Origin: Steroidobacter gossypii
GTDB lineage: Bacteria; Pseudomonadota; Gammaproteobacteria; Steroidobacterales; Steroidobacteraceae
Assembly: GCF_016801985.1 (NCBI RefSeq)
Contig: NZ_JAEVLS010000001.1
Location: forward strand, 744,001 to 808,000
Reading direction: 5' to 3'
Length of the DNA stretch: 64,000 nt
Of this stretch, positions 1 through 64,000 are shown piece after piece. The notes beneath the pieces were generated by a model, which was given only the letters and a program-made list of their open reading frames with translations, was not told the DNA's origin and searched no databases. The position numbers and the translations under genes were made by a program. Within the stretch, counting starts at the first letter, position 1. The number at the start of each line of letters is the position of its first letter.

Positions 1-1396
1 CGGCGGCACCGGTCTGGGCCTGTCGATCGTTCGCAAGCTGGTGGAAATGATGGGCGGCCAGACCGGCGCGCAGAGCGAAGTCGGCCAGGGCTCCACGTTC
101 TGGTTCACGCTGCCCGTTGAAGAGTCTGACGGCATGCTCGATTTCGAGCCGCGTCGTCGCGCGGCGCACGAAGGCCGTCGCATCCTGCTGGTCGACGACA
201 ACGACACCAATCGGCGCGTGCTGTCGAGCCAGATGGTTCATGCGGGCTATGAAGTGGTCACAGCCTCGGACGCGCACGAAGCGCTGAACGTGTTGCGATC
301 CGGCCGCGGCGCGTTCGATGCCGTCGTGCTCGACTATCAGATGCCCGACATGGATGGCGCCATGCTCGGCGAGCAGATCATGAAGGCTCGCGACATTCCG
401 CCCACACGTTTGATGTTGCTCACCTCGCTGGACCGCTCCGGCGACATGCAACGCTTCGCCGACATCGGTTTCTCGGCCTATCTCACCAAGCCGGTTCGCA
501 CGCGTGAACTGCTGGATTGTTTGAATCGCGCTCTGTCACGCGAGGCCGAGGATTGGCACATGCGCAGCCAGCCCATCATCACGCGCGGCACGCTGGTTGC
601 GAACGAAGTCAAACGCGTCTACTCGGGTCGGGTGCTGCTGGTGGAGGACAACGCCATCAATCAGCGCGTGGCGCGTCGCTTCCTGGAGCGGCTGGGCTGC
701 GAAGTGCACGTGGTGGGCGACGGCAAACAAGCCGTCGACGCTTTCGAGTGCAACAATTACGGCTTCATTCTCATGGACATGCAGATGCCGGTCATGGACG
801 GCCTCGAAGCAACGCAACGCATTCGCCAGATCGAAGGCGAAGGCCGTCGCACCCCGATCGTGGCGCTCACGGCCAACGCCATGATGGGCACGCTCGAGCG
901 TTGCCTGGAAGCAGGCATGGACGACTATCTCACCAAGCCGCTCGACATCTCGCGACTTCAGGACGTGCTCGACCGCTTCATGGTCCCCACGTGTTCGGAT
1001 TCAGAGACGACGGTGGTGGCGCCGGTTGGACGCGATCTGAACCAGGCGGTCAAGGCGCGCTTGCGTGACATCGCCGGCGAAGATTCCGATTTCGCCGCCG
1101 AGCTGGTCAACGCTTTCATCATGGGCGCCGAAGAGGCGATTCTGGAAATGCGCGCCGCCGCGCATCGGCAGGACCTGGACCAGCTGGCCCGCGCCGCTCA
1201 CAAACTCAAGGGCGCCGCCAACAACATGCACGTCGACAGACTGGGTCTGTTATCGGCGGATGTAGAAACACGCGCCCGAGGCGGCGGCCGCAACGAATGG
1301 AACGAAGAGCTGAAAATGATCCAGGCCGAGTTCGAGCGCGTGTCGGAGCACTTGCGCGCGTTGCTGGACTCGCCATGGCATCGCAAGGTGGGCTGA
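1..1396 (+). CDS. Hybrid sensor histidine kinase, C-terminal part (kinase end, REC, REC, Hpt); 5' end outside window
   Basis: Reading from base 2, the frame opens inside an ATPase domain: the G2 box [10 protein letters not shown] comes first, so the sensor and dimerisation parts lie upstream of the window. Two receiver domains follow (about residues 58-178 and 200-320 of the visible part) with acceptor aspartates at visible residues 111 (VVLDYQMP) and 259 (ILMDMQMP). A terminal Hpt domain carries HKLKGAANN with His400. This architecture (kinase-REC-REC-Hpt) is that of BarA/ArcB-like phosphorelay kinases, which pass phosphate His-Asp-His to a separate regulator. Order and spacing match the complete kinase at 6069-9347 closely, so the two look like paralogues. 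yggX begins on the other strand 5 bases after the stop. The signal and output partner cannot be read from the sequence. Confidence 0.9.
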
Positions 1397-1400
1397 GCGC

Positions 1401-1673
1401 TCAGTCGTTTTCAGGGACGAACTCCGAGGGCTTGTCCGAGCCGCCGCCGAAAAAGAACTTCTCCATCTCGGCTACCAGGAATTTGCGCGCCTTGGGCTCG
1501 ATGGGCGTGAGGCGATATTCGTTGAGCAGCATGGTCTGGTGCTTCAACCAGCGCTGCCACGCCTCCTTGGAAACGTTCTCGTAGATGCGCTGCCCGAGCT
1601 CGCCCGGATACGGCGCGTAGTCGAGCCCTTCGGCTTCGACCCCCAGCAACACGCATTTGACCATTCTCGCCAT
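1401..1673 (-). CDS. yggX: Probable Fe(2+)-trafficking protein YggX
   Basis: This 90-residue protein matches the small cytosolic YggX family (E. coli 91 aa), which protects Fe-S enzymes against oxidative damage and is thought to move ferrous iron. Visible family signatures are a Cys near the N terminus (MVKCVLLG), [35 protein letters not shown] and a C-terminal EMEKFFFG. The ATG at 1673 was chosen because a GGAG ribosome-binding site lies 8 bases upstream and it gives the family length; the longer open frame to 1769 reads like non-coding sequence. It lies downstream of mutY on the same strand, the order known from enterobacteria, which fits co-transcription with that Fe-S glycosylase. Confidence 0.93.
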
Positions 1674-1781
1674 AACAACTCCGCCCATCTGACCCTGCAA
1701 CGATCGCCCCGCGCGGGATCGGCCTACCGACAGAAGTGAAACCGCCGGCTTGCACCGGATGCACAACATACAACGTCCCGC

Positions 1782-2915
1782 TCAGGCCACATGATCCGCC
1801 AGGCCGCGAATCAAATCCACGGCCGGCTTGGCCAAGCCGATCTTCGCCGGCTGCTTCGCATCGTACCAACAATATCGCTCGCCTTCGGCGATGGCGAACT
1901 GCTCGCGCGCCGCGTGGAGGAGGATGGGCTGCAACGTGAGATCGAAGTGAGTGAACGAATGTGAGTACGGCGGCAATGCCTGCGTCGGCAGCGACGCCTC
2001 ACCGGTGCGTTGTTCCATCCAGGCCAGCGCGTCCTCGTGTGCGTCGAACTGAGGGAAGGTCCACAGTCCACCCCACAGACCCGTCGGCGGTCGACGCTCC
2101 AGCAGTACAGCGCCGTCAGGTCGTCGCAAGATCGCGGCGTAAGCAGTTCGTTCGGGCCGCGCCTTGCGTGGCTTGGGTGTGGGCAGGATGGCTTGCATTC
2201 CATCGCGCCGGGCAATGCACGGCTCGTGCATTGGACAAACAACACACAACGGCCGCGATCGAACACAGACTGTCGCGCCCAAATCCATGATGGCCTGCGT
2301 GTAGTGCGCGACGCGTTGCGCCGGCGTACATGCATCCGCGAGGGCCCATAACTTCCGCTCGATCGCAGTTTCACCTGGGAAGCCCTGGATCCCGAAACAG
2401 CGCGTGAGCACGCGTTTGACGTTGCCGTCGAGAATGGGATGTCGTTGCGCTTTCGAGATGGCCAGGATGGCGCCAGCTGTCGAGCGCCCGATGCCTGGCA
2501 GCGCCTGCACGGCTTCGATGTCATCCGGAAATTCGCCGCCGTGCTCTGCCACGATCAGCCGCGCCGCCCTGAGCAGATTGCGCGCTCGAGCGTAGTAACC
2601 CAGGCCCGTCCAAAGATGCAGCACTTCGTCATCGTCGGCCGCGGCCAGGGCCCGCACATCGGGAAAGCGCTGCATGAAGCGCTCGTAATAGGGAATGACC
2701 GTGGCGACCTGGGTCTGTTGCAGCATGATTTCGGAGATCCAGACGCGGTACGGCGTGATCTGCTGCTGCCAGGGCAAATGTTTGCGGCCGTTGCGATCGA
2801 ACCAGGCCAGCAAGGCGCTGGCGAACTGCTCGCCCGCAAACGCAGATGGGTCTGTGCTCGGACGCGCCGTCTGCGCCGCCGCGAGGCTCAACTGATTGGT
2901 GATATTTGCCGCCAC
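1782..2915 (-). CDS. mutY: A/G-specific adenine DNA glycosylase MutY
   Basis: This 377-residue base-excision-repair enzyme removes adenine mispaired with 8-oxoguanine. The helix-hairpin-helix glycosylase fold is clear. The catalytic Glu62 sits in ISEIMLQQTQV, the HhH motif in LPGIGRSTAGAI, and the catalytic Asp163 in ILDGNVKRVL. The [4Fe-4S] cysteines are at 217, 224, 227 and 233 in the C-x6-C-x2-C-x5-C spacing. The C-terminal third (from about residue 245) is the NUDIX-like domain that reads 8-oxoG. All catalytic and cluster residues are present. The start is a GTG without a strong ribosome-binding site, and about 28 residues precede the conserved domain, so the true start may lie slightly further in. 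yggX follows downstream. Confidence 0.95.
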   Translation of the reverse strand: MAANITNQLSLAAAQTARPSTDPSAFAGEQFASALLAWFDRNGRKHLPWQQQITPYRVWISEIMLQQTQVATVIPYYERFMQRFPDVRALAAADDDEVLHLWTGLGYYARARNLLRAARLIVAEHGGEFPDDIEAVQALPGIGRSTAGAILAISKAQRHPILDGNVKRVLTRCFGIQGFPGETAIERKLWALADACTPAQRVAHYTQAIMDLGATVCVRSRPLCVVCPMHEPCIARRDGMQAILPTPKPRKARPERTAYAAILRRPDGAVLLERRPPTGLWGGLWTFPQFDAHEDALAWMEQRTGEASLPTQALPPYSHSFTHFDLTLQPILLHAAREQFAIAEGERYCWYDAKQPAKIGLAKPAVDLIRGLADHVA

Positions 2916-2963
2916 GGCGACATGATGCCATGGCTGCAGCCGCGACGCCGAAGGCGATCTTTT

Positions 2964-3536
2964 TCAGGGCTTGGCGGGCTTGGGCTGCCGCGCCTTCTCT
3001 TCCACGCTCATGAACAGATCGCTGGTTTCCGTCTCCAACATCTTCAGCATCATGCGACGGCCGCCGACTGCCGGCACCCAGAACCCGGGCACGACATTCG
3101 TCACGTACTTCACACGCGTGGCGCCGTGGTGCGCCGGGCTCAGTTCGCTGCGCGTCTCGCTGAACCTCACATCGCTGCGGTCCGGGTCGGCAACGGCAAC
3201 CAACGTGTACTTGGACTCCTGCACCCGCTCCACACGCGTGACATCGCGACAGAACCAGCCGAAACAAACTTCGACGGTGGTCTCCAGCGTCACGATACCC
3301 GGTTCCGGCCGCTCCAGCACTTTGGCGCTCAGAATGCGGGCGTTGAGCGAGGGGTAGTCGGCATAGTTGCGCAGCACCTCGTCGACTCGATCGATGGGCG
3401 CGTCCAGCGTCACCACCAGCTCGTAGCGGAAGTGCTTGTCGGCATAGCGGGCTTCGCTGTGCTCGATGGTGAATGCCTGCGTAACGGGTGCTGACACCAG
3501 CGCCGCCATGGCGAGCACGACGCACCAACGCAGCAT
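2964..3536 (-). CDS. Exported SRPBCC-fold (START-like / polyketide cyclase-type) protein
   Basis: About 190 residues. An N-terminal signal peptide (MLRWCVVLAMAALVSAPVTQA) is followed by one domain that reads as SRPBCC/START-like: FRYELVVTLDAPIDRVDEVL and YADYPSLNARILSAKVLE resemble the first strand and helix of polyketide-cyclase/CoxG proteins, and VKYVTNVVPGFWVP resembles the late strand-to-helix part. Such folds form a hydrophobic ligand pocket; the ligand is unknown. The ATG at 3536 was chosen for the signal peptide and a GGAAG about 9 bases upstream; an in-frame GTG at 3581 would add 15 charged residues. It sits between asmA (upstream, same strand, 86-base gap) and mutY. A role in envelope lipid handling would fit AsmA but is only inference. 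Confidence 0.7.
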   Translation of the reverse strand: MLRWCVVLAMAALVSAPVTQAFTIEHSEARYADKHFRYELVVTLDAPIDRVDEVLRNYADYPSLNARILSAKVLERPEPGIVTLETTVEVCFGWFCRDVTRVERVQESKYTLVAVADPDRSDVRFSETRSELSPAHHGATRVKYVTNVVPGFWVPAVGGRRMMLKMLETETSDLFMSVEEKARQPKPAKP

Positions 3537-3622
3537 GAGAGGTGACTTCCGGCGGCGCGAAAAGATGTGTGAGGGATCCACAACTGCTTAGTCGCCCGTC
3601 GGCAGCCTTTGGTTTCGTCGGC

Positions 3623-5821
3623 TCAGCGGTTGAACAGATCCTTGAGCTTGTCGCCGAGCTTTTCTTTCACCTTTTCTTCCAGCTTTTCCTTTTCCTGGTC
3701 GACGCGCTGCTTGACCTCGTTCTTCAGATAGCCTTCCAGATCCGGGCGCACTTTGGGATCGCTCAGAGCACCCGTGATCTTGACTGGAATCTGGGCATCG
3801 ACCAGGTCTTGCACCTGCTCGGTATCGGCGCCCTCGCGCGGGATCTTCATGACCGTCGCCACCAGGCGATAGTCCAGCGCGCTGGCCGGCACGTCCACCG
3901 TGCCCTGCCCGGTGATCTTGAGATATTGCATGGCCACGTTCAGGTCGTTGTTCGACAGCACTCCGTTCTTCATCACGCCGCTGCCGGTCAGAGCGGTGAA
4001 CGGCGTGCGCACGGGAACGCTGCGCTCGGGCGCGGGCTGCTGCTTCAACAGCGCGCGGGCGCGACGGATTTCCCACCAAAGATCGGTGCCTTCGATGGCG
4101 CCATCGGCCACTTTGAAGTCGATGTTGCCGGTCAGCGTCTTCACGATCTCGTCGGTGTCCTTGCCCGAGCCCGCCAGCTTGATGTTGGCGCTGCCCTTGC
4201 CGGACACGCGATCGGTCTCGAAAAAGTCCTTGAACAACGGTGCGAAATCGATGCCGCTGACGTGTTCGTCGAGCGTCACGCGGGCCACACTGCCGGTGGC
4301 GTCGATGCCGATGTCGCCGCTGTAGTTGCCGCCGTACATCGATGCTTCCGAAGGATTGAAGCGCACTTTGCCGTCGCGGGCATTCACGCCCAGGCGCAGC
4401 TTGGTGAACTTGATGCCCGCAAAGATCGCTTCACCGACCTGCAGCTGGCCGCGAGCATTCAAGTTGCGCAATGTTTCCACCGGAATCGGCGTCGGCGGCT
4501 GGTCGGCCGCAGGCTGTTCGGCCGGCTTGCCTGCGGGCTCTTCACTCGGCGGCGGCAGATAACGATCCGCATCGATGCGATCGACGTTCAAGTCGAAACG
4601 TAGCGCCATGGCGTCGAAATCGGCGATACCGAGCATGCCCTTGGCCGTGGTGTCATCCAGCTGCAGCACGATGTCACCGACCTCGGCCGAGCTCTTGGTC
4701 ATCGCCACCCTGCCGGAGAAGTTGAGCTTCTCGAACACTTTCGGATCGGCAGTCGCCGGCAGCTCGACACCGAGCTTCGGCGCCCACTCACGCAGCGACA
4801 CTTGCTCCAGCTTCAGCGGACCGGTCAGCGCTGGCGCATCCAGAATCTCTTTGCCAGTGAGCGCGCCAGTGAGGCGGGCGCCCGCGACGTCCATGGTCAG
4901 GCCCGACAGCTCCATGGTCTGCGCCGCCAGGTTGGCGTTCAAATCCTTCGCCTGCAGCGCGATGGGCACGCCGGCCGCCGGGAATCCTTCGCCCTTCCAA
5001 CTGGTCGTCACATTCAGCGCTTCGAGTCGATACAGCTCCTTGCCGACATCGGCAGTCAGTGCGTCGGCGCGAATCTGCACCGGGATGCCTTCCTGCGGAT
5101 AGCCCTGACCGGTCAGCGTCACATCGATCTCGGGCTGGGCGAGCCGATGAGCATTGGCTTCCAGATCCGCGGTGACAGTGGCGGACAGACGCACTTTGGC
5201 CGACAGCGACGGCTCCTGATCCAGCACGAAATCGGTGCTGAGCTCGAACGGCTCGCCGGAGGCGAGGCGACCGGTCTTCAGATTGAAGTCACGCACCACC
5301 TGCCGGGTCTTCTCCTGGCGATTCTCGATGGTGACCGCGGCGTCCTCGATCTCCAGGCCGGCGATGGTCGGCACTTCCATCGTGGTCTCCTCGGTGGGCG
5401 CCGGCTGCGCTTGCTCCTGCTGCTCGCCCAGATCGGCCCAGTTGTTGCGACCGGTCTCGTCGGTGACCAGGCGAATGCGAGCGCCCGCCAGACGCACATT
5501 GCCCACCTCGACCTTGCCGCGGATCAAAGGCAACAGGCGCACGCCCACGCGCGCTTCCTGAATGGCAACGAACGGCTCGTCGCCGAAGCCGGGCGCTTCG
5601 CCCAGGCTGGCCGGCCCCGCTTCGAGCGCCAGCCAGGGAAAGATCGACAGGTTGAGCTCGCCGCTCAAGGTGAGCTGCCGGCCGGTCTTGCTCTCCACGA
5701 TGCGCTCGATGTCGTCGCGATAGTCGTTCGGGTCGACGAACAGCAGCACCGCGAGCAGCGCCACTACGATCAGCGCCACGATGCTGCCGACGACGATTCC
5801 GGCGATTTTCAGTGCCCGCAT
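3623..5821 (-). CDS. asmA: AsmA family protein
   Basis: A 732-residue envelope protein. Residues about 5-27 form a single N-terminal membrane anchor, followed at once by DPNDYRDDIERIVESKTGR and LSGELNLSIFPWLALEAGP, the hallmark opening of the AsmA family. The rest is long beta-rich sequence typical of this family, with a second AsmA-type block near residues 490-640 (RVTLDEHVSGIDFAPLF). The C terminus is a lysine/glutamate coiled coil ending in EKLGDKLKDLF. AsmA-like proteins bridge the periplasm and are implicated in phospholipid transport to the outer membrane; that role is family knowledge. The ATG at 5821 has GAGG 7 bases upstream. Divergently transcribed from the hybrid kinase at 6069. 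Confidence 0.9.
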   Translation of the reverse strand: MRALKIAGIVVGSIVALIVVALLAVLLFVDPNDYRDDIERIVESKTGRQLTLSGELNLSIFPWLALEAGPASLGEAPGFGDEPFVAIQEARVGVRLLPLIRGKVEVGNVRLAGARIRLVTDETGRNNWADLGEQQEQAQPAPTEETTMEVPTIAGLEIEDAAVTIENRQEKTRQVVRDFNLKTGRLASGEPFELSTDFVLDQEPSLSAKVRLSATVTADLEANAHRLAQPEIDVTLTGQGYPQEGIPVQIRADALTADVGKELYRLEALNVTTSWKGEGFPAAGVPIALQAKDLNANLAAQTMELSGLTMDVAGARLTGALTGKEILDAPALTGPLKLEQVSLREWAPKLGVELPATADPKVFEKLNFSGRVAMTKSSAEVGDIVLQLDDTTAKGMLGIADFDAMALRFDLNVDRIDADRYLPPPSEEPAGKPAEQPAADQPPTPIPVETLRNLNARGQLQVGEAIFAGIKFTKLRLGVNARDGKVRFNPSEASMYGGNYSGDIGIDATGSVARVTLDEHVSGIDFAPLFKDFFETDRVSGKGSANIKLAGSGKDTDEIVKTLTGNIDFKVADGAIEGTDLWWEIRRARALLKQQPAPERSVPVRTPFTALTGSGVMKNGVLSNNDLNVAMQYLKITGQGTVDVPASALDYRLVATVMKIPREGADTEQVQDLVDAQIPVKITGALSDPKVRPDLEGYLKNEVKQRVDQEKEKLEEKVKEKLGDKLKDLFNR

Positions 5822-6068
5822 GTCTGGTCCTCGATTCAATTCGCACTGTGAACGAATTCACACAAGCGGCCGATTCTAACAGCCGCGCCGCGGATCGGAT
5901 TGAAACGGGGCGCCGGCCGGCGAGAAGCAGTTCACAGTGGCGGCCCGCCTGCCCCCGCGACGCTTAAGGGCATCCCTGAAATTCCGATGAGATGGTGGTT
6001 CTTGCTTGTTCGCTGCCGATACAGGTGATGTGCTCGCCCGCCTGGGGTGGCAATTGGACCCGTGATCG
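5822..6068. other. Divergent intergenic region between asmA and hybrid kinase, no gene seen
   Basis: 247 bases. It must hold both promoters. GC-rich with short palindromic stretches such as GGGCGCCGGCCGGCG near 5908; no operator, RNA or repeat was recognised. Confidence 0.5.
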
Positions 6069-9347
<3,279 letters not shown>

Positions 9348-9366
9348 GCGGCCGGCCCGGGATATT

Positions 9367-10323
9367 TCAATCCAGGCTGGCGGTGGTGATGCGATCGCGG
9401 CCGGCGGCTTTGCTGGCGTAGACGCCTGAATCACAGCGCGCCATCAGGCCGTCGAGCGTCGCGCCTTGCGGCACGCTGTCGCGCCACCCGGACACACCGA
9501 AACTGGCCGACACCGTGAATTGCTGGTCGCCCGTCTTGAAGGGCGTGTCGATGATATGTTTGCGCAGATGTTCGGCCGCGGTGGCGGCGTTGCCGACATT
9601 GGTTTCAGGTAGCACGATTACGAACTCTTCGCCGCCGTAACGCGCGATCCAGTCGCTGGTGCGCACTCCGCTCCGGAGCGTCTGGGCGAACCATTTGAGC
9701 ACTTCGTCGCCGGTCAGGTGGCCGTGCGTATCGTTGATCTTCTTGAAGAAGTCCACGTCGCACATGATGGCCGACAGCTGCCGGCCGTAGCGCGCCGCGC
9801 GATCGATCTCGCGGGGCAACTGCTCCATCAGAAAGCGACGATTGTGAACGCCGGTGAGCGGGTCCGTGATGGACAGTCGACGGTTCTCTTCGTTGGCGGC
9901 GCGCAGCGAGCGCTCCAGCGTGACGATGCGTCGACCGGTATTGAGCCGGGCGATGAGCTCGGGCTCCACCACCGGCTTGATGAGATAGTCGTCCGCTCCG
10001 GACTGCAGGCCGGCCACCAGATGTTCGATCGCGTCCCGCGATGTGAGCAGCACGATGTACGTGTACCCCTGTTCCTTGGAGCGCAGCGCCCGACACAGGG
10101 CCACGCCATCCATCTCGGGCATTTCCCAGTCGGTGATCATCAGCGGAAAATCGCCCTGCTCGAGCTTGGCGAGCGCCTCGCGGCCATTGGCCGCCATCTC
10201 CACCTCATAGCCGCCCCGCTTGAGCAGCCGCGCCATGATCAGCCGCTGCGTGGGCTCATCGTCCACGAGCAGAATGCGCCAGGCAGGCTGTGCGGGCGAG
10301 TTGTCGGCGGAGGTTGGGGACAT
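9367..10323 (-). CDS. Response regulator diguanylate cyclase (REC-GGDEF)
   Basis: A 318-residue two-domain protein. The N-terminal receiver (about residues 16-135) has ILLVDDE, phosphoacceptor Asp65 in LMITDWEMPEMDG and the conserved lysine in DDYLIKP. The C-terminal GGDEF domain starts with DPLTGVHNRRFL and carries the active-site signature GGEEF at 230-234. RTSD five residues before it matches the RxxD product-inhibition I-site. It should therefore make cyclic di-GMP on phosphorylation and be feedback inhibited. It lies convergent to the hybrid kinase at 6069-9347. The two REC-EAL genes further along would degrade the same messenger. Confidence 0.95.
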   Translation of the reverse strand: MSPTSADNSPAQPAWRILLVDDEPTQRLIMARLLKRGGYEVEMAANGREALAKLEQGDFPLMITDWEMPEMDGVALCRALRSKEQGYTYIVLLTSRDAIEHLVAGLQSGADDYLIKPVVEPELIARLNTGRRIVTLERSLRAANEENRRLSITDPLTGVHNRRFLMEQLPREIDRAARYGRQLSAIMCDVDFFKKINDTHGHLTGDEVLKWFAQTLRSGVRTSDWIARYGGEEFVIVLPETNVGNAATAAEHLRKHIIDTPFKTGDQQFTVSASFGVSGWRDSVPQGATLDGLMARCDSGVYASKAAGRDRITTASLD

Positions 10324-10524
10324 CGCGGCGGATCGTACCCGCTGCGGGGTTCAGCCGCAAAGCACGTGGCCGGCACCCAATCACATTTGCGACCACCCCG
10401 GAGCGCCTACGTGACACACCGCGCATTGTGACTTTCGATTCGGGGCCGATGTCGCCGTTGCCGAATCATCGCGCAGCGAGCGGCGCCAGCGCAGGTGCGA
10501 ACACCGTCACAATCCCGTGCAGGT

Positions 10525-11424
10525 CTAACGCTTACAGACCATCACCGTGCCGTTGAGCGTCTTGATATGAACGCGCGCGTCGCCCTTGCCCTCGGTGAAA
10601 CGCAGCTCGTTGCCCGGCCCGTACTGGCGGCTGCGCCGGGGCTCGGGCCCGAAGCAGTTGTCGATATCGCCATTGAAAGTTTCAATATCGAATTCGGCGT
10701 TGATCTGGCCGCGCAGATGCAAGCTCAGATCGCCGTTGATGGCCTCCGCTTCGAGCCGAGCGCCGTCGCTCAACGCAGCGGTCAGCTCCAGATCGCCGTT
10801 GGTGGTCTTGATGCGGCCCCGGTCGAGCCGGTCGAGCGTGACATTCATATCGCCGGAAACGGTGTTCAGTTCCAGCTCGGGGCCCGCTTTGGTGATCCGC
10901 AGATCGCCGCTGACGGTGGTGGCGCGCACCAGCCCTTTGCTGTCCCTGCCGTGCGCCAGGATGTTGCCGCTGACGGTTTTCAGCTCCAGATCGCCAGGAC
11001 CGAATTCGGTCTCGATGTCCCCGCTCACCGCCTGCAGGCGTTGCGCGCCGCGCACCCCGGTGATTCTCTGTTCCGCACTGACTGTGGTGATGGCCAAACC
11101 GCTATCGCGCGGGATTTTCACGATCAGATCGCTGGTGCCGCCCGAACCGGTCGAGCGAGGCAGCACGACTCTAACGATGGTGCGCGAGCCGTCGCGGCGG
11201 AAATCCAGACGTTCCACGCTGCTGCCGAGATCGGCGTCGACCTGCACTTCGGCGCGCTCCCAGGTCGAGACCTCGACCGAGCCGGCAACATTGGTGATTT
11301 CCACTTCGCCGCGCGCGTCGGCGGCCAGCGTTTTGGAAATCTGTTCGGCGCCGGCGTGCTGTGCCGTGATCAGCAGAGCCATCGACAGCACGGCCTGCAC
11401 GGCGGCTGACACAGGGGCGTTCAT
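10525..11424 (-). CDS. Exported DUF4097-type beta-strand repeat protein
   Basis: 299 residues with an N-terminal signal peptide (cleavage likely after AQHAGAE region, about residue 26). The body is a run of short repeats of the kind VSGD/NGD-x-(L/I), for example AVSGDIETEF, TVSGNILAHG, TVSGDLRITK, TVSGDMNVTL, TTNGDLELTA, AINGDLSLHL, TFNGDIDNCF. This is the DUF4097/DUF4098 adhesin-like right-handed beta-repeat pattern. Its start overlaps the stop of the anti-sigma gene by 4 bases (ATGA), so it is translationally coupled as the third gene of a sigma / anti-sigma operon. Family members often sit beside ECF sigma factors, and a surface or envelope-stress role is plausible; the function is not known. 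Confidence 0.85.
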   Translation of the reverse strand: MNAPVSAAVQAVLSMALLITAQHAGAEQISKTLAADARGEVEITNVAGSVEVSTWERAEVQVDADLGSSVERLDFRRDGSRTIVRVVLPRSTGSGGTSDLIVKIPRDSGLAITTVSAEQRITGVRGAQRLQAVSGDIETEFGPGDLELKTVSGNILAHGRDSKGLVRATTVSGDLRITKAGPELELNTVSGDMNVTLDRLDRGRIKTTNGDLELTAALSDGARLEAEAINGDLSLHLRGQINAEFDIETFNGDIDNCFGPEPRRSRQYGPGNELRFTEGKGDARVHIKTLNGTVMVCKR

Positions 11425-12044
11425 AGATCGGTCCTCACAGGATTGCTCAATGGCACTTCACTTACGTCGGCGAGCAACTGCAGCTCGCGCTGATAAGTGG
11501 ACATCAACAGATCCTGCAGCAGCGGATCGGAAGGGTTCTCGGCCAGGGTCTTGGAAATCTCCTCGGCGGCATGGCGCAGATCGGCGAGATTGCGTTCGAG
11601 CTTGGCGCGCGTCGACGGCGACAGCGACTTGATGCGCTCCTCGAAGCGCTGATTCAGATCCGAGCGCGCCTTCATGTATTCGGCGCCCAACACCTCGGGC
11701 CCGAAGCTCGCCGGCATCGCATTCAGGGGCGGCGCCGCCATCGGCACTTGCTGCTGTGATTGCTGCTGCTGTTGAGCCATTTGCATGGCGGCGTCCTTTT
11801 CCATGGACTGGCGCGTAACCACAAACGTGGTGAAGGATGTCGCGAGCACGAGAAGCAACCCCGCGGCGATCTGAAACCAGCGCGTCGATGCGAAATGCAC
11901 GACCGGCGCGGTGTCGGTGACGATCGGCGTCTTGGCGATCTCGGCTTGAATGCCTTGCCAGAGATCGCGCTCCGGCGGCACTTCGCGCGGCAGCGAAGCC
12001 AACATCTGGCTCAGTGGATCGTCTTTGTGGCGTTGGTCACTCAT
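11421..12044 (-). CDS. Putative membrane-bound anti-sigma factor
   Basis: 207 residues. A short cytoplasmic N-terminal part (about 1-52, with DLWQGIQAEI) is followed by one transmembrane helix (RWFQIAAGLLLVLATSFTTFVV). The periplasmic part has a Gln-rich stretch (near residue 85-98) and a helical, charged region resembling a coiled coil (residues about 120-190). It has no recognisable zinc-binding ZAS motif (no HxxxCxxC). The assignment as anti-sigma factor rests on topology and position: it starts 8 bases inside the end of the ECF sigma gene and overlaps the DUF4097 gene by 4 bases. The periplasmic helical segment resembles sensor domains that bind metal or misfolded protein, but no family was recognised. 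Confidence 0.7.
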   Translation of the reverse strand: MSDQRHKDDPLSQMLASLPREVPPERDLWQGIQAEIAKTPIVTDTAPVVHFASTRWFQIAAGLLLVLATSFTTFVVTRQSMEKDAAMQMAQQQQQSQQQVPMAAPPLNAMPASFGPEVLGAEYMKARSDLNQRFEERIKSLSPSTRAKLERNLADLRHAAEEISKTLAENPSDPLLQDLLMSTYQRELQLLADVSEVPLSNPVRTDL

Positions 12045-12648
12045 CGTCCGCCTCCGCCGTCAGGCCCATGCGTTCGCGTAACAAACGGCGTCCGCGATGC
12101 AGTTGCGCCTTGCAGGTGCCGACTGCGATGCCGAGCATGTCGGCGCATTCTTCGTGGCTGTAACCGTACACGGCCTGCAAGACGACCACGTGACGCGCGC
12201 CTTCCGGCAAGGTCGCAAGCGCGCGCTCCACGTCCATCACTTCGCCGGCGTCGTGTTCTTTGCTGCCATCGGCCGGTTCCGCCAGCGCGTTCTCGATGGC
12301 TTCGTCGTTGGATTCGGAACGCGTGCCGTGATTGCGAGCGTGGCTCAACACCTCGTTGACTGCGATTCGATGCAGCCAGGTGCCGAAGGCGCTGCGGCCC
12401 TCGAAGGCCTGCAGGTTCCGCCACGCTCTGATGAAAGTCTGTTGCACGCAATCCTCCGCCACGTCCCGTCGCCGCGTCATCCGCAGACACAGGCCCATCA
12501 CCTTGCCGCTGTGGGTGCGATACAGGCGCTCGAAGGCGCGCATATCGCCACCCCGGGCAGCCGTCACCAGGCTCGCGTCGGAGAGCAGAGGGTCTTCGGC
12601 CCGGGCAACCCCCGGGACCGGTTCATTGGCGCCAGCGCCGTATTGCAA
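12037..12648 (-). CDS. ECF-type RNA polymerase sigma factor
   Basis: 203 residues with both regions of a group IV sigma factor. Region 2 covers about residues 38-105 (FERLYRTHSGKVMGLCLRMT, AEDCVQQTFIRAWRN, FGTWLHRIAVN). Region 4 covers about 140-195 (LPEGARHVVVLQAVYGYSHEECADMLGIAVGTCKAQLHRG). The start is a TTG at 12648, chosen because AGAGGGG lies 5-6 bases upstream and no ATG or GTG is available before region 2. The downstream anti-sigma and DUF4097 genes overlap it and each other, so the three form one tight operon. The sigma probably autoregulates the operon from the 190-base gap upstream, but no promoter was pinned down. Confidence 0.92.
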   Translation of the reverse strand: MQYGAGANEPVPGVARAEDPLLSDASLVTAARGGDMRAFERLYRTHSGKVMGLCLRMTRRRDVAEDCVQQTFIRAWRNLQAFEGRSAFGTWLHRIAVNEVLSHARNHGTRSESNDEAIENALAEPADGSKEHDAGEVMDVERALATLPEGARHVVVLQAVYGYSHEECADMLGIAVGTCKAQLHRGRRLLRERMGLTAEADDE

Positions 12649-12801
12649 GTTCGCCCCTCTTCCGTTCCGTTCGCGTTGTTACGTCCGCCTTTGTGGAGTT
12701 CGATGCGGACCCTCGGAGGAAGGTTTAAAACCGAGGGCAGGTGAATGTTTACCTGGGGTAAGAGCTTAACAGTAATGGGCTTTTTGTCAGCCCAGGCTGC
12801 T

Positions 12802-12822
12802 TGTCGGCAGCGGCTGCCGACA
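12802..12822. terminator. Perfect 10-bp hairpin after the REC-EAL gene, possible terminator
   Basis: TGTCGGCAGC and GCTGCCGACA flank a single base, 14 bases past the stop of the REC-EAL gene at 12837 and upstream of the ECF sigma operon. The stem is strong but no U-run follows on either strand, so it could equally be an mRNA-stabilising or rho-assisted structure. The rest of the gap up to 12836 shows nothing else clear. Confidence 0.35.
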
Positions 12823-12836
12823 GGCCGCGCGCCGGC

Positions 12837-14033
12837 TTATCTCTGCCGGCTGTTCCACTCGCGCACGGCGATTTCCAGCGCGGTGCCGGCCATGGGGCGG
12901 CCGATGAAGTAACCCTGGGCACGATCGCAGCCCACCGAGTCGAGGAAGTCCAGCACCTCCTGGGACTCGACGCCTTCGGCGCAGGCGGTCAGGCGCAGCT
13001 TGTGAGCGAGCAGCACCATGGTCTCGACCATGGTGCGGGCGTCCTCGTGAGCGAACACGTCGCGCACGAACGAGGTGTCGATCTTCAGTTCGCTGAACGG
13101 CATCAGGTACAGCTGCTTGAGCGAGGAATAACCGGTGCCGAAGTCGTCGATGGACAGGCCGAAGTTTTTCACCCGCATGCGGGTCAGCACGTCCATGGTG
13201 GTGCCCGGATCGAACATGGCCGCACTTTCGGTCACTTCGAAAATGATGCGGCGGGCGTCCGCGCCCACCTGTGCGGCCATGCGGGCAACCTGATCGGGGA
13301 ACGCCAGATCGTTCAACAACTGTGGCGAAAGATTGATCGCCACCGATAACTGCAGCCCGACCGCATCCCACGCCCGACACTGGGACAGCGCGGTCTCGAG
13401 CACCTGCTCGGTCAAGCGACGGATCAAGCCGTTCTTCTCGGCCAGCGGAATGAAGCGCACCGGCGAGACGAAACCCAACGTGGGATGATTCCAGCGCGCC
13501 AGCGCTTCCACGCCTTCGACGATCCAGCGGTTCGGCGCGATCCGCGTCGCCTTCGGTTGGTAGTGGACGATGATTTCGCGCTTATCGAGCGCGGCGGTCA
13601 GCGCGGCGGCGCTGATCGGCGTGTCGCTGCGCAGGGTCTGGCGCAGCGTCGCCTCGAGATCGGCAAGGAGGATGGGCTTTTGAAGCGCACCGAGCATTTG
13701 CAAACCATGCGCCTTGCCAATCTGCTGAGCCGTCGCGAGCACGCGCTGATCCATGCCGCTCGCCACCAGGATCTGCGCCTTGCTGCCGCGCTCGCCCAGA
13801 TACCGCAGCAGCTCGATGCCGTCGGCGCCGGGCATCTGCAGATCGAGCACCACCACCGTGGGCTGAAATTCCTGCACGGCGCGCCGGAACGCTTCCGGAT
13901 CGGTCACACCCTTGGACTCGAAACCCAGACCGGCGGCGGCCTCCGAGATGAATTCGCAGAGGTCGGGCTGATCGTCGATGACCAGCAGTTTGTTGGAATG
14001 CTCAGGCGACACGGGCCTCCCTATCGAGGACAT
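12837..14033 (-). CDS. Response regulator c-di-GMP phosphodiesterase (REC-EAL), copy 1
   Basis: 398 residues. Receiver domain at about 15-135 (LLVIDDQPD, VVLDLQMPGADG, lysine in ALQKPI). EAL domain at about 150-395 with the signature EAL at residues 176-178 (EGVEALARW), LSVAINLSPQLL, FEVTES, the loop-6 motif DDFGTGYSSL, LKIDTSFV and AEGVES. The metal-binding and catalytic set looks intact, so cyclic di-GMP hydrolysis is expected. Its 5' end overlaps the 3' end of the hybrid kinase 14002-16401 by 32 bases, indicating co-expression; the kinase is the likely phosphodonor. The whole pair is repeated at 21691-25573. An alternative GTG start at 14012 lies 3 bases after GGAGG. Confidence 0.95.
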   Translation of the reverse strand: MSSIGRPVSPEHSNKLLVIDDQPDLCEFISEAAAGLGFESKGVTDPEAFRRAVQEFQPTVVVLDLQMPGADGIELLRYLGERGSKAQILVASGMDQRVLATAQQIGKAHGLQMLGALQKPILLADLEATLRQTLRSDTPISAAALTAALDKREIIVHYQPKATRIAPNRWIVEGVEALARWNHPTLGFVSPVRFIPLAEKNGLIRRLTEQVLETALSQCRAWDAVGLQLSVAINLSPQLLNDLAFPDQVARMAAQVGADARRIIFEVTESAAMFDPGTTMDVLTRMRVKNFGLSIDDFGTGYSSLKQLYLMPFSELKIDTSFVRDVFAHEDARTMVETMVLLAHKLRLTACAEGVESQEVLDFLDSVGCDRAQGYFIGRPMAGTALEIAVREWNSRQR

Positions 14034-16401
14034 GGCGGATACGCATAGCCAGATCTTCGTTGCGATAGGGTTTATGGATTACATCGGATGACGTGAGCCC
14101 GGCGGTGCCGGCGAGCACGGCATTGTCGGCATAGCCGGTAGTAAAGAGCACATCGATGTCGGGGCGCAATTCGCGCGCGCGCTTGGCCAACGCCGGCCCG
14201 AGCATGCCACCGGGCATCATCACGTCGGTGAACAACAGATCGATGCGCTCCGGTCCGGAAAGGATCCGCACGGCTGCCGCGCCGTTCGCAGCCGAGAGTG
14301 CGCGATAGCCGAGCTGGCTGAGCGCAGTGACCACGGTGTCGCGCAGATCCGCATCGTCCTCGACCACCAGAATGGTTTCGGTGCCGCCCGGCGCCACGCG
14401 CGTGACAATCGTGTCTTCGCGCTCCGATTGTTCCTCTTTGGAACGCGGCAGATAGATGGTCACCGTGGTGCCCGTGCCCACCGTGCTTTCGATGGTGGCG
14501 ATGCCGCCAGCCTGCTCGGCGAAGCTGTGCACCATCGCCAGGCCCAGGCCGCTGCCCTTGCCGGATTCCTTGGTGGTGAAGAACGGCTCGAACACGCGCT
14601 TCAACACTTCCGCGTCCATGCCGACGCCGTTGTCGTTGACGCTGATGGCGACGAAGTCGCCGGGTTCGATGGACGGATAGTCGTTGCAGAACTTGGCGTC
14701 GAGCGTGACGTTCTGAGTGCGCACCGTGAGACGGCCGCCCTGTGGCATGGCGTCGCGCGCATTGATGGCCAGATTCAAGATCGCATTCTCGAACTGGCCC
14801 GGGTCGGCGCTGGTGTGCCACAGATCATGCGCCTGGATCATACGTACTTCGATGGATTCGCCAATGGTGCGCTGGACCAGCTCGCTCAAGCCCGACAGCT
14901 GACGATTCAGATCGAGCACCGCCGGCGCCAGAATCTGCCGACGCGCGAACGCGAGCAGACGGCGCGTCAGATCGGCGCCACGCGCAGCCGCACGCATCGC
15001 CGTATGAACCTTTCTCGCGAGGGTCGGAGTCTCGGCCACGCTGCGATCCAGCAGCTGCAGATTGCCGATGACCACGCCGAGCAGATTGTTGAAGTCGTGC
15101 GCGATGCCGCCGGTGAGCTGGCCGATGGCCTCCATCTTCTGCGCCTGCATGAGACGCGCTTCGAGGCGCTTCTGTTCCGTCAGGTCATAAACGATGGAGA
15201 AGAAGCCCAGCACTTCGCCGTTCGGTCCGAGCTGGGGCACGAAATGGTTCTGCCACTCGCGCGGGCGCCCGTTGCGGATGCCGTTCTGGGTGACGCGGAC
15301 GAACTCGCCGCCCATGACCTGCCTGATCATGGGTTCGATCTCGTGGAAACGCTCCTCGCCGATGCTCTCGCGCAGCGGCCGGCCGAGCACGGCATCGGCA
15401 GGCAGTGCGTACCATTCTTCCAGCGCCCGATTCACATACGTGACGATCATGTTCGAGTTCACGTAGGTGACCGGCGTCGGCACGGCGTTCAACGTCAGCT
15501 CGAAGAAGTCGCGCGTTTCGCGCAGCTTGCGTTCGGCACTGACGAGATCGGTCACGTCCTGAATCGTGCCGTGCAGACGCACCGTGTTGCCGCCGCGACG
15601 CTCGGCCTTGATGATGCTTCTCACCCAGAGCTGGCGCCCGCGCGCGCTGGTCATGCGCAAGAGCAGATCGGAGGGCAGGCCCGCTTCCAGCGCCATGCGC
15701 TCGGCGCCCTGCAGCTTGACCCGATCCTCGGGATCGAAGAACGCGTGGTGCGCTTCAATGTCGATCAGATGACCGACCGGCAGATCGTGGATGGCGTACA
15801 GGGCTTCGGTCCAATGCAGTTGTTTGCTGATGACGTCGTATTCCCAGCCGCCGATCTTGGCGGTGGCCTGCATGTCCTTGAGCAGATTGTCGAGCCGCAC
15901 TCGCTCGCCGATGTCACGAAACACCAGCACGGTGCCCACCGACGCGCCTTCTTCGGTGACCGGCAGGATCTTGTACTCGACCGGACGGAACGTGCCGTTC
16001 TTCTTTCGCAGCAAAGCGCCGACGCCGCGCATGATGTCGGTGGTGTATCGCACGCGACGGACCGGATCGGTGCGCGAGTCGCCGTCTTCCTGCGTGTTGA
16101 TGAGCACGCGATAGTCGAGCCCGGCCAGCTCTTCGGTCTCGTAGCCGAGCATCTTGGCGGCAGCCGGGTTGGCGTAGCGCACGTGACCGACGTTATCGAG
16201 CTCGAGCACGCCCTCGCCGGAGCCTTCGACGATGGATTGATTGCGTCGGTTGGCGGCGGTGAGCTGGGCATGCCGGCGGCGCAGGCGGTTGCGCAGCCGT
16301 TGTAACAAGACCAGCGAAACAATGGCCGGCAACAGGCCGAGGACAACGCCCACGACCAGGGTGACGACGTTCCCGCCGAGCAGTCCTTGCAGTGAGTTCA
16401 T
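14002..16401 (-). CDS. Hybrid histidine kinase with PAS domains and C-terminal receiver, copy 1
   Basis: 799 residues. One N-terminal transmembrane helix (about 13-35) precedes three PAS-type domains (about 50-165, 175-290, 300-420). The first starts QSIVEGSGEGVLELDNVGHV; the third covers AVPTPVTYVNSNMIVTYVN. The kinase core belongs to the HDFNN subgroup: [14 protein letters not shown] with His435, then the ATPase with SVNDNGVGM and [13 protein letters not shown]-terminal receiver (about 675-795) has Asp726 in LLFTDVMMPGG, as in FixL/NtrB-like hybrid kinases. There is little periplasmic sequence, so the PAS domains probably sense a cytoplasmic or membrane-proximal signal. Downstream REC-EAL overlaps it; the LuxR-type regulator lies 24 bases upstream, suggesting one transcription unit. 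Confidence 0.95.
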   Translation of the reverse strand: MNSLQGLLGGNVVTLVVGVVLGLLPAIVSLVLLQRLRNRLRRRHAQLTAANRRNQSIVEGSGEGVLELDNVGHVRYANPAAAKMLGYETEELAGLDYRVLINTQEDGDSRTDPVRRVRYTTDIMRGVGALLRKKNGTFRPVEYKILPVTEEGASVGTVLVFRDIGERVRLDNLLKDMQATAKIGGWEYDVISKQLHWTEALYAIHDLPVGHLIDIEAHHAFFDPEDRVKLQGAERMALEAGLPSDLLLRMTSARGRQLWVRSIIKAERRGGNTVRLHGTIQDVTDLVSAERKLRETRDFFELTLNAVPTPVTYVNSNMIVTYVNRALEEWYALPADAVLGRPLRESIGEERFHEIEPMIRQVMGGEFVRVTQNGIRNGRPREWQNHFVPQLGPNGEVLGFFSIVYDLTEQKRLEARLMQAQKMEAIGQLTGGIAHDFNNLLGVVIGNLQLLDRSVAETPTLARKVHTAMRAAARGADLTRRLLAFARRQILAPAVLDLNRQLSGLSELVQRTIGESIEVRMIQAHDLWHTSADPGQFENAILNLAINARDAMPQGGRLTVRTQNVTLDAKFCNDYPSIEPGDFVAISVNDNGVGMDAEVLKRVFEPFFTTKESGKGSGLGLAMVHSFAEQAGGIATIESTVGTGTTVTIYLPRSKEEQSEREDTIVTRVAPGGTETILVVEDDADLRDTVVTALSQLGYRALSAANGAAAVRILSGPERIDLLFTDVMMPGGMLGPALAKRARELRPDIDVLFTTGYADNAVLAGTAGLTSSDVIHKPYRNEDLAMRIRHVLDREARVA

Positions 16402-16425
16402 AGCCAGTGTGGCGACGAGGCCGGA

Positions 16426-17148
16426 TTACGGCTTCGCGCCCGGCTCCCTCCCCGCATACCAGTTCACTGCATACTGCATCAGCTGCGCCGAGGTACGCAG
16501 CGACAGCTTGCGCTTGATACGTTGACGGTGCGACTCGACCGTCTTGACGCTCAGGTTGAGCGCCTCGGCGGTCTGCCGCGTCGACAGGCCCTTGCCGATC
16601 ATGTGCAACACCTGCAGCTCGCGATTGGTGAGACTGTCGACCGGATTCGAGGAGATGTACGCCCCACCGGAGGCGAACTTTTCGATCATGCTGTTGCCGA
16701 CCGCTTCGCTGACGTAGATGCCGCCATCGAGCACGCGGCGGAGCGCGATCAGGAACTGATCCGAGGCGGCCTGCTTCATGATGTAGCCGTTCGCGCCGGC
16801 CGACAGCATGCGCTCGGCATAGATCGCTTCGTCGTGCATCGACAGCACCAGCAACGGCAACGCCGGATAGTGCGCGCGCGCGTCCTTCACCAGTTCCAGC
16901 CCGTCGCCTTGCTTGAGCGACACGTCGACGATCACCGCATCCGGCTCCTGTTCACGGATCAGCGATTTGGCTTCGCGGGCGGTCTCCGCCTCGCCGCACA
17001 CTTCCAGATCCGGCTCCGCTTCGATCAGCCGCCGCAATCCCTGTCGGACGATGGGATGGTCGTCCACGATCAGCACGCGGCGCTTCTGGTCCTTGGACAC
17101 ACCCTGAGGCTTGTGTGCCGGCTTGAACAAAGAAGGCCCAACGCTCAT
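16426..17148 (-). CDS. LuxR/NarL-type response regulator
   Basis: 240 residues. A receiver domain at about 23-140 (VLIVDDHPIVRQGLRRL, AVIVDVSLKQGDGLELV with the acceptor Asp, YIMKQAASD) is followed by a NarL/FixJ helix-turn-helix at about 172-232 (LTNRELQVLHMIGKGLSTRQTAEAL, LSVKTVESHRQRIKRKL). The ATG at 17148 has AGGAGT six to seven bases upstream. It sits 59 bases after the HisKA_3 kinase at 17208-18683 on the same strand, so the two probably form a NarX/NarL-like pair. This makes it a transcription factor acting on unknown targets; the TAGGGG/CCCCTA inverted motifs upstream of the cluster's kinases are candidate sites. Confidence 0.94.
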   Translation of the reverse strand: MSVGPSLFKPAHKPQGVSKDQKRRVLIVDDHPIVRQGLRRLIEAEPDLEVCGEAETAREAKSLIREQEPDAVIVDVSLKQGDGLELVKDARAHYPALPLLVLSMHDEAIYAERMLSAGANGYIMKQAASDQFLIALRRVLDGGIYVSEAVGNSMIEKFASGGAYISSNPVDSLTNRELQVLHMIGKGLSTRQTAEALNLSVKTVESHRQRIKRKLSLRTSAQLMQYAVNWYAGREPGAKP

Positions 17149-17207
17149 TGCATACTCCTGCTACTTGCTCTGGTCGGAAGCGGCCGAGGCCCTTTCGACA
17201 ACACTCT

Positions 17208-18683
17208 TCAGCTCGCACGACGGCGAGGACGACGCGCCTTGGCGGCGTCGGCCGCGGGTTCGAGCGGACATTCACAAACGATACGCGTGCCGGGCCGGGC
17301 CTCCGCCGCCGGGTGTTCCGGCGCACCGCGCTCGAAACGAACTTCGCCGCCGAGGATCCGCGCCCGGTAGCGCATGATCTTCAAACCCAGGCCCGGGGCG
17401 TCCACCGCGTCCGACGGCATGCCGATACCGTCGTCGGTGACCGTCAGCCGAACCTTAGCGCGGGCCCCATGTAAATGCAGTCGTATAGACCGCGCCTGAC
17501 CGTGGCGGACCGCGTTCCGAACCGCTTCCTGCGCAATCCGATACAGATGATTGGCCAATTCGGTGCTCAACGGGCGAATGGTCTTCACACGATGAGTACA
17601 AGTGACCTGCACGCCGTAAAGCTCCGTGGCGTGCATGGCCAGGCCCTCGAGCGCGTCGGACAGCCCGCCCCGCTCCAGATTGACCGGCGACAGGCCCCGC
17701 GCCAGGGCGCGCGTGCTCTCGATCGAGTTGTTCACCAGTCGGGTGATGCCTTCGATCTCGGGCAGAATGGTCGGATACTCGGTCGTCAGGCGGCCGGCCA
17801 GGCCACGCAGCATCAGTGCGATGCCGGTCAACTCCTGACCCAGACCGTCGTGCAGATCATTACCGATGCGGTACTGCTCGCGGCTGACCGCTTGCAGGAT
17901 GGCGCGCTCCAGCTGCTTGCGCTCGCTCACGTCCTGGAGCACCAGCAGGCTGTGATTGCTGCCCGCGATCTCGAAGCGGGACAGCACGCCCAGTGCGGCG
18001 AAATGGGTCTCGTCGGCGCGGCGACCGTCGAACTCGACCTGCATCGAGCGACCCTGCTTGTCTGACAGCGATTGCCAGCGCTCCGGCTGCTCGAAGGGCC
18101 AGCCGGCGAGCGTGGCCATGTTGCGGCCGATGAGCGCGCCGCGCCCATAGCCGAACAAGGTATCGAACGCGGGATTGGTGATCTCGATGACGCCGTGCTC
18201 GTTGATCACCGCGACGCCTTCGAGCATCGACTCGATCATGCGTGCCTGAGTGGCGATGGCGCGCTCGGCCCGGACCTGCTCGGTAGTTTCAGTCGTGACC
18301 ACGGCGAGCGCGACGATCTTCTGTTCGGCGCGAATCGGGCTGACGCGCACGTCGAAGTGCCGCGACTGCCCGTCGTTACCTTCGATCTCGGCGACGTAAC
18401 CGTCGACCTGGCCCGTGGCGAGCACTCGATGCAGCGTCGACAGGGCGCGCGCATGCAGGCTCGGTGGGAAGAAATCGGTGATGAGCGCGCCTTCGACCTG
18501 CTTGGCCGTGCGACCGCCGATGCCGCGATTGGCCATCAGGATACGCAGCCCACGATCGACCACGAACACGAACTCGGCCACCGCGCCGACGAGCTGCCGA
18601 ATGGCGTCCGTCTGCAGTGTCGAGCGCAGTCCGTCCTCGGCCGGAGAGCCGACGGCTAAGTCGATTGTCTTCGCTGTGTTCAA
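17208..18683 (-). CDS. NarX-type sensor histidine kinase (PAS-PAS-HisKA_3)
   Basis: About 491 residues from the TTG at 18683. No transmembrane helix is seen. Two PAS-like domains (about residues 25-145 and 150-265 from this start) contain AVAEFVFVVDRGLRILMANR and MLEGVAVINEHGVIEITNPAF. The HisKA_3 dimerisation domain has the typical LHDGLGQELTG with His278, and the ATPase has NHLYRIAQEAVRNAVRHGQA and GLGLKIMRYRARILGGE. The TTG was preferred because the upstream open stretch (to 18881) reads as non-coding and contains the inverted motif at 18761-18784; AGGGAA lies about 10 bases upstream. It shares its core closely with the kinase at 20158-21621. The likely partner is the regulator at 16426-17148. 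Confidence 0.88.
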   Translation of the reverse strand: MNTAKTIDLAVGSPAEDGLRSTLQTDAIRQLVGAVAEFVFVVDRGLRILMANRGIGGRTAKQVEGALITDFFPPSLHARALSTLHRVLATGQVDGYVAEIEGNDGQSRHFDVRVSPIRAEQKIVALAVVTTETTEQVRAERAIATQARMIESMLEGVAVINEHGVIEITNPAFDTLFGYGRGALIGRNMATLAGWPFEQPERWQSLSDKQGRSMQVEFDGRRADETHFAALGVLSRFEIAGSNHSLLVLQDVSERKQLERAILQAVSREQYRIGNDLHDGLGQELTGIALMLRGLAGRLTTEYPTILPEIEGITRLVNNSIESTRALARGLSPVNLERGGLSDALEGLAMHATELYGVQVTCTHRVKTIRPLSTELANHLYRIAQEAVRNAVRHGQARSIRLHLHGARAKVRLTVTDDGIGMPSDAVDAPGLGLKIMRYRARILGGEVRFERGAPEHPAAEARPGTRIVCECPLEPAADAAKARRPRRRAS

Positions 18684-18760
18684 ACCGTGTGGTTCCCTGC
18701 CCCGCGGCGAGCAATCGTGGTCCGCGAGACCTGTGGGAGCATGGTGTTGGAGCGGCGTTG

Positions 18761-18784
18761 TAGGGGATATCAGCCACTCCCCTA
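18761..18784. promoter_or_regulatory. Inverted TAGGGG...CCCCTA motif upstream of the NarX-type kinase
   Basis: TAGGGG and CCCCTA are separated by 12 bases, 78 bases upstream of the chosen start of the kinase 17208-18683. The same half-sites occur with a 3-base spacer at 25702-25718 upstream of another kinase in the cluster. A dimeric LuxR/NarL-type regulator site is plausible; this is inference from position and recurrence. Confidence 0.4.
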
Positions 18785-18992
18785 ATGTCACAGGCGGTGT
18801 GCGCGCCTTTGGCGGGACTGTGGTGGATGTCTCGCTTGGCGATAAACCCCAACCCGCGCAAGCACTTATATTGCAGGGCAAGGGCGCGAACAGATTTCGC
18901 TCACGGCGGCGCTGTGATCTGCGTCACAATCGCGGCCGGCATCCGAGCAGCTTTACCCAGCCGACGACTGAGTAAATCGTGCAGAGAACCGT

Positions 18993-19682
18993 TTAATGGG
19001 CACCGCTGGAAGCGGAGCCGGTTGGCGAGCCTTTATCGGACACCCATTGCGTGGCGTAGCGGATCAGCTCGCTGGTCGAGCGCAGGTTCAGCTTCTCGCG
19101 CATGTGGCGCCGGTGCGCGTCGACGGTCTTCATCGACAGATCCAGTCGCTGCGAGATTTCGCGCGTGCTGATGCCTTCACCGATCAGGCGAAACACTTCC
19201 AGCTCGCGATCGGTTAAGGCCGAGACCGGATCTTCATCCGCCGCGGGCGAACGGCCACGCGCCACCTGGCTGAGCAAACGCTCGCCCATCGCGGAGCTCA
19301 CGTGGCGCTGGCCACGAGCGACCTTGCGCAAAGCGCCGAGGAAATCCGTGCCGGCAACATTTTTCATGACATAACCACTGACTCCGAGACGCAGCAGCCG
19401 CTCGGCGTAGAGCGCTTCGTCCTGCATCGACAGCACCAGTACGCGGACATTGGGATGATCACTGCGGATCCATCGCACCAGCTCGATACCGTCGTCCGGG
19501 CCCAGCGCCAGATCGACTACGGCCACGTCGGGCTCTTCGCCCTGAATGGCGTCCTGCGCCGCCTGCACCGAGGCCGCCTCGGCCTGGAGCACGAATTCGC
19601 TCTGCCCGGCGAGCAGCTGCTTCAAACCTTCGCGGACGAACGGGTGGTCATCGACGATCAGGATCCTTGTTGGATCGGCCAT
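18993..19682 (-). CDS. LuxR/NarL-type response regulator
   Basis: 229 residues. Receiver at about 1-120 (ILIVDDHPFVREGLKQLL, VAVVDLALGPDDGIELV, GYVMKNVAGTDF) and a NarL-type helix-turn-helix at about 155-215 (LTDRELEVFRLIGEGISTREISQRLDLSMKTVDAHRRHMREKL). The ATG at 19682 has GAGAGGA 7 bases upstream; the longer open frame that continues through the 45-bp repeat is rejected as the start. It is divergent from the REC-PAS kinase at 20158-21621, from which it is separated by the tandem repeat. The two are plausibly a sensor/regulator pair. It resembles the regulator at 16426-17148 in length and motif layout. Confidence 0.93.
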   Translation of the reverse strand: MADPTRILIVDDHPFVREGLKQLLAGQSEFVLQAEAASVQAAQDAIQGEEPDVAVVDLALGPDDGIELVRWIRSDHPNVRVLVLSMQDEALYAERLLRLGVSGYVMKNVAGTDFLGALRKVARGQRHVSSAMGERLLSQVARGRSPAADEDPVSALTDRELEVFRLIGEGISTREISQRLDLSMKTVDAHRRHMREKLNLRSTSELIRYATQWVSDKGSPTGSASSGAH

Positions 19683-19735
19683 AATGTTTCCTCTCAGCGG
19701 ACGCGCGCGTGCTGCTACGCGCGCTACTTCCAATA

Positions 19736-19988
19736 CATTCAATCTCGAGGTTGCACAACCGGGGCGCTCGTATCCCCTACCATTCAATCTCGGGGACGCA
19801 CAACCGGTGCGCTCGTGTCCCCTACCATTCAATCTCGGGGACGCACAACCGGTGCGCTCGTGTCCCCTACCATTCAATCTCGGGGACGCACAACCGGGGC
19901 GCTCGTGTCCTCTACCATTCAATCTCGGGGGCGCACAACCGGGGCGCTCGTGTCCTCTACCATTCAATCTCGGGGGCGCACAACCGGT
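19736..19988. repeat. 45-bp tandem repeat, about 5.6 copies
   Basis: Units start at 19736, 19781, 19826, 19871, 19916 and a partial one at 19961. Each contains CATTCAATCTCGGGG, GCACAACCGG and GCTCGTGTCC. Units 2 and 3 are identical; later ones differ at a few bases. At each junction GTCCCC of one unit faces GGGGAC of the next across 14 bases, so each junction can form a hairpin. In copies 4-6 the arms become GTCCTC/GGGGGC, which still pair with G-U wobbles in plus-strand RNA. The 45-base unit has no stop in several frames but the translations show no protein character. It fills the gap between a divergently transcribed regulator and kinase. Confidence 0.9.
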
Positions 19989-20157
19989 GAGCAATCCCCA
20001 TTTTCCACAGTGCGTCAGGGGTGCTACGGTCCACGCTTGGCGCTCCTTACACGACCCGGGGTACGACTCGGACAACCGTCGGTGGCCAGACTATGAAGCG
20101 CGCCCGGCTCACCCACAACGGCCGAACGTCCCTACGCGCCTTGCGGAAATTTTCAGC

Positions 20158-21621
20158 ATGAAATCGGATTCGACAGAACCGCTGCACTTCGTCCTGCTCG
20201 AGGACGATCCCAACGACGCCGAGCTGATTCAATTGCAGCTGGCCCGCAACGATCTGGACATCACCTGGCGACACGTGATGTCGGAGAGCGACTTTCGGGC
20301 CGCGCTGGCGGGCTCGCCTCCGGATCTGGTGCTGGCCGACTACACCTTGCCCGGCTTCGATGGTCTCACGGCGCTGCGCATCGTGTTAGAGCGATCGGCT
20401 GACATTCCTTTTATTTTCGTGTCCGGCTCGCTCGGCGAGGAGCGCGCCATCGAAGCGCTCAAGAGCGGCGCCACCGATTATGTGCTGAAAGATCGTTTGC
20501 AACGTTTACCCATGGTGGTGAATCGCGCGCTCGCCGAATCGCGCGTGCGTCGCGAGCGGCGTCGGGCCGAGACCGCATTGGAAGAACAACGCATCCTGCT
20601 CAGCACGCTCATCGACAGCCTGCCCGAGATCATCTATGCCGTCGACGCCGACAATCGTCTGACCGTCGTCAACCGCGCGTTGCTCGAATCATTGAAAAAG
20701 ACGCGGGAGGAAGTGCTCGGCCGCAGGCTGTCGGAGCTGTGGCGCGAAGAGAACGTCGTCGATATCGAATCGCAGGCGGCCACGACCATGCGCACCGGTC
20801 GCCCGCTCACCGATCAGGAGCGCGCGTGGATCGGTGCCGACGGCTCGGTTCGCTGGTTCACGTTCACGCACGTGCCGCTGCGAGATCATGGCAACGTGTC
20901 GGGCCTGGTCTGTACGGTGCAGGAAGTCACTCAGCGTAAAGAGCTGGAGCAGGAGATTCTGGAAATCTCCAATCGCGAACAGCGTCGCCTCGGCAGCGAT
21001 CTGCACGACGGCCTCGGGCAGGAGCTCACGGGTTTGTCGTTGTTGATGAAAGGCCTCGAGATGCAGATGGCGCGCGAGTCGCCGCAGTACTCGGCGCAGG
21101 TCACCAAGATCACCGATCTGCTCGCGCGCGCGATTCAGAGTACTCGCTCATTGGCGCGCGGCCTTGCGCCGGTCAACCTCGAGCGTGGCGGCTTGCCGGA
21201 AGCCTTGAAGCATCTGGTTGCTCGCTGCACGGATATGTACAGCCTCGAGTGCACCTTCACCATGGGCGGCCAGAAGCTGCCGGATCTCGAAGAAGGCGCG
21301 GCCACGCATCTGTATCGAATCGCGCAGGAGGCGTCGACCAACGCCGCTCGCTATGCACGCGCCACCTCGATCAACATCGATCTGCGCTCGACCGGTCGCA
21401 AACTGCAGCTCGCCATCGCCGACGACGGCATCGGGCTCAGTGCAGGTCTGGCGCAGGGACGTCCCGGCATGGGACTGAAGATCATGGAATATCGCGCGCG
21501 CATGCTCGGCGGCGCCATCAGTTTCGACGAACCCGGCACGGGCACGAGAATCACTTTGACGGCGCCACTGCACCTACTACGGCAGAGCAAAGATAAGAAG
21601 CGTCTCGCAGCGAGCGGCTGA
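20158..21621 (+). CDS. Sensor histidine kinase with N-terminal receiver (REC-PAS-HisKA_3)
   Basis: 487 residues, soluble. The N-terminal receiver (about 8-125) has LEDDPNDAELI, Asp61 in LVLADYTLPGFDG and DYVLKDRL. A PAS domain at about 140-260 starts LIDSLPEIIYAVDADNRLTVVN. The HisKA_3 domain has LGSDLHDGLGQELTG with His283, and the ATPase has THLYRIAQEASTNAARYA and GMGLKIMEYRARMLGGA. A receiver in front of a NarX-type kinase means it may be controlled by another kinase in the cluster. The ATG at 20158 begins the receiver fold at the usual distance; the frame is open upstream through the 45-bp repeat but that part shows no domain. It is divergent from the regulator 18993-19682. Confidence 0.92.
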   Translation: MKSDSTEPLHFVLLEDDPNDAELIQLQLARNDLDITWRHVMSESDFRAALAGSPPDLVLADYTLPGFDGLTALRIVLERSADIPFIFVSGSLGEERAIEALKSGATDYVLKDRLQRLPMVVNRALAESRVRRERRRAETALEEQRILLSTLIDSLPEIIYAVDADNRLTVVNRALLESLKKTREEVLGRRLSELWREENVVDIESQAATTMRTGRPLTDQERAWIGADGSVRWFTFTHVPLRDHGNVSGLVCTVQEVTQRKELEQEILEISNREQRRLGSDLHDGLGQELTGLSLLMKGLEMQMARESPQYSAQVTKITDLLARAIQSTRSLARGLAPVNLERGGLPEALKHLVARCTDMYSLECTFTMGGQKLPDLEEGAATHLYRIAQEASTNAARYARATSINIDLRSTGRKLQLAIADDGIGLSAGLAQGRPGMGLKIMEYRARMLGGAISFDEPGTGTRITLTAPLHLLRQSKDKKRLAASG

Positions 21622-21636
21622 TCAGCTGGCGGGCCC

Positions 21637-21676
21637 GGCACATCCTTGTGCCCGCTGCGTGGGGCATTCTGCCCCG
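21637..21676. terminator. Two adjacent hairpins between convergent genes, possible bidirectional terminator
   Basis: GGCAC/GTGCC (21637-21652) and the tight hairpin GGGGCA-TTC-TGCCCC (21661-21675) lie in the 69-base gap between the convergent kinase (ends 21621) and REC-EAL gene (ends 21691). Neither is followed by a clear U-run, so termination is suggested by location rather than by a full intrinsic-terminator pattern. Confidence 0.35.
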
Positions 21677-21690
21677 CATGAGATGGTTTG

Positions 21691-22887
21691 CTACTTGCGA
21701 ACCACGGGAACGAGGGTGTGATCCGCGCCATTCCAAACCTGGATGAACGATTCGATCTCCGCGGCCGGCATCGACGGCGCGATGAAATCGCCCTGCAGAG
21801 CGTCGCAGCCACACTGCTCCAGGAATTCGAACGCCGGCGAATCCTCGACGCCTTCGGCACAGGTGGTGAGCGACAGGTTGTGTGCGAGCTCGACGATGGC
21901 GCGCACCACTGTCGCCGCCGCCTTGCTTTGGGCGATCTCCGAAATCACCAGACCGTCGATCTTCACTTCGCTGAACGGCATCTTATAGAGCAGCGTCAGT
22001 GAGGAGGTGCCGATGCCGAAGTCATCGAGCGACAAGCCGACGCCCTTGACGCGCAGGCGCGTGAAGATGTCCATCACCAGCTCTGGATCGTCCACCGACG
22101 CCGCTTCGGTCACTTCCAAGGTGAGCTGCTCGGGGCGCACTTCGAATTCGCGCAGCACGCGAGCAAGGCGCTCCGGGAACTCCAGATCCTGCACCAGCCG
22201 CGGGGACAGGTTCACCGCCGCGCCGAGATCCAGGCCCCGAGTGCCCCAGTGCCCGATCTGCCGGATCGCATCGGTGAGCACGAAATCGGTCAGATCCACG
22301 ATCAGGCCGGACTGCTCCGCCAGCGGCAGAAACTCGCCCGGATATAACAATCCCAAGCGAGGATGGCGCCAGCGCACCAGCGCTTCGGCGCTGCGCACGT
22401 GCCAATCGTTGGCCGCGCGCACCACTTTCGGTTGATAGTGAACGATGAGCTCGTGCTCATCGATGGCGGTACGCAGCTCTTCGACCGAGATGCGCGAGCT
22501 GGGCTCCAGATGTCTGGCGAGCAGCGTCTCGATATCTTCGAGCATCGCCGGCTTCTGCAAGGTGCCGAGCATCTTCAAGCCCAGCGACTCGCCGAGCTGC
22601 CGCGCGCTGGCCAGCACACGCTGATCCATGCCGCTCGCCAGCAGGATCCCGGAAGTCACATTCTGGCGCGCCAGGTAACGCAGCGCCTCGATGCCGTCCA
22701 TGCCCGGCATTTGCAGGTCGAGCAGGATCAACGCCGGCATCCGATGAGACAGTTGCTCACGGAAGCTGGCGGCCGTGTCGGCCGTGATGACGGTGCAGCC
22801 GACGCCCTGGCCGATCTGCTCGATCAGCTCCAGGAAGTCCGCCTCATCGTCCACCGCCAGTAACAGATTCCTCTCACGCCGGAACAC
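21691..22887 (-). CDS. Response regulator c-di-GMP phosphodiesterase (REC-EAL), copy 2
   Basis: 398 residues, the same length as the copy at 12837-14033. The receiver (about 8-130) has LLAVDDEAD, LILLDLQMPGMDG and the lysine in TLQKPA. The EAL domain (about 140-390) has EAL at 168-170 (SAEALVRW), LGAAVNLSPRL, LEVTEAAS, VKIDGLVI and AEGVED. One difference is visible: the loop-6 motif reads DDFGIGTSSL instead of DDFGTGYSSL, which may affect activity. The GTG start at 22887 is strongly supported by AGAGGAG about 8 bases upstream. It overlaps the preceding hybrid kinase by 14 bases, so the two are translationally coupled. Confidence 0.94.
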   Translation of the reverse strand: MFRRERNLLLAVDDEADFLELIEQIGQGVGCTVITADTAASFREQLSHRMPALILLDLQMPGMDGIEALRYLARQNVTSGILLASGMDQRVLASARQLGESLGLKMLGTLQKPAMLEDIETLLARHLEPSSRISVEELRTAIDEHELIVHYQPKVVRAANDWHVRSAEALVRWRHPRLGLLYPGEFLPLAEQSGLIVDLTDFVLTDAIRQIGHWGTRGLDLGAAVNLSPRLVQDLEFPERLARVLREFEVRPEQLTLEVTEAASVDDPELVMDIFTRLRVKGVGLSLDDFGIGTSSLTLLYKMPFSEVKIDGLVISEIAQSKAAATVVRAIVELAHNLSLTTCAEGVEDSPAFEFLEQCGCDALQGDFIAPSMPAAEIESFIQVWNGADHTLVPVVRK

Positions 22888-25573
22888 GCTTGTTCTCCTC
22901 TTGACCGTCCAGCAAAGCGCGCACGCGACGCGCCAGCTCTTCCAACTGATAGGGCTTGGGCAGCAATTCGACCGTGCCGTCGAGCAGACTTCGCTGCATC
23001 ACGCTGCTGTCACTGAAGCCCGAGGTGAGCAGCACTTTGAGTCCGGGGCGCCGCTCGGTGAGTTTTTCCACCAGCTGCGTGCCGAGCAGGCCGCCGGGCA
23101 ACATGATGTCGGTGAACACCAAGGCGATGTCGGGATGTCGCATGAATCGCTCCAGCGCCTGATGCCCGTTGCCAGCCTCGAGCACTCGATAACCGAGGCT
23201 AGTAAGAATTTCAAGCGTCGTGCCGCGGACCGCTGCATCGTCTTCCACGACCAGCACCGTCTCGGCGCCGCGCGGCAGGTCCATTTGCACCTCGCCTTCG
23301 GTGCGCGCCGCATCGGTGGCGGCCAGCGACCGTGGAAAATACAACTGCACCGTCGTGCCTTGCTGCGGAACGCTCGCGATCTGCACGTGACCGCCCGACT
23401 GTTTCACGAAGCCATATACCATCGAAAGGCCCAGGCCGCTGCCCTTGCCGACTTCCTTGGTGGTGAAAAAGGGTTCGAAAACGCGCTTGAGAGTCTCACC
23501 CGACATGCCCGCGCCGTTGTCGGACACTTCCAGCAACGCGTACTCCCCAGGCGTGAGGCTGTCTTCACGCTGCTGCCGATCGGCGCTGATGGTCACATTG
23601 CGGGTAGCGATGGTGATGACGCCGCCGGCGGGCATCGCATCCCTTGCGTTGATCACGAGGTTCAGCACCGCGTTCTCCAACTGGCCCGGATCGGCTCGCG
23701 TAAACCAGGTGTCGGGGGCGAGCTGACTGTGAATCTCGATATCGCCTGTCAATGAGCGACGCAGCAATTCGTACATGCCGCCGATCAGCAGGTTCAGATC
23801 CACGATCTTCGGTTCGAGCACCTGCTGACGGGCGAAGGCCAGCAAGCGTTTGATCAATTCGCCGCCGCGCATGGCGGCGTTGAGCGCGGTCTCGGCTTGT
23901 CTCAGCAGTCGCGGCGTCTGGTGTAACGAACGGGTCAGCAACTGCATGTTGCCGACGATCACCGAAAGCAGATTGTTGAAGTCGTGCGCGATGCCGCCGG
24001 TGAGCCGGCCCACCGCTTCCATCTTCTGACTCTGGCGCAGTTCCGCTTCGAGCAGACGCTTCTCTGTGACATCGCGAGCGGCGACGAAGCAGCCCTGAAT
24101 CTCACCTTGATCGTCAAAGTGGGGAATGAACGCGCCTTCCAGATCGACAGGCTTGCCGCTGCTGTCGCGGTAGCGGCCGTGCGCCTCCAGCGTCTTGCCC
24201 TGCAGCGCCCCGCGCACATACGGACCGATCGCGGCGTACCGCCGCTCGCCAACGACGTCCTTGATCGCGCAGCCACGAGAGTCCGCCAGCGGGACGGCGA
24301 AGAACGCTTGAAACATTCGATTGGCGTACACGATGCGTTCGTCGGGATCGGCGTAGGCCACGAACAACGGCAGCGAGTCGAGGACGGTGCCGTAGAAATC
24401 CTGGCTGCGGCTCAGTGCTTTTTCGGCGTCGATCTGCGCGCTGATATCACTCAGCGAACCGGCGAGCCGCGTAGGCCGCCCGGAGGCGTCGCGTTCGGCT
24501 TCGCCACGCAATCGGCACCAGACAATGTTTCCTTTGCGAGTCACGACGCGACAGCGCAGATCGAGCCGGCTTTGATTCTCGAGGTGCGCGCGGATTCTGC
24601 TCAGCACGGCGGCGCGATCGTCGGCGTGCAACACGTTCTGGAATGCCTGGAAGGTGTTGGCGAAATGCTCATCGGCGCAACCGATGATGTCGCGGAAGCG
24701 GCTGGCGTACCAAACGTGACCGGTGAGCAGGTCCCACTCATATAGACCGTCCGACGTGCCGCGAATCGCACGCTCCCAACGCTGCTCCACTTCCAGCGCG
24801 GTGCGCTGATCTTGTTTGCTACGTGAGATGTCCTGCAGTACGCCGATGACCCGCTGCGGTTTGCCGCCGGCGTCTCGCCGCACGACTTTTGCGTAGGAAA
24901 GAAACCATTTATAGGTACCGTCGACGGTGGCGAGGCGGTACTCGGATTGAAAGTACGGCGTGCCGCCGTGATAGTGGCGCTCGAAATTGTCCAGCACGGC
25001 CGAGTCGTCCGACGGCAGCATCAACCGATCGGCCAGCGTCTCGCGCTTCAACAATTCCTTCGGATCGATGCCCAGCGAAATGCGCCACTGATCGTTGTAG
25101 GAGACCTGGTCCTGCTCGACGTTCCAGTCCCACATCGACAGCTCGCTCGCTTCCATCGCCAATTCCAGGCGCGCCTCGCTGGCGCGCAGCGATTCGCGAA
25201 TTCGTTTGTAGTCAGCGATTTCTTCGAGGCTGATGACGACTTGTTTCGAATCGAGCGCTCGCGTGCTCACGCGAGTCCACAGAGTGTTGCCGCTTTGGCA
25301 GCGAATGAGCCACTCGGCGCTGAAATCCTCGGCGGTGAGGATGGCTTGATCCAGATGCTGGAGCAGCGGCGAATCGTTGTTTGATCCGGCGATCAGCCGC
25401 AGACCGCCATTCAGGATTTCCGCGCGCTGGTAACCGGTGAGCTGACAAAAGGCCGCGTTGACGTAGATCAGCTCGACCTGCCCGTCCTTCCGGGCCGCAA
25501 TAGCGATCCCCTGAACGACGGCATCGAGCGCGGCGCGCGCATCGATGACAGAACTGCGGTCGGCGACAGGCAT
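22874..25573 (-). CDS. Hybrid histidine kinase with four PAS domains and C-terminal receiver, copy 2
   Basis: 899 residues, no transmembrane helix seen. Four PAS/PAC units (about 10-125, 130-250, 265-385, 390-505); the first contains [15 protein letters not shown] and looks LOV/PYP-like in layout, but the conserved LOV photocysteine motif NCRFLQ is absent. The kinase core is of the HDFNN subgroup with His530 in [14 protein letters not shown], then [10 protein letters not shown] and [11 protein letters not shown]. The receiver (about 770-890) has Asp822 in [11 protein letters not shown]. Order and core match the kinase 14002-16401, but this one has an extra PAS and lacks the membrane anchor. 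No Shine-Dalgarno is evident before the ATG at 25573. The REC-EAL gene downstream overlaps it. Confidence 0.94.
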
Positions 25574-25701
25574 GAACGAGTGTTTTGGGCCAGCTTGCGA
25601 GTTCGGATGAATGACATAAGCCGGCCACTGGGGCCGTAGTGCGACGGAGTGTGCCCAAGTCCTCGTTTAGAAAGTGTGTTCTGGCGCGCGTGGATGCACC
25701 T

Positions 25702-25718
25702 TTAGGGGTTTCCCCTAA
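25702..25718. promoter_or_regulatory. Perfect inverted motif TTAGGGG-TTT-CCCCTAA
   Basis: Seven-base perfect arms with a 3-base spacer, 129 bases upstream of the hybrid kinase start at 25573. The half-site matches the one at 18761-18784 and the TCCCCTA present in the 45-bp repeats. A binding site for one of the cluster's LuxR-type regulators is the likeliest reading; a short terminator-like hairpin is the alternative. Confidence 0.45.
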
Positions 25719-25766
25719 CGCTGGCGGGCATCTGTATGGCGGCATGCGTTGTTAAGTCGGTGGCTC

Positions 25767-25923
25767 GCGGTGGGTGTCGAGGGGAAGTGTCTTCCCGGCA
25801 CCGCTGCACCCGCCGCCCGTCGCTGTCGCTCGCGCGCTGCTTGTACGTCCATGTAGCGCTAATGGGTCGACATCCCTGTCGATCCCATTTGCCGGGAGGA
25901 CACTTCCCCCCGACACCCACCGC
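25767..25923. repeat. REP-like element: 34-bp inverted repeat around a 89-base loop
   Basis: The arm 25767-25800 pairs with 25890-25923 with 2 mismatches (arms begin GCGGTGGGTGTCGAGG and end in its complement). The loop holds a second, shorter hairpin at about 25862-25889 built from GGGTCGAC and GTCGATCCC around ATCCCT. Together they can fold into one long cruciform-like structure. No open frame of convincing quality lies here. The form resembles intergenic REP/BIME-type elements of gammaproteobacteria, but whether it is repeated elsewhere in the genome cannot be seen. Confidence 0.6.
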
Positions 25924-26099
25924 CTCCGCGTCGGTGGCGTCCGCCACCACGCTCCGGAGGCGGAAAAAGAAGGGGATGCCGCTGAAGAATGACCTAGCTC
26001 GCTGCCCAATGCCGAAGAGCCCAAACGAATGTCTGCTTGATTCAAGCACCCGACTGGAGTCGGAGAGCACGCATGCTTCTGGCTAATTCCGCGCCAGCC

Positions 26100-26400
26100 G
26101 AGCCGAACGCCGCAAATAGCTCGCCTCTTCGCTTTGTTCCGCCCCGCCGGGCCGAGCGCCGGAGCTAGCCGCCTTTTTGCCTTCTTCCGGGGCGGCCGAG
26201 CCGAGCGCCGGAGATAGCAGCCTTTTGCCTTGTTCCGAGGCGGTGAGCCGAGCGCCGGAAATAGTAGCCTTTTGCCTTGTTCCGAGGCGGCCGAGCCGAG
26301 CGCCGGAAATAGCAGCCTTCTGCCTTGTCCGAGGCGGCCGAGTCGAGCGCCGGAAATAGCAGCCTTTTGCCCGAGGCGGTGAGTCGAACGCGGGCGGCGG
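26100..26400. repeat. Imperfect direct repeats of 47-51 bp, about six copies
   Basis: Units begin with GCCGAGCGCCGGA near 26100, 26151, 26200, 26248, 26295 and 26342, each continuing with AATAGCAGCC, TTTTGCC and TTCCGAGGCGG. Unit length drifts by a few bases, so it is not coding. The array lies between two long inverted repeats (25767-25923 and 26397-26547), filling the gap between the signalling cluster and the hexuronate island. Function unknown. Confidence 0.75.
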
Positions 26401-26547
26401 AGGTCAGGGCGGGGTGGCTTCTTCGGGCATTGTCGAGAAAGAGGGACCTTTTCGGCAAAGTGCGCCCAGGGACGGGACCCCTCGGGCGCGCTTGCGCGAC
26501 CGAGGGGAGCACGGTGCCCGAAGGAGCCAGCCCGCCCTGGCCTCCGC
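26397..26547. repeat. Long inverted repeat with nested hairpin
   Basis: Arm 26397-26429 pairs with 26515-26547 over 33 bases with 3 mismatches (starts GCGGAGGTCAGGGCGG). Inside, 26478-26507 forms another strong hairpin built from CCCCTCGG and CCGAGGGG with GCGCG arms around CTT. It ends 65 bases past the kduD stop and could serve as a transcription barrier for the hexuronate operon; it also looks like a mobile REP-like unit. No transposase is nearby. Confidence 0.6.
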
Positions 26548-26612
26548 GAACCACCGACGCCTCTGACTCTTACCCCCCGAGAGCCGCTGACGCAGCTATC
26601 GAAGAGACGACG

Positions 26613-27377
26613 CTAACGAGACAACCACCCGCCGTCGACGGGAAGAATCGTCCCATGCACATAGTCCGAAGCCGCGGAAGCGAGGAACACCGCCGCGCCA
26701 CCGAGGTCCGAAGGTTTGCCCCATCGACCGGCTGGAATGCGAGCAAGGATGTCCTTGTTACGCTGTTCATCCGCCCGCAGAGCCGTGGTGTTGTTGGTTT
26801 CGAAGTAGCCCGGCGCAATGGCATTCACATTGATGCCATACGCAGCCCACTCGTTAGCTAACAACCGGGTGACGCCCGCGATACCGCTCTTGCTGGCGGT
26901 ATAGGACGCCGTCCGAATGCCACCCTGGAACGACAGCATCGACGCGATGTTGATGATCTTGCCGCCGCGCCCCGCGTTGACCATGGATTGAGCCACGGCC
27001 TGCGCCAGAAAGAACGGCGTCTTCAAGTTCACATTGAGCGCAGCGTCCCAATCCTGTTCCGTGAACACCAGCGCATCGTTACGACGAATGATGCCCGCGT
27101 TGTTGATCAGGATATCGACGCGACCGGCTGAATCGATGGCTCGCGCCACGAGCTGATGGGCCTCGTGGCTGCGTTCCAGATCCGCATAGAGCGAATGAAA
27201 TTTGCGGCCCGCCGCGGTCACGCCCCGCTCCGTATCCACGGTGCTGGAGCGCGCGACGCCGACGATGTCCGCGCCGGCTTGCGCCAGCGCGATCGCGATG
27301 CCTTGACCCAATCCGGTGTTGGCGCCAGTGACCAGCGCCACTTTGCCAGCGAGCGAAAACGAAGCAGGTTGACTCAT
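26613..27377 (-). CDS. kduD: 2-dehydro-3-deoxy-D-gluconate 5-dehydrogenase KduD (SDR family)
   Basis: 254 residues, classical short-chain dehydrogenase. TGANTGLGQG binds the nicotinamide cofactor, NNAG is at about 92-95, and the catalytic set is Ser in IASMLSFQGG with Tyr and Lys in YTASKSG. The C-terminal LPVDGGWLSR is typical. The closest named group by motif is KduD / 2-deoxy-D-gluconate 3-dehydrogenase: SFSLAGKVALVTGANTGLGQ and GINVNAIAPGYFETNNT match it well. In pectin breakdown it reduces 3-deoxy-D-glycero-2,5-hexodiulosonate to 2-keto-3-deoxygluconate. It follows kduI by 3 bases in an uxaC-kduI-kduD operon, which supports the call. Confidence 0.9.
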   Translation of the reverse strand: MSQPASFSLAGKVALVTGANTGLGQGIAIALAQAGADIVGVARSSTVDTERGVTAAGRKFHSLYADLERSHEAHQLVARAIDSAGRVDILINNAGIIRRNDALVFTEQDWDAALNVNLKTPFFLAQAVAQSMVNAGRGGKIINIASMLSFQGGIRTASYTASKSGIAGVTRLLANEWAAYGINVNAIAPGYFETNNTTALRADEQRNKDILARIPAGRWGKPSDLGGAAVFLASAASDYVHGTILPVDGGWLSR

Positions 27378-27380
27378 GGT

Positions 27381-28229
27381 TTACTTCAGCTGGCAGATGT
27401 CGAGGACGTTCATGTCCGTGTAGTCGAGGTTTTCGCCGCCCATCGCCCAGATGAAGCTGTAGTTGCGCGTGCCCGCGCCCATGTGAATGGACCACGGCGG
27501 CGACAGCACGGCTTCTTCATTGTTCACGACGAGGCTGCGCATTTCGTCCGGCTCGCCCATGAAGTGCATGATGCGCTGCTGGTCGCCTTCCAGATCGAAA
27601 TAGAAATAAATCTCCGAGCGCCGGTCGTGCAGATGCGGCGGCATGGTGTTCCACACGCTGCCGTTCTTGAGCAGCGTCATGCCCAGCAGCAGCTGCGAGG
27701 ACTTGCAGGTGGCCGGCACGATGTACTGATAGATCGTGCGCTCGTTCGAGGTTTCCAGCGCGCCGCGCTCCAGCGGCACCGCTTTGTCGATCGACAGATG
27801 CACCGTCTCGTAACGCGCGTGCGCGGGAGTCGAAGCGAGATAGAACTTCGCGCTCTCGCCCGGCATGGACTCGAACACCACGTCCTTGCTGCCCATCGGC
27901 ACATACAAACCGTCCTTGGCCTTGAGCGTGTAGCTCTGACCGTCGACGGTCACTTTGCCGGCAGTCTTGCCGATGTTCACGATGCCGAGCTCGCGCCGCT
28001 CCAGGAACGGCTTGCCCTTGGCGGAGGCCGGTTCGGTCTGCTCGGGCAGGCGGATCGCCTGGCCGGCCGGCATGGCGCCGCCGATGACCATGCGCTCGTA
28101 GTGCGTGTAGTTCAACGCAACGGCGTTTTCCTGGAACAACCCCTGGACCAGATAGCGCTCGCGCAGCTGTTCGGTGCTGGCGCCGTCCATCATGTCCGGG
28201 TGAGTGGCGTGATAAGTTTTCTTGAACAC
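27381..28229 (-). CDS. kduI: 5-dehydro-4-deoxy-D-glucuronate isomerase KduI
   Basis: 282 residues (E. coli KduI 278). It isomerises 4-deoxy-L-threo-5-hexosulose uronate, from unsaturated uronates released by pectin lyases, to the hexodiulosonate used by KduD. Family signatures are [20 protein letters not shown] at the start, [11 protein letters not shown], the metal site [32 protein letters not shown] and a terminal [18 protein letters not shown]. The GTG at 28229 was chosen for AGGGG about 8 bases upstream and because it starts the conserved N terminus; a longer frame to 28262 lacks support. It lies between uxaC (35-base gap) and kduD (3-base gap). Confidence 0.95.
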
Positions 28230-28264
28230 GGGAAATCCCCTCGAAAAAGCGGCGCCCAACAACC

Positions 28265-29683
28265 TTACAAGCCCAGCTTGTAAGCCTGCTTCGGCAGCCG
28301 GTAGGCGAGATCGCGAGCGACTTGCGCCGCCGCGTCTTCATCGATGCGATGTTCGGCGACCAGTCGCGACAGGTAGACACAATCGATACGACGCGCCAGA
28401 TCGTGGCGCGCCGGGATCGACAGGAATGCACGCGTGTCGTCGTTGAAGCCGACGGTGTTGTAGAAACCCGCGGTTTCGGTGGTGTACTCGCGGAAGCGCA
28501 GCATGCCTTCCGGGCTGTCGTGGAACCACCAGGCCGGGCCGAGTTTCAATGCCGGATAATGGCCGGCGAGCGGCGCGAGCTCACGGCTGTACACCGTCTC
28601 GTCCAGCGTAAACAGGATGATGCTCAGCGACTTGCTGTTGCCGAAACGATCCAGCAACGGCCGCAGCGCCTGCACGTATTCGGTTTTCTCCGGAATGTCC
28701 GCGCCCTTGTCGCGACCGAAGGTTTCGAACAGCCAGCGATTGTGATTGCGGAACGCGCCCGGATGGATCTGCATCACCAGGCCGTCCTCCTCGCTCATCT
28801 TGGCCATCTCGACCAGCATGGCGGCACGGAACAACTCGGCGTCCGCAGGTGTGAACGAGCCTTTGGTCACCTTCTCGAACAACTTCTGCGCTTCGGCGCT
28901 GCTCAGGTCGGCGGTGGCCGCGGTCGGGTGACCATGATCGGTCGACGTCGCGCCGGCCTTGGCGAAATCCGCGCGACGCTTACGATGCGCGTTCAGGTAG
29001 CCCTGCCACGAGTAAACATCTTCGCCGGTGATCTCGGCAAAGCGTTTCAACGCATCCTTGAACTGCTCGTGCTCCGGATCGACCACGGCGTCGGGTCGAT
29101 AGGCGGTGACGACGCGGCCCTTCCAGCCGCTATTCTGAATCTTGTGATGATGATCGAGCGTGTCCACCGGCGACTCGGTGGTCGCCAGCACTTCGATGTT
29201 GAAACGCTCGAACAGCGCGCGCGGACGGAACGCGTCGGTCGCGAGTTTCTCGCCGATGACGTCGAAATAATGATCGGCGGTGGACGCATCGAGCCGCACC
29301 TTCAGATCGAACACTTTCGCGAACACATAGTTCAGCCACAGCCACGAAGGCGTGCCATTGAACAGATAAAAGTGCGCCGCGAACTTGCGCCATGCCTCGC
29401 GCGGGTTGGCATTCGAAGGACCGCGACGCGACGGCACGCCCAGCTCGTTCAGGTCCAGGCCCTGGCTGTAGAGCATGCGGAACAGGTAGTGGTCCGGCGC
29501 CAGCAGCAGTTCGGTAGCGTTACCAAAAGCGTCGTTGGCAGAGAACCACTGGGGGTCCGTATGACCATGCGGGCTCAAGATCGGCAGGTCGCGCACTTCC
29601 GCATACAGGCGGCGGGCGATCTGGCGAACGGCGGGATCCGCTGGGAACAGGCGATCTTCGTGCAGATGTAACGGTGTGCTCAT
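28265..29683 (-). CDS. uxaC: Glucuronate/galacturonate isomerase UxaC
   Basis: 472 residues (E. coli UxaC 470). It interconverts D-galacturonate and D-tagaturonate, or D-glucuronate and D-fructuronate, the first step of the cytoplasmic isomerase pathway. Motifs include [15 protein letters not shown] near residue 40, [26 protein letters not shown], the [11 protein letters not shown] segment and the late [16 protein letters not shown]. The ATG at 29683 matches the family N terminus ([21 protein letters not shown]); the open frame extends upstream without support. It is the first gene of uxaC-kduI-kduD, and a TGACACCGGT operator lies 44 bases upstream. Confidence 0.95.
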
Positions 29684-29726
29684 GGACCGATGCCGTGCCC
29701 TCGCGGGCAGCTCCAAGTGAAGGGAT

Positions 29727-29740
29727 GGTAACCGGTGTCA
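29727..29740. promoter_or_regulatory. Predicted LacI-type operator upstream of uxaC-kduI-kduD
   Basis: On the minus strand this reads TGACACCGGTTACC, 11 of 14 matches to the palindrome TGACACCGGTGTCA, with the CG at the centre as in LacI-family operators. It lies 44 bases before the uxaC start and shares the 10-mer TGACACCGGT with four other sites in the island. Confidence 0.7.
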
Positions 29741-29818
29741 AGATTCACCGCCAGCAATCTATACCAGGGCGAATCCGAACCGTGCGCAATTTACCGCGCG
29801 CGGGCCCCTTTGTCGGAA

Positions 29819-30979
29819 CTAACTTGCAGGACGACCCGAAGATTCACGCACCACAAGATGCGGGAATACCGTCGACGCCGCCGCCGAGGGCCCTTCGGTG
29901 CGCGAGATCTTGGCGATCAGCTTCTCCGCCGCCAGCCGTCCCATGTCCCGGATCGGTTGTCTCATGGTGGTCAGGGAGGGACAAAGCCGGCTCGCGAGCG
30001 GACTGTCGTCGAAGCCAATGATGGTCAGATCGTGCGGAATGCGCAGGCCGCGCAGATAGGCCGTGCGATACACGCCAGCGGCGGTTTCGTCATTGCCGGC
30101 GAAGATGGCCGTAGGTCGCGGCGTGCGTGATAACAGCATTTCGGCGCAAGCTGCGCCCGATTCGAAGGTGTACGAGCCTTCGGCGATGTAGTCCGGGGAC
30201 AATGTCAGACCCCGATCCGCCAGTGCGTTCGAGAATCCTTCCAGGCGCTCTTGCGAAGAACGGTAGGTCGGCGGACCGATGATCATGGCGATGCGCGTAT
30301 GTCCCAGCTTGGCCAGATGTTCGGCCACCTCGGCCGCGGACTGACGGTCCATGGATTGCACCAGGTTTTCTGGATCATCCAGCGCCGCGGACAGGATGCG
30401 AATGTAGGGACAGCTGATTTCCCGCAGCAGATCGGCCAGGCCATTATTCTCCGACACCGGCGGCAGAAGCAGCATGCCGTCGAGCTTCTGACGGCTGACC
30501 AGCTGGCGGATATCGCTCAGGAATTCCGGACTATTGCGATCGCAGGGATGCACCACCAATTCATAACCCACCCGGCGCAATGCGCCGAGCGCGCCTTCCT
30601 GCACGTTGATCACATAGGGTGCGTTGGGATTGTCGTACACCAGACCGATCAGGTACGAGCGGCGAAACGCCAGGCCGCGCGCCTGCGGATCGGGCGTGAA
30701 GCCGGTGCTGCGAATGATTTCAGCGATGCGCGTTCGCGTTTCTTCACGAACGAACGGCGATTCGTTGATGACCCGCGACACTGTCTTTTTGGAGACATTC
30801 GCCAGGCGCGCGATGTCGTTGATGGTGTGCTTCTTGTCCACGTTACGACGCGCGACCGGCGGGCGGGCTTCGGGCGCAGGCGGGCGCGTTTCAGGCAGAG
30901 CGGTACGTGGCTCGGCGAGTGCGCGCACGACCGGCGGCGGCGGCTGACGACTCGCTTTTCTGGCCGTTTTTTTCGCCAT
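29819..30979 (-). CDS. LacI-family transcriptional regulator of hexuronate utilisation
   Basis: 386 residues from ATG 30979. The helix-turn-helix starts unusually late: HTINDIARLANVSKKTVSRV lies at about residues 51-70, after a basic, proline-rich tail of some 46 residues. The remainder is a periplasmic-binding-protein fold (IGLVYDNPNAPYVINVQEG, DGMLLLPPVSEN, HTRIAMIIGPPTYRSSQERLEG, AIFAGNDETAAGVY, TIIGFDDSPLASRLCPSLTT), the usual inducer domain. A GTG at 30841 would give a tail-free LacI protein and an ATG at 31045 a longer one; no start has a good ribosome-binding site. It is divergent from uxaA. It is the only LacI protein in the window and the obvious reader of the TGACACCGGT operators. 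Confidence 0.9.
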   Translation of the reverse strand: MAKKTARKASRQPPPPVVRALAEPRTALPETRPPAPEARPPVARRNVDKKHTINDIARLANVSKKTVSRVINESPFVREETRTRIAEIIRSTGFTPDPQARGLAFRRSYLIGLVYDNPNAPYVINVQEGALGALRRVGYELVVHPCDRNSPEFLSDIRQLVSRQKLDGMLLLPPVSENNGLADLLREISCPYIRILSAALDDPENLVQSMDRQSAAEVAEHLAKLGHTRIAMIIGPPTYRSSQERLEGFSNALADRGLTLSPDYIAEGSYTFESGAACAEMLLSRTPRPTAIFAGNDETAAGVYRTAYLRGLRIPHDLTIIGFDDSPLASRLCPSLTTMRQPIRDMGRLAAEKLIAKISRTEGPSAAASTVFPHLVVRESSGRPAS

Positions 30980-31071
30980 CGGACGAGATAACCTGCTGGG
31001 TAATTTGGCGGCACCAGAATACCTTGCGTGTAGGCTGGCGCGCATCCAAGGTAACAGAACCGGGCACGGTC

Positions 31072-31085
31072 TGACACCGGTTTCC
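31072..31085. promoter_or_regulatory. Predicted LacI-type operator between the regulator and uxaA
   Basis: TGACACCGGTTTCC, 12 of 14 matches to TGACACCGGTGTCA. It lies 23 bases before the uxaA start and in the divergent gap to the LacI gene, so it could control both uxaA and the regulator itself. The same 14-mer occurs on the opposite strand at 37919-37932. Confidence 0.75.
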
Positions 31086-31108
31086 AGCCCGGGTCATTCA
31101 GTGCCATC

Positions 31109-32635
31109 ATGCAGACTATGAGTGCAGCTACTGTTTCGAGCTTTGTCCCGCCCGCGGTCTACCGGGTCGCGGCCGACGACGATGTCGCCGTGGCCCTGCG
31201 GGATCTTGCCGCCCAGGAAACCATTGGCGTCGGCGATCGCTCCATCTTGGTCACGGATCCCATTCCGCGTGGACATAAGGTGGCCATCCGTCCCGTCACG
31301 GCCGGGCAAGCGGTCCGCAAGTATGGCTGGCCCATCGGCCGAGCCACGGCGGACATCGCGGTCGGCGCTCATGTCCACTCCCACAACCTGGAGACACTGC
31401 TCTCTGGCACGGACCAATATGAGTACGCCGGTTCAGCTGCGCAGAACGCGAGCAAGCCGAGCGGCGCCGCTTCTTTCCTCGGCTATCGGCGAGCCAGCGG
31501 CAAGGTCGGCACCCGCAACGAAATCTGGATCCTGTGCACCGTGGGTTGTGTTGGCCGGACGGCCGAGCGTATCGCTCGCCAGGCGGCGCAGAAATATGCC
31601 GGTCGTGTCGACAACGTCGTCGCTTTCCCGCATCAGTTCGGCTGTTCTCAGCTGGGCGGCGATCTGGATCGCACCCGTCGCTTGATCGCCGGGCTCGCTC
31701 GTCATCCCAACGCGGGGGGCGTGCTGATTCTCGGTTTGGGCTGCGAGTCCAATCAGCTGTCCAAGCTGCTGACCGAAATCCCGGAAGCGGAGCGCGAGCG
31801 CATTCGTTACTTCGCCGCGCAGGCCACCGAAGACGAGTTGGAAGCAGGCTTGCAGGCGGTCGAAGAGCTGGTCAAGCTGGCCGAGCAGGACCGACGCGTG
31901 CCGTGCGGTCTCGATGACCTGGTGGTCGGCTTGAAATGCGGCGGATCCGACGGTTTCAGCGGCATCACCGCCAATCCGTTGGTGGGTCGCATTGCCGATC
32001 GAGTCACCGAGGCCGGCGGCACCGCCGTGCTCACGGAGATTCCCGAAATCTTCGGCGCCGAACGTTTGTTGATGGAGCGCGCCGCGGATCGCGACGTGTT
32101 CGACGGCATCGTTCACGTCGTTAACGACTTCAAGGAATATTTCCTGCGCAACAACCAGCCGGTGCACGAGAACCCGTCGCCCGGCAACAAGGCCGGCGGC
32201 ATCACCACCCTCGAAGAGAAATCTCTTGGCGCCGTTCAGAAAGGCGGTCATGCGACCGTCACGCAGGTGCTGCGCTATGGTGAGCGCACTACCAAGCCCG
32301 GGCTGACGCTGCTCGAGGCCCCCGGCAACGACGGCGTTTCATCCACGGCGCTGGTCGCCGCGGGCGCCACGATTCTGTTATTCACCACCGGGCGCGGCAC
32401 GCCGCTCGGCTTCCCGGTGCCCACGCTCAAGATCAGCTCCAACTCGCCGCTCGCCGAGCGTAAAGCTCACTGGATCGATTTCGACGCGGGCAAGGCGCTG
32501 ACTGCGGCGGATCCGGAGACAGTCACCGACGAGTTATTGCAGTTGATCATCGCCACGGCGTCCGGTCAGCCGGCTCGCAACGAGCTCAACGAACAACGCG
32601 AAATCGCAATCTGGAAAGACGGTGTGACTCTGTGA
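31109..32635 (+). CDS. uxaA: Altronate dehydratase UxaA
   Basis: 508 residues (E. coli UxaA 495). It dehydrates D-altronate to 2-keto-3-deoxygluconate in the cytoplasm. The N-terminal SAF-like domain (about 20-95) contains VAVALRDLAAQETIGVGDR and GAHVHSHNLET. The large C-terminal domain has GYRRASGKVGTRNEIWILCTVGCVG, FPHQFGCSQLGGD, LGLGCESNQ, KCGGSDGFSGITANPLVGR and LTEIPEIFGAE, with the cysteines expected for metal binding. The start is ATG 31109; ATG 31118 is possible. It is divergent from the LacI gene with an operator in the gap, and its last 4 bases overlap the GTG of the downstream reductase. Confidence 0.95.
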   Translation: MQTMSAATVSSFVPPAVYRVAADDDVAVALRDLAAQETIGVGDRSILVTDPIPRGHKVAIRPVTAGQAVRKYGWPIGRATADIAVGAHVHSHNLETLLSGTDQYEYAGSAAQNASKPSGAASFLGYRRASGKVGTRNEIWILCTVGCVGRTAERIARQAAQKYAGRVDNVVAFPHQFGCSQLGGDLDRTRRLIAGLARHPNAGGVLILGLGCESNQLSKLLTEIPEAERERIRYFAAQATEDELEAGLQAVEELVKLAEQDRRVPCGLDDLVVGLKCGGSDGFSGITANPLVGRIADRVTEAGGTAVLTEIPEIFGAERLLMERAADRDVFDGIVHVVNDFKEYFLRNNQPVHENPSPGNKAGGITTLEEKSLGAVQKGGHATVTQVLRYGERTTKPGLTLLEAPGNDGVSSTALVAAGATILLFTTGRGTPLGFPVPTLKISSNSPLAERKAHWIDFDAGKALTAADPETVTDELLQLIIATASGQPARNELNEQREIAIWKDGVTL

Positions 32636-34104
32636 CTTTATCGCTCGCTTCTGTCGCGGTGCTCGGCAGCCGCAACATCCGAATCCCCACGTACGATCGC
32701 AAAGCTGTCCGCATCGGGATCGTCCACTTCGGACCCGGCGCGTTTCATCGCGTGCACCAGGCTTGCTACTTCGATGAAGCGTTGCATAGCGATCCGCGCT
32801 GGGGCATTTGCGAAGTCTCCTTACATAGCGCCGGCGTCCGCGACGCGCTGGTGCCGCAGGAGGGGCTCTACAGCATCGCCATTCTCGACGAGCAGTCATC
32901 GTTCCGCGTGATCGGCTCGGTGAAGGAAGTGCTGGTCGCGCCCGAATCACCCAGCGCCGTGCTCGATCGCATGGTGAACCCCGACACGCGCATCGTCACG
33001 GCGACCATCACAGAAAAGGGCTACTGCCTGAACAAAGAAGGCGGTCTGGATTTCTCGCATCCCGACATCGCTCATGATTTGCAGCACCCCGAAGCGCCAC
33101 GAACCTTCGTTGGTTTTTTAGCACGCGCCTTGCGCATGCGGCATGACCAGGGGCACGAGCCCTTCAATGTCATCAGCTGTGACAATCTCGCGGACAATGG
33201 TCATCGCCTGCGGCGCGCCGTGCTCGACTTCGTTCGCTCGAGCGATCCATCGCTGGTCGCATGGGTCGAGAAAGAAGTGCCCTTTCCTTGCACCATGGTG
33301 GACAGCATCACTCCAGCCACCGACGACGCGCTTCGCGCGCGCGTGAAAGAGGCGCTGGGCGTTGAGGATCTCTGGCCAGTGCAACGCGAGTTCTTCTCTC
33401 AGTGGGTGATCGAGAACAAGCTGCGCGGCCCGCAGCCCGATTGGGCCGCGGTCGGCGTCACGGTGACCGATGACGTTGCCGGCTTCGAACGCGCCAAGTT
33501 GCGTTTGTTGAATGGCGCGCACTCGACGCTTGCTTACACCGGCAGTCTGGCGGGTTATGACACCGTCTCGTCCGCCATGAAAGACGGCGCGCTCGCGACG
33601 TTTGTCCGTCGCATGATGATCGAAGACATTCGCGCCGGACTGGCCGCGCCTCGGGGCCTCGACCTGGATCGATATATTGAGGCGGTGCTGCGTCGGTTTC
33701 GCAATCCGACCATTCGTCATTTGCTGTCGCAGATCGCCTGGGACGGCTCGCAGAAGCTGCCGTTCCGAATCCTGCCGACGATCGTCGAGAACCTGGCGGG
33801 CGGCCGCTCCGTTGCGCGGCTGTGCGTGCCGCTCGCGGCCTGGTTCCATTTCATTCGCCGAGCCGTTCAAGCCGATCGACAGCTCGTCGATCCGCTCGCT
33901 GCTCAGCTCGCCGATCTGGCCAAGCGGTGCGACGGAGATGCGCGGAACGATGTCGCTACGTTCTTGAGCTTCGAGAAAGTATTCAGCTCCGAGCTGGCGA
34001 GCAATGCGACCTTCCGTGCGGCGCTCGAGGCTGCTTACTCACGGCTCTCGAACGTGGATGGCCCCGCCGCACTCGGCGAGGCCTTGTCAGGCATCACTGC
34101 TTGA
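32632..34104 (+). CDS. Mannitol-dehydrogenase-family hexuronate reductase (fructuronate/tagaturonate reductase)
   Basis: 490 residues. The N-terminal Rossmann part (VRIGIVHFGPGAFHRVHQACYFDEAL) and the C-terminal helical part (ERAKLRLLNGAHSTLAYTGSLAGYDTV, with catalytic Lys and His region) are those of the long-chain mannitol dehydrogenase family. The opening motif GPGAFHRVHQA resembles UxuB fructuronate reductase and mannitol dehydrogenase more than E. coli UxaB, whose opening reads differently. Coupled to uxaA by a 4-base GTGA overlap, however, the expected substrate is D-tagaturonate giving altronate. So the symbol is left open: it is either a UxuB-like enzyme acting as tagaturonate reductase or a true fructuronate reductase. 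It ends 11 bases inside the convergent dctM. Confidence 0.88.
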   Translation: MTLSLASVAVLGSRNIRIPTYDRKAVRIGIVHFGPGAFHRVHQACYFDEALHSDPRWGICEVSLHSAGVRDALVPQEGLYSIAILDEQSSFRVIGSVKEVLVAPESPSAVLDRMVNPDTRIVTATITEKGYCLNKEGGLDFSHPDIAHDLQHPEAPRTFVGFLARALRMRHDQGHEPFNVISCDNLADNGHRLRRAVLDFVRSSDPSLVAWVEKEVPFPCTMVDSITPATDDALRARVKEALGVEDLWPVQREFFSQWVIENKLRGPQPDWAAVGVTVTDDVAGFERAKLRLLNGAHSTLAYTGSLAGYDTVSSAMKDGALATFVRRMMIEDIRAGLAAPRGLDLDRYIEAVLRRFRNPTIRHLLSQIAWDGSQKLPFRILPTIVENLAGGRSVARLCVPLAAWFHFIRRAVQADRQLVDPLAAQLADLAKRCDGDARNDVATFLSFEKVFSSELASNATFRAALEAAYSRLSNVDGPAALGEALSGITA

Positions 34105-35377
34105 GCTGGGCCGGCAGCCACAAGGACAGCTGAGGCACGAACACCACGATCAGCACCATCGCCAGCGCTGCGACGTAGAACGGCCAGATCGTTCGCAGCG
34201 CTTGCGTGACGCTGATCTTGCCGATGGCCGTGCCCACGAACAGCACCGAACCCACCGGCGGCGTGATTAACCCAACACCCGCGCTGAGAATCAGGATCAC
34301 GCCGAAGTGCACCGGATCCACGCCAAACGCCTTGGCGACCGGCAGGAAGATGGGCGTACAGATGATGATCAACGGCGCCAGATCCATGAACGTGCCGAGA
34401 ACCAGCAGCACGACCACCAGCAGGACGAGGATGACGTACTTGCTGTCGGACACTGATGTGAGTGCGTCCACCGCCGCCGTTGGTACTTGCAGATAAGCGA
34501 GCAGCCAACCGAAAGATGCCGCAGCGCCGATGACGAACAGGATCAAACCCGTCGTGCGCACCGCGCCCATGCAGGTATCTGCGAAGTGCTGCCAGGTCAG
34601 GCGGCGATACACCAACCCTGTGACAAGGACGGCATAGAACACCGCGATAGCCGCGCTCTCCACCGCGGTGAAGATACCGGCGCGAATGCCGAAGAAGATC
34701 AAAGCGACCAGCAACAACCCGGGCAGGGCCGCGATCAGGCGTACGAAAATCTCTCTGAAGCCCGGGAACGCTTCCGTGGCATAGCCTCGACGCCGGGCAA
34801 TGGCCCAGCCGGTGAACATCACCACGACCGTCATCAGCAACGCCGGAATCACGCCGGCCGCGAACAGATCGGCAATCGAGATCGAGCCGCCGGCCGACGC
34901 GGAGAACAGAATGAGGTTGTGAGATGGCGGCACGAGCAGCGCCACCAGCGCTGCGGTGATGGAAACGTTCACCGCGAAGTCACGATCGAACCCGCGCTTC
35001 ACCATCTGCGGGATCATCGTGCCGCCGATCGCGGACACGTCGGCGATCGCCGAACCCGACACGCCGCCGAAGAACAACGACGCCAACACGTTGACCTGGC
35101 CCAGACCGCCGCGCAGGTGGCCCACCAGCGATGAAGCAAACGAAATCAGCCGCTCGGAGATACCGCCGCGCATCATCATCTCGCCCGCGAAGATGAACAG
35201 CGGAATCGCGATCAACGAAGCCGCATTTGCCCCCGCAGCCGTCTGCACCGCCACCACGATCGGCGGTATGCCCAGATACAGCACCGTCGCAAACGACGCC
35301 GCAATCAGCGCAAACCCCACCGGCAAGCCGATGAGCAGCAACAGCCCGAGAGAAACAAAGAGAATCGTTACCGCCAT
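34094..35377 (-). CDS. dctM: TRAP transporter large permease (DctM)
   Basis: 427 residues, highly hydrophobic, about 12 membrane segments. Family signatures are GLPVGFALIAASF, PLFIFAGEMMMRGGISERL, LASLFFGGVSGSAIADVSAIG, FAVNVSITAALVALLVPPSHNLILFS and LIITPPVGSVLFVGTAIG-like sequence near the C terminus. It is the ion-coupled channel part of the tripartite carrier whose other genes (dctQ, dctP) lie just upstream. In this context it most likely carries hexuronates or unsaturated galacturonides across the inner membrane. Its 3' end overlaps the convergent reductase gene by 11 bases. The 101-base gap to dctQ shows no feature. Confidence 0.95.
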   Translation of the reverse strand: MAVTILFVSLGLLLLIGLPVGFALIAASFATVLYLGIPPIVVAVQTAAGANAASLIAIPLFIFAGEMMMRGGISERLISFASSLVGHLRGGLGQVNVLASLFFGGVSGSAIADVSAIGGTMIPQMVKRGFDRDFAVNVSITAALVALLVPPSHNLILFSASAGGSISIADLFAAGVIPALLMTVVVMFTGWAIARRRGYATEAFPGFREIFVRLIAALPGLLLVALIFFGIRAGIFTAVESAAIAVFYAVLVTGLVYRRLTWQHFADTCMGAVRTTGLILFVIGAAASFGWLLAYLQVPTAAVDALTSVSDSKYVILVLLVVVLLVLGTFMDLAPLIIICTPIFLPVAKAFGVDPVHFGVILILSAGVGLITPPVGSVLFVGTAIGKISVTQALRTIWPFYVAALAMVLIVVFVPQLSLWLPAQLKQ

Positions 35378-35478
35378 TTCGCTCTCGCCCGCTTCAGTTC
35401 GCCCCAGCCGCTCCGCTTCACCCGCACAAACTCAGCCGCGGCATCAGCAGTGACTGAGCCCTCTTCTCTGGACAGTTG

Positions 35479-36006
35479 TTACTCCGGCGCCGCCGGATCC
35501 TGCTGCCGCGGCGGAACAAACAACTTTTCCACCGCAAAGATGGCGATCAGCAGCCCACCCAGAGTCAACGGCAGATAAGCCACACCCTGTGGGAACGGTG
35601 CGCCCGCGATGGGGAAGTCCCACGAGTCGCTCACCATCTTCGCGCCCCAGATCGCCATCATCAGCCCGATAGCCGTCGCGATCAGACTGGTGACTGCAAG
35701 CAACACCCGGCGCACCACAGGCTTCGCCGTTTCGACCAGAATGAAAAATCCGAAGTGCCGATGCGCACGCACACCGCAGGCTGCGCCGAGCATCATGGTC
35801 GTGCTCATGAACAGCAATGCCAGCGGCTCGGTCCAGCTCGGCGAATCGTTCAGCACATAGCGGGCAAACACCTGCCAGCCTTGCACGATCGCCATGCCAA
35901 CCAGTCCCACGCAGGCAATCGCCAGCGCCGCGCGATCCAGCAGATCGAGCACCGCGCTCAAACCCGTCGTGGCAGGCGCCACCTCTGTTTGCTGATTGAC
36001 CGACAT
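35479..36006 (-). CDS. dctQ: TRAP transporter small permease (DctQ)
   Basis: 175 residues with four membrane helices (about 22-45, 60-80, 98-120, 140-160). GWQVFARYVLNDSPSWTEPLALLFM and LGAACGVRAHRHFGFFIL match the DctQ family, which stabilises the large permease. The ATG at 36006 is 3 bases after the dctP stop, so the hydratase-dctP-dctQ-dctM genes form one operon. No internal oddities. Confidence 0.93.
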   Translation of the reverse strand: MSVNQQTEVAPATTGLSAVLDLLDRAALAIACVGLVGMAIVQGWQVFARYVLNDSPSWTEPLALLFMSTTMMLGAACGVRAHRHFGFFILVETAKPVVRRVLLAVTSLIATAIGLMMAIWGAKMVSDSWDFPIAGAPFPQGVAYLPLTLGGLLIAIFAVEKLFVPPRQQDPAAPE

Positions 36007-36009
36007 GCG

Positions 36010-36990
36010 TTACGCCACCGCACGAATGCTTTGGTAGACCTGACTCAATCCCTTCCGCTGCAGAAACTTCTCGAGCAACGGTTTCGCCGCGCGATGGAAC
36101 GCTTCGGTGTCGACTTCATTGGACTGCACGCCCGCCTTCAACACGAAGTCGCGCGACTCCGCGTCCATTCGATCCCACAGCTGCCGCATGTACGGCACCG
36201 ACTCACGCGCCGCCGTTAGCAGCAGCTCCTGATCCGATGGCTGCAACGAATCGAACGTTCGCCGCGACAGCAGCAACGCTTCCGGCGAATGCGAGTGCAT
36301 CGACTGCGACCAGTAGCGCGCCACTTCGAAATGCCGACTGGTGTGGAACGTGCGCCAATTGTTCTCGGCGCCTTCGATCAGATGAGTTTGCAGCGCCGAG
36401 TACGACTCGCCAAACGGCAGCGGCGTCGGATTGGCGCCCAGGGCTCGCGCCAGCTCGATGAAAATATCCGAAGGCGGCACGCGGATCTTCAGACCGTGCA
36501 GATCCTTCGGCTCGTGCACCGGGCGACGCGTGTTGTAGAACGACCTCGCGCCGGCATCGTAGATCGCGAGCCCCACCAGATCGCGCGTAGCGAAACTTTC
36601 CAGCACTGCCTTACCCGCATCGCCGTCAGCCGCTCGCCGCATATGTTCCACCGAGTCGAACACGTACGGCAGCGAAAAGATCTGGGTCAGCGGAAACGGG
36701 TTGTTCAGCGGCGCGAAGTTGACGCGAGTGATATCGAGCGCCCCGAAGCGCGTCATGTCGATGGTGTCGGACTCACGACCGAGCTGGCCCGCGTAATACA
36801 CGCGAATGTTCAGTCGACCGTTGGTTTCCTGTTGCAGCTTCTTGCCGATCCATTTCACCGCCTCGACAGTCGGATAACCGTCGATGTGAACATCGGCTGC
36901 GGTCATCGTCGAACCAGACGCCGCGGTAGCCACGCTCGCGCGGGTCGCGCAGAGCGCACCGACTCCAACCAGTAGCTCGCGACGGTTCAT
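36010..36990 (-). CDS. dctP: TRAP transporter periplasmic solute-binding protein (DctP)
   Basis: 326 residues. The N terminus MNRRELLVGVGALCATRASVATA has a twin-arginine-like signal. The mature protein shows DctP features: EAVKWIGKKLQQETNGRLNIRVYYAGQLG, ALDITRVNFAPLNNPFPLTQIFSLPYVF, GAARSFYNTRRPVHEPKDLHGLKIRVP with the ligand-clamping arginine, and ESYSALQTHLIEGAENN. It captures the substrate for DctQM in the periplasm. The conserved RVP arginine fits a carboxylated sugar such as a uronate. The start ATG 36990 follows the hydratase stop by 5 bases. Confidence 0.93.
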   Translation of the reverse strand: MNRRELLVGVGALCATRASVATAASGSTMTAADVHIDGYPTVEAVKWIGKKLQQETNGRLNIRVYYAGQLGRESDTIDMTRFGALDITRVNFAPLNNPFPLTQIFSLPYVFDSVEHMRRAADGDAGKAVLESFATRDLVGLAIYDAGARSFYNTRRPVHEPKDLHGLKIRVPPSDIFIELARALGANPTPLPFGESYSALQTHLIEGAENNWRTFHTSRHFEVARYWSQSMHSHSPEALLLSRRTFDSLQPSDQELLLTAARESVPYMRQLWDRMDAESRDFVLKAGVQSNEVDTEAFHRAAKPLLEKFLQRKGLSQVYQSIRAVA

Positions 36991-36995
36991 GGGAA

Positions 36996-37832
36996 TCAGC
37001 GCGTCGTGCTGGACAGATACTGGCCCGCACGAACACCGCGGCATTCGATCTCGCCGCAGCCTTCGAACACATGACGCGACCGCTGACCGATCCGAATGTC
37101 ATGAACGCCGGTGATCGCGCCCGTGGAGATCACATCACCGGCACGCAAGGGACGACCGCGCTCAGCGCATTTGTTGAGCGCAAACGCCAGCGCGCCCAGC
37201 GCGCCCTGCCGAACGAACGCCGTGCCGCGGCCGACGAATGCATCGTCAATGAACGACAGCGCCACGATTTCTTCGATGGAGCGCCATTCACCGATGGCCG
37301 AACCGACCACCACGCCCCAGTTGTTTCCAAAATCGGAAATGACCGCGCCCGGGCCGATGTCGTTGAGCGTCGCCAGCGGACTGCCCGCCACTTCCACGCC
37401 AAGGTGGAAGCTGCGCACCAGCTCGGCCGCCTCGTCGATGGTCCAGTCTTTCTTGTTTGCTGGCGCATCTTCATTCACGCGCAACACGATCTCCGCTTCG
37501 ACCGCGGCGAAGCCGCCATCGAACACGGGAAACTCGATCACCTCGCCGACGCGCGCCTGATACAAATTGCGTTGGAACACCGGACCGACCAGGCGCTCTT
37601 CCGGAAACTGTTGAGCGAATGCCGCGCCGATGCGCGCGACTTTCCATCCGACGATGCTGTCCGGAAAGCGCTTGATAGCAGCTTCCTGACAGCGATAAGC
37701 ATCCGCGAGATTGGTGGGCACTTTGCCCGGAAATTGCGGCAGCGACTGTCCTGCCAGTCGCGCACGGACAAACTGCTCGGAAATCATTTCGGCGCCGTCA
37801 GTCGGCAACCCTTGCAACACCGCGCTGGTCAT
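36996..37832 (-). CDS. Fumarylacetoacetate-hydrolase-fold protein, 2-keto-4-pentenoate hydratase type
   Basis: 278 residues. VGWKVARIGAAFAQQFPEERLVGPVF, VEAEIVLRVNEDAP, FHLGVEVAGSPL and DVISTGAITGVHDI with the metal-binding Glu pattern are those of 2-keto-4-pentenoate hydratases and oxaloacetate decarboxylases of the FAH superfamily. As the first gene before dctPQM, in a hexuronate island, it probably acts on a keto-deoxy sugar acid rather than on an aromatic cleavage product, but no activity can be assigned. The ATG 37832 has GGGGGAG about 10 bases upstream. A predicted LacI operator lies 87 bases upstream. Confidence 0.82.
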   Translation of the reverse strand: MTSAVLQGLPTDGAEMISEQFVRARLAGQSLPQFPGKVPTNLADAYRCQEAAIKRFPDSIVGWKVARIGAAFAQQFPEERLVGPVFQRNLYQARVGEVIEFPVFDGGFAAVEAEIVLRVNEDAPANKKDWTIDEAAELVRSFHLGVEVAGSPLATLNDIGPGAVISDFGNNWGVVVGSAIGEWRSIEEIVALSFIDDAFVGRGTAFVRQGALGALAFALNKCAERGRPLRAGDVISTGAITGVHDIRIGQRSRHVFEGCGEIECRGVRAGQYLSSTTR

Positions 37833-37918
37833 GTCGCAGCATCTCCCCCAGAAAACCTGGCCTGAATCGGGTCGCGAGCGGCCCTGCGCCGCACGCGACA
37901 CACCGGACCGAGTATCTA

Positions 37919-37932
37919 GGAAACCGGTGTCA
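37919..37932. promoter_or_regulatory. Predicted LacI-type operator upstream of the hydratase-TRAP operon
   Basis: The minus strand reads TGACACCGGTTTCC, the same 14-mer as at 31072-31085. It lies 87 bases upstream of the hydratase start and inside the short gap after the carboxylesterase gene, marking a separate promoter for the TRAP operon. Confidence 0.75.
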
Positions 37933-37976
37933 TTTACAACCGGACCTACCGCGTTCTGGAACGCGGGGCACGTAGT

Positions 37977-39572
37977 TCAATACGTGCCGCGCTGAATGTA
38001 GGGCACCTGCGCGAACAACTTCCGCTCTTCACCCCGGGGATCGTTGACCAACTGCGAAGTCGCATCGAACACCATGGTCGCGCGCGTCGGCAGTTCATAC
38101 GGACGCCACTCGGGAATGCCGGCGTGCGTCGGCTTGCCGGTGCGCGCGAATGCGAGGAACGCTTCGCTCATTTGATCGGCAGTCTTCTGCGCTTCGGCGC
38201 TCGTTCCGGTCAGCGACCCCGGTTGGGCGATGTTGTCGAACACCAGCGGAATGTCCATGGTGTGCATTGCGCCGTATCGGCCGTTCTCGAGCGGCGAGCG
38301 ATAGTTCAACTGATACGCATAGGCCGGCGAGCCTTGCGCCGCGCGCAGCTCAGCTTCGATGACGGCGCCGCGCCACGAACGACCAGCCGTAGTCGCCGCG
38401 AAGAACACTTCAGTCGCGGAATATTTCGGATACAGCTTCCGATACTCCGCAATGACATACTCGGGCTGAATGTCGACGTGCAACTGGGGCAACAGGCGCT
38501 CCGGCAATTCTTCCCAGGTCAGCTGATGCACACCGGGCTCGTTGCCGAGGAAAGCGCGTGTCTCATCGAGTGTGTTGCCGATGATCATAGGAATGTCGGC
38601 CGCCAGCGGTGGCGCATCCGGATAGAAGGGGTGTCGCGGCAATGCCTGGTGATCGAGCACCGGTCCGAAATAAACATTGCGTCCGACCATGGTGGGATCG
38701 CTGGCGCGAGTCGCAGCGACCAGGTCCGCGGTCGGCACCTCATTCAGCTTCTCGATATCGCCAGGCGCGATCTTCAATGTTTCCAATACAGTCCGCGCGC
38801 GCTCGGTCGCGCCACGTGGGCCTGCAGCGGTGACCTGCTGACCGCTCATGGTCGCAGCTCGATGAAACAGGCCCTTGGCTGCCGGCATCGCCATCAGCGT
38901 CGCGATCTTCGCGCCGCCGCCGGACTGACCGAACGCCATCACCCGCTGCGGATCGCCGCCGATGCGTTCGGCGTGATCGCGCACCCACGTCAGCGCCTGC
39001 ACCAGATCGAGAATGCCGACGTTGCCGGAGGTGGCGTATTTCGCTCCGCCGAATCGCGCCAGATACAAATGGCCGAACACGTTCAAGCGATGATTCACGG
39101 TGACGACCACGACATCGCCGCGATTGCACAGTCGCGTGCCGTCGTAGATCGGGCTCGAGCCAGAGCCGCTGCTGAACTCGCCGCCGTGGAAGTAGACCAT
39201 GATCGGCCGCTTGCCACCGTCGCCCAGCGCCGGCGTCCAAACATTCAGGACCAGGCAATCCTCACTCGTCTGATCGCGCTCGCTGGGTTGTGGGCAAGAC
39301 GGTCCGTAGCTCGATGCGTCCCGTGTTTTTTTCCATGCGAGCGGCGGCTGCACCGGCTGGAAGCGCGTATCGCGGGTGTCGGCGCCGTACGGAATGCCCT
39401 TGAAAACATGGACGCCCTGCGCCTTCACTCCAGCCACTTTGCCGAAGCGCGTTTGGAGCATGCTGCTCTTGCCCGAGTTGGCGTACGCGAATGCAGGCAG
39501 GCTCAAGCCGCCGGCCAGTAGCAGAGAGCTGCCGAGCAGCTCGCGTCGTGTCATCGAGGATTGGCGGGTCAT
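37977..39572 (-). CDS. Tat-exported type-B carboxylesterase
   Basis: About 531 residues. A twin-arginine leader (MTRRELLGSSLLLAGGLSLPAFA) directs export. The esterase domain has EDCLVLNVWTP, the oxyanion loop YFHGGEFSSGSG, the nucleophile elbow FGQSGGG with Ser217, DETRAFLG and a catalytic histidine in GAMHTMDIP. Type-B carboxylesterases cut acyl or aryl esters; in a pectin island the likely targets are feruloyl, methyl or acetyl groups on polysaccharide, which is inference. It is the last gene of a TonB receptor-GH43-esterase-esterase series; the gap to the next gene is 24 bases. A GTG six bases upstream of the chosen ATG is an alternative start. Confidence 0.9.
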   Translation of the reverse strand: MTRQSSMTRRELLGSSLLLAGGLSLPAFAYANSGKSSMLQTRFGKVAGVKAQGVHVFKGIPYGADTRDTRFQPVQPPLAWKKTRDASSYGPSCPQPSERDQTSEDCLVLNVWTPALGDGGKRPIMVYFHGGEFSSGSGSSPIYDGTRLCNRGDVVVVTVNHRLNVFGHLYLARFGGAKYATSGNVGILDLVQALTWVRDHAERIGGDPQRVMAFGQSGGGAKIATLMAMPAAKGLFHRAATMSGQQVTAAGPRGATERARTVLETLKIAPGDIEKLNEVPTADLVAATRASDPTMVGRNVYFGPVLDHQALPRHPFYPDAPPLAADIPMIIGNTLDETRAFLGNEPGVHQLTWEELPERLLPQLHVDIQPEYVIAEYRKLYPKYSATEVFFAATTAGRSWRGAVIEAELRAAQGSPAYAYQLNYRSPLENGRYGAMHTMDIPLVFDNIAQPGSLTGTSAEAQKTADQMSEAFLAFARTGKPTHAGIPEWRPYELPTRATMVFDATSQLVNDPRGEERKLFAQVPYIQRGTY

Positions 39573-39596
39573 TGGCACGTCATCTCACAGTCGGGA

Positions 39597-40535
39597 TCAG
39601 GAGATCCATCCCTGGCTTTGCAGCCATTGGCGGCAACGTTCCATCCAGCGATCGCCGGTGGTGGCATTGTTCAGGCCATAGCCATGACCGCCGGCGGGAT
39701 AGATCATCAGCTGCGCTGGAATCTTCCTGGCTTGCAATGCTTCGAAGAAGCGAATGCTGTTGGCCACGGGTACGGTGGCGTCGTCGGCGGCATGCACGAG
39801 AAATGTCGGCGGCGTCTGGTCGCTCACCGCGAGTTCCGTCGAGAAGCGCTCCATATCCGCTCGTGAAGGCGTGTCGCCCAACAGCTTCTGACGCGAGCCC
39901 CAGTGCACCGAGGCGTCAGTGAACGTGATGACCGGATAGATCAGCATCAGGAAATCCGGCCGCACGTCCGCACTCTTCCACTGAGGTAGCACCGGCGTGT
40001 TGAACAACGTGCCGGTGCTGGCTGCGAGATGTCCGCCGGCAGAGAAGCCCATCAAGCCGATGCGTGTGGGATCGATTTGCCACTTCGCTGCGTCACGCCG
40101 CACGGTAGCGACGGCCTGTTGCGCATCCTGCAACGGGCCGACGCGCTTGTCCTTCATATGCTTGTCGCTCGGCGTTCGATACTTCACGACAAACGCAGTC
40201 ACGCCCATCTCGTTGAAGGCGCGCGCGACGTCGTAGCCTTCCTTGAGAATGGACACGCCACGATAGCCGCCGCCAGGCAATATGACGACCGCTGCCCGTT
40301 TCGGATCCTGCTTGGCTGGCCGATAGGCGGTGATGGTCGGTCGTGAGATATCCAGATAGAAGGGCCACGGCTCCGCCGCATCACGCAGCTTCTCTTCATC
40401 CGGCGCCAAAATCGCGCCGGGAATATCGCCAGGATACAGCGGTTGTGACGGCGGCTCGGCTGCGCCGGCCACCGTCACTGCCAACCATCCGAGCAAACCT
40501 AACGTCGCGTGACGCATCTTGTTGCTGGCCGTCAT
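39597..40535 (-). CDS. Exported alpha/beta hydrolase, acetylesterase-like
   Basis: 312 residues with a signal peptide (MRHATLGLLGWLAVTVAGA part, cleavage near residue 26). The fold has VVILPGGGYRGVS (oxyanion), the nucleophile elbow GFSAGG with Ser165, HAADDATVPVANS with the acid, and a histidine in PAGGHGYGL. The pattern matches the acetyl-xylan / pectin-acetylesterase-like and endo-xylanase-linked esterases often found in polysaccharide clusters. Its start overlaps the GH43 stop by 4 bases (ATGA), so the two are translationally coupled, supporting removal of acetyl groups from the chain GH43 attacks. Confidence 0.85.
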   Translation of the reverse strand: MTASNKMRHATLGLLGWLAVTVAGAAEPPSQPLYPGDIPGAILAPDEEKLRDAAEPWPFYLDISRPTITAYRPAKQDPKRAAVVILPGGGYRGVSILKEGYDVARAFNEMGVTAFVVKYRTPSDKHMKDKRVGPLQDAQQAVATVRRDAAKWQIDPTRIGLMGFSAGGHLAASTGTLFNTPVLPQWKSADVRPDFLMLIYPVITFTDASVHWGSRQKLLGDTPSRADMERFSTELAVSDQTPPTFLVHAADDATVPVANSIRFFEALQARKIPAQLMIYPAGGHGYGLNNATTGDRWMERCRQWLQSQGWIS

Positions 40536-42163
40536 GACTTGGTCGACACCTCGATTGCCTCGTAGCGCATGTTACGAAACACCGCGGCGCCCTGCCCGGC
40601 GACATAGATCGCCGGCCGCAGACTCAGGAAGTCATATGCCACGTTGTGGTGGTAGCCGGAGACTTCCATCTGCACATCGTACTTCTTCCATTGCTTGCCG
40701 TCGGTGCTGTGGCGAATGGTCACGATGTGCTGATCGTTCTCGATCTGCAGGTGCAGTCGCCGACCGACGCCGGGCGGCAGTTTGTTACGGCGTTCCAGAC
40801 CGTAGCGATGCATGACCAGGCCGCTCGCATTGAAGCCCAGCCCACAGTACAGCCGCTTGTTATAGAACAGCAGCAGCCCCGCCTGGGCGTTCTCCTGCAG
40901 TTCGATATCGACCGTGACGCGATAGGACGTGTCCGGAACGATGAACGACAGCGGCGAGCAATCGTACGGCTGCTCCCCTTTGCCGGCGATGCGCAGCGCC
41001 TTGTTCTGATACTGCACGCGGCTCATCTCGTTCGGTCCGGGGTTGTAGAACCCCCAGAGCACGCCGAAACGATTGGTGGAGAAATCATCCGACAGCGGCA
41101 TGCCGTTTGGCGACGACCTACCTTTGGCCGGCTTGGCAATGGGTTGTGACAAATCGCCGCCCTTGGCGCGGAACCAGCCGTCCTTGGTCCACTCCACCGG
41201 ATCGAGCAGCGTCTGCCGGCCGAGCGTCCAGTAACCGTTCTCGTAACCGTGATACACCATCCACCAGTCGCCGGCCGGACCTTCGACCAATGTGGCATGG
41301 CCACGCGACCACCACTTCTCTTTGGCAGAGTAGGTGCGAACGATGGGATTCGCTGGATCGTTCTCCCACGGGCCGTGAATGGACTTGGAGCGCGCGACGA
41401 TGACCATGTGCCCGGTCGGCGGTCCCGCGGTCCCACCCACCGCTGTGATCATGTAGAAATATTCGCCATGCCGCATGACCTTCGGGCCTTCCGGCGCGAA
41501 CGTTTCCACCACCCAATCCTCGGGATAGCGCCAGGGATCGTACACGTGCTCGACGGGACCGTCGGTGGCGAGACCATCATCGGTGAGACGCACGCGATCG
41601 CCGCCGCTGAGAAACAAATATCGCTTGCCGTCTTCGCCCACCACGTGGCCGGGGTCGATGTGATTCGGCAGGTTCAAGTCGATGGGGTCGCTCCATGGCC
41701 CGCGGATGTTGTCGGCGTAGATCACGTACGTCGACTTGCGATCCGGCCAGCGCGCCGGAATGTAAATGTAATAACGATTCTTGTGCTTGGTGAGCTCGCA
41801 CGCCCACACCGAGCCGATCGGCTTGGTGAGCGTCGCCACCAGCGGCTGCCAGTTCACCAGATCGCGCGAATGCCAGATCACCACGCCGGGATAGGCATCG
41901 AACGACGAGAACGTCATGTAGTAGTCGTCGCCGTCCTTGAGAATGGTCGGATCGGCGTGATCGCCCGGCACGATCGGGTTCAGGAACGTGCCATCGCCAA
42001 GATCCGCCTGGCGCTGTCCCTCGATGCCCCGGCGCCAGGTTTTTTCTGGCGCCTTGGCGTCGCCGACGCAGGCAGTTGCACTTTGAGCGGTGGCGGGGAG
42101 AGTCCCCGCCGCCGCACCCAGGATCGCCGAGCCCAACAGCTCGCGTCGACTGATTTCGGTCAT
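40532..42163 (-). CDS. Glycoside hydrolase family 43 protein (beta-xylosidase / arabinofuranosidase type)
   Basis: 543 residues. A Tat-type leader (ISRRELLGSAILGAAAGTLPATAQ) is followed by a five-bladed propeller with the GH43 triad: base Asp71 in DHADPTI, pKa-tuning Asp170 in NHIDPGH and acid Glu225 in APEGPK. A C-terminal beta-sandwich (about 355-540; SDDFSTNRFGVLWGFY, AGLLLFYNKRLYCGLGF) resembles the extra domain of GH43 xylosidases (DUF1349/concanavalin-like). Substrates in the family are arabinans, xylans and arabinogalactans; in this island pectin side chains are the best guess. ATG 42163 has AAGG 5 bases upstream. It follows the TonB receptor by 12 bases. Confidence 0.92.
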   Translation of the reverse strand: MTEISRRELLGSAILGAAAGTLPATAQSATACVGDAKAPEKTWRRGIEGQRQADLGDGTFLNPIVPGDHADPTILKDGDDYYMTFSSFDAYPGVVIWHSRDLVNWQPLVATLTKPIGSVWACELTKHKNRYYIYIPARWPDRKSTYVIYADNIRGPWSDPIDLNLPNHIDPGHVVGEDGKRYLFLSGGDRVRLTDDGLATDGPVEHVYDPWRYPEDWVVETFAPEGPKVMRHGEYFYMITAVGGTAGPPTGHMVIVARSKSIHGPWENDPANPIVRTYSAKEKWWSRGHATLVEGPAGDWWMVYHGYENGYWTLGRQTLLDPVEWTKDGWFRAKGGDLSQPIAKPAKGRSSPNGMPLSDDFSTNRFGVLWGFYNPGPNEMSRVQYQNKALRIAGKGEQPYDCSPLSFIVPDTSYRVTVDIELQENAQAGLLLFYNKRLYCGLGFNASGLVMHRYGLERRNKLPPGVGRRLHLQIENDQHIVTIRHSTDGKQWKKYDVQMEVSGYHHNVAYDFLSLRPAIYVAGQGAAVFRNMRYEAIEVSTKS

Positions 42164-42175
42164 TGTCACCTTCGC

Positions 42176-44938
42176 TCAGAGTGAATACTGCAGGCCCAGA
42201 TAGTACTGCCGTCCGGTGTGCACGTAGTTGTTGATGCGCTCCGCGTTGCTGTCCATCAGATCGGTGCGGTATTCGTCCGTGAGGTTGAGCGCCTCCAACG
42301 ACACCTTGAAGTGATCGTTGATCTTGTAGCTGGTGGAGAAATCCACGTACGTCGACTCGTCCGTGAAGTCCATGTCGTTCGGCACACGCGAGTTCGCGCT
42401 CGTCATGAACGAATCGCGGTACGCCACCGACACACGCGCGCTGAAGGTGTTGTTGTCGTAGTACAAGGTCGCGTTCGCGGACTGCTCCGACAAGCCGACG
42501 AGATTGAGAATGCGCGGCGGCTGACCCTGCTCGGCGAAGTTCACCTTCGACTCCACGTTGGTGTAGTTGAGGATGGTGCCGAAGTTGCTCAGCCACTCCG
42601 GCCCGAACGTGAACGGCTGCTGATACTGGATTTCGAAGCCTTCCAACTTGCCGCCATTGCCGTTGATCGGTCGGCGGATTTCGAAGTCCTGCGTGGGCAG
42701 CGCCGGCACCTGATCCAGCAGGCTGTCCGGATAACCCAGCGTCGACCAGTTGGCGAACGAAACATTGTTGACCACGAACGAGTCGATGTCCTTGCGGAAC
42801 AACGCGAGCGCGACCAGGCCCTCATCCGAGAAATACCATTCGGCCGACAAGTCATATGCATCGGCGCGGAACGGCTTGAGGTCCGGGTTGCCCACCGTCA
42901 CCGTTGGCGGCGTAGAGAAGCCGCCGATGCTGATGCCAGGCGACAGCGAACCCAGCGGCGGACGCGACATCACTTTCGAGAACGAGCCGCGCACCAGCAG
43001 GTCCCGCACCGGTTCGATCACCAGGTTCACGGCCGGCAGGGTATCGCTGTACTTGTTCTTCTCCGTCGTGGAAACGTTCTGGCCGCTGCCCACCAACAAG
43101 CCGGTGGACGAAAGGTCCGTTTCGACGTAGCGCACGCCGACATCGCCACGGAACGGCAGACCGAACAGCGTCGTGTCGAAGTCCACCTGCACGTGATATC
43201 CCAGGTCCTCTTCAACCACGCTACGCACGTCGGCGGCGGTGGCCCGCAACGGGAAACAAACATCGTCGGTGTACAAACCGATGGCATCCGCCACCGCACG
43301 CACATCGCCCACGAAGAAATTGCGCGCCATGCCGGGCGCCAGATCGTTGTCGCCATAGCCCTGTTGACGTCCCAGAGCAGCGGTTACGGTCGTGCCACAG
43401 CTGGCATTGGCGCCCGTCAGAGTCTTGTCGCGCGCACCCGCGGCGACGTCGAATCCGTACTCCTTCCAGGACACGCCGCTCTTGAGTTTGAACGTGTCGT
43501 TGATGTCGAAGGTCGTTTCGATGCGAGCGGTATCGAACTCATTGCTTTGACTGCTCGGACGCTCGCGCACTTCCGAGAGGGTCCAGTTCGCCGGATTGCT
43601 CACGTCGAAGCCGTAGGAAATGAACGGCCGCTTGGAGTTGCCGCGGAAGTCGTACACGAAGTTATCGGAGTCGAAGTTCTCCAGAATGATGGTGGTAGCG
43701 CGCTCCACCTCGAGCTCCGACTTGGAGGTGCCGACCAGCGCGTTGAGGCGGAAGCGATCGGTGATCTCCTGGTCCAGCGTGAGCGAGAACTGGTTGAACT
43801 CGGTGTTCCATTCGTCGAGGCGGTTCTCGGAACGCACGTCGACGTCGTTGAATACGCCGTACACCATGCTGCCGTTGGCGTCGATTTCATAATCGAGCAC
43901 GTCAGTCGCGCCGCGACCGGACGGATTGCCGCGCGACAGCGAGATCGCCTCGATGAATGGTTCGGTGCGCTCCGCGTCGAGCTTCGAATGCAGCACGTCG
44001 AAGCTCAAGGTGGTGGTTTCGGTCGGCTGCCACTGGATCGAGCCGGTCAGACCCAACCGGTCCTGGTCATGCTCGAACATCACATAGCGCGGGAAGCGCG
44101 CATGCACGGCGTTGTTGACGCGCGCTTGTTCGTCGGCGCTCAAGCCGGGCGGCAGGCTCTGCCAGAAATCGCCCGTAGTGGCCGTATTGGCGTTGCGCTC
44201 CCAACCGCCCGACTGCACACCTTCTTCGCGAGTCTGACGACGTGAGTACGCCACCGAGAACAACGCGCCCAGCGTCCTGTTGTCGTTGGTCATGCTGACG
44301 AGCGCAACGGCGCGCGGATCGGCTTTATCCGACAGCTCGTTGTAGCCCTGCTGATACGAGGTCACGAATTTGAAGCCGTCGAAATCCAGCGGGCGTGCGG
44401 TGAACAGGTCGATGGTCGCACCCAGCGAGCCTTCGTCGATTTCCGCGCTCGAGGTCTTGCGAACCGCGATCTGATTGAACAGCTCGGAGGCGAACACGTT
44501 GAAGTCGAACGCACGCGTGCGATTGGTGCCGACCGCGTCGGTGGCACTAGTCGTGGTCAGCGCTTCCATGCCATTGATACGGACGCGCGAGAATTCGGGG
44601 CTCAAGCCGCGGATGCTGATCTGACGACCTTCGCCGCCGACACGATCGATCGACACGCCAGGCACACGCTGCACCGACTCGGCCAGGTTGGTGTCGGGGA
44701 AATCGGCGATGTCCTCGGCGAAGATTGCGTCGACCGCCCCCGAGGTGGCGCGCTTGATCTCGAGCGACTGCTCCAGGCTCTGGCGATAACCGGTCACCAC
44801 CACTTCTTCCACCGTGGACGCCGAGCCGGTGCTCTGCTCCGCTTCCTGAGCGCTCGCGGTCGCCGTGACCATCACACCTGCCAGTAAGACGTGCACCGCA
44901 TTGCGAAGCTGGTGCGAATGTTGTGAAAACTTCGACAT
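42176..44938 (-). CDS. TonB-dependent receptor (oligosaccharide type), island copy 1
   Basis: 920 residues. After a signal region (about 1-30) comes VEEVVVTGYRQSLEQSLEIKR, the TonB box-like start, and a plug with DIADFPDTNLAESVQRVPGVSI, RQISIRGLSPEFSRVRINGM and SSAEIDEGSLGATIDL. The barrel closes with YYLGLQYSL. This is the long Caulobacter-type receptor family usually found with polysaccharide genes, which imports oligosaccharides across the outer membrane using TonB energy. ATG 44938 has GGGGGA about 6 bases upstream. It heads the series receptor-GH43-esterase-carboxylesterase. Upstream, 44961-44974 is at best a weak match to the island operator. Confidence 0.94.
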   Translation of the reverse strand: MSKFSQHSHQLRNAVHVLLAGVMVTATASAQEAEQSTGSASTVEEVVVTGYRQSLEQSLEIKRATSGAVDAIFAEDIADFPDTNLAESVQRVPGVSIDRVGGEGRQISIRGLSPEFSRVRINGMEALTTTSATDAVGTNRTRAFDFNVFASELFNQIAVRKTSSAEIDEGSLGATIDLFTARPLDFDGFKFVTSYQQGYNELSDKADPRAVALVSMTNDNRTLGALFSVAYSRRQTREEGVQSGGWERNANTATTGDFWQSLPPGLSADEQARVNNAVHARFPRYVMFEHDQDRLGLTGSIQWQPTETTTLSFDVLHSKLDAERTEPFIEAISLSRGNPSGRGATDVLDYEIDANGSMVYGVFNDVDVRSENRLDEWNTEFNQFSLTLDQEITDRFRLNALVGTSKSELEVERATTIILENFDSDNFVYDFRGNSKRPFISYGFDVSNPANWTLSEVRERPSSQSNEFDTARIETTFDINDTFKLKSGVSWKEYGFDVAAGARDKTLTGANASCGTTVTAALGRQQGYGDNDLAPGMARNFFVGDVRAVADAIGLYTDDVCFPLRATAADVRSVVEEDLGYHVQVDFDTTLFGLPFRGDVGVRYVETDLSSTGLLVGSGQNVSTTEKNKYSDTLPAVNLVIEPVRDLLVRGSFSKVMSRPPLGSLSPGISIGGFSTPPTVTVGNPDLKPFRADAYDLSAEWYFSDEGLVALALFRKDIDSFVVNNVSFANWSTLGYPDSLLDQVPALPTQDFEIRRPINGNGGKLEGFEIQYQQPFTFGPEWLSNFGTILNYTNVESKVNFAEQGQPPRILNLVGLSEQSANATLYYDNNTFSARVSVAYRDSFMTSANSRVPNDMDFTDESTYVDFSTSYKINDHFKVSLEALNLTDEYRTDLMDSNAERINNYVHTGRQYYLGLQYSL

Positions 44939-45102
44939 GAGATCCCCCATCCTGATCGAAAGGTATCGGTAACAATCGCGCACGCGCGATTGCCACCGAA
45001 AGGAACAAGCTACTTATTGCATCCGGTGCGCCGGACTGTCCGTACCGCCGGTGCGGTGTTGACCGGCACATCCGGTGCCGGCCGTGGTGATGAGTGCTGC
45101 TC

Positions 45103-45390
45103 TCACCAGAACATCGGCCCCGCGAACAACGGCACGGCCGGTGCGGCTGTCCACGCGGGCGACAATTGATAGTTCAACGGGCCGAAAGCTGCGCGGCGCG
45201 AGGAAGAAAGCTTCCCCGGCAAAGGTCGCCGGCTTGATGCCAACGTCTCAGCGGTGCTGATAGTTCGGGATATTGGGAAGGTCGGCGAGATCTCGCGATC
45301 GAGGACTCTGTGGCTGTTTGCGTGCGCCGGCATGCGGCTGAACGCAGCGAACAGCCCAGTGGCACACAAAGCCTTCTCTATCGTGTGCAT
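45103..45390 (-). CDS. Possible small exported protein of unknown function
   Basis: A 95-codon frame between the two TonB receptors. In favour: an excellent ribosome-binding site (GGGGGAG about 6 bases before ATG 45390) and a start that looks like a signal peptide (IEKALCATGLFAAFSRMPAHA). Against: no recognisable family, biased composition after residue 30 with many Ser and Arg, and no neighbour coupling. It may be a real small protein of the polysaccharide operon, a decayed gene, or chance. The rest of the 509-base gap (44939-45492) contains the hairpin at 45412-45445 and otherwise nothing clear. Confidence 0.35.
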   Translation of the reverse strand: MHTIEKALCATGLFAAFSRMPAHANSHRVLDREISPTFPISRTISTAETLASSRRPLPGKLSSSRRAAFGPLNYQLSPAWTAAPAVPLFAGPMFW

Positions 45391-45411
45391 GTCGTCTCCC
45401 CCGAGAATCTA

Positions 45412-45445
45412 GGCCGGCGGAGATATCTCCGCCGGCCGTTTTTAT
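45412..45445 (+). terminator. Perfect 26-bp palindrome followed by a T-run
   Basis: A fully self-complementary stem of 13 bp (GGCCGGCGGAGAT and its complement) is followed on the plus strand by GTTTTTAT, the pattern of an intrinsic terminator reading rightward. No plus-strand gene lies to its left, while the minus-strand TonB receptor ends 48 bases to its right with A-run first and no U-run after. So the strand preference is puzzling; it may still stall minus-strand transcription. Confidence 0.6.
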
Positions 45446-45492
45446 CGTCAGCCGGTCGATGTCGATTCGCAGTTAGCGATCTGGCACCTCAA

Positions 45493-48324
45493 TCAGAACT
45501 GATAGCGGGCGCCCAGCAGATAGCTGCGACCCGTGTGGTGGTAGTACGAGAGCCGGTTGCCCACGCTGTCCACCCACTGATCCTCGAACTCGTCGGTAAG
45601 ATTGATGCCTTCGAGCGTCAAGGTCAGGCTGTCCGTGACCGAGAAGCGCGCCGAGGCGTCGATCTGTAGCACGTCGGCGGTGCCTTCCAGATCGTTGCCG
45701 TTGCGTCCGGGCACCTGGGTCAGGAACTCGTCGCGATACGCCGCCGAAACGCGAGCGCCGAAGCGGTCGACTTCGTAGTACAGCGTGGCGTTGTAGGCGT
45801 TGCGGGACAGGCCCACCAGATCTTCACGCAAACCTTCGTTGTAGGTGATCTTGGAATCCACCCCGGTGTAGTTGAGCTGCACGCCGAAGTTGCTCCAGAA
45901 GCCCGGCAGGAACACGAACGGTTGCTGGTAGCCGATTTCGAAACCTTTCAGATCGCCGCCGGGGCCGTTGGCAGTGGTGTTGAAAGTCCAGTTCGCCAGA
46001 TCCGGAGCGCAGTTTGGCTGCGAGCCGCAGGCGGCGATGGCCACGCTGTCCGGGATGCCGAACGGGTTACCCGTGAACGGAATATCGTCGACGGTGACGC
46101 CGACTGCGCGGCTTTCGATGTCCTTGTAGAACAGCGCTACGGAGAACAGCGACTCCGGAGCGAAGTACCACTCGAACCCGAGGTCATAGGCCTTGGCGCG
46201 CGTCGGATCGATGTTCGGGTTGCCCAGAGTGGCCGTCCGGTTGTTGCCACTGACCGTGACGCTGCCGCCCGGCGTAAGGATGCCGAGGTTCGGGCGTGAC
46301 ATCACTTTCGCCGCCGCTGCGCGCACGATGAAATCTTCGGTGACGTTCAACGCCAGGTTCAACGAAGGCAGCGTGTCGGTGTATTCGCGTTGCGCTTCGA
46401 CCAGCACCGCCGCGCCGCTCAGGAAGGTGAAGCCCTGCGAGGTCTGGTCGGTCTGCACGTAGCGCACGCCAAGGTTGCCACGCAGCGGCATGCCTGCGAC
46501 TTCCGTTCGCAGCTGAGCCTGGACGAAGTAGCCCATGTCTTCTTCTTCGACGCGGCGGTTGTTACCCAGCGACGGCGTGCTCGACAGCGGGATACCGTTC
46601 AAATTGAACAGGTTGGTGGCAGCCGCCATGTTCGGAATCAGGAACGTAGTGGCAGTGCCGGCCGGAATGCCGAGATCGTTGCCATAGCTGAACACGCGGC
46701 TGATGTCGGCGATCGGCGTGCCTTGGAACAAGGCAGCCGCACAGGCTTCCGCATTGGAAGTCGGGCTCTGCGTCGGACCGCAGAACGACGGGTCGATACG
46801 CCTCTCGGCGGTTTCGAATGTGAATTCCTTCAGCTGCACGCCGGCTCTGAACTGCAACGTGTCGGTCGCTTCCCATTCCACGTCGAGCTGATAGTTGTCG
46901 AACTCGTTGGTGGTGGCCTGCGGGCGCAAGCGGATCTGCGACAGGTACCAGCCGTTGGAGTTGACGGTCGAGGTCGCGCCGGCCGCCGGCGTGCCGTTGA
47001 CGGTGGAAGTCAGATCGGTATTGCCGAAACTGATCACCGGCAGTCGCTTGTTGCCGCGGAAGTCATAAGACATCAGCGGAATATTGTTCCAGTCGAACAG
47101 CAACGTGGTCTGGACTGGATTGTCATGCTCGGATTCGGACATGCCGACGAGGCCGTTCACGCGCACCGTGTCGGTGATCTGTTGCGACATATCCAGCGTG
47201 ACTTGTTTGAACTCGGTGCTCAGTTCGTCGTAACGCTGCTCCGAGCGGATGTCGACGTTGTTGAACACGCCGTAAACCAGCGTGTTGGAGCCGTCGATGA
47301 CGGCGTCCTGCACGCGGATGCCGTTGGCGCCGCCGCTGAAGTTCGGCACTTCCAGGAAGGTTTCGGTGCGCTCGGCGTTGAACTCGGCATACAGCATGTC
47401 GAGGTTGATGGCGGTGCGATCGCTCGGAGCGAACTGCAGCGAGGCGGTCACGCCGAGACGATCCTGATCGTGCTCGTAATAGTCATAGCGCGGAATACGC
47501 GGCAGGAACGAAGCATTGATCTGATCGATGGTCGGCGTGCCCGTATAGCCCGGCGCCAGCGTCATCGCGCCCGAAGGGGTTCCCCAGCGCACCGTGCTCG
47601 AGCCTTCATCGACCAGCTCACGCTCCGTGTATGCCACGGAGAACAGCGCGCCGAAGCGGCCGTCCGCGAAGGTGTCGCTGACAACGAATGCCGCTCGCGG
47701 ATTGATCTTGTCGGACAGATCGTTGTACTGCGCAGTCGCGGAGGTGACGAGAGTGAAGCCGTCGTAATCGAACGGCCGGCCGGTGCGCAGATCGACCGTC
47801 GCGCCCAGCGAGCCTTCTTCGATCTCCGCCGAAGCCGTCTTGCGCACGGTGATGGCGTTGAACAGCTCCGAGGCGAACGTATTGAAATCAAAAGTACGAT
47901 TGCGGTTGGTGCCGCCCGCGGCGTCGGTGCCGCCGTTCGCGGACATGGCTTCCATGCCGTTCAAACGCACTCGCGTGAATTCAGGACTGAGGCCGCGCAC
48001 GGTGATCGTGCGACCTTCGCCGGCATCGCGGGCGATCGACACGCCGGGAATGCGCTGCAGAGACTCGGCCAGGTTCAGATCCGGAAAATCGGCGATGTCT
48101 TCGGCGACGATGGCGTCGATCGCGCCGACCTGATCGCGTTTGACATCGAGCGCCTGGCTGAGACTTTCGCGGAAGCCGGTGACGATCACCTCTTCCACCT
48201 GGGCATCCTCTGCGGACCCACCCGTCTGTTGTGAAAAAGCCGCAGGACTAGCAGATAGCGCCGCGACCCCCAACACGGTTCGGACCGCAAAGCGGAGCGC
48301 ACCGTGGCGACCCATCTTGGACAT
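45493..48324 (-). CDS. TonB-dependent receptor (oligosaccharide type), island copy 2
   Basis: 943 residues. Same family as the receptor at 42176-44938: signal region with TVLGVAALSASPAAFSQ, VEEVIVTGFRESLSQALDVKR, DIADFPDLNLAESLQRIPGVSI, TITVRGLSPEFTRVRLNGM, SSAEIEEGSLGATV-like plug, and a C-terminal SYLLGARYQF ending in the classical aromatic residue. It imports oligosaccharide through the outer membrane. ATG 48324 has GGGGG 5-6 bases upstream; both receptors share an ATGGGGG-x-T leader before the true start. It is divergent from kdgK, and two TGACACCGGT operators lie in the gap. Confidence 0.94.
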   Translation of the reverse strand: MSKMGRHGALRFAVRTVLGVAALSASPAAFSQQTGGSAEDAQVEEVIVTGFRESLSQALDVKRDQVGAIDAIVAEDIADFPDLNLAESLQRIPGVSIARDAGEGRTITVRGLSPEFTRVRLNGMEAMSANGGTDAAGGTNRNRTFDFNTFASELFNAITVRKTASAEIEEGSLGATVDLRTGRPFDYDGFTLVTSATAQYNDLSDKINPRAAFVVSDTFADGRFGALFSVAYTERELVDEGSSTVRWGTPSGAMTLAPGYTGTPTIDQINASFLPRIPRYDYYEHDQDRLGVTASLQFAPSDRTAINLDMLYAEFNAERTETFLEVPNFSGGANGIRVQDAVIDGSNTLVYGVFNNVDIRSEQRYDELSTEFKQVTLDMSQQITDTVRVNGLVGMSESEHDNPVQTTLLFDWNNIPLMSYDFRGNKRLPVISFGNTDLTSTVNGTPAAGATSTVNSNGWYLSQIRLRPQATTNEFDNYQLDVEWEATDTLQFRAGVQLKEFTFETAERRIDPSFCGPTQSPTSNAEACAAALFQGTPIADISRVFSYGNDLGIPAGTATTFLIPNMAAATNLFNLNGIPLSSTPSLGNNRRVEEEDMGYFVQAQLRTEVAGMPLRGNLGVRYVQTDQTSQGFTFLSGAAVLVEAQREYTDTLPSLNLALNVTEDFIVRAAAAKVMSRPNLGILTPGGSVTVSGNNRTATLGNPNIDPTRAKAYDLGFEWYFAPESLFSVALFYKDIESRAVGVTVDDIPFTGNPFGIPDSVAIAACGSQPNCAPDLANWTFNTTANGPGGDLKGFEIGYQQPFVFLPGFWSNFGVQLNYTGVDSKITYNEGLREDLVGLSRNAYNATLYYEVDRFGARVSAAYRDEFLTQVPGRNGNDLEGTADVLQIDASARFSVTDSLTLTLEGINLTDEFEDQWVDSVGNRLSYYHHTGRSYLLGARYQF

Positions 48325-48436
48325 GACAACCCCCATTCAGAAAAAAAAGCCTAAAACCGCGGAAACCGACCTACCGGCGACTGGCTGCCCGGGTATGGCC
48401 GACTGCCAACCCTCGCGGTTTGGCCATCCCGATTTC

Positions 48437-48450
48437 TGACACCGGTAGCA
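48437..48450. promoter_or_regulatory. Predicted LacI-type operator near the TonB receptor (first of a pair)
   Basis: TGACACCGGTAGCA, 12 of 14 matches to TGACACCGGTGTCA. It lies 113 bases upstream of the TonB receptor start at 48324. Its centre is 31 bases from that of the next operator, about three helical turns, so the two sites face the same side of the DNA. Confidence 0.75.
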
Positions 48451-48467
48451 GACTGCTGGCGCAGCGT

Positions 48468-48481
48468 TGACACCGGTGACA
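48468..48481. promoter_or_regulatory. Predicted LacI-type operator near kdgK (second of a pair)
   Basis: TGACACCGGTGACA, 13 of 14 matches to the palindrome, the best site in the window. It lies 153 bases before the kdgK start. With its neighbour at 48437-48450 it probably governs both divergent genes. Confidence 0.78.
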
Positions 48482-48633
48482 AAGGGAGGCTAACAGAGCA
48501 CCCAGCCGAACGGCAAGCCACCTTGGGCGAACTGTTGCGACATACGCACAAGCAGGCCCGATACGCCTACAATCCGGCAGCCCGAGCGCCTTGGCGCCCA
48601 GGCCATCACACCTACTACGGAATCTCGATCGAC

Positions 48634-49641
48634 ATGAAACCGGCCATCATTTGCTTCGGTGAGGTCTTGCTACGTTTGTCGTCGCCCGGCAAAGAGCTCC
48701 TGTTGCAATCTCCACGTTTCGACGCTCACATCGGTGGCGCCGAAGCCAACGTTGCCGTTTCTCTATATAAATTCGGTCACCGCACCCGTGTCGTGAGCTC
48801 CCTCCCAGATTCAACACTGGGCAGGGCTTGCGCCGACGAGTTGAGACGTCATGGCGTCGACACCGACGCGATCAATTTTTGTGACGGCCGTATGGGAATG
48901 TACTTCCTGACTCATGGCGCAGGTCATCGGCCGGCCGAGGTTCTCTACGATCGTGCCAACTCTGCCTTCGCCATCGCGCCTCCCTCCTGTTACGACTGGG
49001 CTTCACTTCTAAAAGATGCTCGCTGGCTGCATGTCTCGGGCATCACGCCTGCCGTCAGCAGCACGACCGCGGAAGCGGCGTCGCAAGCGATGCAAGCGGC
49101 TCGCAAGGCCGGTGTACAGATTTCTTTCGACTGCAACTTCCGCGCGCGGCTGTGGGGCTCGCGCTCACCGGAAGCGCCGCAACTGTTGACACGTCTATGC
49201 GAACAGGCCGACGTGATCTTCGGTGACGATCGCGACATCGGCTTCATGCTGGGCTTCAAAGCCACGCAACAAGATGCGCGGCGTGAGGCTGCCGATCTGG
49301 CCTTCAAGTCTTTCAAGCATCTTCGTTATATCGTTTGCACCGAGCGCGCCCGCTCCAGCGTCGATGTTCAGCAGCTCACTGGATTGCTGTTCGACTCGAA
49401 GAACACCTACACCAGCCGCTCCTACCCTCTGCACAGCATCGTCGATCGCATCGGCGGTGGCGATGCCTTTGCGGCCGGCGTTCTGCATGGCTTGCTGACC
49501 GGGATGACGCCGCAGGCCGCCATCGATTTTGGCGCGGCCGCCGGCTGTCTGAAGCATTCCATTCCGGGCGATTTCAATCTGCTCGGCGTGGCGGACGTGG
49601 AGTTGTTGCTGTCCGAGAAAGGCGGCGACGTGCGACGATAA
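48634..49641 (+). CDS. kdgK: 2-dehydro-3-deoxygluconate kinase (PfkB family)
   Basis: 335 residues, PfkB carbohydrate kinase. AIICFGEVLLRLSSPGKELLLQ, the sugar loop FDAHIGGAEANVAVSLYKFG, ISFDCNFRARLW, DVIFGDDRDIGFMLG and the catalytic signature DRIGGGDAFAAGVLHGLL with Asp277 are all present. N-terminal and DCNFR segments resemble KdgK, which phosphorylates 2-keto-3-deoxygluconate, the meeting point of the UxaA and KduD branches. ATG 48634 matches the family start; the frame is open upstream but without domain. It is divergent from the TonB receptor with two operators between them. The aldolase Eda is not in the window. Confidence 0.9.
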   Translation: MKPAIICFGEVLLRLSSPGKELLLQSPRFDAHIGGAEANVAVSLYKFGHRTRVVSSLPDSTLGRACADELRRHGVDTDAINFCDGRMGMYFLTHGAGHRPAEVLYDRANSAFAIAPPSCYDWASLLKDARWLHVSGITPAVSSTTAEAASQAMQAARKAGVQISFDCNFRARLWGSRSPEAPQLLTRLCEQADVIFGDDRDIGFMLGFKATQQDARREAADLAFKSFKHLRYIVCTERARSSVDVQQLTGLLFDSKNTYTSRSYPLHSIVDRIGGGDAFAAGVLHGLLTGMTPQAAIDFGAAAGCLKHSIPGDFNLLGVADVELLLSEKGGDVRR

Positions 49642-49755
49642 AAACTCGGGATCGGGCATCCTGCCACGACCCTCGTGCGAGTCGGCAATATGCGCGACTT
49701 TCGCCGATCGCTCGTCCCCTTGGGGATGAGGTACTTCCATGTACCCTTGATCGAT

Positions 49756-49795
49756 GTCAGCGCCGTCCGCAGGCTCCTTTGCGGGCGGCGCTGAC
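49756..49795. terminator. Long GC-rich hairpin after kdgK
   Basis: GTCAGCGCCG pairs perfectly with CGGCGCTGAC, extended by CCGCA/TGCGG around a short loop, 115 bases past the kdgK stop and 90 before the aldehyde dehydrogenase. No U-run follows. It suggests kdgK and the dehydrogenase are separated by at least partial termination. The rest of the 243-base gap shows nothing clear. Confidence 0.5.
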
Positions 49796-49884
49796 GTATC
49801 ATTGTGGTCCCTTTGCACCGCGCCCCGGCGCTATTTTCAGCGCTGTTCTGGTGTGCGGATCGCGCCCACTTGGCGGAGGACGAC

Positions 49885-51315
49885 ATGTACGAGTTCAAGC
49901 GGTTCTACATCGACGGCGCCTGGGTCACCCCGCCGGGCCGTAAAGAGCTGGCGGTGATCAATCCGGCCACCGAACAGGAAGTCGGCAGGATCATGCTCGG
50001 CACCGCCGAGGATGTGGACGTTGCCGTGAAGGCGGCGCGCGCCGCGTTCGAAACCTACTCCCAGACCTCGCGTGAAGAACGAGTCGCGCTGCTGGAGCGA
50101 ATCATCAAGGTGTACCAGGCGCGCATGAAGGATGTGGCGCTGGCCATTTCCGATGAAATGGGCGCGCCGATGAAGTTCGCGCTGAACGCGCAAGCCGGCA
50201 GCGGCCTCGGTCATTTTACGGCTACGCTGGCGGCGCTCAAGGAGTTTGAGTTCGAGGAAAGCCTCGGCACCACCATGATCCGCCGCGAGCCCGTGGGCGT
50301 GTGCGGTCTGATCACTCCGTGGAACTGGCCGCTCAATCAGATTGGCTGCAAGGTCGCGCCCGCGCTCGCCGCGGGTTGCACCATGGTGCTCAAGCCCAGC
50401 GAAGTTGCGCCGCTCAGCGCACATTTATTTGCTGAGATCTTGCATGAGGCCGGCGTGCCGAAGGGCGTATTCAACATGATCGATGGCGATGGCCCGACGG
50501 TGGGCGAAGCGCTATCGCGTCATCCCGACATCGACATGATGTCGTTCACCGGCTCCACGCGCGCCGGCATCCAAGTGGCGAAGGCCGCCGCCGATACGGT
50601 GAAGCGCGTGTCGCAGGAGCTCGGCGGCAAGTCGGCAAACATCATTCTCGAAGATGCCGACTTGAACGCCGCGGTGAAGAGCGGCGTGCTCTCCATGATG
50701 TCCAACACCGGCCAGTCGTGTAACGCGCCTTCGCGCATGCTGGTGCCGAAGAAGCTGTACGAGGAGGCAGTGAATATCGCCAAGGCGGTCGCTGCCAAAC
50801 CCGTGGTGGGCGATCCGAAAAAGGACGGCGTCACCATGGGGCCCGTGGCCAACAAGACCCAGTTCGAAAAGATTCAGCGCTTGTTACAAACTGGCATCGA
50901 CGAAGGCGCCACGGTGGTCGTCGGCGGACCGGGCCGGCCGGACGGCATCGACAGGGGCTACTTCATCAAGCCCACCGTGTTCGCGAACGTAAACAACTCC
51001 ATGACCATTGCGCGCGAAGAAATCTTCGGGCCGGTGCTGGTGATGATTCCGTACGAAACCGAAGAGGAAGCCATCCGGATCGCCAACGACACGGTGTATG
51101 GATTGTCCGGCTATGTGTATTCGGGCGACATCGAGCATGCTCGCAAAGTGGCGCGCAGGCTGCGGACCGGCATGGTGCATTTGAACGGCGCCTCCACTGA
51201 CGTGAATGCGCCCTTCGGCGGTTACAAACAATCCGGTAACGGCCGCGAATGGGGCAAGGAAGGTCTGAAGGAGTTCCTGGAGGTCAAGGCCGTGATGGGT
51301 TATTCGGCCGCCTGA
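49885..51315 (+). CDS. NAD(P)-dependent aldehyde dehydrogenase
   Basis: 476 residues. Canonical ALDH motifs: PWNWPLNQIGCKVAPALAAG, FTGSTRAGIQVA, catalytic Glu245 in QELGGKSAN, nucleophile Cys279 in NTGQSCNAPSRM, EEIFGPVL and PFGGYKQSGNGRE. ATG 49885 has GGAGGA about 6 bases upstream, an unusually good site here. The substrate is not fixed by sequence; the motif layout is like general aldehyde dehydrogenases acting on small aldehydes. Its place after kdgK suggests a link to sugar breakdown, but no operator or coupling proves it. Confidence 0.93.
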   Translation: MYEFKRFYIDGAWVTPPGRKELAVINPATEQEVGRIMLGTAEDVDVAVKAARAAFETYSQTSREERVALLERIIKVYQARMKDVALAISDEMGAPMKFALNAQAGSGLGHFTATLAALKEFEFEESLGTTMIRREPVGVCGLITPWNWPLNQIGCKVAPALAAGCTMVLKPSEVAPLSAHLFAEILHEAGVPKGVFNMIDGDGPTVGEALSRHPDIDMMSFTGSTRAGIQVAKAAADTVKRVSQELGGKSANIILEDADLNAAVKSGVLSMMSNTGQSCNAPSRMLVPKKLYEEAVNIAKAVAAKPVVGDPKKDGVTMGPVANKTQFEKIQRLLQTGIDEGATVVVGGPGRPDGIDRGYFIKPTVFANVNNSMTIAREEIFGPVLVMIPYETEEEAIRIANDTVYGLSGYVYSGDIEHARKVARRLRTGMVHLNGASTDVNAPFGGYKQSGNGREWGKEGLKEFLEVKAVMGYSAA

Positions 51316-51333
51316 CCGCGCTGCCAGCCCGCC

Positions 51334-52023
51334 TTAGGGCATGGGCCCGTGATCCGGATTGGGCGCCGGCGCGGGCCCGGTGCGGCGATCGAAGAAGCGC
51401 ACCACTTTCATGCCGGCCAGCTCCGAATTGCCGCTCCATTTCATGTAGTACTCGAGCTGGCCGTTCTTGGTCACGCGGAATTTTTCCAGGCCGCGCGGGC
51501 CGCGATTCACACGGCGTTCGATGACGAACCATTCCCCGTCCCAACCCACCTCCGAATCGGCGAGCTGTCCTTCCGGCATCGACACCTGGGTGTGACTGCC
51601 CGCCTCGACGCGACGGGACTCGACCGTCGACACGAATTCGAAACGCGTCGGGCCCAGCTGCTTGATTTCCAGCGTCGGGCTCACCGCCAGCATGCGGTAC
51701 AGATTCTCCTGCTGCCTTCTTTGCCACGGCCGAGGACCCCGACGGCCGGCCTCGGACGGTGACGCATCCACATCGATGGGCGGCGGCATGCCGGCGGGGC
51801 GAGCGCCTTCCACACGACGCCGCATGCGTTCGAAGCGCTCCCACTCTTTCGCTTGGCGTTCCGCCAGCATGGCTTCCGGATCGTCGCTGCTCTGCGTGTT
51901 CAGCACCCAAAACCGTGCCAGTTCGACCGGCCGCTTCGGCGTGGCGTCGAAGTCCGCCAGCGCGAGTGCGGACCAGAGACACAATACGAAGACGGAAACA
52001 GCGCGGTGGAGCAAGGGCTTCAC
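51334..52023 (-). CDS. Exported protein of unknown function
   Basis: 229 residues with a signal peptide (LLHRAVSVFVLCLWSALALA). It has a helical, charged stretch near 55-75, an Arg/Pro-rich linker, and a beta-rich C-terminal half (TRFEFVSTVESRRVEAGSHTQVSMPEGQ, GWDGEWFVIERRVNRGPRGLEKFRVTKNGQLEY) that reads as a single compact domain. No family was recognised. The GTG start at 52023 lacks a strong ribosome-binding site. It is convergent with the aldehyde dehydrogenase (18-base gap) and lies downstream of the dehydrogenase-cytochrome gene on the same strand. Confidence 0.65.
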   Translation of the reverse strand: MKPLLHRAVSVFVLCLWSALALADFDATPKRPVELARFWVLNTQSSDDPEAMLAERQAKEWERFERMRRRVEGARPAGMPPPIDVDASPSEAGRRGPRPWQRRQQENLYRMLAVSPTLEIKQLGPTRFEFVSTVESRRVEAGSHTQVSMPEGQLADSEVGWDGEWFVIERRVNRGPRGLEKFRVTKNGQLEYYMKWSGNSELAGMKVVRFFDRRTGPAPAPNPDHGPMP

Positions 52024-52135
52024 TGTGGGTGGCGTTATGAAATACAGGCAAACGGGCCGCTGCGACCCAGCTTAAAGACTGCCTCCCCATGGGGCAACCC
52101 TTGCATTCCAACGCGCCTTCGAGTCTTGCCCGTCG

Positions 52136-54133
52136 TTATTTCGCCGCGGACATGCCTCGCTTGTCGATCGGCTCGCTCCGTTGCAGATACTCGATGATGG
52201 CCTTGCGGTGCTCGGGGTCGGCTACGCCTGGGACCGCCATCGTCGTGCCGGGCACTGCGGTTTGTGGTTGCGCCAGGAAGCGATCTAGAGTGGCCGCGTC
52301 CCAGGTTCCGCTCTGAGCGCGCAGCGCCGGTGAGTATTCGTCGAAGCCCTTGGCCTGGGCCACCTGCCGGCCCACCACGCCGAACAGATCGGGACCGAGC
52401 CGATGTGACATGCCGTCGCCGATGGTATGACAGCCCAGGCATTGCGTGGCGAACAAGCCGGCGCCATTCAATGTCGTCGCCGGCTCCAGCGTGGTGAACG
52501 TCCAGTCGTCGCTCCAGATCAGGATGCGACCGTCCGGCAGTTGCAGAATGTCACGCACCCGTTTGTCGAGGCCGATCGGCTCCTGCAGAACGACGCGATC
52601 CTCGGCGAGCACCACCCGATACAACGAACGGCTCGACAGCGAGCCCACCAGCAGATTGTCGGCCCAGATCGGAAACAGCTCGCCATTCAACACTGTGACA
52701 TCGGACACGCCAGGACTGGGCAGCCACGACAGGATGGGTTCGGGATAACCCGTGTGCCGCCCCTGATGCTGGCTGAGCGGCCACACGGTCGAGCCATAGT
52801 CGGTGCCGTAAGTCACATTGGGCCAACCGTAGTTGGCATGCTCTTGTAACAAGTTGATCTCGTCGCCCCCTTGCGCACCGTGTTCCGCCAGCCACACCTT
52901 GCCGTCGCGTGTGCGCGTAATGCCTTGCGGATTGCGATGACCCAGCGTGTAGACGCTGTGCTTGCCGGTCGCCAGATCGATCAGGACGGTCTTGCCGTAG
53001 TGTGCGGCGGGATCCTGCGCGAACGCCTGGTTGGACTCGATGCCGGAAAAGCCGAAGTCGCCCAAGGTGAGCAGCATCTTGCGGTCTTCCAGCAGCAGCA
53101 TCCGGCCGCCGATCTCCTCGCCCTGGAACGGATTCTTGCCGCGCTTACGATTCTCGCCGGTGAGCGGGATGCACGGCGTGCTTTCAAACAGAGTGGACCA
53201 CTGCGCATTCGCGATGCCCTGCTGCAGATCGTTCAGCGGCGTCGTCAGCTGCGACACCCTGACGACGAAACATTGTTCCTGCGCCTTCCAATAATGATGA
53301 GACGCCAGGATGCGAACATTGTCGCCCTCCGTCACCGCGGCAACATCGGCAACGCGGAAGCGCCACGTCTGCACTTTGGGCGCGCCATGAGCGCGCCAGT
53401 CCGCCGTGCGCGTCGGCTGTCGCGACGATCCGCCGAAAGCCTTGGCGAACTCCTCTCGATTGGCCGGCACGCGCGTGGCGAGCTCCTGAATCTTGAAGCC
53501 GTTCGTATCCGACGGCGCGTCGATTAGATATAAACGTCCATCGCCGTTACCGAACAGGACGCGATCGCCAAGCAGCGTAAGACCGCCACCACGGGTTTCA
53601 GGAGGGGGAATCCACCCTTCTCTGATGGTGGCGCGCAGTGGATAGAACGCCGTCGATAGATACATCTCCCGCGTGGTGGGCTGACCTGCCGACGAGGCTT
53701 CCAGTTGCGAGAAGCCGTACGCGCTCACCACGCCGGTGAGCACCACGACCGCCGCGATGGGCAGCCGTCGCAACCCGATAGGACTGATGGCCAACGGCAC
53801 GATCAGGGCGATGGCGATGACCAGAGGAATCAGCAAATAGCGGGGCAACGCCACGGACAACGCCGCGGCGCCGATCAGAAACAGGCTCAACACCGCGAAC
53901 GAGCGAACCAGCGAACGGCCGGCGGTGCGCCAGCTGGCGGCACGATCCATCAGCAAGGACAGCAGACAGGCCGCGCCGAAGGCGCCAAGACAGACCAGCA
54001 GCGCGAGTTTTTGCTGCCGCCCCAAAGCTCCCCACAACTCGGCGTATTTCAGTACGGGCAACAGCAGCAGGAGCAACGCGCCGCAGGCGTACCAGGCCAG
54101 GCGCTGCCACAACGGTGGGTGCGCATCGTTCAA
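52136..54133 (-). CDS. Membrane-anchored PQQ-type glucose/sorbosone dehydrogenase fused to cytochrome c
   Basis: 665 residues in three parts. Residues about 12-145 hold five predicted membrane helices (e.g. LAWYACGALLLLLLPVLKY, LLIPLVIAIALIVPLAISP). Residues about 170-555 form a beta-propeller of the glucose/sorbosone dehydrogenase family (GGRMLLLEDRKMLLTLGDFGF, GKTVLIDLATGKHSVYTLGHRNPQGIT, WLAEHGAQGGDEINLL, NYGWPNVTYG). The end is a class I cytochrome c with CLGCH at 565-569 and a probable axial methionine in PGTTMAVPG. Such an enzyme could oxidise a sugar in the periplasm and pass electrons to its own haem. The start is TTG 54133 with GGACGGG 7 bases upstream; no in-frame ATG precedes the first helix. 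No pqq genes lie here. Confidence 0.88.
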   Translation of the reverse strand: MNDAHPPLWQRLAWYACGALLLLLLPVLKYAELWGALGRQQKLALLVCLGAFGAACLLSLLMDRAASWRTAGRSLVRSFAVLSLFLIGAAALSVALPRYLLIPLVIAIALIVPLAISPIGLRRLPIAAVVVLTGVVSAYGFSQLEASSAGQPTTREMYLSTAFYPLRATIREGWIPPPETRGGGLTLLGDRVLFGNGDGRLYLIDAPSDTNGFKIQELATRVPANREEFAKAFGGSSRQPTRTADWRAHGAPKVQTWRFRVADVAAVTEGDNVRILASHHYWKAQEQCFVVRVSQLTTPLNDLQQGIANAQWSTLFESTPCIPLTGENRKRGKNPFQGEEIGGRMLLLEDRKMLLTLGDFGFSGIESNQAFAQDPAAHYGKTVLIDLATGKHSVYTLGHRNPQGITRTRDGKVWLAEHGAQGGDEINLLQEHANYGWPNVTYGTDYGSTVWPLSQHQGRHTGYPEPILSWLPSPGVSDVTVLNGELFPIWADNLLVGSLSSRSLYRVVLAEDRVVLQEPIGLDKRVRDILQLPDGRILIWSDDWTFTTLEPATTLNGAGLFATQCLGCHTIGDGMSHRLGPDLFGVVGRQVAQAKGFDEYSPALRAQSGTWDAATLDRFLAQPQTAVPGTTMAVPGVADPEHRKAIIEYLQRSEPIDKRGMSAAK

Positions 54134-54193
54134 AATCGAACCCGTCCTCGCTTGTTATCGAACTAAGGCGTGTAACGCGAGCAGTGGGTCTTG

Positions 54194-54227
54194 GGATCCC
54201 CGCGATTGAAAATTATCACGGGGATCC
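54194..54227. terminator. Hairpin between the TonB receptor and the dehydrogenase-cytochrome gene
   Basis: GGATCCCCG and CGGGGATCC form a perfect 9-bp stem around a 16-base AT-rich loop, 49 bases past the TonB receptor stop on the minus strand. There is no U-run. It may limit read-through from the receptor into the next gene. Confidence 0.4.
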
Positions 54228-54275
54228 GGCGGCGGGCTTAGGTATTGGCCGCGTCCCTGCGGCCGCGAGGTGAGC

Positions 54276-56924
54276 TCAACGCATCTTCCAATCCAGCATC
54301 AGGCCGACGGTGCGTGGGCGGATGATGAAGTCCTGCACGCCCAGGCCGAAGTCGCCATAGCCGAAGGTGACGCCGCGCTTGTCCGTCAGGTTGTTCACGA
54401 AGGCCGTGACGCCGACGTTGGCAAAGGTCGCATTGATGCGCAGGTCGGTCTGGCCATAGCCATTGATCCGCAGATTCGGCGCCTGCAGCGACTGGGGCGC
54501 ATCCGAGAGGTAACGATGCGCCAGCGTGATGGTCGGCTCCGCTGCATACGGCAGGCGCGCCGTCGCCATCGCCGACACCTGCCACTCGGACGCGCCGGGC
54601 AGTTGCTGGCCGTCGCGCAGGATGACATTGGGTGTGGTGACGACCGTGCCATCCGGCAGCGTGGTGCTGGTGGTGCTGATGACGGTCTGGGTCAGTTGAG
54701 CATCCAGATGCGTGATGTTCAGTGACAGATCGAACGCGTCGGTCACACGCCACAGTCCGCTGAACTCCTGACCGACATTGCGCGCCTTACCCGCGTTGGT
54801 GCCGTAAGTCACATTGTCCGGCCGGTACAGGCGCACCTGCAGATCGCTCCAGTCGATCAGGAACACCGTGAAGTCGGTCTGTACGCGCCGATCGAAGAAG
54901 CTGCTGCGCATGCCGAGCTCATAATTCCACAGCGAGTCGGTCTCCCAGCCGCTCGGCGTATCGAAGCCTTCCAGCGGGAAAATCGTGTTGGGATTGCCGA
55001 AGCGATAACCCTTCGACGCCAGTGCGTAGATCATCAGATCATCATCCCGGCGCCAGGCCAGAGAGATCTTCGGCGCGAACCCATCTTCTGTTTGATGACC
55101 GCGCGGCAACTGCAGGGAACCGGGATAGAACACACCGGAGTACAACGCGCGGCTGGTGACTTCGGTATCGAACCAGCGGCCGCCGAAAGTCACCGTCCAG
55201 TGGTCGCTGAAGCGGTAGTTTGCTTCGCCGAACACCGCCTTTTCGTTGCCGTCCGTTCTGCCGACGCCCCAATAGAACGTATCGCCACGCAGATCGGCCA
55301 GATCCCGATGCACCGACAGGATGTCGAACGCACCCTCGGAAGAGAGATAGTCCCTGAAGGTCTTGTCGGTGGATGTCCCCATCACACCGATCAGATAGTC
55401 GAACTTCTCGCCTTTGGGCGAGGCCAGGCGCAACTCGTAGCTGCGGCTCTCGCTGGTGCCGGTGTCCAGATACGGGACCGGGTTCGGCAGCACTTCGCCG
55501 GGCGTGTCTTCGTCGACCGGCGCGAACACGCTGTAGAACACGGTATTGTCGGTGACCAGACGGCGTTCTTTTTCGCTGTAGCCCACCAGCGCGGTCAGCG
55601 TGGCGAAGCCGAGATCCTGATCGAGCCGCAGGCTATGCAGCTGCAGCTCGTATTCGACCGGCTCGGACACCAGTGTGTTACGGATGAACTCGCCCTGCTC
55701 CGGATAGCGATAGCCGAAGTCGGGAGTGTGATTTTTATCGTACAGACTCAGCAGCGACACCTTGGTGGCTTCGGAGGGCGTCCACACCGCGGAGAACCGC
55801 CCGCCTTTGTTGGTCTGCTCGTTGCTCGCCTTGCGACCGATGCCGATGTTGTCCAGATAGCCGGGCTCGGTGCGGTAATAGGCGACGCCACGAATCGCGA
55901 AGGTATCTCCCAACGGCACGTTGATCATGCCCTTGCCGGCGTAACCCATGTCACCATCGCCGTGATGCGTGCTGCTCGCCGACGTCTGCAGCGCTGCGTC
56001 GAAGCCCGCAGTGCTCGCTTCCCGCGCCACATAGTTGATCGCGCCGCCAAGAGCGGACGAACCGAACAACGTGCCCTGCGGACCACGCAGCACTTCCACT
56101 CGCTCCACGTCGAACGTGTCGACGTCGGGAATCGCGACAGCGTAGCCGGGCTCGGTCAGCGGGATTTCGTTGATGTAGTAACCCGTCGGGCCCTGGCCTT
56201 GATCCTTGCCGACGGAAGTACCGACACCGCGAATGATCGCGGTCGAATCACCGAGCGGGCCCGCGTTGAACACCACGCCAGGAGTGCGCGTCAGGTAATC
56301 CTGGAAGCTCTGCGCACCGATCGCTTCGAGCTGCGCACCGGACATCGCCGAGACCGAGCCGGCGATATCGCGTGCGCGTTCGGGCCGCTTGGTGGCGGTG
56401 ACGATGACTTCGTAGAGCGATTCTCCGATGCTTGCGGAGCTCGAAGCCGTGTTGCTGTTGGGATTGCCGGATGCGGCCGATGATTGCGGCTCGGCCTGCG
56501 TATTCATTTCGGCACGCGCCAGATGAATCGCCGCGCCTGCCTGCGCAGGCGCTGCTGCGCGCGAAGTCACATTCGATACGTCACGCACCAGAATGGCGTT
56601 CGAATCGGTGACTGTGTACGTCAGTCCGGTGTTGGACAGGATCCTTTTCAGTGCGTCGAGATCGCCATACTGGCCAACCACGCCGCGGCTCTGCTTACCC
56701 TGGGTCAGTTCCGGCGCGAAAAAGATCTCGCGATTGCTTTGGAACGCGAATGCTTTGAGCGCACTGCCCAGATCCTGGGCCTCGATATCGAACGCGCGCG
56801 GCTCGGAGTGTGCGGCCGTCATCGCTTGCGCCAAGCTCGGCGCACTCGCAGTCGCCAACACGCAAGCGACCATGAACTTCAGATGGCCCTTCAGATGCGG
56901 CCGGGCTGCGTGCCTGTCTTGCAT
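54276..56924 (-). CDS. TonB-dependent receptor with N-terminal STN signalling domain
   Basis: 882 residues. Signal region (about 1-34), then an STN/secretin domain (about 45-120: FDIEAQDLGSALKAFAFQSNREIFFAPEL, TGLTYTVTDSNAILVR) that contacts FecR. A Ser/Asn-rich linker precedes YEVIVTATKRPERARDIAGSVSAMSG, the plug (FQDYLTRTPGVVF, AIIRGVGTSVG, VERVEVLRGPQGTLFGSSALGGAINYV) and the barrel. It belongs to the transducer class, FecA-like. ATG 56924 has GGGGAG about 8 bases upstream. FecR and an ECF sigma lie directly upstream, so its ligand should switch on the operon. The ligand is unknown; the fused dehydrogenase gene follows. Confidence 0.93.
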   Translation of the reverse strand: MQDRHAARPHLKGHLKFMVACVLATASAPSLAQAMTAAHSEPRAFDIEAQDLGSALKAFAFQSNREIFFAPELTQGKQSRGVVGQYGDLDALKRILSNTGLTYTVTDSNAILVRDVSNVTSRAAAPAQAGAAIHLARAEMNTQAEPQSSAASGNPNSNTASSSASIGESLYEVIVTATKRPERARDIAGSVSAMSGAQLEAIGAQSFQDYLTRTPGVVFNAGPLGDSTAIIRGVGTSVGKDQGQGPTGYYINEIPLTEPGYAVAIPDVDTFDVERVEVLRGPQGTLFGSSALGGAINYVAREASTAGFDAALQTSASSTHHGDGDMGYAGKGMINVPLGDTFAIRGVAYYRTEPGYLDNIGIGRKASNEQTNKGGRFSAVWTPSEATKVSLLSLYDKNHTPDFGYRYPEQGEFIRNTLVSEPVEYELQLHSLRLDQDLGFATLTALVGYSEKERRLVTDNTVFYSVFAPVDEDTPGEVLPNPVPYLDTGTSESRSYELRLASPKGEKFDYLIGVMGTSTDKTFRDYLSSEGAFDILSVHRDLADLRGDTFYWGVGRTDGNEKAVFGEANYRFSDHWTVTFGGRWFDTEVTSRALYSGVFYPGSLQLPRGHQTEDGFAPKISLAWRRDDDLMIYALASKGYRFGNPNTIFPLEGFDTPSGWETDSLWNYELGMRSSFFDRRVQTDFTVFLIDWSDLQVRLYRPDNVTYGTNAGKARNVGQEFSGLWRVTDAFDLSLNITHLDAQLTQTVISTTSTTLPDGTVVTTPNVILRDGQQLPGASEWQVSAMATARLPYAAEPTITLAHRYLSDAPQSLQAPNLRINGYGQTDLRINATFANVGVTAFVNNLTDKRGVTFGYGDFGLGVQDFIIRPRTVGLMLDWKMR

Positions 56925-56991
56925 GAACCGTGCTCCCCATTCTGGTGTTGTGTAACCAGTAAGACGCACGGCATGACAAAAGTGTTAACGC

Positions 56992-58023
56992 TCAGTCGGC
57001 GGCCGTCAGCAGGATGCGGGAGCCGTCGCGACTCGCGATCTGCAATGGATAGTGACCGGTGACGGTTTCGACGAAGCTTTCGCTGTGGCCCGCTTTGAAT
57101 ACGCCGCTGACGCGCAGCTGACCCAGCGCCGGGTCGGCCAGCTCGATGCGCCAGGCCGAGTAACGATTGATTTCGGCGATGGCGGTGGCCAGCGTGTCGT
57201 TGTCGAAGACCACCTGTCCCTGACGCCAGCTCACCACTTTGCTCACATCGGCCTTGCGCTTTTCGACCGGCGCGTGGTCCGAAACGATCAGCGCTTCGCC
57301 GGCAATCAGCAGCTCGGGCACCGGCGGCGGGCTGATCAAACGAGCCAGTGGCGACAGTATCGGCTCGACCGAAACCTTGCCTTCGGCCAGCGTGACCTGC
57401 ACGGAGTCGCGATCGTTCAGACGAACATCGAAAGCAGTACCGAGCGCGGTCACGCGCTGATCTGCCGCTTCGACCACGAACGGCCGATTCGGATTGCTGG
57501 CGACCTGGAACCACGCCTGCCCGGCCAGCAAACGAACACTGCGTCGCTCGGGCGTGAAGCGCACTTCGATACGGCTGCTGGTGTTCAGCACGACCGAAGA
57601 GCCATCCGACAAAGTGATATTGGAACGCTCGCCGATAGCCGTGCGGAAGGCTCCGCCCTCGATCGCCTCGCGCGCCATGATTCGTGACGGCGAAGCCGGA
57701 CCATCGCGAAAGATCGGAGTAACGGCGTAACCGATGGCCACGGCAACGCCGAGGACGGCGGCGGCCATCGCGACACGAAAGTAACGCAATCGATGGGTTG
57801 CGCTCAGCGCTTCTCGGCGCAACTTCAGGACGCGATCGTCCACTGGAGCTGCCGCAAGCGACGCCCACGTTTGCTCGACCGCATCGAAAGCGGCTCTATT
57901 GCGCGGATCGGCCGCAAGCCACGCGTCGAACTCGGCACGCGTGCGTGGCGAGTCGTCCTCGTCGAGCCGACCGTGCCAGTCCGCCGCGGCGGCATACGCG
58001 TCATTCAGCAATTCCGTGCTCAT
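56992..58023 (-). CDS. FecR-type sigma-regulating membrane protein
   Basis: 343 residues. The N-terminal cytoplasmic DUF4880 part (AAAADWHGRLDEDDSPRTRAEFDAWLAADPRNRAAFD), one transmembrane helix (about 80-103, FRVAMAAAVLGVAVAIGYAV) and the FecR domain (RTAIGERSNITLSDGSSVVLNTSSR, VRLLAGQAWFQVASN) are clear, with a C-terminal STN-like segment (WRIELADPALGQLRVSGVF). FecR carries the signal from the receptor's STN domain to the sigma factor. It overlaps the sigma gene by 4 bases. Confidence 0.94.
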   Translation of the reverse strand: MSTELLNDAYAAAADWHGRLDEDDSPRTRAEFDAWLAADPRNRAAFDAVEQTWASLAAAPVDDRVLKLRREALSATHRLRYFRVAMAAAVLGVAVAIGYAVTPIFRDGPASPSRIMAREAIEGGAFRTAIGERSNITLSDGSSVVLNTSSRIEVRFTPERRSVRLLAGQAWFQVASNPNRPFVVEAADQRVTALGTAFDVRLNDRDSVQVTLAEGKVSVEPILSPLARLISPPPVPELLIAGEALIVSDHAPVEKRKADVSKVVSWRQGQVVFDNDTLATAIAEINRYSAWRIELADPALGQLRVSGVFKAGHSESFVETVTGHYPLQIASRDGSRILLTAAD

Positions 58024-58595
58024 TTCTCCAACCCCCGCGCCATGTGCTCCTTGGCACGCCGCAAATGAAAGCGCACGGTTTCGACGCTGATCTGCAGGCT
58101 AGCCGCGATCTCCTCCTGTTTCATACCTTCGTATAGACGCAACACGAATACATGACGGGTGCGCGCCGGCAGCTCGGTCAAGGCGCCGAGCGCCCGATCG
58201 AGCAACTGCCTGCCTTGTAAGACGCGCTCCGGCGAAAAATCGTTAATGGGCAATTCGGAGTTTTCCAGCGAATCGTGATCGGCCGCATGCCGCACGGCGC
58301 GCCGGCGCACGCGATCGCGGATGACGTTCGCGGCAATCTGGAACACGTAGCCTTCCAGGTACTCGATGTTGTCGAAATTCGGCCGATGCGCCAGGCGGAT
58401 GAAGACTTCCTGCACTAGGTCGTCGATGTCGTAGCTTTCCCGGATGCGCTTTTCGAAGTAGCTGGTCAACGGGCGGCGGTAGCGCCGATCCAGATGCACC
58501 AGGGTTTCGGTCGCATTGGCCGTCGGATCGGCCGCAGCCTCGGCCGCAGGCGCGACCGGCACGGACGAAGCGACTTGTTTACGCCAACGAAACAT
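58020..58595 (-). CDS. FecI-type ECF sigma factor
   Basis: 191 residues. Region 2: LVHLDRRYRRPLTSYFEKRI, DIDDLVQEVFIRLAHRPNF, YVFQIAANVIRDRVRRRA. Region 4: LPARTRHVFVLRLYEGMKQEEIAASLQISVETVRFHLRRAKEHM. The region 4 arrangement is that of the FecI group. It is coupled to FecR by a 4-base overlap and precedes the STN-type TonB receptor, so it should drive that receptor's promoter. An N-terminal tail of about 30 residues rich in Ala precedes region 2. No strong ribosome-binding site is seen before ATG 58595. Confidence 0.93.
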   Translation of the reverse strand: MFRWRKQVASSVPVAPAAEAAADPTANATETLVHLDRRYRRPLTSYFEKRIRESYDIDDLVQEVFIRLAHRPNFDNIEYLEGYVFQIAANVIRDRVRRRAVRHAADHDSLENSELPINDFSPERVLQGRQLLDRALGALTELPARTRHVFVLRLYEGMKQEEIAASLQISVETVRFHLRRAKEHMARGLEK

Positions 58596-58705
58596 CGAGC
58601 GAGCGAGACGGTTTCCGGCGGGACTTCATCCGAGCTTAGAGCGGCGGCCCGCCGGCCGGCAAGCGCTGGCCAGTTCTCGACGTTATGTGGCCCGAGCTCG
58701 CGACT

Positions 58706-59479
58706 TCAGTCCGCGAGCTCGATCCAAGTTGGTGCGTGGTCGCTCGGCTTTTCCCAACCGCGGACGTCTCGATCGACGCCGCCCGCCTTGAGCCGCCTGG
58801 CCGCGGTCGCGTTCAACAACAGATGATCGATGCGCAGTCCCGCATCTCGACCATAGGCGTTCCGGAAGTAATCCCAGAACGTATAGATGGTCGCTTCCGG
58901 ATGCAGATAGCGGATGGCGTCGACCCATCCTTGCTCGACAATGCGTCCGAAAGCCTCGCGCGTCTCGACGCGGAACAACGCATCGTCCACCCAGCGCTCC
59001 GGTTTATAAACATCCTTTTCGGTGGGGATGACGTTGTAGTCGCCGGCCAGCACCACCGCGTTGTCGCTGTTCACCAGCTCGGCCGCATGCACTCGCAGCC
59101 GTTCCAGCCAGCGCAGCTTGTAGTCGAACTTCTCGCCGGGCGCCGGATTGCCATTCGGCAAATACAAACAACCGATGATCACATCGCGAACCACCGCTTC
59201 GATGTAACGGCTATGCAAATCCTCGGGATCGCCGGGAAGCGCACGTCGGATCTCGGTGGGCTCGCAACCCTTGGTGAGAATGGCGACCCCGTTGTAACTC
59301 TTCTGCCCGTGCCAGATCACGCCATAGCCGAGCTCGCGAATCGCGGCCTCGGGAAACTTCTCCGAAGGCGTCTTCAATTCCTGCAGACAGGCCACGTCCG
59401 GCGATGTTTCCTGCAGCCAGCGCACCAGACTGGGCAGGCGCGCGTGGACACTATTTACGTTGTATGTGGCAATCCGCAT
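58706..59479 (-). CDS. xthA: Exodeoxyribonuclease III
   Basis: 257 residues. Divalent-metal endonuclease/exonuclease of base-excision repair acting at abasic sites. Motifs: MRIATYNVNSVHARL, CLQELKT with the metal-binding Glu, AVVLAGDYNVIP with the Asp-Asn pair, AGLRIDHLLLN and the terminal SDHAPTWIEL with the catalytic Asp-His. Typical length for bacterial exonuclease III. It follows the DUF885 gene by 9 bases, so the two are probably co-transcribed. Confidence 0.95.
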   Translation of the reverse strand: MRIATYNVNSVHARLPSLVRWLQETSPDVACLQELKTPSEKFPEAAIRELGYGVIWHGQKSYNGVAILTKGCEPTEIRRALPGDPEDLHSRYIEAVVRDVIIGCLYLPNGNPAPGEKFDYKLRWLERLRVHAAELVNSDNAVVLAGDYNVIPTEKDVYKPERWVDDALFRVETREAFGRIVEQGWVDAIRYLHPEATIYTFWDYFRNAYGRDAGLRIDHLLLNATAARRLKAGGVDRDVRGWEKPSDHAPTWIELAD

Positions 59480-59488
59480 GAACGATCC

Positions 59489-61345
59489 TCAGCTGCGCGC
59501 GATGAAGGCATCGATGTTGCGTGCGAGGACCACCATCGGCACGTCACCGCCCATCACCACCGCATCGTTGAACTTGCGGAAGTCGAACTTGTTGCCGAGC
59601 GCCTGCTGCGCCTTGTTGCGCAGACGGTTGATCTCGCTGTGTCCGACCTTGTAGCCGCACGCCTGGCCCGGCCAGGCGCAGTAGCGGTCCACTTCGCTGG
59701 TGACTTCTTCGATGCCCGAACCGTTGGTGCGCGCGAACCATTCGATGGCCTGCTGGCGCGTCCAGCGCTTGGCGTGCAGGCCGGTATCGACCACCAGTCG
59801 GCAGGCGCGGAACGCGATGGATTGCAGATAACCGAGACGGCCGAACGGATCGTTCTGGTAAACCCCCAGCTCGTCCGCGAGCTGCTCGGCGTACAACGCC
59901 CAGCCTTCGGCGAACGCATTGAACGCCAGCAACGAACGGAACAACGGCAGCTTGAATGTATATTCGCCCTGCCACACGTGCCCTGGAATGGACTCGTGAT
60001 AGGTCAGCGTCGGCAACGCATAACTGGTCCAGAGCTTGGTGGTGTGCAGGTTGATCCAGAACTTGCCCGGCACTTTGCCGTCGATGGTGCCGGCGCCGCC
60101 GTAAGCCCCCGGGGCGCCCGGCTCCACCTCGGGCGCCATGCGTACGATTTCGAGATTTCCTGGCACCAGGGTCGCGAACGCACGCGGCAATCGCGTTCGG
60201 ATATCCTTAACCCGATCGTTGAGCAGCGCCATGATCTGCGCGCGGCCTTCGTCGTTGTCCGGGTATAAAAAGCGCTCTTCTTTGCCGAGCGCCGTCATGC
60301 GCTCGCCCACCGTTCCCTCGGTCATGCCCTGCGCCTTGAGAATTCCATCCATCTCCGACTGCAAGGCGCGCAGTTCTTCCAGGCCGAGCTCGTGGATTTG
60401 ATCTGGCGTCATGCGAGTGGTCGTGCCCGCACTCAACGCCCACGCGTAATACTCATCGCCGCGCGGCAACTTCCATACGCCCGCGTCGCTAGTGGCGCGC
60501 TTGCGATGCGCTTCCAACTCATTGAGCTGCCGCTCGAGCGCGGGCGCAACTTTCTCCTTGGCGATCTTGGCGGCCTTGCCTGCGTAATCGCCCGGCATGT
60601 TCTTGGTCCGCTGCGCCAACGATGTCACCAGCGACCATTCGGCGACCTTGCCACCGCGCGCGATGCGCAGCTGATTGAGCGTCTTGTCGAGCAGGAAATC
60701 CGGCGCAATCACGCCTTGAGCGGCTGCTTCGCGCAGTCTTCCGGTTTCACCATCGAGTTGCCCCGCATACGCTTCCATACGGGACAGATAAGCGTCCGCA
60801 TCGGCGCGCGTTTCAACGGTGTGCCGCGAATCGAGCATACTCGGGATTTCGAGGAAGGCGCCGGTGTTCTGCGCTACCACGTAAGGCGCGTTTCGATACG
60901 ACCAGTTCTGACTCAGGGTCGAAACGTCGCCGTACGGAAATTCGAATCCTTCCGCGGCGAACTCATGCGCGGTGCGCATGACATCCACATTGATGCGAGT
61001 CGCATCGCTGAGGGTGGAGGTATCGATCGCCTTCAAGCGTTGCAAACGTTTGGCGATCCGCTGCGCGATGGCGCGCTGACCGTCGGCCGAGCGATCCGTC
61101 AGCTTCGCCTTGAGCGGAGCACGCGCGCCGGTGTCGATCCCCAATCCGGTGGCGCTCTCGGGATAGTCCACCATCAACTCTTCAGCTAGCTCGGCGAGCA
61201 GGCCCTCGGTGGCCTTGTCGATGTTGGCCGCTCGGCTGATGGCCGGCTTGGCGTTCTGATTGGCGTTCTGGGCGACGGCCGGCAGATGGGTGACCGCGAG
61301 CGCGGCCCCCGTTCCCACTAAGAAATCACGGCGGCTGGCGGACAT
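59489..61345 (-). CDS. Tat-exported DUF885 family (putative peptidase-like) protein
   Basis: 618 residues. The leader MSASRRDFLVGTGAALAVTHLPAVAQ has a clear twin-arginine motif. The DUF885 body carries the metal-binding HESIPGH at 450-456 and a later NAFAEGWALYAEQLADELG with the third ligand Glu, the gluzincin arrangement. ATG 61345 has AGGAGG about 11 bases upstream. Metallopeptidase activity is expected from the motif, but substrates of DUF885 proteins are mostly unknown. It precedes xthA and follows a tRNA gene on the same strand (101-base gap). Confidence 0.9.
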   Translation of the reverse strand: MSASRRDFLVGTGAALAVTHLPAVAQNANQNAKPAISRAANIDKATEGLLAELAEELMVDYPESATGLGIDTGARAPLKAKLTDRSADGQRAIAQRIAKRLQRLKAIDTSTLSDATRINVDVMRTAHEFAAEGFEFPYGDVSTLSQNWSYRNAPYVVAQNTGAFLEIPSMLDSRHTVETRADADAYLSRMEAYAGQLDGETGRLREAAAQGVIAPDFLLDKTLNQLRIARGGKVAEWSLVTSLAQRTKNMPGDYAGKAAKIAKEKVAPALERQLNELEAHRKRATSDAGVWKLPRGDEYYAWALSAGTTTRMTPDQIHELGLEELRALQSEMDGILKAQGMTEGTVGERMTALGKEERFLYPDNDEGRAQIMALLNDRVKDIRTRLPRAFATLVPGNLEIVRMAPEVEPGAPGAYGGAGTIDGKVPGKFWINLHTTKLWTSYALPTLTYHESIPGHVWQGEYTFKLPLFRSLLAFNAFAEGWALYAEQLADELGVYQNDPFGRLGYLQSIAFRACRLVVDTGLHAKRWTRQQAIEWFARTNGSGIEEVTSEVDRYCAWPGQACGYKVGHSEINRLRNKAQQALGNKFDFRKFNDAVVMGGDVPMVVLARNIDAFIARS

Positions 61346-61445
61346 CGGACGGCAATCCTCCTGACAAAAGGTCGGACGCGGCGGCGAGCAACGCTGCCGG
61401 ACTGGGCGAGGCAAGTTAGGGTAGTCGCGCCCGACGGGCCGGATT

Positions 61446-61521
61446 TGGAGCGGGCGACGGGTCTCGAACCCGCGACCTCAAGTTTGGGAAACTTGTGCTC
61501 TACCAACTGAGCTACACCCGC
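61446..61521 (-). tRNA. tRNA-Gly (anticodon CCC)
   Basis: Read on the minus strand, a 76-nt cloverleaf starts GCGGGTGTAGCTCAGTTGG and ends with an encoded CCA. The acceptor arms GCGGGTG/CGCCCGC pair with one mismatch-type position, the D arm has AGCTCAGTTGGTAGAGC, the anticodon stem CAAGT/ACTTG encloses TTCCCAA giving CCC, and the T arm has GGGTTCGAGACCC. Matching bacterial tRNA-Gly(CCC) closely. Confidence 0.96.
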
Positions 61522-61657
61522 GCCGAGCCGATTCTAGGCAACCGACGGTGACTTGCCAATGCCGGGCCAATGCCGGGGCCAATGTCGGTGTCGCCCGCAA
61601 CCGGGGTGGGCGACCGCTATACTGGAGACCCTCGATCCATCCCCCGCCGTAGCTTCC

Positions 61658-62551
61658 GTGGCTCTCAGATTCGATTTACGTGACCTGGAACTGTTCGTGG
61701 CCGTGGCCGATGCCGGCAGCATCGCCCGCGCCGCTGAACGGTCGCATACCGTCGCCTCGGCCGTCAGCAAGCGGATCTCCGACCTGGAGGACAACCTGGG
61801 CGGCGCGCTGCTGCTGCGCGGAGCGAAAGGGGTGGAACTGACGGCAGCCGGACATGCGCTGCTGGCAAGAGCTCGCGTCCTGCTGCATCAGGCGGCGCAG
61901 CTGGACGACGAGATGCGCCGGCATGCCTCCGGCACACGCGGCTATGTACGAATGTTTGCAAACATTTCGGCCATCGTGGAATTCCTGCCGCACGCCTTGG
62001 CTTCGTTCGCCCGCCAGCATCCGGACATTCACGTTCATCTCGAAGAGCACGTCAGCTCGGCGATCGCCACCGCGGTGGCCGACAATTCCGCCGACCTTGG
62101 CATCGTCAGCGAGCTGCCGGTGATCGACGGGCTGAGCACGGTGCCATTTCGGAACGACGATCTGGTGGTGGTGTTGAAGCCGGATCACCCGCTGGCCGGG
62201 CGCAGCTCACTGTCGTTCGCGGAATTGACCGACCAACCTTTCGTCGGTTTGCACGCGGGCAGCTCGCTGCATCGCCTGCTGACGCGCGCGGCCATGGAGT
62301 CCGATCGTTCCATGAACTGGCGCGTACAGGTGACCAGCTTCGACGCCGCCTGCGCCATGGTCGCGGCCGGGCTGGGCGTGAGCATCGTGCCCCGCGCGGC
62401 TGCCGCTGTTTACATCCGCTCCCTGTCACTGGCGTCGGTGCCGTTGACCGATGCCTGGGCGCAACGCCAATTGTTTCTTTGTGTTCGTACCGGGGCGCCG
62501 CTGCACTCGGCTGCCAAATCGCTTTACGACCATCTGCAGTCTCAGAAATGA
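61658..62551 (+). CDS. LysR-family transcriptional regulator
   Basis: 297 residues from GTG 61658. N-terminal winged helix (about 5-64: LRDLELFVAVADAGSIARAAERSHTVASAVSKRISDLE, GVELTAAG) and the periplasmic-binding-type effector domain (about 90-290: DIHVHLEEHVSSAIATAVADNSADLGIVS, VVVLKPDHPLAG, GLGVSIVPRAAA). An ATG-free longer frame starts at 61553 but only the GTG gives a standard N terminus. Its stop overlaps the trmB ATG by 4 bases, an unusual pairing of a regulator with a tRNA methyltransferase. Targets and inducer unknown. Confidence 0.9.
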   Translation: MALRFDLRDLELFVAVADAGSIARAAERSHTVASAVSKRISDLEDNLGGALLLRGAKGVELTAAGHALLARARVLLHQAAQLDDEMRRHASGTRGYVRMFANISAIVEFLPHALASFARQHPDIHVHLEEHVSSAIATAVADNSADLGIVSELPVIDGLSTVPFRNDDLVVVLKPDHPLAGRSSLSFAELTDQPFVGLHAGSSLHRLLTRAAMESDRSMNWRVQVTSFDAACAMVAAGLGVSIVPRAAAAVYIRSLSLASVPLTDAWAQRQLFLCVRTGAPLHSAAKSLYDHLQSQK

Positions 62552-63270
62552 CCGAAGACGACGCCCGCTCCAGCGCTCCCTCTCGCCGCACGATTCGCAG
62601 CTTCGTCATTCGAGGCGGCCGCGCGACCGCGGCTCAGCAGCGCGCACTGGACGATCTCTGGCCGCGCTATGGCGTGGAATTCAACGGGCAGCCGCTCGAC
62701 CTCGATCAACTGTTCGGCCGTCGCGCGCCACGAATGCTCGAGATCGGCTTCGGCGCGGGCGAAGCGCTGCTGGCGTTCGCCGAGAAACATCCGGAGCTGG
62801 ATTGCATCGGGGTGGAAGTCCACAAACCTGGCGTGGGTCATCTGTTGCTGGGTGCGTACACGGCCGGGCTGCAGAACTTACGCGTGATCTGCCATGACGC
62901 TGTCGAGGTGCTGCAACAACAGCTGCCACCCGGGTCGCTGCAGCTGATCCATATCTTCTTTCCCGATCCGTGGCACAAGAAACGTCATCACAAGCGGCGC
63001 TTGATCCAACCGGAATTCGTCGAGCTGCTGGCGCAGTCGCTAGCCGTGGGCGGTACGCTACGGCTGGCGACCGATTGGGAGCATTACGCCATGCATATGC
63101 GCGAAGTCATCGATGCCTCGCCGTCGTTTGCCAACGAGGCGCCGGACACCGGCTTCGTCGCCCGCAACGAAGAGCGTCCCGTGACCCGTTTCGAACGACG
63201 CGGTCACCGGCTCGGTCATGGCGTTTGGGATTTGAGTTATCGGCGCATCGCGGCCACGCCATCGGCGTGA
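62548..63270 (+). CDS. trmB: tRNA (guanine-N7-)-methyltransferase
   Basis: 240 residues. SAM-dependent enzyme modifying G46 in tRNA. Motifs: LEIGFGAGEALLAFAEKHPE (SAM site), CIGVEVHKPGVGHLL, HIFFPDPWHKKRHHKRRLIQ (the family signature with catalytic Asp), LRLATDWEHYAMHM and the terminal TRFERRGHRLGHGVWDL. Normal length. ATG 62548 lies in the stop codon of the LysR gene (ATGA), so translation is coupled. Confidence 0.95.
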   Translation: MTEDDARSSAPSRRTIRSFVIRGGRATAAQQRALDDLWPRYGVEFNGQPLDLDQLFGRRAPRMLEIGFGAGEALLAFAEKHPELDCIGVEVHKPGVGHLLLGAYTAGLQNLRVICHDAVEVLQQQLPPGSLQLIHIFFPDPWHKKRHHKRRLIQPEFVELLAQSLAVGGTLRLATDWEHYAMHMREVIDASPSFANEAPDTGFVARNEERPVTRFERRGHRLGHGVWDLSYRRIAATPSA

Positions 63271-63491
63271 CACAAAAGTCACATTCGGCTCCAGCAAATA
63301 TGAAATCCGTGCGCGCTGTGAGGGTGACTCCACAGCAGCTCTGAGGCGCACTGCGTGGTGCCTTGCAGAAAAAATCCCACTTGAATCCCTCAGCACGCAG
63401 GACTAAAAGAAAAGCGTCGATAATTCGTATCGCACGACGCAAGGATGCCGCCCGCAAGGACTGCCCCCTCTTTCATGATGGAGGATGGTCA
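63271..63491. other. Intergenic region, no gene seen
   Basis: 221 bases between trmB and the next gene. A short A-run (63367-63374) and AT-richer sequence near 63400-63430 may hold the promoter of the downstream gene, but no consensus pair could be fixed. No RNA gene or repeat was recognised. Confidence 0.5.
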
Positions 63492-63824
63492 ATGACTTCA
63501 CCGAGCCCGGTCGTGGGTGATTGGTATCGCCGCTTCAACGGCGCGCTGTTCGAAGTAGTCGCGGTGGATCGTGACGATGACACCGTGGAAGTTCAGCACT
63601 TCGACGGCACTCTGGAAGAGTTCGATCTCGAATCTTGGGAAGAACAGGATTTCGAAGAAGCCCAGGCGCCGGAGGACTGGACCGGCTCGGTCGACGTCGA
63701 GCCCGAGGACTACGAATCGGAGCGGGACATCGCCGCGACCGGCGGCTGGATCGATCCGCTGATGAGCCTGGATCGTTCCGAGGCTTCCGGTTATTCCGAG
63801 TGGCCTTCGCCGCGCGATTTATAA
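63492..63824 (+). CDS. Small acidic DUF6763-like protein
   Basis: 110 residues, strongly acidic. PSPVVGDWYRRFNGALFEVV, DTVEVQHFDGTLEEFDLESW and APEDWTGSVDVEPEDY match a small family of conserved gammaproteobacterial proteins labelled DUF6763, whose function is unknown. ATG 63492 has GGAGGATGG with about 8 bases spacing. It stands alone between trmB and the convergent permease. No membrane segment or metal motif is visible. Confidence 0.85.
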   Translation: MTSPSPVVGDWYRRFNGALFEVVAVDRDDDTVEVQHFDGTLEEFDLESWEEQDFEEAQAPEDWTGSVDVEPEDYESERDIAATGGWIDPLMSLDRSEASGYSEWPSPRDL

Positions 63825-63893
63825 CGTCGTCAACGAATAGCCGTTGCGCAGCTGTCGGCGCCGGGCCATCGCCCGGCTGCTATCGTTTGTTTC

Positions 63894-64000
63894 TTATCCG
63901 GGGCGTGGCGCATCCAGCTGCCGGATCTTGTCACGCATGAACCACACCAGCAGCAGGCCCGGCATGGCCAGCAGCACGCTGACCACGTAGTACATATCCC
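63894..64000 (-). CDS. C-terminal end of a membrane permease, AmpG-like; 5' end outside window
   Basis: Only the last 35 codons are in the window. They read YYVVSVLLAMPGLLLVWFMRDKIRQLD and stop with TAA at 63894. The hydrophobic helix with MPGLLLVW followed by a basic tail resembles the final segment of AmpG / MFS muropeptide permeases. With so little sequence the family call is tentative. Confidence 0.55.
   Translation of the reverse strand, partial: DMYYVVSVLLAMPGLLLVWFMRDKIRQLDAPRPG

Follow-up and report, generated by a model that had tools for sequence, protein, structure and literature searches.

A candidate LacI-family regulon for pectin and hexuronate use in Steroidobacter gossypii, with two classes of predicted operator

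The 10-mer TGACACCGGT is, with a probability of about 0.86, the operator core of the LacI-family regulator encoded in the hexuronate island of Steroidobacter gossypii, which would act on pectin and hexuronate use throughout the genome, most likely as a repressor. Copies stand in the promoters of genes for uronate enzymes, a TRAP transporter, a KDG-kinase-like protein, pectate and rhamnogalacturonan lyases, GH105 proteins, a pectinesterase and TonB receptors. An initial annotation of the island had described a five-site regulon, a reading that is right yet apparently too narrow: the predicted reach is genome-wide and covers pectin as well as uronate use. For the use of pectin by Steroidobacter-type bacteria the analysis yields a likely regulator, operator and set of targets; the motif is also found beside this regulator in Caulobacter, Brevundimonas, Nitrospirillum and bacteria of the Lysobacter type.

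Predicted operators of the hexuronate island

In the window, the whole stretch of 64,000 nucleotides that was analysed, TGACACCGGT occurs five times, against a mean of 0.09 and a maximum of 1 in 100 dinucleotide-preserving shuffles. The coordinates and strands of these copies had been given exactly in the initial annotation, and all five are intergenic, as it had claimed (Table 1). One gap separates uxaC from the end of lacI, and another separates lacI from uxaA; a third precedes the hydratase-TRAP operon, and the fourth, which parts the TonB receptor gene from kdgK, holds a pair of sites 31 bp apart. The site at 31072..31085 also lies 93 bp upstream of the start of lacI, which is on its other side.

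Compared with the palindrome TGACACCGGTGTCA, the five 14-mers carry 3, 2, 2, 2 and 1 mismatches, and a central CG is present in all operator sites. Their earlier description as near-palindromic is loose for the site at 29727..29740, which has 3. At up to 3 mismatches the 14-mer barely exceeds chance in the window (seven matches, with 2.95 expected and seven reached in one of 100 shuffles); the exact 10-mer carries the signal. Two of these seven loose matches fall outside the five sites, one of them within lacI.

The LacI protein has an N-terminal helix-turn-helix domain (PF00356, 62.9 bits, cut-off 27) and a periplasmic-binding-like domain (PF13377, 135.6 bits, cut-off 26.5), which places it in the LacI/GalR family. 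The uxa, kdu and kdg genes carry the predicted operators, as in LacI-family hexuronate regulons of the ExuR, KdgR, UxaR and UxuR kind, and the earlier proposal that the uronate and unsaturated-uronate branches form one regulon is supported by promoter copies at both. The true start of uxaC may be the ATG at 29683, and that of the kdgK-like gene is probably near 48634; the kinase domain of the kdgK-like protein starts at about residue 39-42. The hydratase-like protein gave no Pfam match above cut-off and has a distant likeness to 2-keto-4-pentenoate hydratase. Its homologs come after the operator in many of the best 80 of at least 570 relative loci.

Table 1 Predicted operators and genes of the hexuronate island, in window coordinates
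Feature	Position	Strand	Remarks
kduD	26613..27377	-	TIGR01832, 408 bits
kduI	27381..28262	-	NF002091, 400 bits
uxaC, glucuronate isomerase	28265..29716	-	NF002794, 594 bits
Predicted operator, asymmetric class, TGACACCGGTTACC	29727..29740	-	directed at uxaC-kduI-kduD; same 14-mer downstream of lacI in 10/11 genus loci, own included
LacI-family regulator, 386 aa, recognition helix VSKKTVSR	29819..30979	-	PF00356 and PF13377
Predicted operator, asymmetric class, TGACACCGGTTTCC	31072..31085	+	directed at uxaA-uxaB; same 14-mer upstream of lacI in 8/11 genus loci, own included
uxaA-type altronate/galactarate dehydratase	31109..32635	+	PF20629, PF04295; TIGR03248 under its cut-off
Fructuronate/tagaturonate reductase (uxaB/uxuB type)	32632..34104	+	PF01232, PF08125; NF011611 under its cut-off
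dctP-dctQ-dctM, TRAP transporter	34094..37044	-	PF03480, PF06808, PF04290
Hydratase-like protein, first gene past operator; start uncertain	36996..37901	-	2wqt, E 2.8e-6
Predicted operator, asymmetric class, TGACACCGGTTTCC	37919..37932	-	directed at hydratase-dctPQM operon; between TTGTAA and GATACT
TonB-dependent receptor	45493..48336	-	TIGR01782, 721 bits
Predicted operator, near-palindromic class, TGACACCGGTAGCA	48437..48450	+	pair member 1; in relatives, paired sites beside TonB1 homologs
Predicted operator, near-palindromic class, TGACACCGGTGACA	48468..48481	+	pair member 2, 31 bp on; in relatives, paired sites beside TonB1 homologs
kdgK-like PfkB-family kinase	48523..49641	+	PF00294; NCBIfam KDG-kinase models match under their cut-offs

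Copies elsewhere in the genome

The 7.10-Mb assembly of 32 contigs, in which genes were called by a custom codon model and Pfam labels were added, contains 31 exact matches to TGACACCGGT at 29 positions (two perfect palindromes are counted on both strands), compared with four for the reversed word. Fourteen of the 29 positions lie in the promoter gaps of genes for uronate or pectin use, namely the five in the window and nine off the island. Two of the nine precede a pectate lyase gene (PF03211) and one precedes a second pectate lyase gene with an AraC gene on the opposite side. The others, one each, stand before a TonB-GH105-DUF4861 gene run (alpha-2-macroglobulin gene on the opposite side), between two TonB receptor genes, before the gene of a family-11 rhamnogalacturonan lyase, before a TonB receptor gene (DUF808 gene on the opposite side), between a PcRGLX-type gene and a TonB-rhaM-GH105-transporter run, and between a TonB-pectinesterase run and a GDSL hydrolase gene. 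The operon status of these runs was assumed from strand and spacing.

The remaining 15 positions (10 within called genes, 5 in or at the edge of gaps with no clear link) look like chance; about 10 chance copies are expected genome-wide when the shuffle rate is scaled to 7.1 Mb. The absence of copies inside genes, as noticed in the initial annotation, is true of the window but not of the genome, where 10 of the 29 positions are inside called genes. A motif common outside sugar-acid genes had been named as a finding that would speak against the regulon; the genome-wide check enlarged the regulon by the nine pectin positions, although 15 chance-like ones came with them. The four-base tail after the core fits [TAG]NC[ACG] at all 14 linked positions and at one of the 15 others, by a rule set after inspection. 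Coverage of pectin genes by the exact 10-mer is partial, with both PF03211 genes, two of three PF07470 genes and neither of the two GH28 (PF00295) genes of the genome having a copy.

Opposite the pectate lyase sites, and directed towards them, lie RND and HlyD-type efflux genes and a MATE gene (L031:10126-16353), for which no reason for regulon membership was seen. Few genes were called under the window-trained codon model in L040 (own genome C25:803001-821000), which is possibly DNA of other origin or composition. The weak palindrome CGACACCGGAGTCA at L112:8443 (own genome C11:729443), between two small genes of which the second adjoins a GH28 gene, was left out as unproven.

Conservation among relatives

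The same promoters were compared in related species, a check that the initial annotation had put forward: the sites flanking lacI are kept in the genus, and those at the pectate lyase and TonB/kdgK genes recur in relatives. Among the lacI ortholog loci of 11 genus genomes, own included, TGACACCGGTTACC is present downstream (the uxaC side in the window) in 10 and TGACACCGGTTTCC upstream (the uxaA side) in 8; neither was found at the G013 locus. Each flanking site retains its promoter-specific letters across the genus, and an even palindrome with a central CG near the gene of its own regulator is what LacI/GalR operators look like. When the downstream gaps were aligned, the site stood out against scrambled flanks. 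The G003 and G007 loci are in opposite orientation, and their sites were taken from the locus scan instead of the gap alignment.

Thirty near-palindrome loci, one per genome, included 13 with a neighbour recognisable among the reference proteins, and these comprised 12 of the 14 from genomes with the ortholog and one of the 16 from genomes without it. Of the 12, four (the own genome among them) had a pectate lyase as neighbour, six had TonB1 together with KdgK or ALDH, and two had another TonB receptor.

Named genomes were scanned with the alignment of the orthologs, which gave at least 594 stretches from at least 570 relatives; the best 80 loci (1.25 Mb) were kept. The genera include Steroidobacter, Peristeroidobacter, Caulobacter, Brevundimonas, Phenylobacterium, Nitrospirillum, Niveispirillum, Lysobacter, Luteimonas and Pseudoxanthomonas. 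In these best 80 of at least 570 loci, 232 copies of the 10-mer were found in 75 loci, 9 of them within called genes, compared with one copy of the reversed word and an average of 2.8 (largest 21) for 200 permuted words with one CG. The motif was absent near the ortholog in 5 of these best 80 loci, as well as in G013 and G162.

The island regulator as probable reader

The LacI protein of the island, regarded as the obvious reader in the initial annotation, is very probably the protein that reads the motif. It is the best-supported candidate because the motif co-occurs with it phylogenetically and clusters around its relatives, and because its recognition helix is unique in the genome. Among 99 genomes from the family to which Caulobacter sp. 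Root655 belongs, exact TGACACCGGTTACC was found in 40 of 41 with the ortholog and in none of 58 without it, six of which have a paralog of at most 259 bits. This set held 79 copies of TGACACCGGTTACC and none of the reversed word. The ortholog cut of 340 bits (next best 264) was set after the gap had been seen, and the centre of the set and one more genome had been reached via known loci and were thus known beforehand to have the ortholog. The nominal Fisher value of 5e-27 overstates independence, given the kinship among the genomes. Forty-five of the 79 copies lie no more than 500 bp from the lacI ortholog; the others are on different contigs or at distances that range from 514 bp to megabases. 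In 16 genomes reached via named loci, the 10-mer exceeded its control in 15, albeit slightly in some (Pseudoxanthomonas, 8 vs 6; Lysobacter sp. Root916, 3 vs 1), and equalled it in Luteimonas rhizosphaericola (4 vs 4).

A whole-protein search of 60 genomes, own included, gave orthologs of at least 351 bits in 15, the next best hit having 311 bits. Near-palindromes with at most one mismatch occur at 0.72/Mb in these 15 genomes (64 sites, control 4) and at 0.22/Mb in the 45 without an ortholog (33 sites, control 13, i.e., 0.09/Mb). As a marker, the bare 10-mer performs poorly across the wider order: the top five ortholog genomes have 31, 30, 25, 22 and 22 copies (controls 4, 5, 5, 6 and 3) and the top three without it 26, 21 and 18 (controls 11, 3 and 2). 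The helix VSKKTVSR is present in all 15 orthologs and VSIKTVSR in all of the next nine loci (L097-L105); the 15 of 15 come from the whole-protein search, which is free of peptide-pattern selection. Its presence in all 80 named loci was dropped as evidence, since VSKKTVSRV was one of the two peptide patterns in that scan and 24 of the 80 have only that pattern. In the own genome, VSKKTVSR is found in one of nine LacI-type helix-turn-helix proteins, that of the island, and the other eight have VAIKTVSR (two), VSIATVSR (two), VSRMTVSR, VSQPTVSR, VSPMTVSR and VSLASASY.

With eight more LacI proteins in the genome, an AraC gene adjoining one perfect palindrome, and a paralog with helix VAIKTVSR beside a GH3 gene that carries the similar word TGACAACGTTGTCA, one might suppose that a LacI paralog or the AraC protein beside the pectate lyase reads the motif and that the island protein is a bystander. 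This is very improbable: TGACACCGGTTACC follows the ortholog of the island protein (40/41 vs 0/58 genomes), the 3.1-kb loci that surround the eight paralogs all lack the 10-mer, and the AraC gene adjoins just one of the 14 positions. That the regulation is limited to the island and the copies elsewhere are chance is hardly credible. Some 10 chance copies are indeed expected in 7.1 Mb, and 15 positions look so; the nine off-island positions in pectin promoter gaps, however, have operator-like tails and include both perfect palindromes, and for both pectate lyase genes, sites are present at the corresponding genes of relatives. The reading preferred here remains that of the island LacI protein acting genome-wide.

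Two classes of predicted operator

Judged by the four bases that follow the 10-mer, the 232 copies in the best 80 of at least 570 loci fall into two groups. The tail starts with T in 147 (TACC in 87, TTCC in 52, others in 8) and with another base in 85 (GTCA in 44, AGCA in 13, ATCA in 7, GACA in 6, and rarer ones). In these best 80 loci, the nearest gene in the same direction within 400 bp is uxaC, kduI, kduD, uxaA, uxaB or the hydratase gene for 119 of 147 T sites vs 3 of 85 non-T sites, while a TonB receptor gene lies within 400 bp of 62 of the 85 non-T sites vs one of the 147 T sites. In the same set, 129 of the 147 T sites have a same-direction gene within 260 bp (70 also have an opposite one) and 13 have an opposite one only. 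Single sites of the form TGACACCGGT-T[AT]CC, directed at the gene, stand at enzyme and inner-membrane transport genes, and near-palindromes, often paired, at TonB receptors.

The same class split is seen at unrelated promoters in the own genome, where near-palindromic sites are also found at both pectate lyases. Exceptions are the site of the family-11 lyase (PL11), which is of the T type (TACG), and kdgK, which uses the pair of the TonB receptor. The asymmetric class is palindromic in its core only. The initial annotation had treated such sites as imperfect copies of one palindrome; they form instead a separate conserved class, in which the imperfect half-sites are not noise. Paired sites in the own genome are spaced by 30 and 31 bp. 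The best 80 of at least 570 loci contain 29 pairs of neighbouring sites no more than 130 bp apart, of which 2 are spaced by 22-24, 20 by 30-35 (11 by 34), 3 by 44 and 4 by 56-90. Helical phasing is not claimed for these pairs, the commonest spacing of 34 not being a clean multiple of 10.5.

A proposal made tentatively, and at somewhat short of even odds, is that one LacI-type regulator might use an operator code of two forms, conserved in Alpha- and Gammaproteobacteria. Directional, half-degenerate sites embedded in promoters would serve cytoplasmic and inner-membrane functions and allow a leaky basal level that makes the inducer, and near-palindromic pairs would keep secreted lyases and the outer-membrane receptors, which are costly, tightly shut off until induction. 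If this were true, the second half of the operator would encode the order of the catabolic programme. The two classes offer a concrete and cheap way to test how a single repressor might grade its targets.

Promoter geometry and mode of action

In the best 80 of at least 570 loci, a TTG starts at -12 relative to the site in 46 of the 87 TACC sites (mean, 2 per position). Of the 52 TTCC sites in the same set, 20 have a TTG at -6; TATA-like words stand at +15 in 10 of the TTCC sites and at +17 in 6. In both groups TTG also peaks at 0, within the TTGACA of the site itself (21 of 87 TACC and 22 of 52 TTCC sites). The promoter of the TRAP operon in the window reads TTGTAA, 17 bp containing the operator, and GATACT, so that the operator occupies the spacer of a plausible pair of -35 and -10 boxes, a position that fits repression by exclusion. 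A TTG at -12 is missing from the uxaC site of the window.

That the T[AT]CC tail owes its existence to a role as the -10 box is one possible cause of it and was not adopted. In its favour, the TTG at -12 (46 of 87 TACC sites) puts the tail at a spacing of 17 bp, and in 28 of 87 a TA...T or TATA begins at +11. Against it, the TTG peak at 0 permits another -35 reading, the TATA-like words of the TTCC sites lie beyond the tail, and the uxaC site of the window has no -12 TTG.

E. coli LacI has a tetramerisation tail. The effector-domain match of the island protein ends at residue 381 of 386, and a dimer is suggested because the five residues that follow leave no room for such a tail. This dimer would occupy the operator, exclude RNA polymerase and leave the DNA when a product of pectin or uronate breakdown builds up. 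Our guess, by analogy with KdgR of Dickeya, is that this product is 2-keto-3-deoxygluconate.

The preference for repression has to be weighed against the possibility that the protein is mainly an activator, or that its sign is mixed at some promoters. The sites lie at widely varying distances from the called starts, and activating LacI-family proteins are known, FruR/Cra being so described in a passage of PMC4052901. We nevertheless regard activation as unlikely: the fixed TTG (-12 in 46/87 TACC and -6 in 20/52 TTCC sites in the best 80 of at least 570 loci) and the TRAP promoter put the operator inside the promoter, the place of a repressor. Less easily set aside is the view that the two operator classes are functionally alike relics of the common descent of a few promoters. 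The species behind the 80 loci are related, so that many of the sites have ancestors in common, and the PL11 site of the own genome is of the T type (TACG) though rhamnogalacturonan lyase is probably exported; the split is, however, nearly complete (TonB receptor within 400 bp at 62/85 non-T and 1/147 T sites in the best 80 of at least 570 loci) and recurs at unrelated promoters in the own genome. On balance such an origin is doubtful, albeit a serious contender. Repression by the island LacI protein remains our preferred reading.

Relation to known systems

KdgR of Dickeya and Pectobacterium is a regulator of the IclR family that controls pectate lyases, uptake and KDG catabolism. The system described here would work alike, but with a protein of a different family, the island protein being LacI-type and not IclR-type, and with TonB receptors and a TRAP transporter as the uptake genes.

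LacI-family regulators of glucuronate and galacturonate use (ExuR, KdgR, UxaR and UxuR) were described in six groups by Ravcheev et al. 2014 (PMC4052901). As presented in the passages of that paper on these groups, they share with the island regulator the protein family, the pathway and an even palindrome with a central CG; those passages give no consensus and do not mention two conserved operator classes, and the likeness drawn here is one of kind. This ortholog group may be one of the six, and may already be in RegPrecise. In Algoriphagus marincola HL-49, the LacI-family regulator UxuR2 was placed over galacturonate and glucuronate loci with a TRAP transporter, according to the relevant part of PMC5507952. 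It resembles the island protein in its family, in both uronate loci and in the TRAP transporter; it is a Bacteroidetes protein.

Excerpts of two Xanthomonas papers describe CUT loci in which polygalacturonate induces a TonB receptor gene that adjoins genes for pectin esterase and pectate lyase (PMC1790865), and control of xylan use by the LacI-type XylR (PMC13282271). The present system would resemble these in combining TonB receptors and degradative enzymes with LacI-type control in the use of a plant polymer; those excerpts name no pectin regulator, and the relatives compared here are Lysobacter, Luteimonas, Pseudoxanthomonas and similar genera. Through the shared motif and adjacent genes, TonB receptors and degradative enzymes for one polymer may be under one control here, as in CUT loci. 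The mechanism of pectin induction was called completely unclear in a passage of PMC3551730, and the words kdgr, uronate and pectin do not occur in the searched part of PMC5343134.

Literature matches to sequence words were judged by title, save for a CcpA paper, whose matching passage is a mutant primer. No printed description of a motif for this regulator was found in the literature searched, and RegPrecise may include the group. A LacI-type uronate switch is a known kind of system; this motif and the conserved two-class operator were not found described in that literature.

Sites with an altered core

A genome scan with the 14-mer palindrome at up to 2 mismatches gave 33 places on each strand vs 12 for the reversed word, and the exact 10-mer was retained as the better probe. 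Nineteen of these places are without the exact 10-mer, 11 within called genes and 8 intergenic. Six of the latter have an altered CCGG core (TGACAACGTTGTCA twice, TGACATCGCTGTCA, TGACACTGCTGTCA, TGACATCGGCGTCA and TGACACTCGTGTCA) and may belong to other regulators. One copy of TGACAACGTTGTCA (own genome C11:833852; L113:2852), about 26 kb past the right end of the window, lies in the gap before a GH3 glycosidase gene, which is followed by the gene of a LacI paralog with helix VAIKTVSR; this locus is perhaps a sister regulon with a closely related operator. The second copy (own genome C27:192016; L124:4016) lies in a gap beside an MFS transporter gene.
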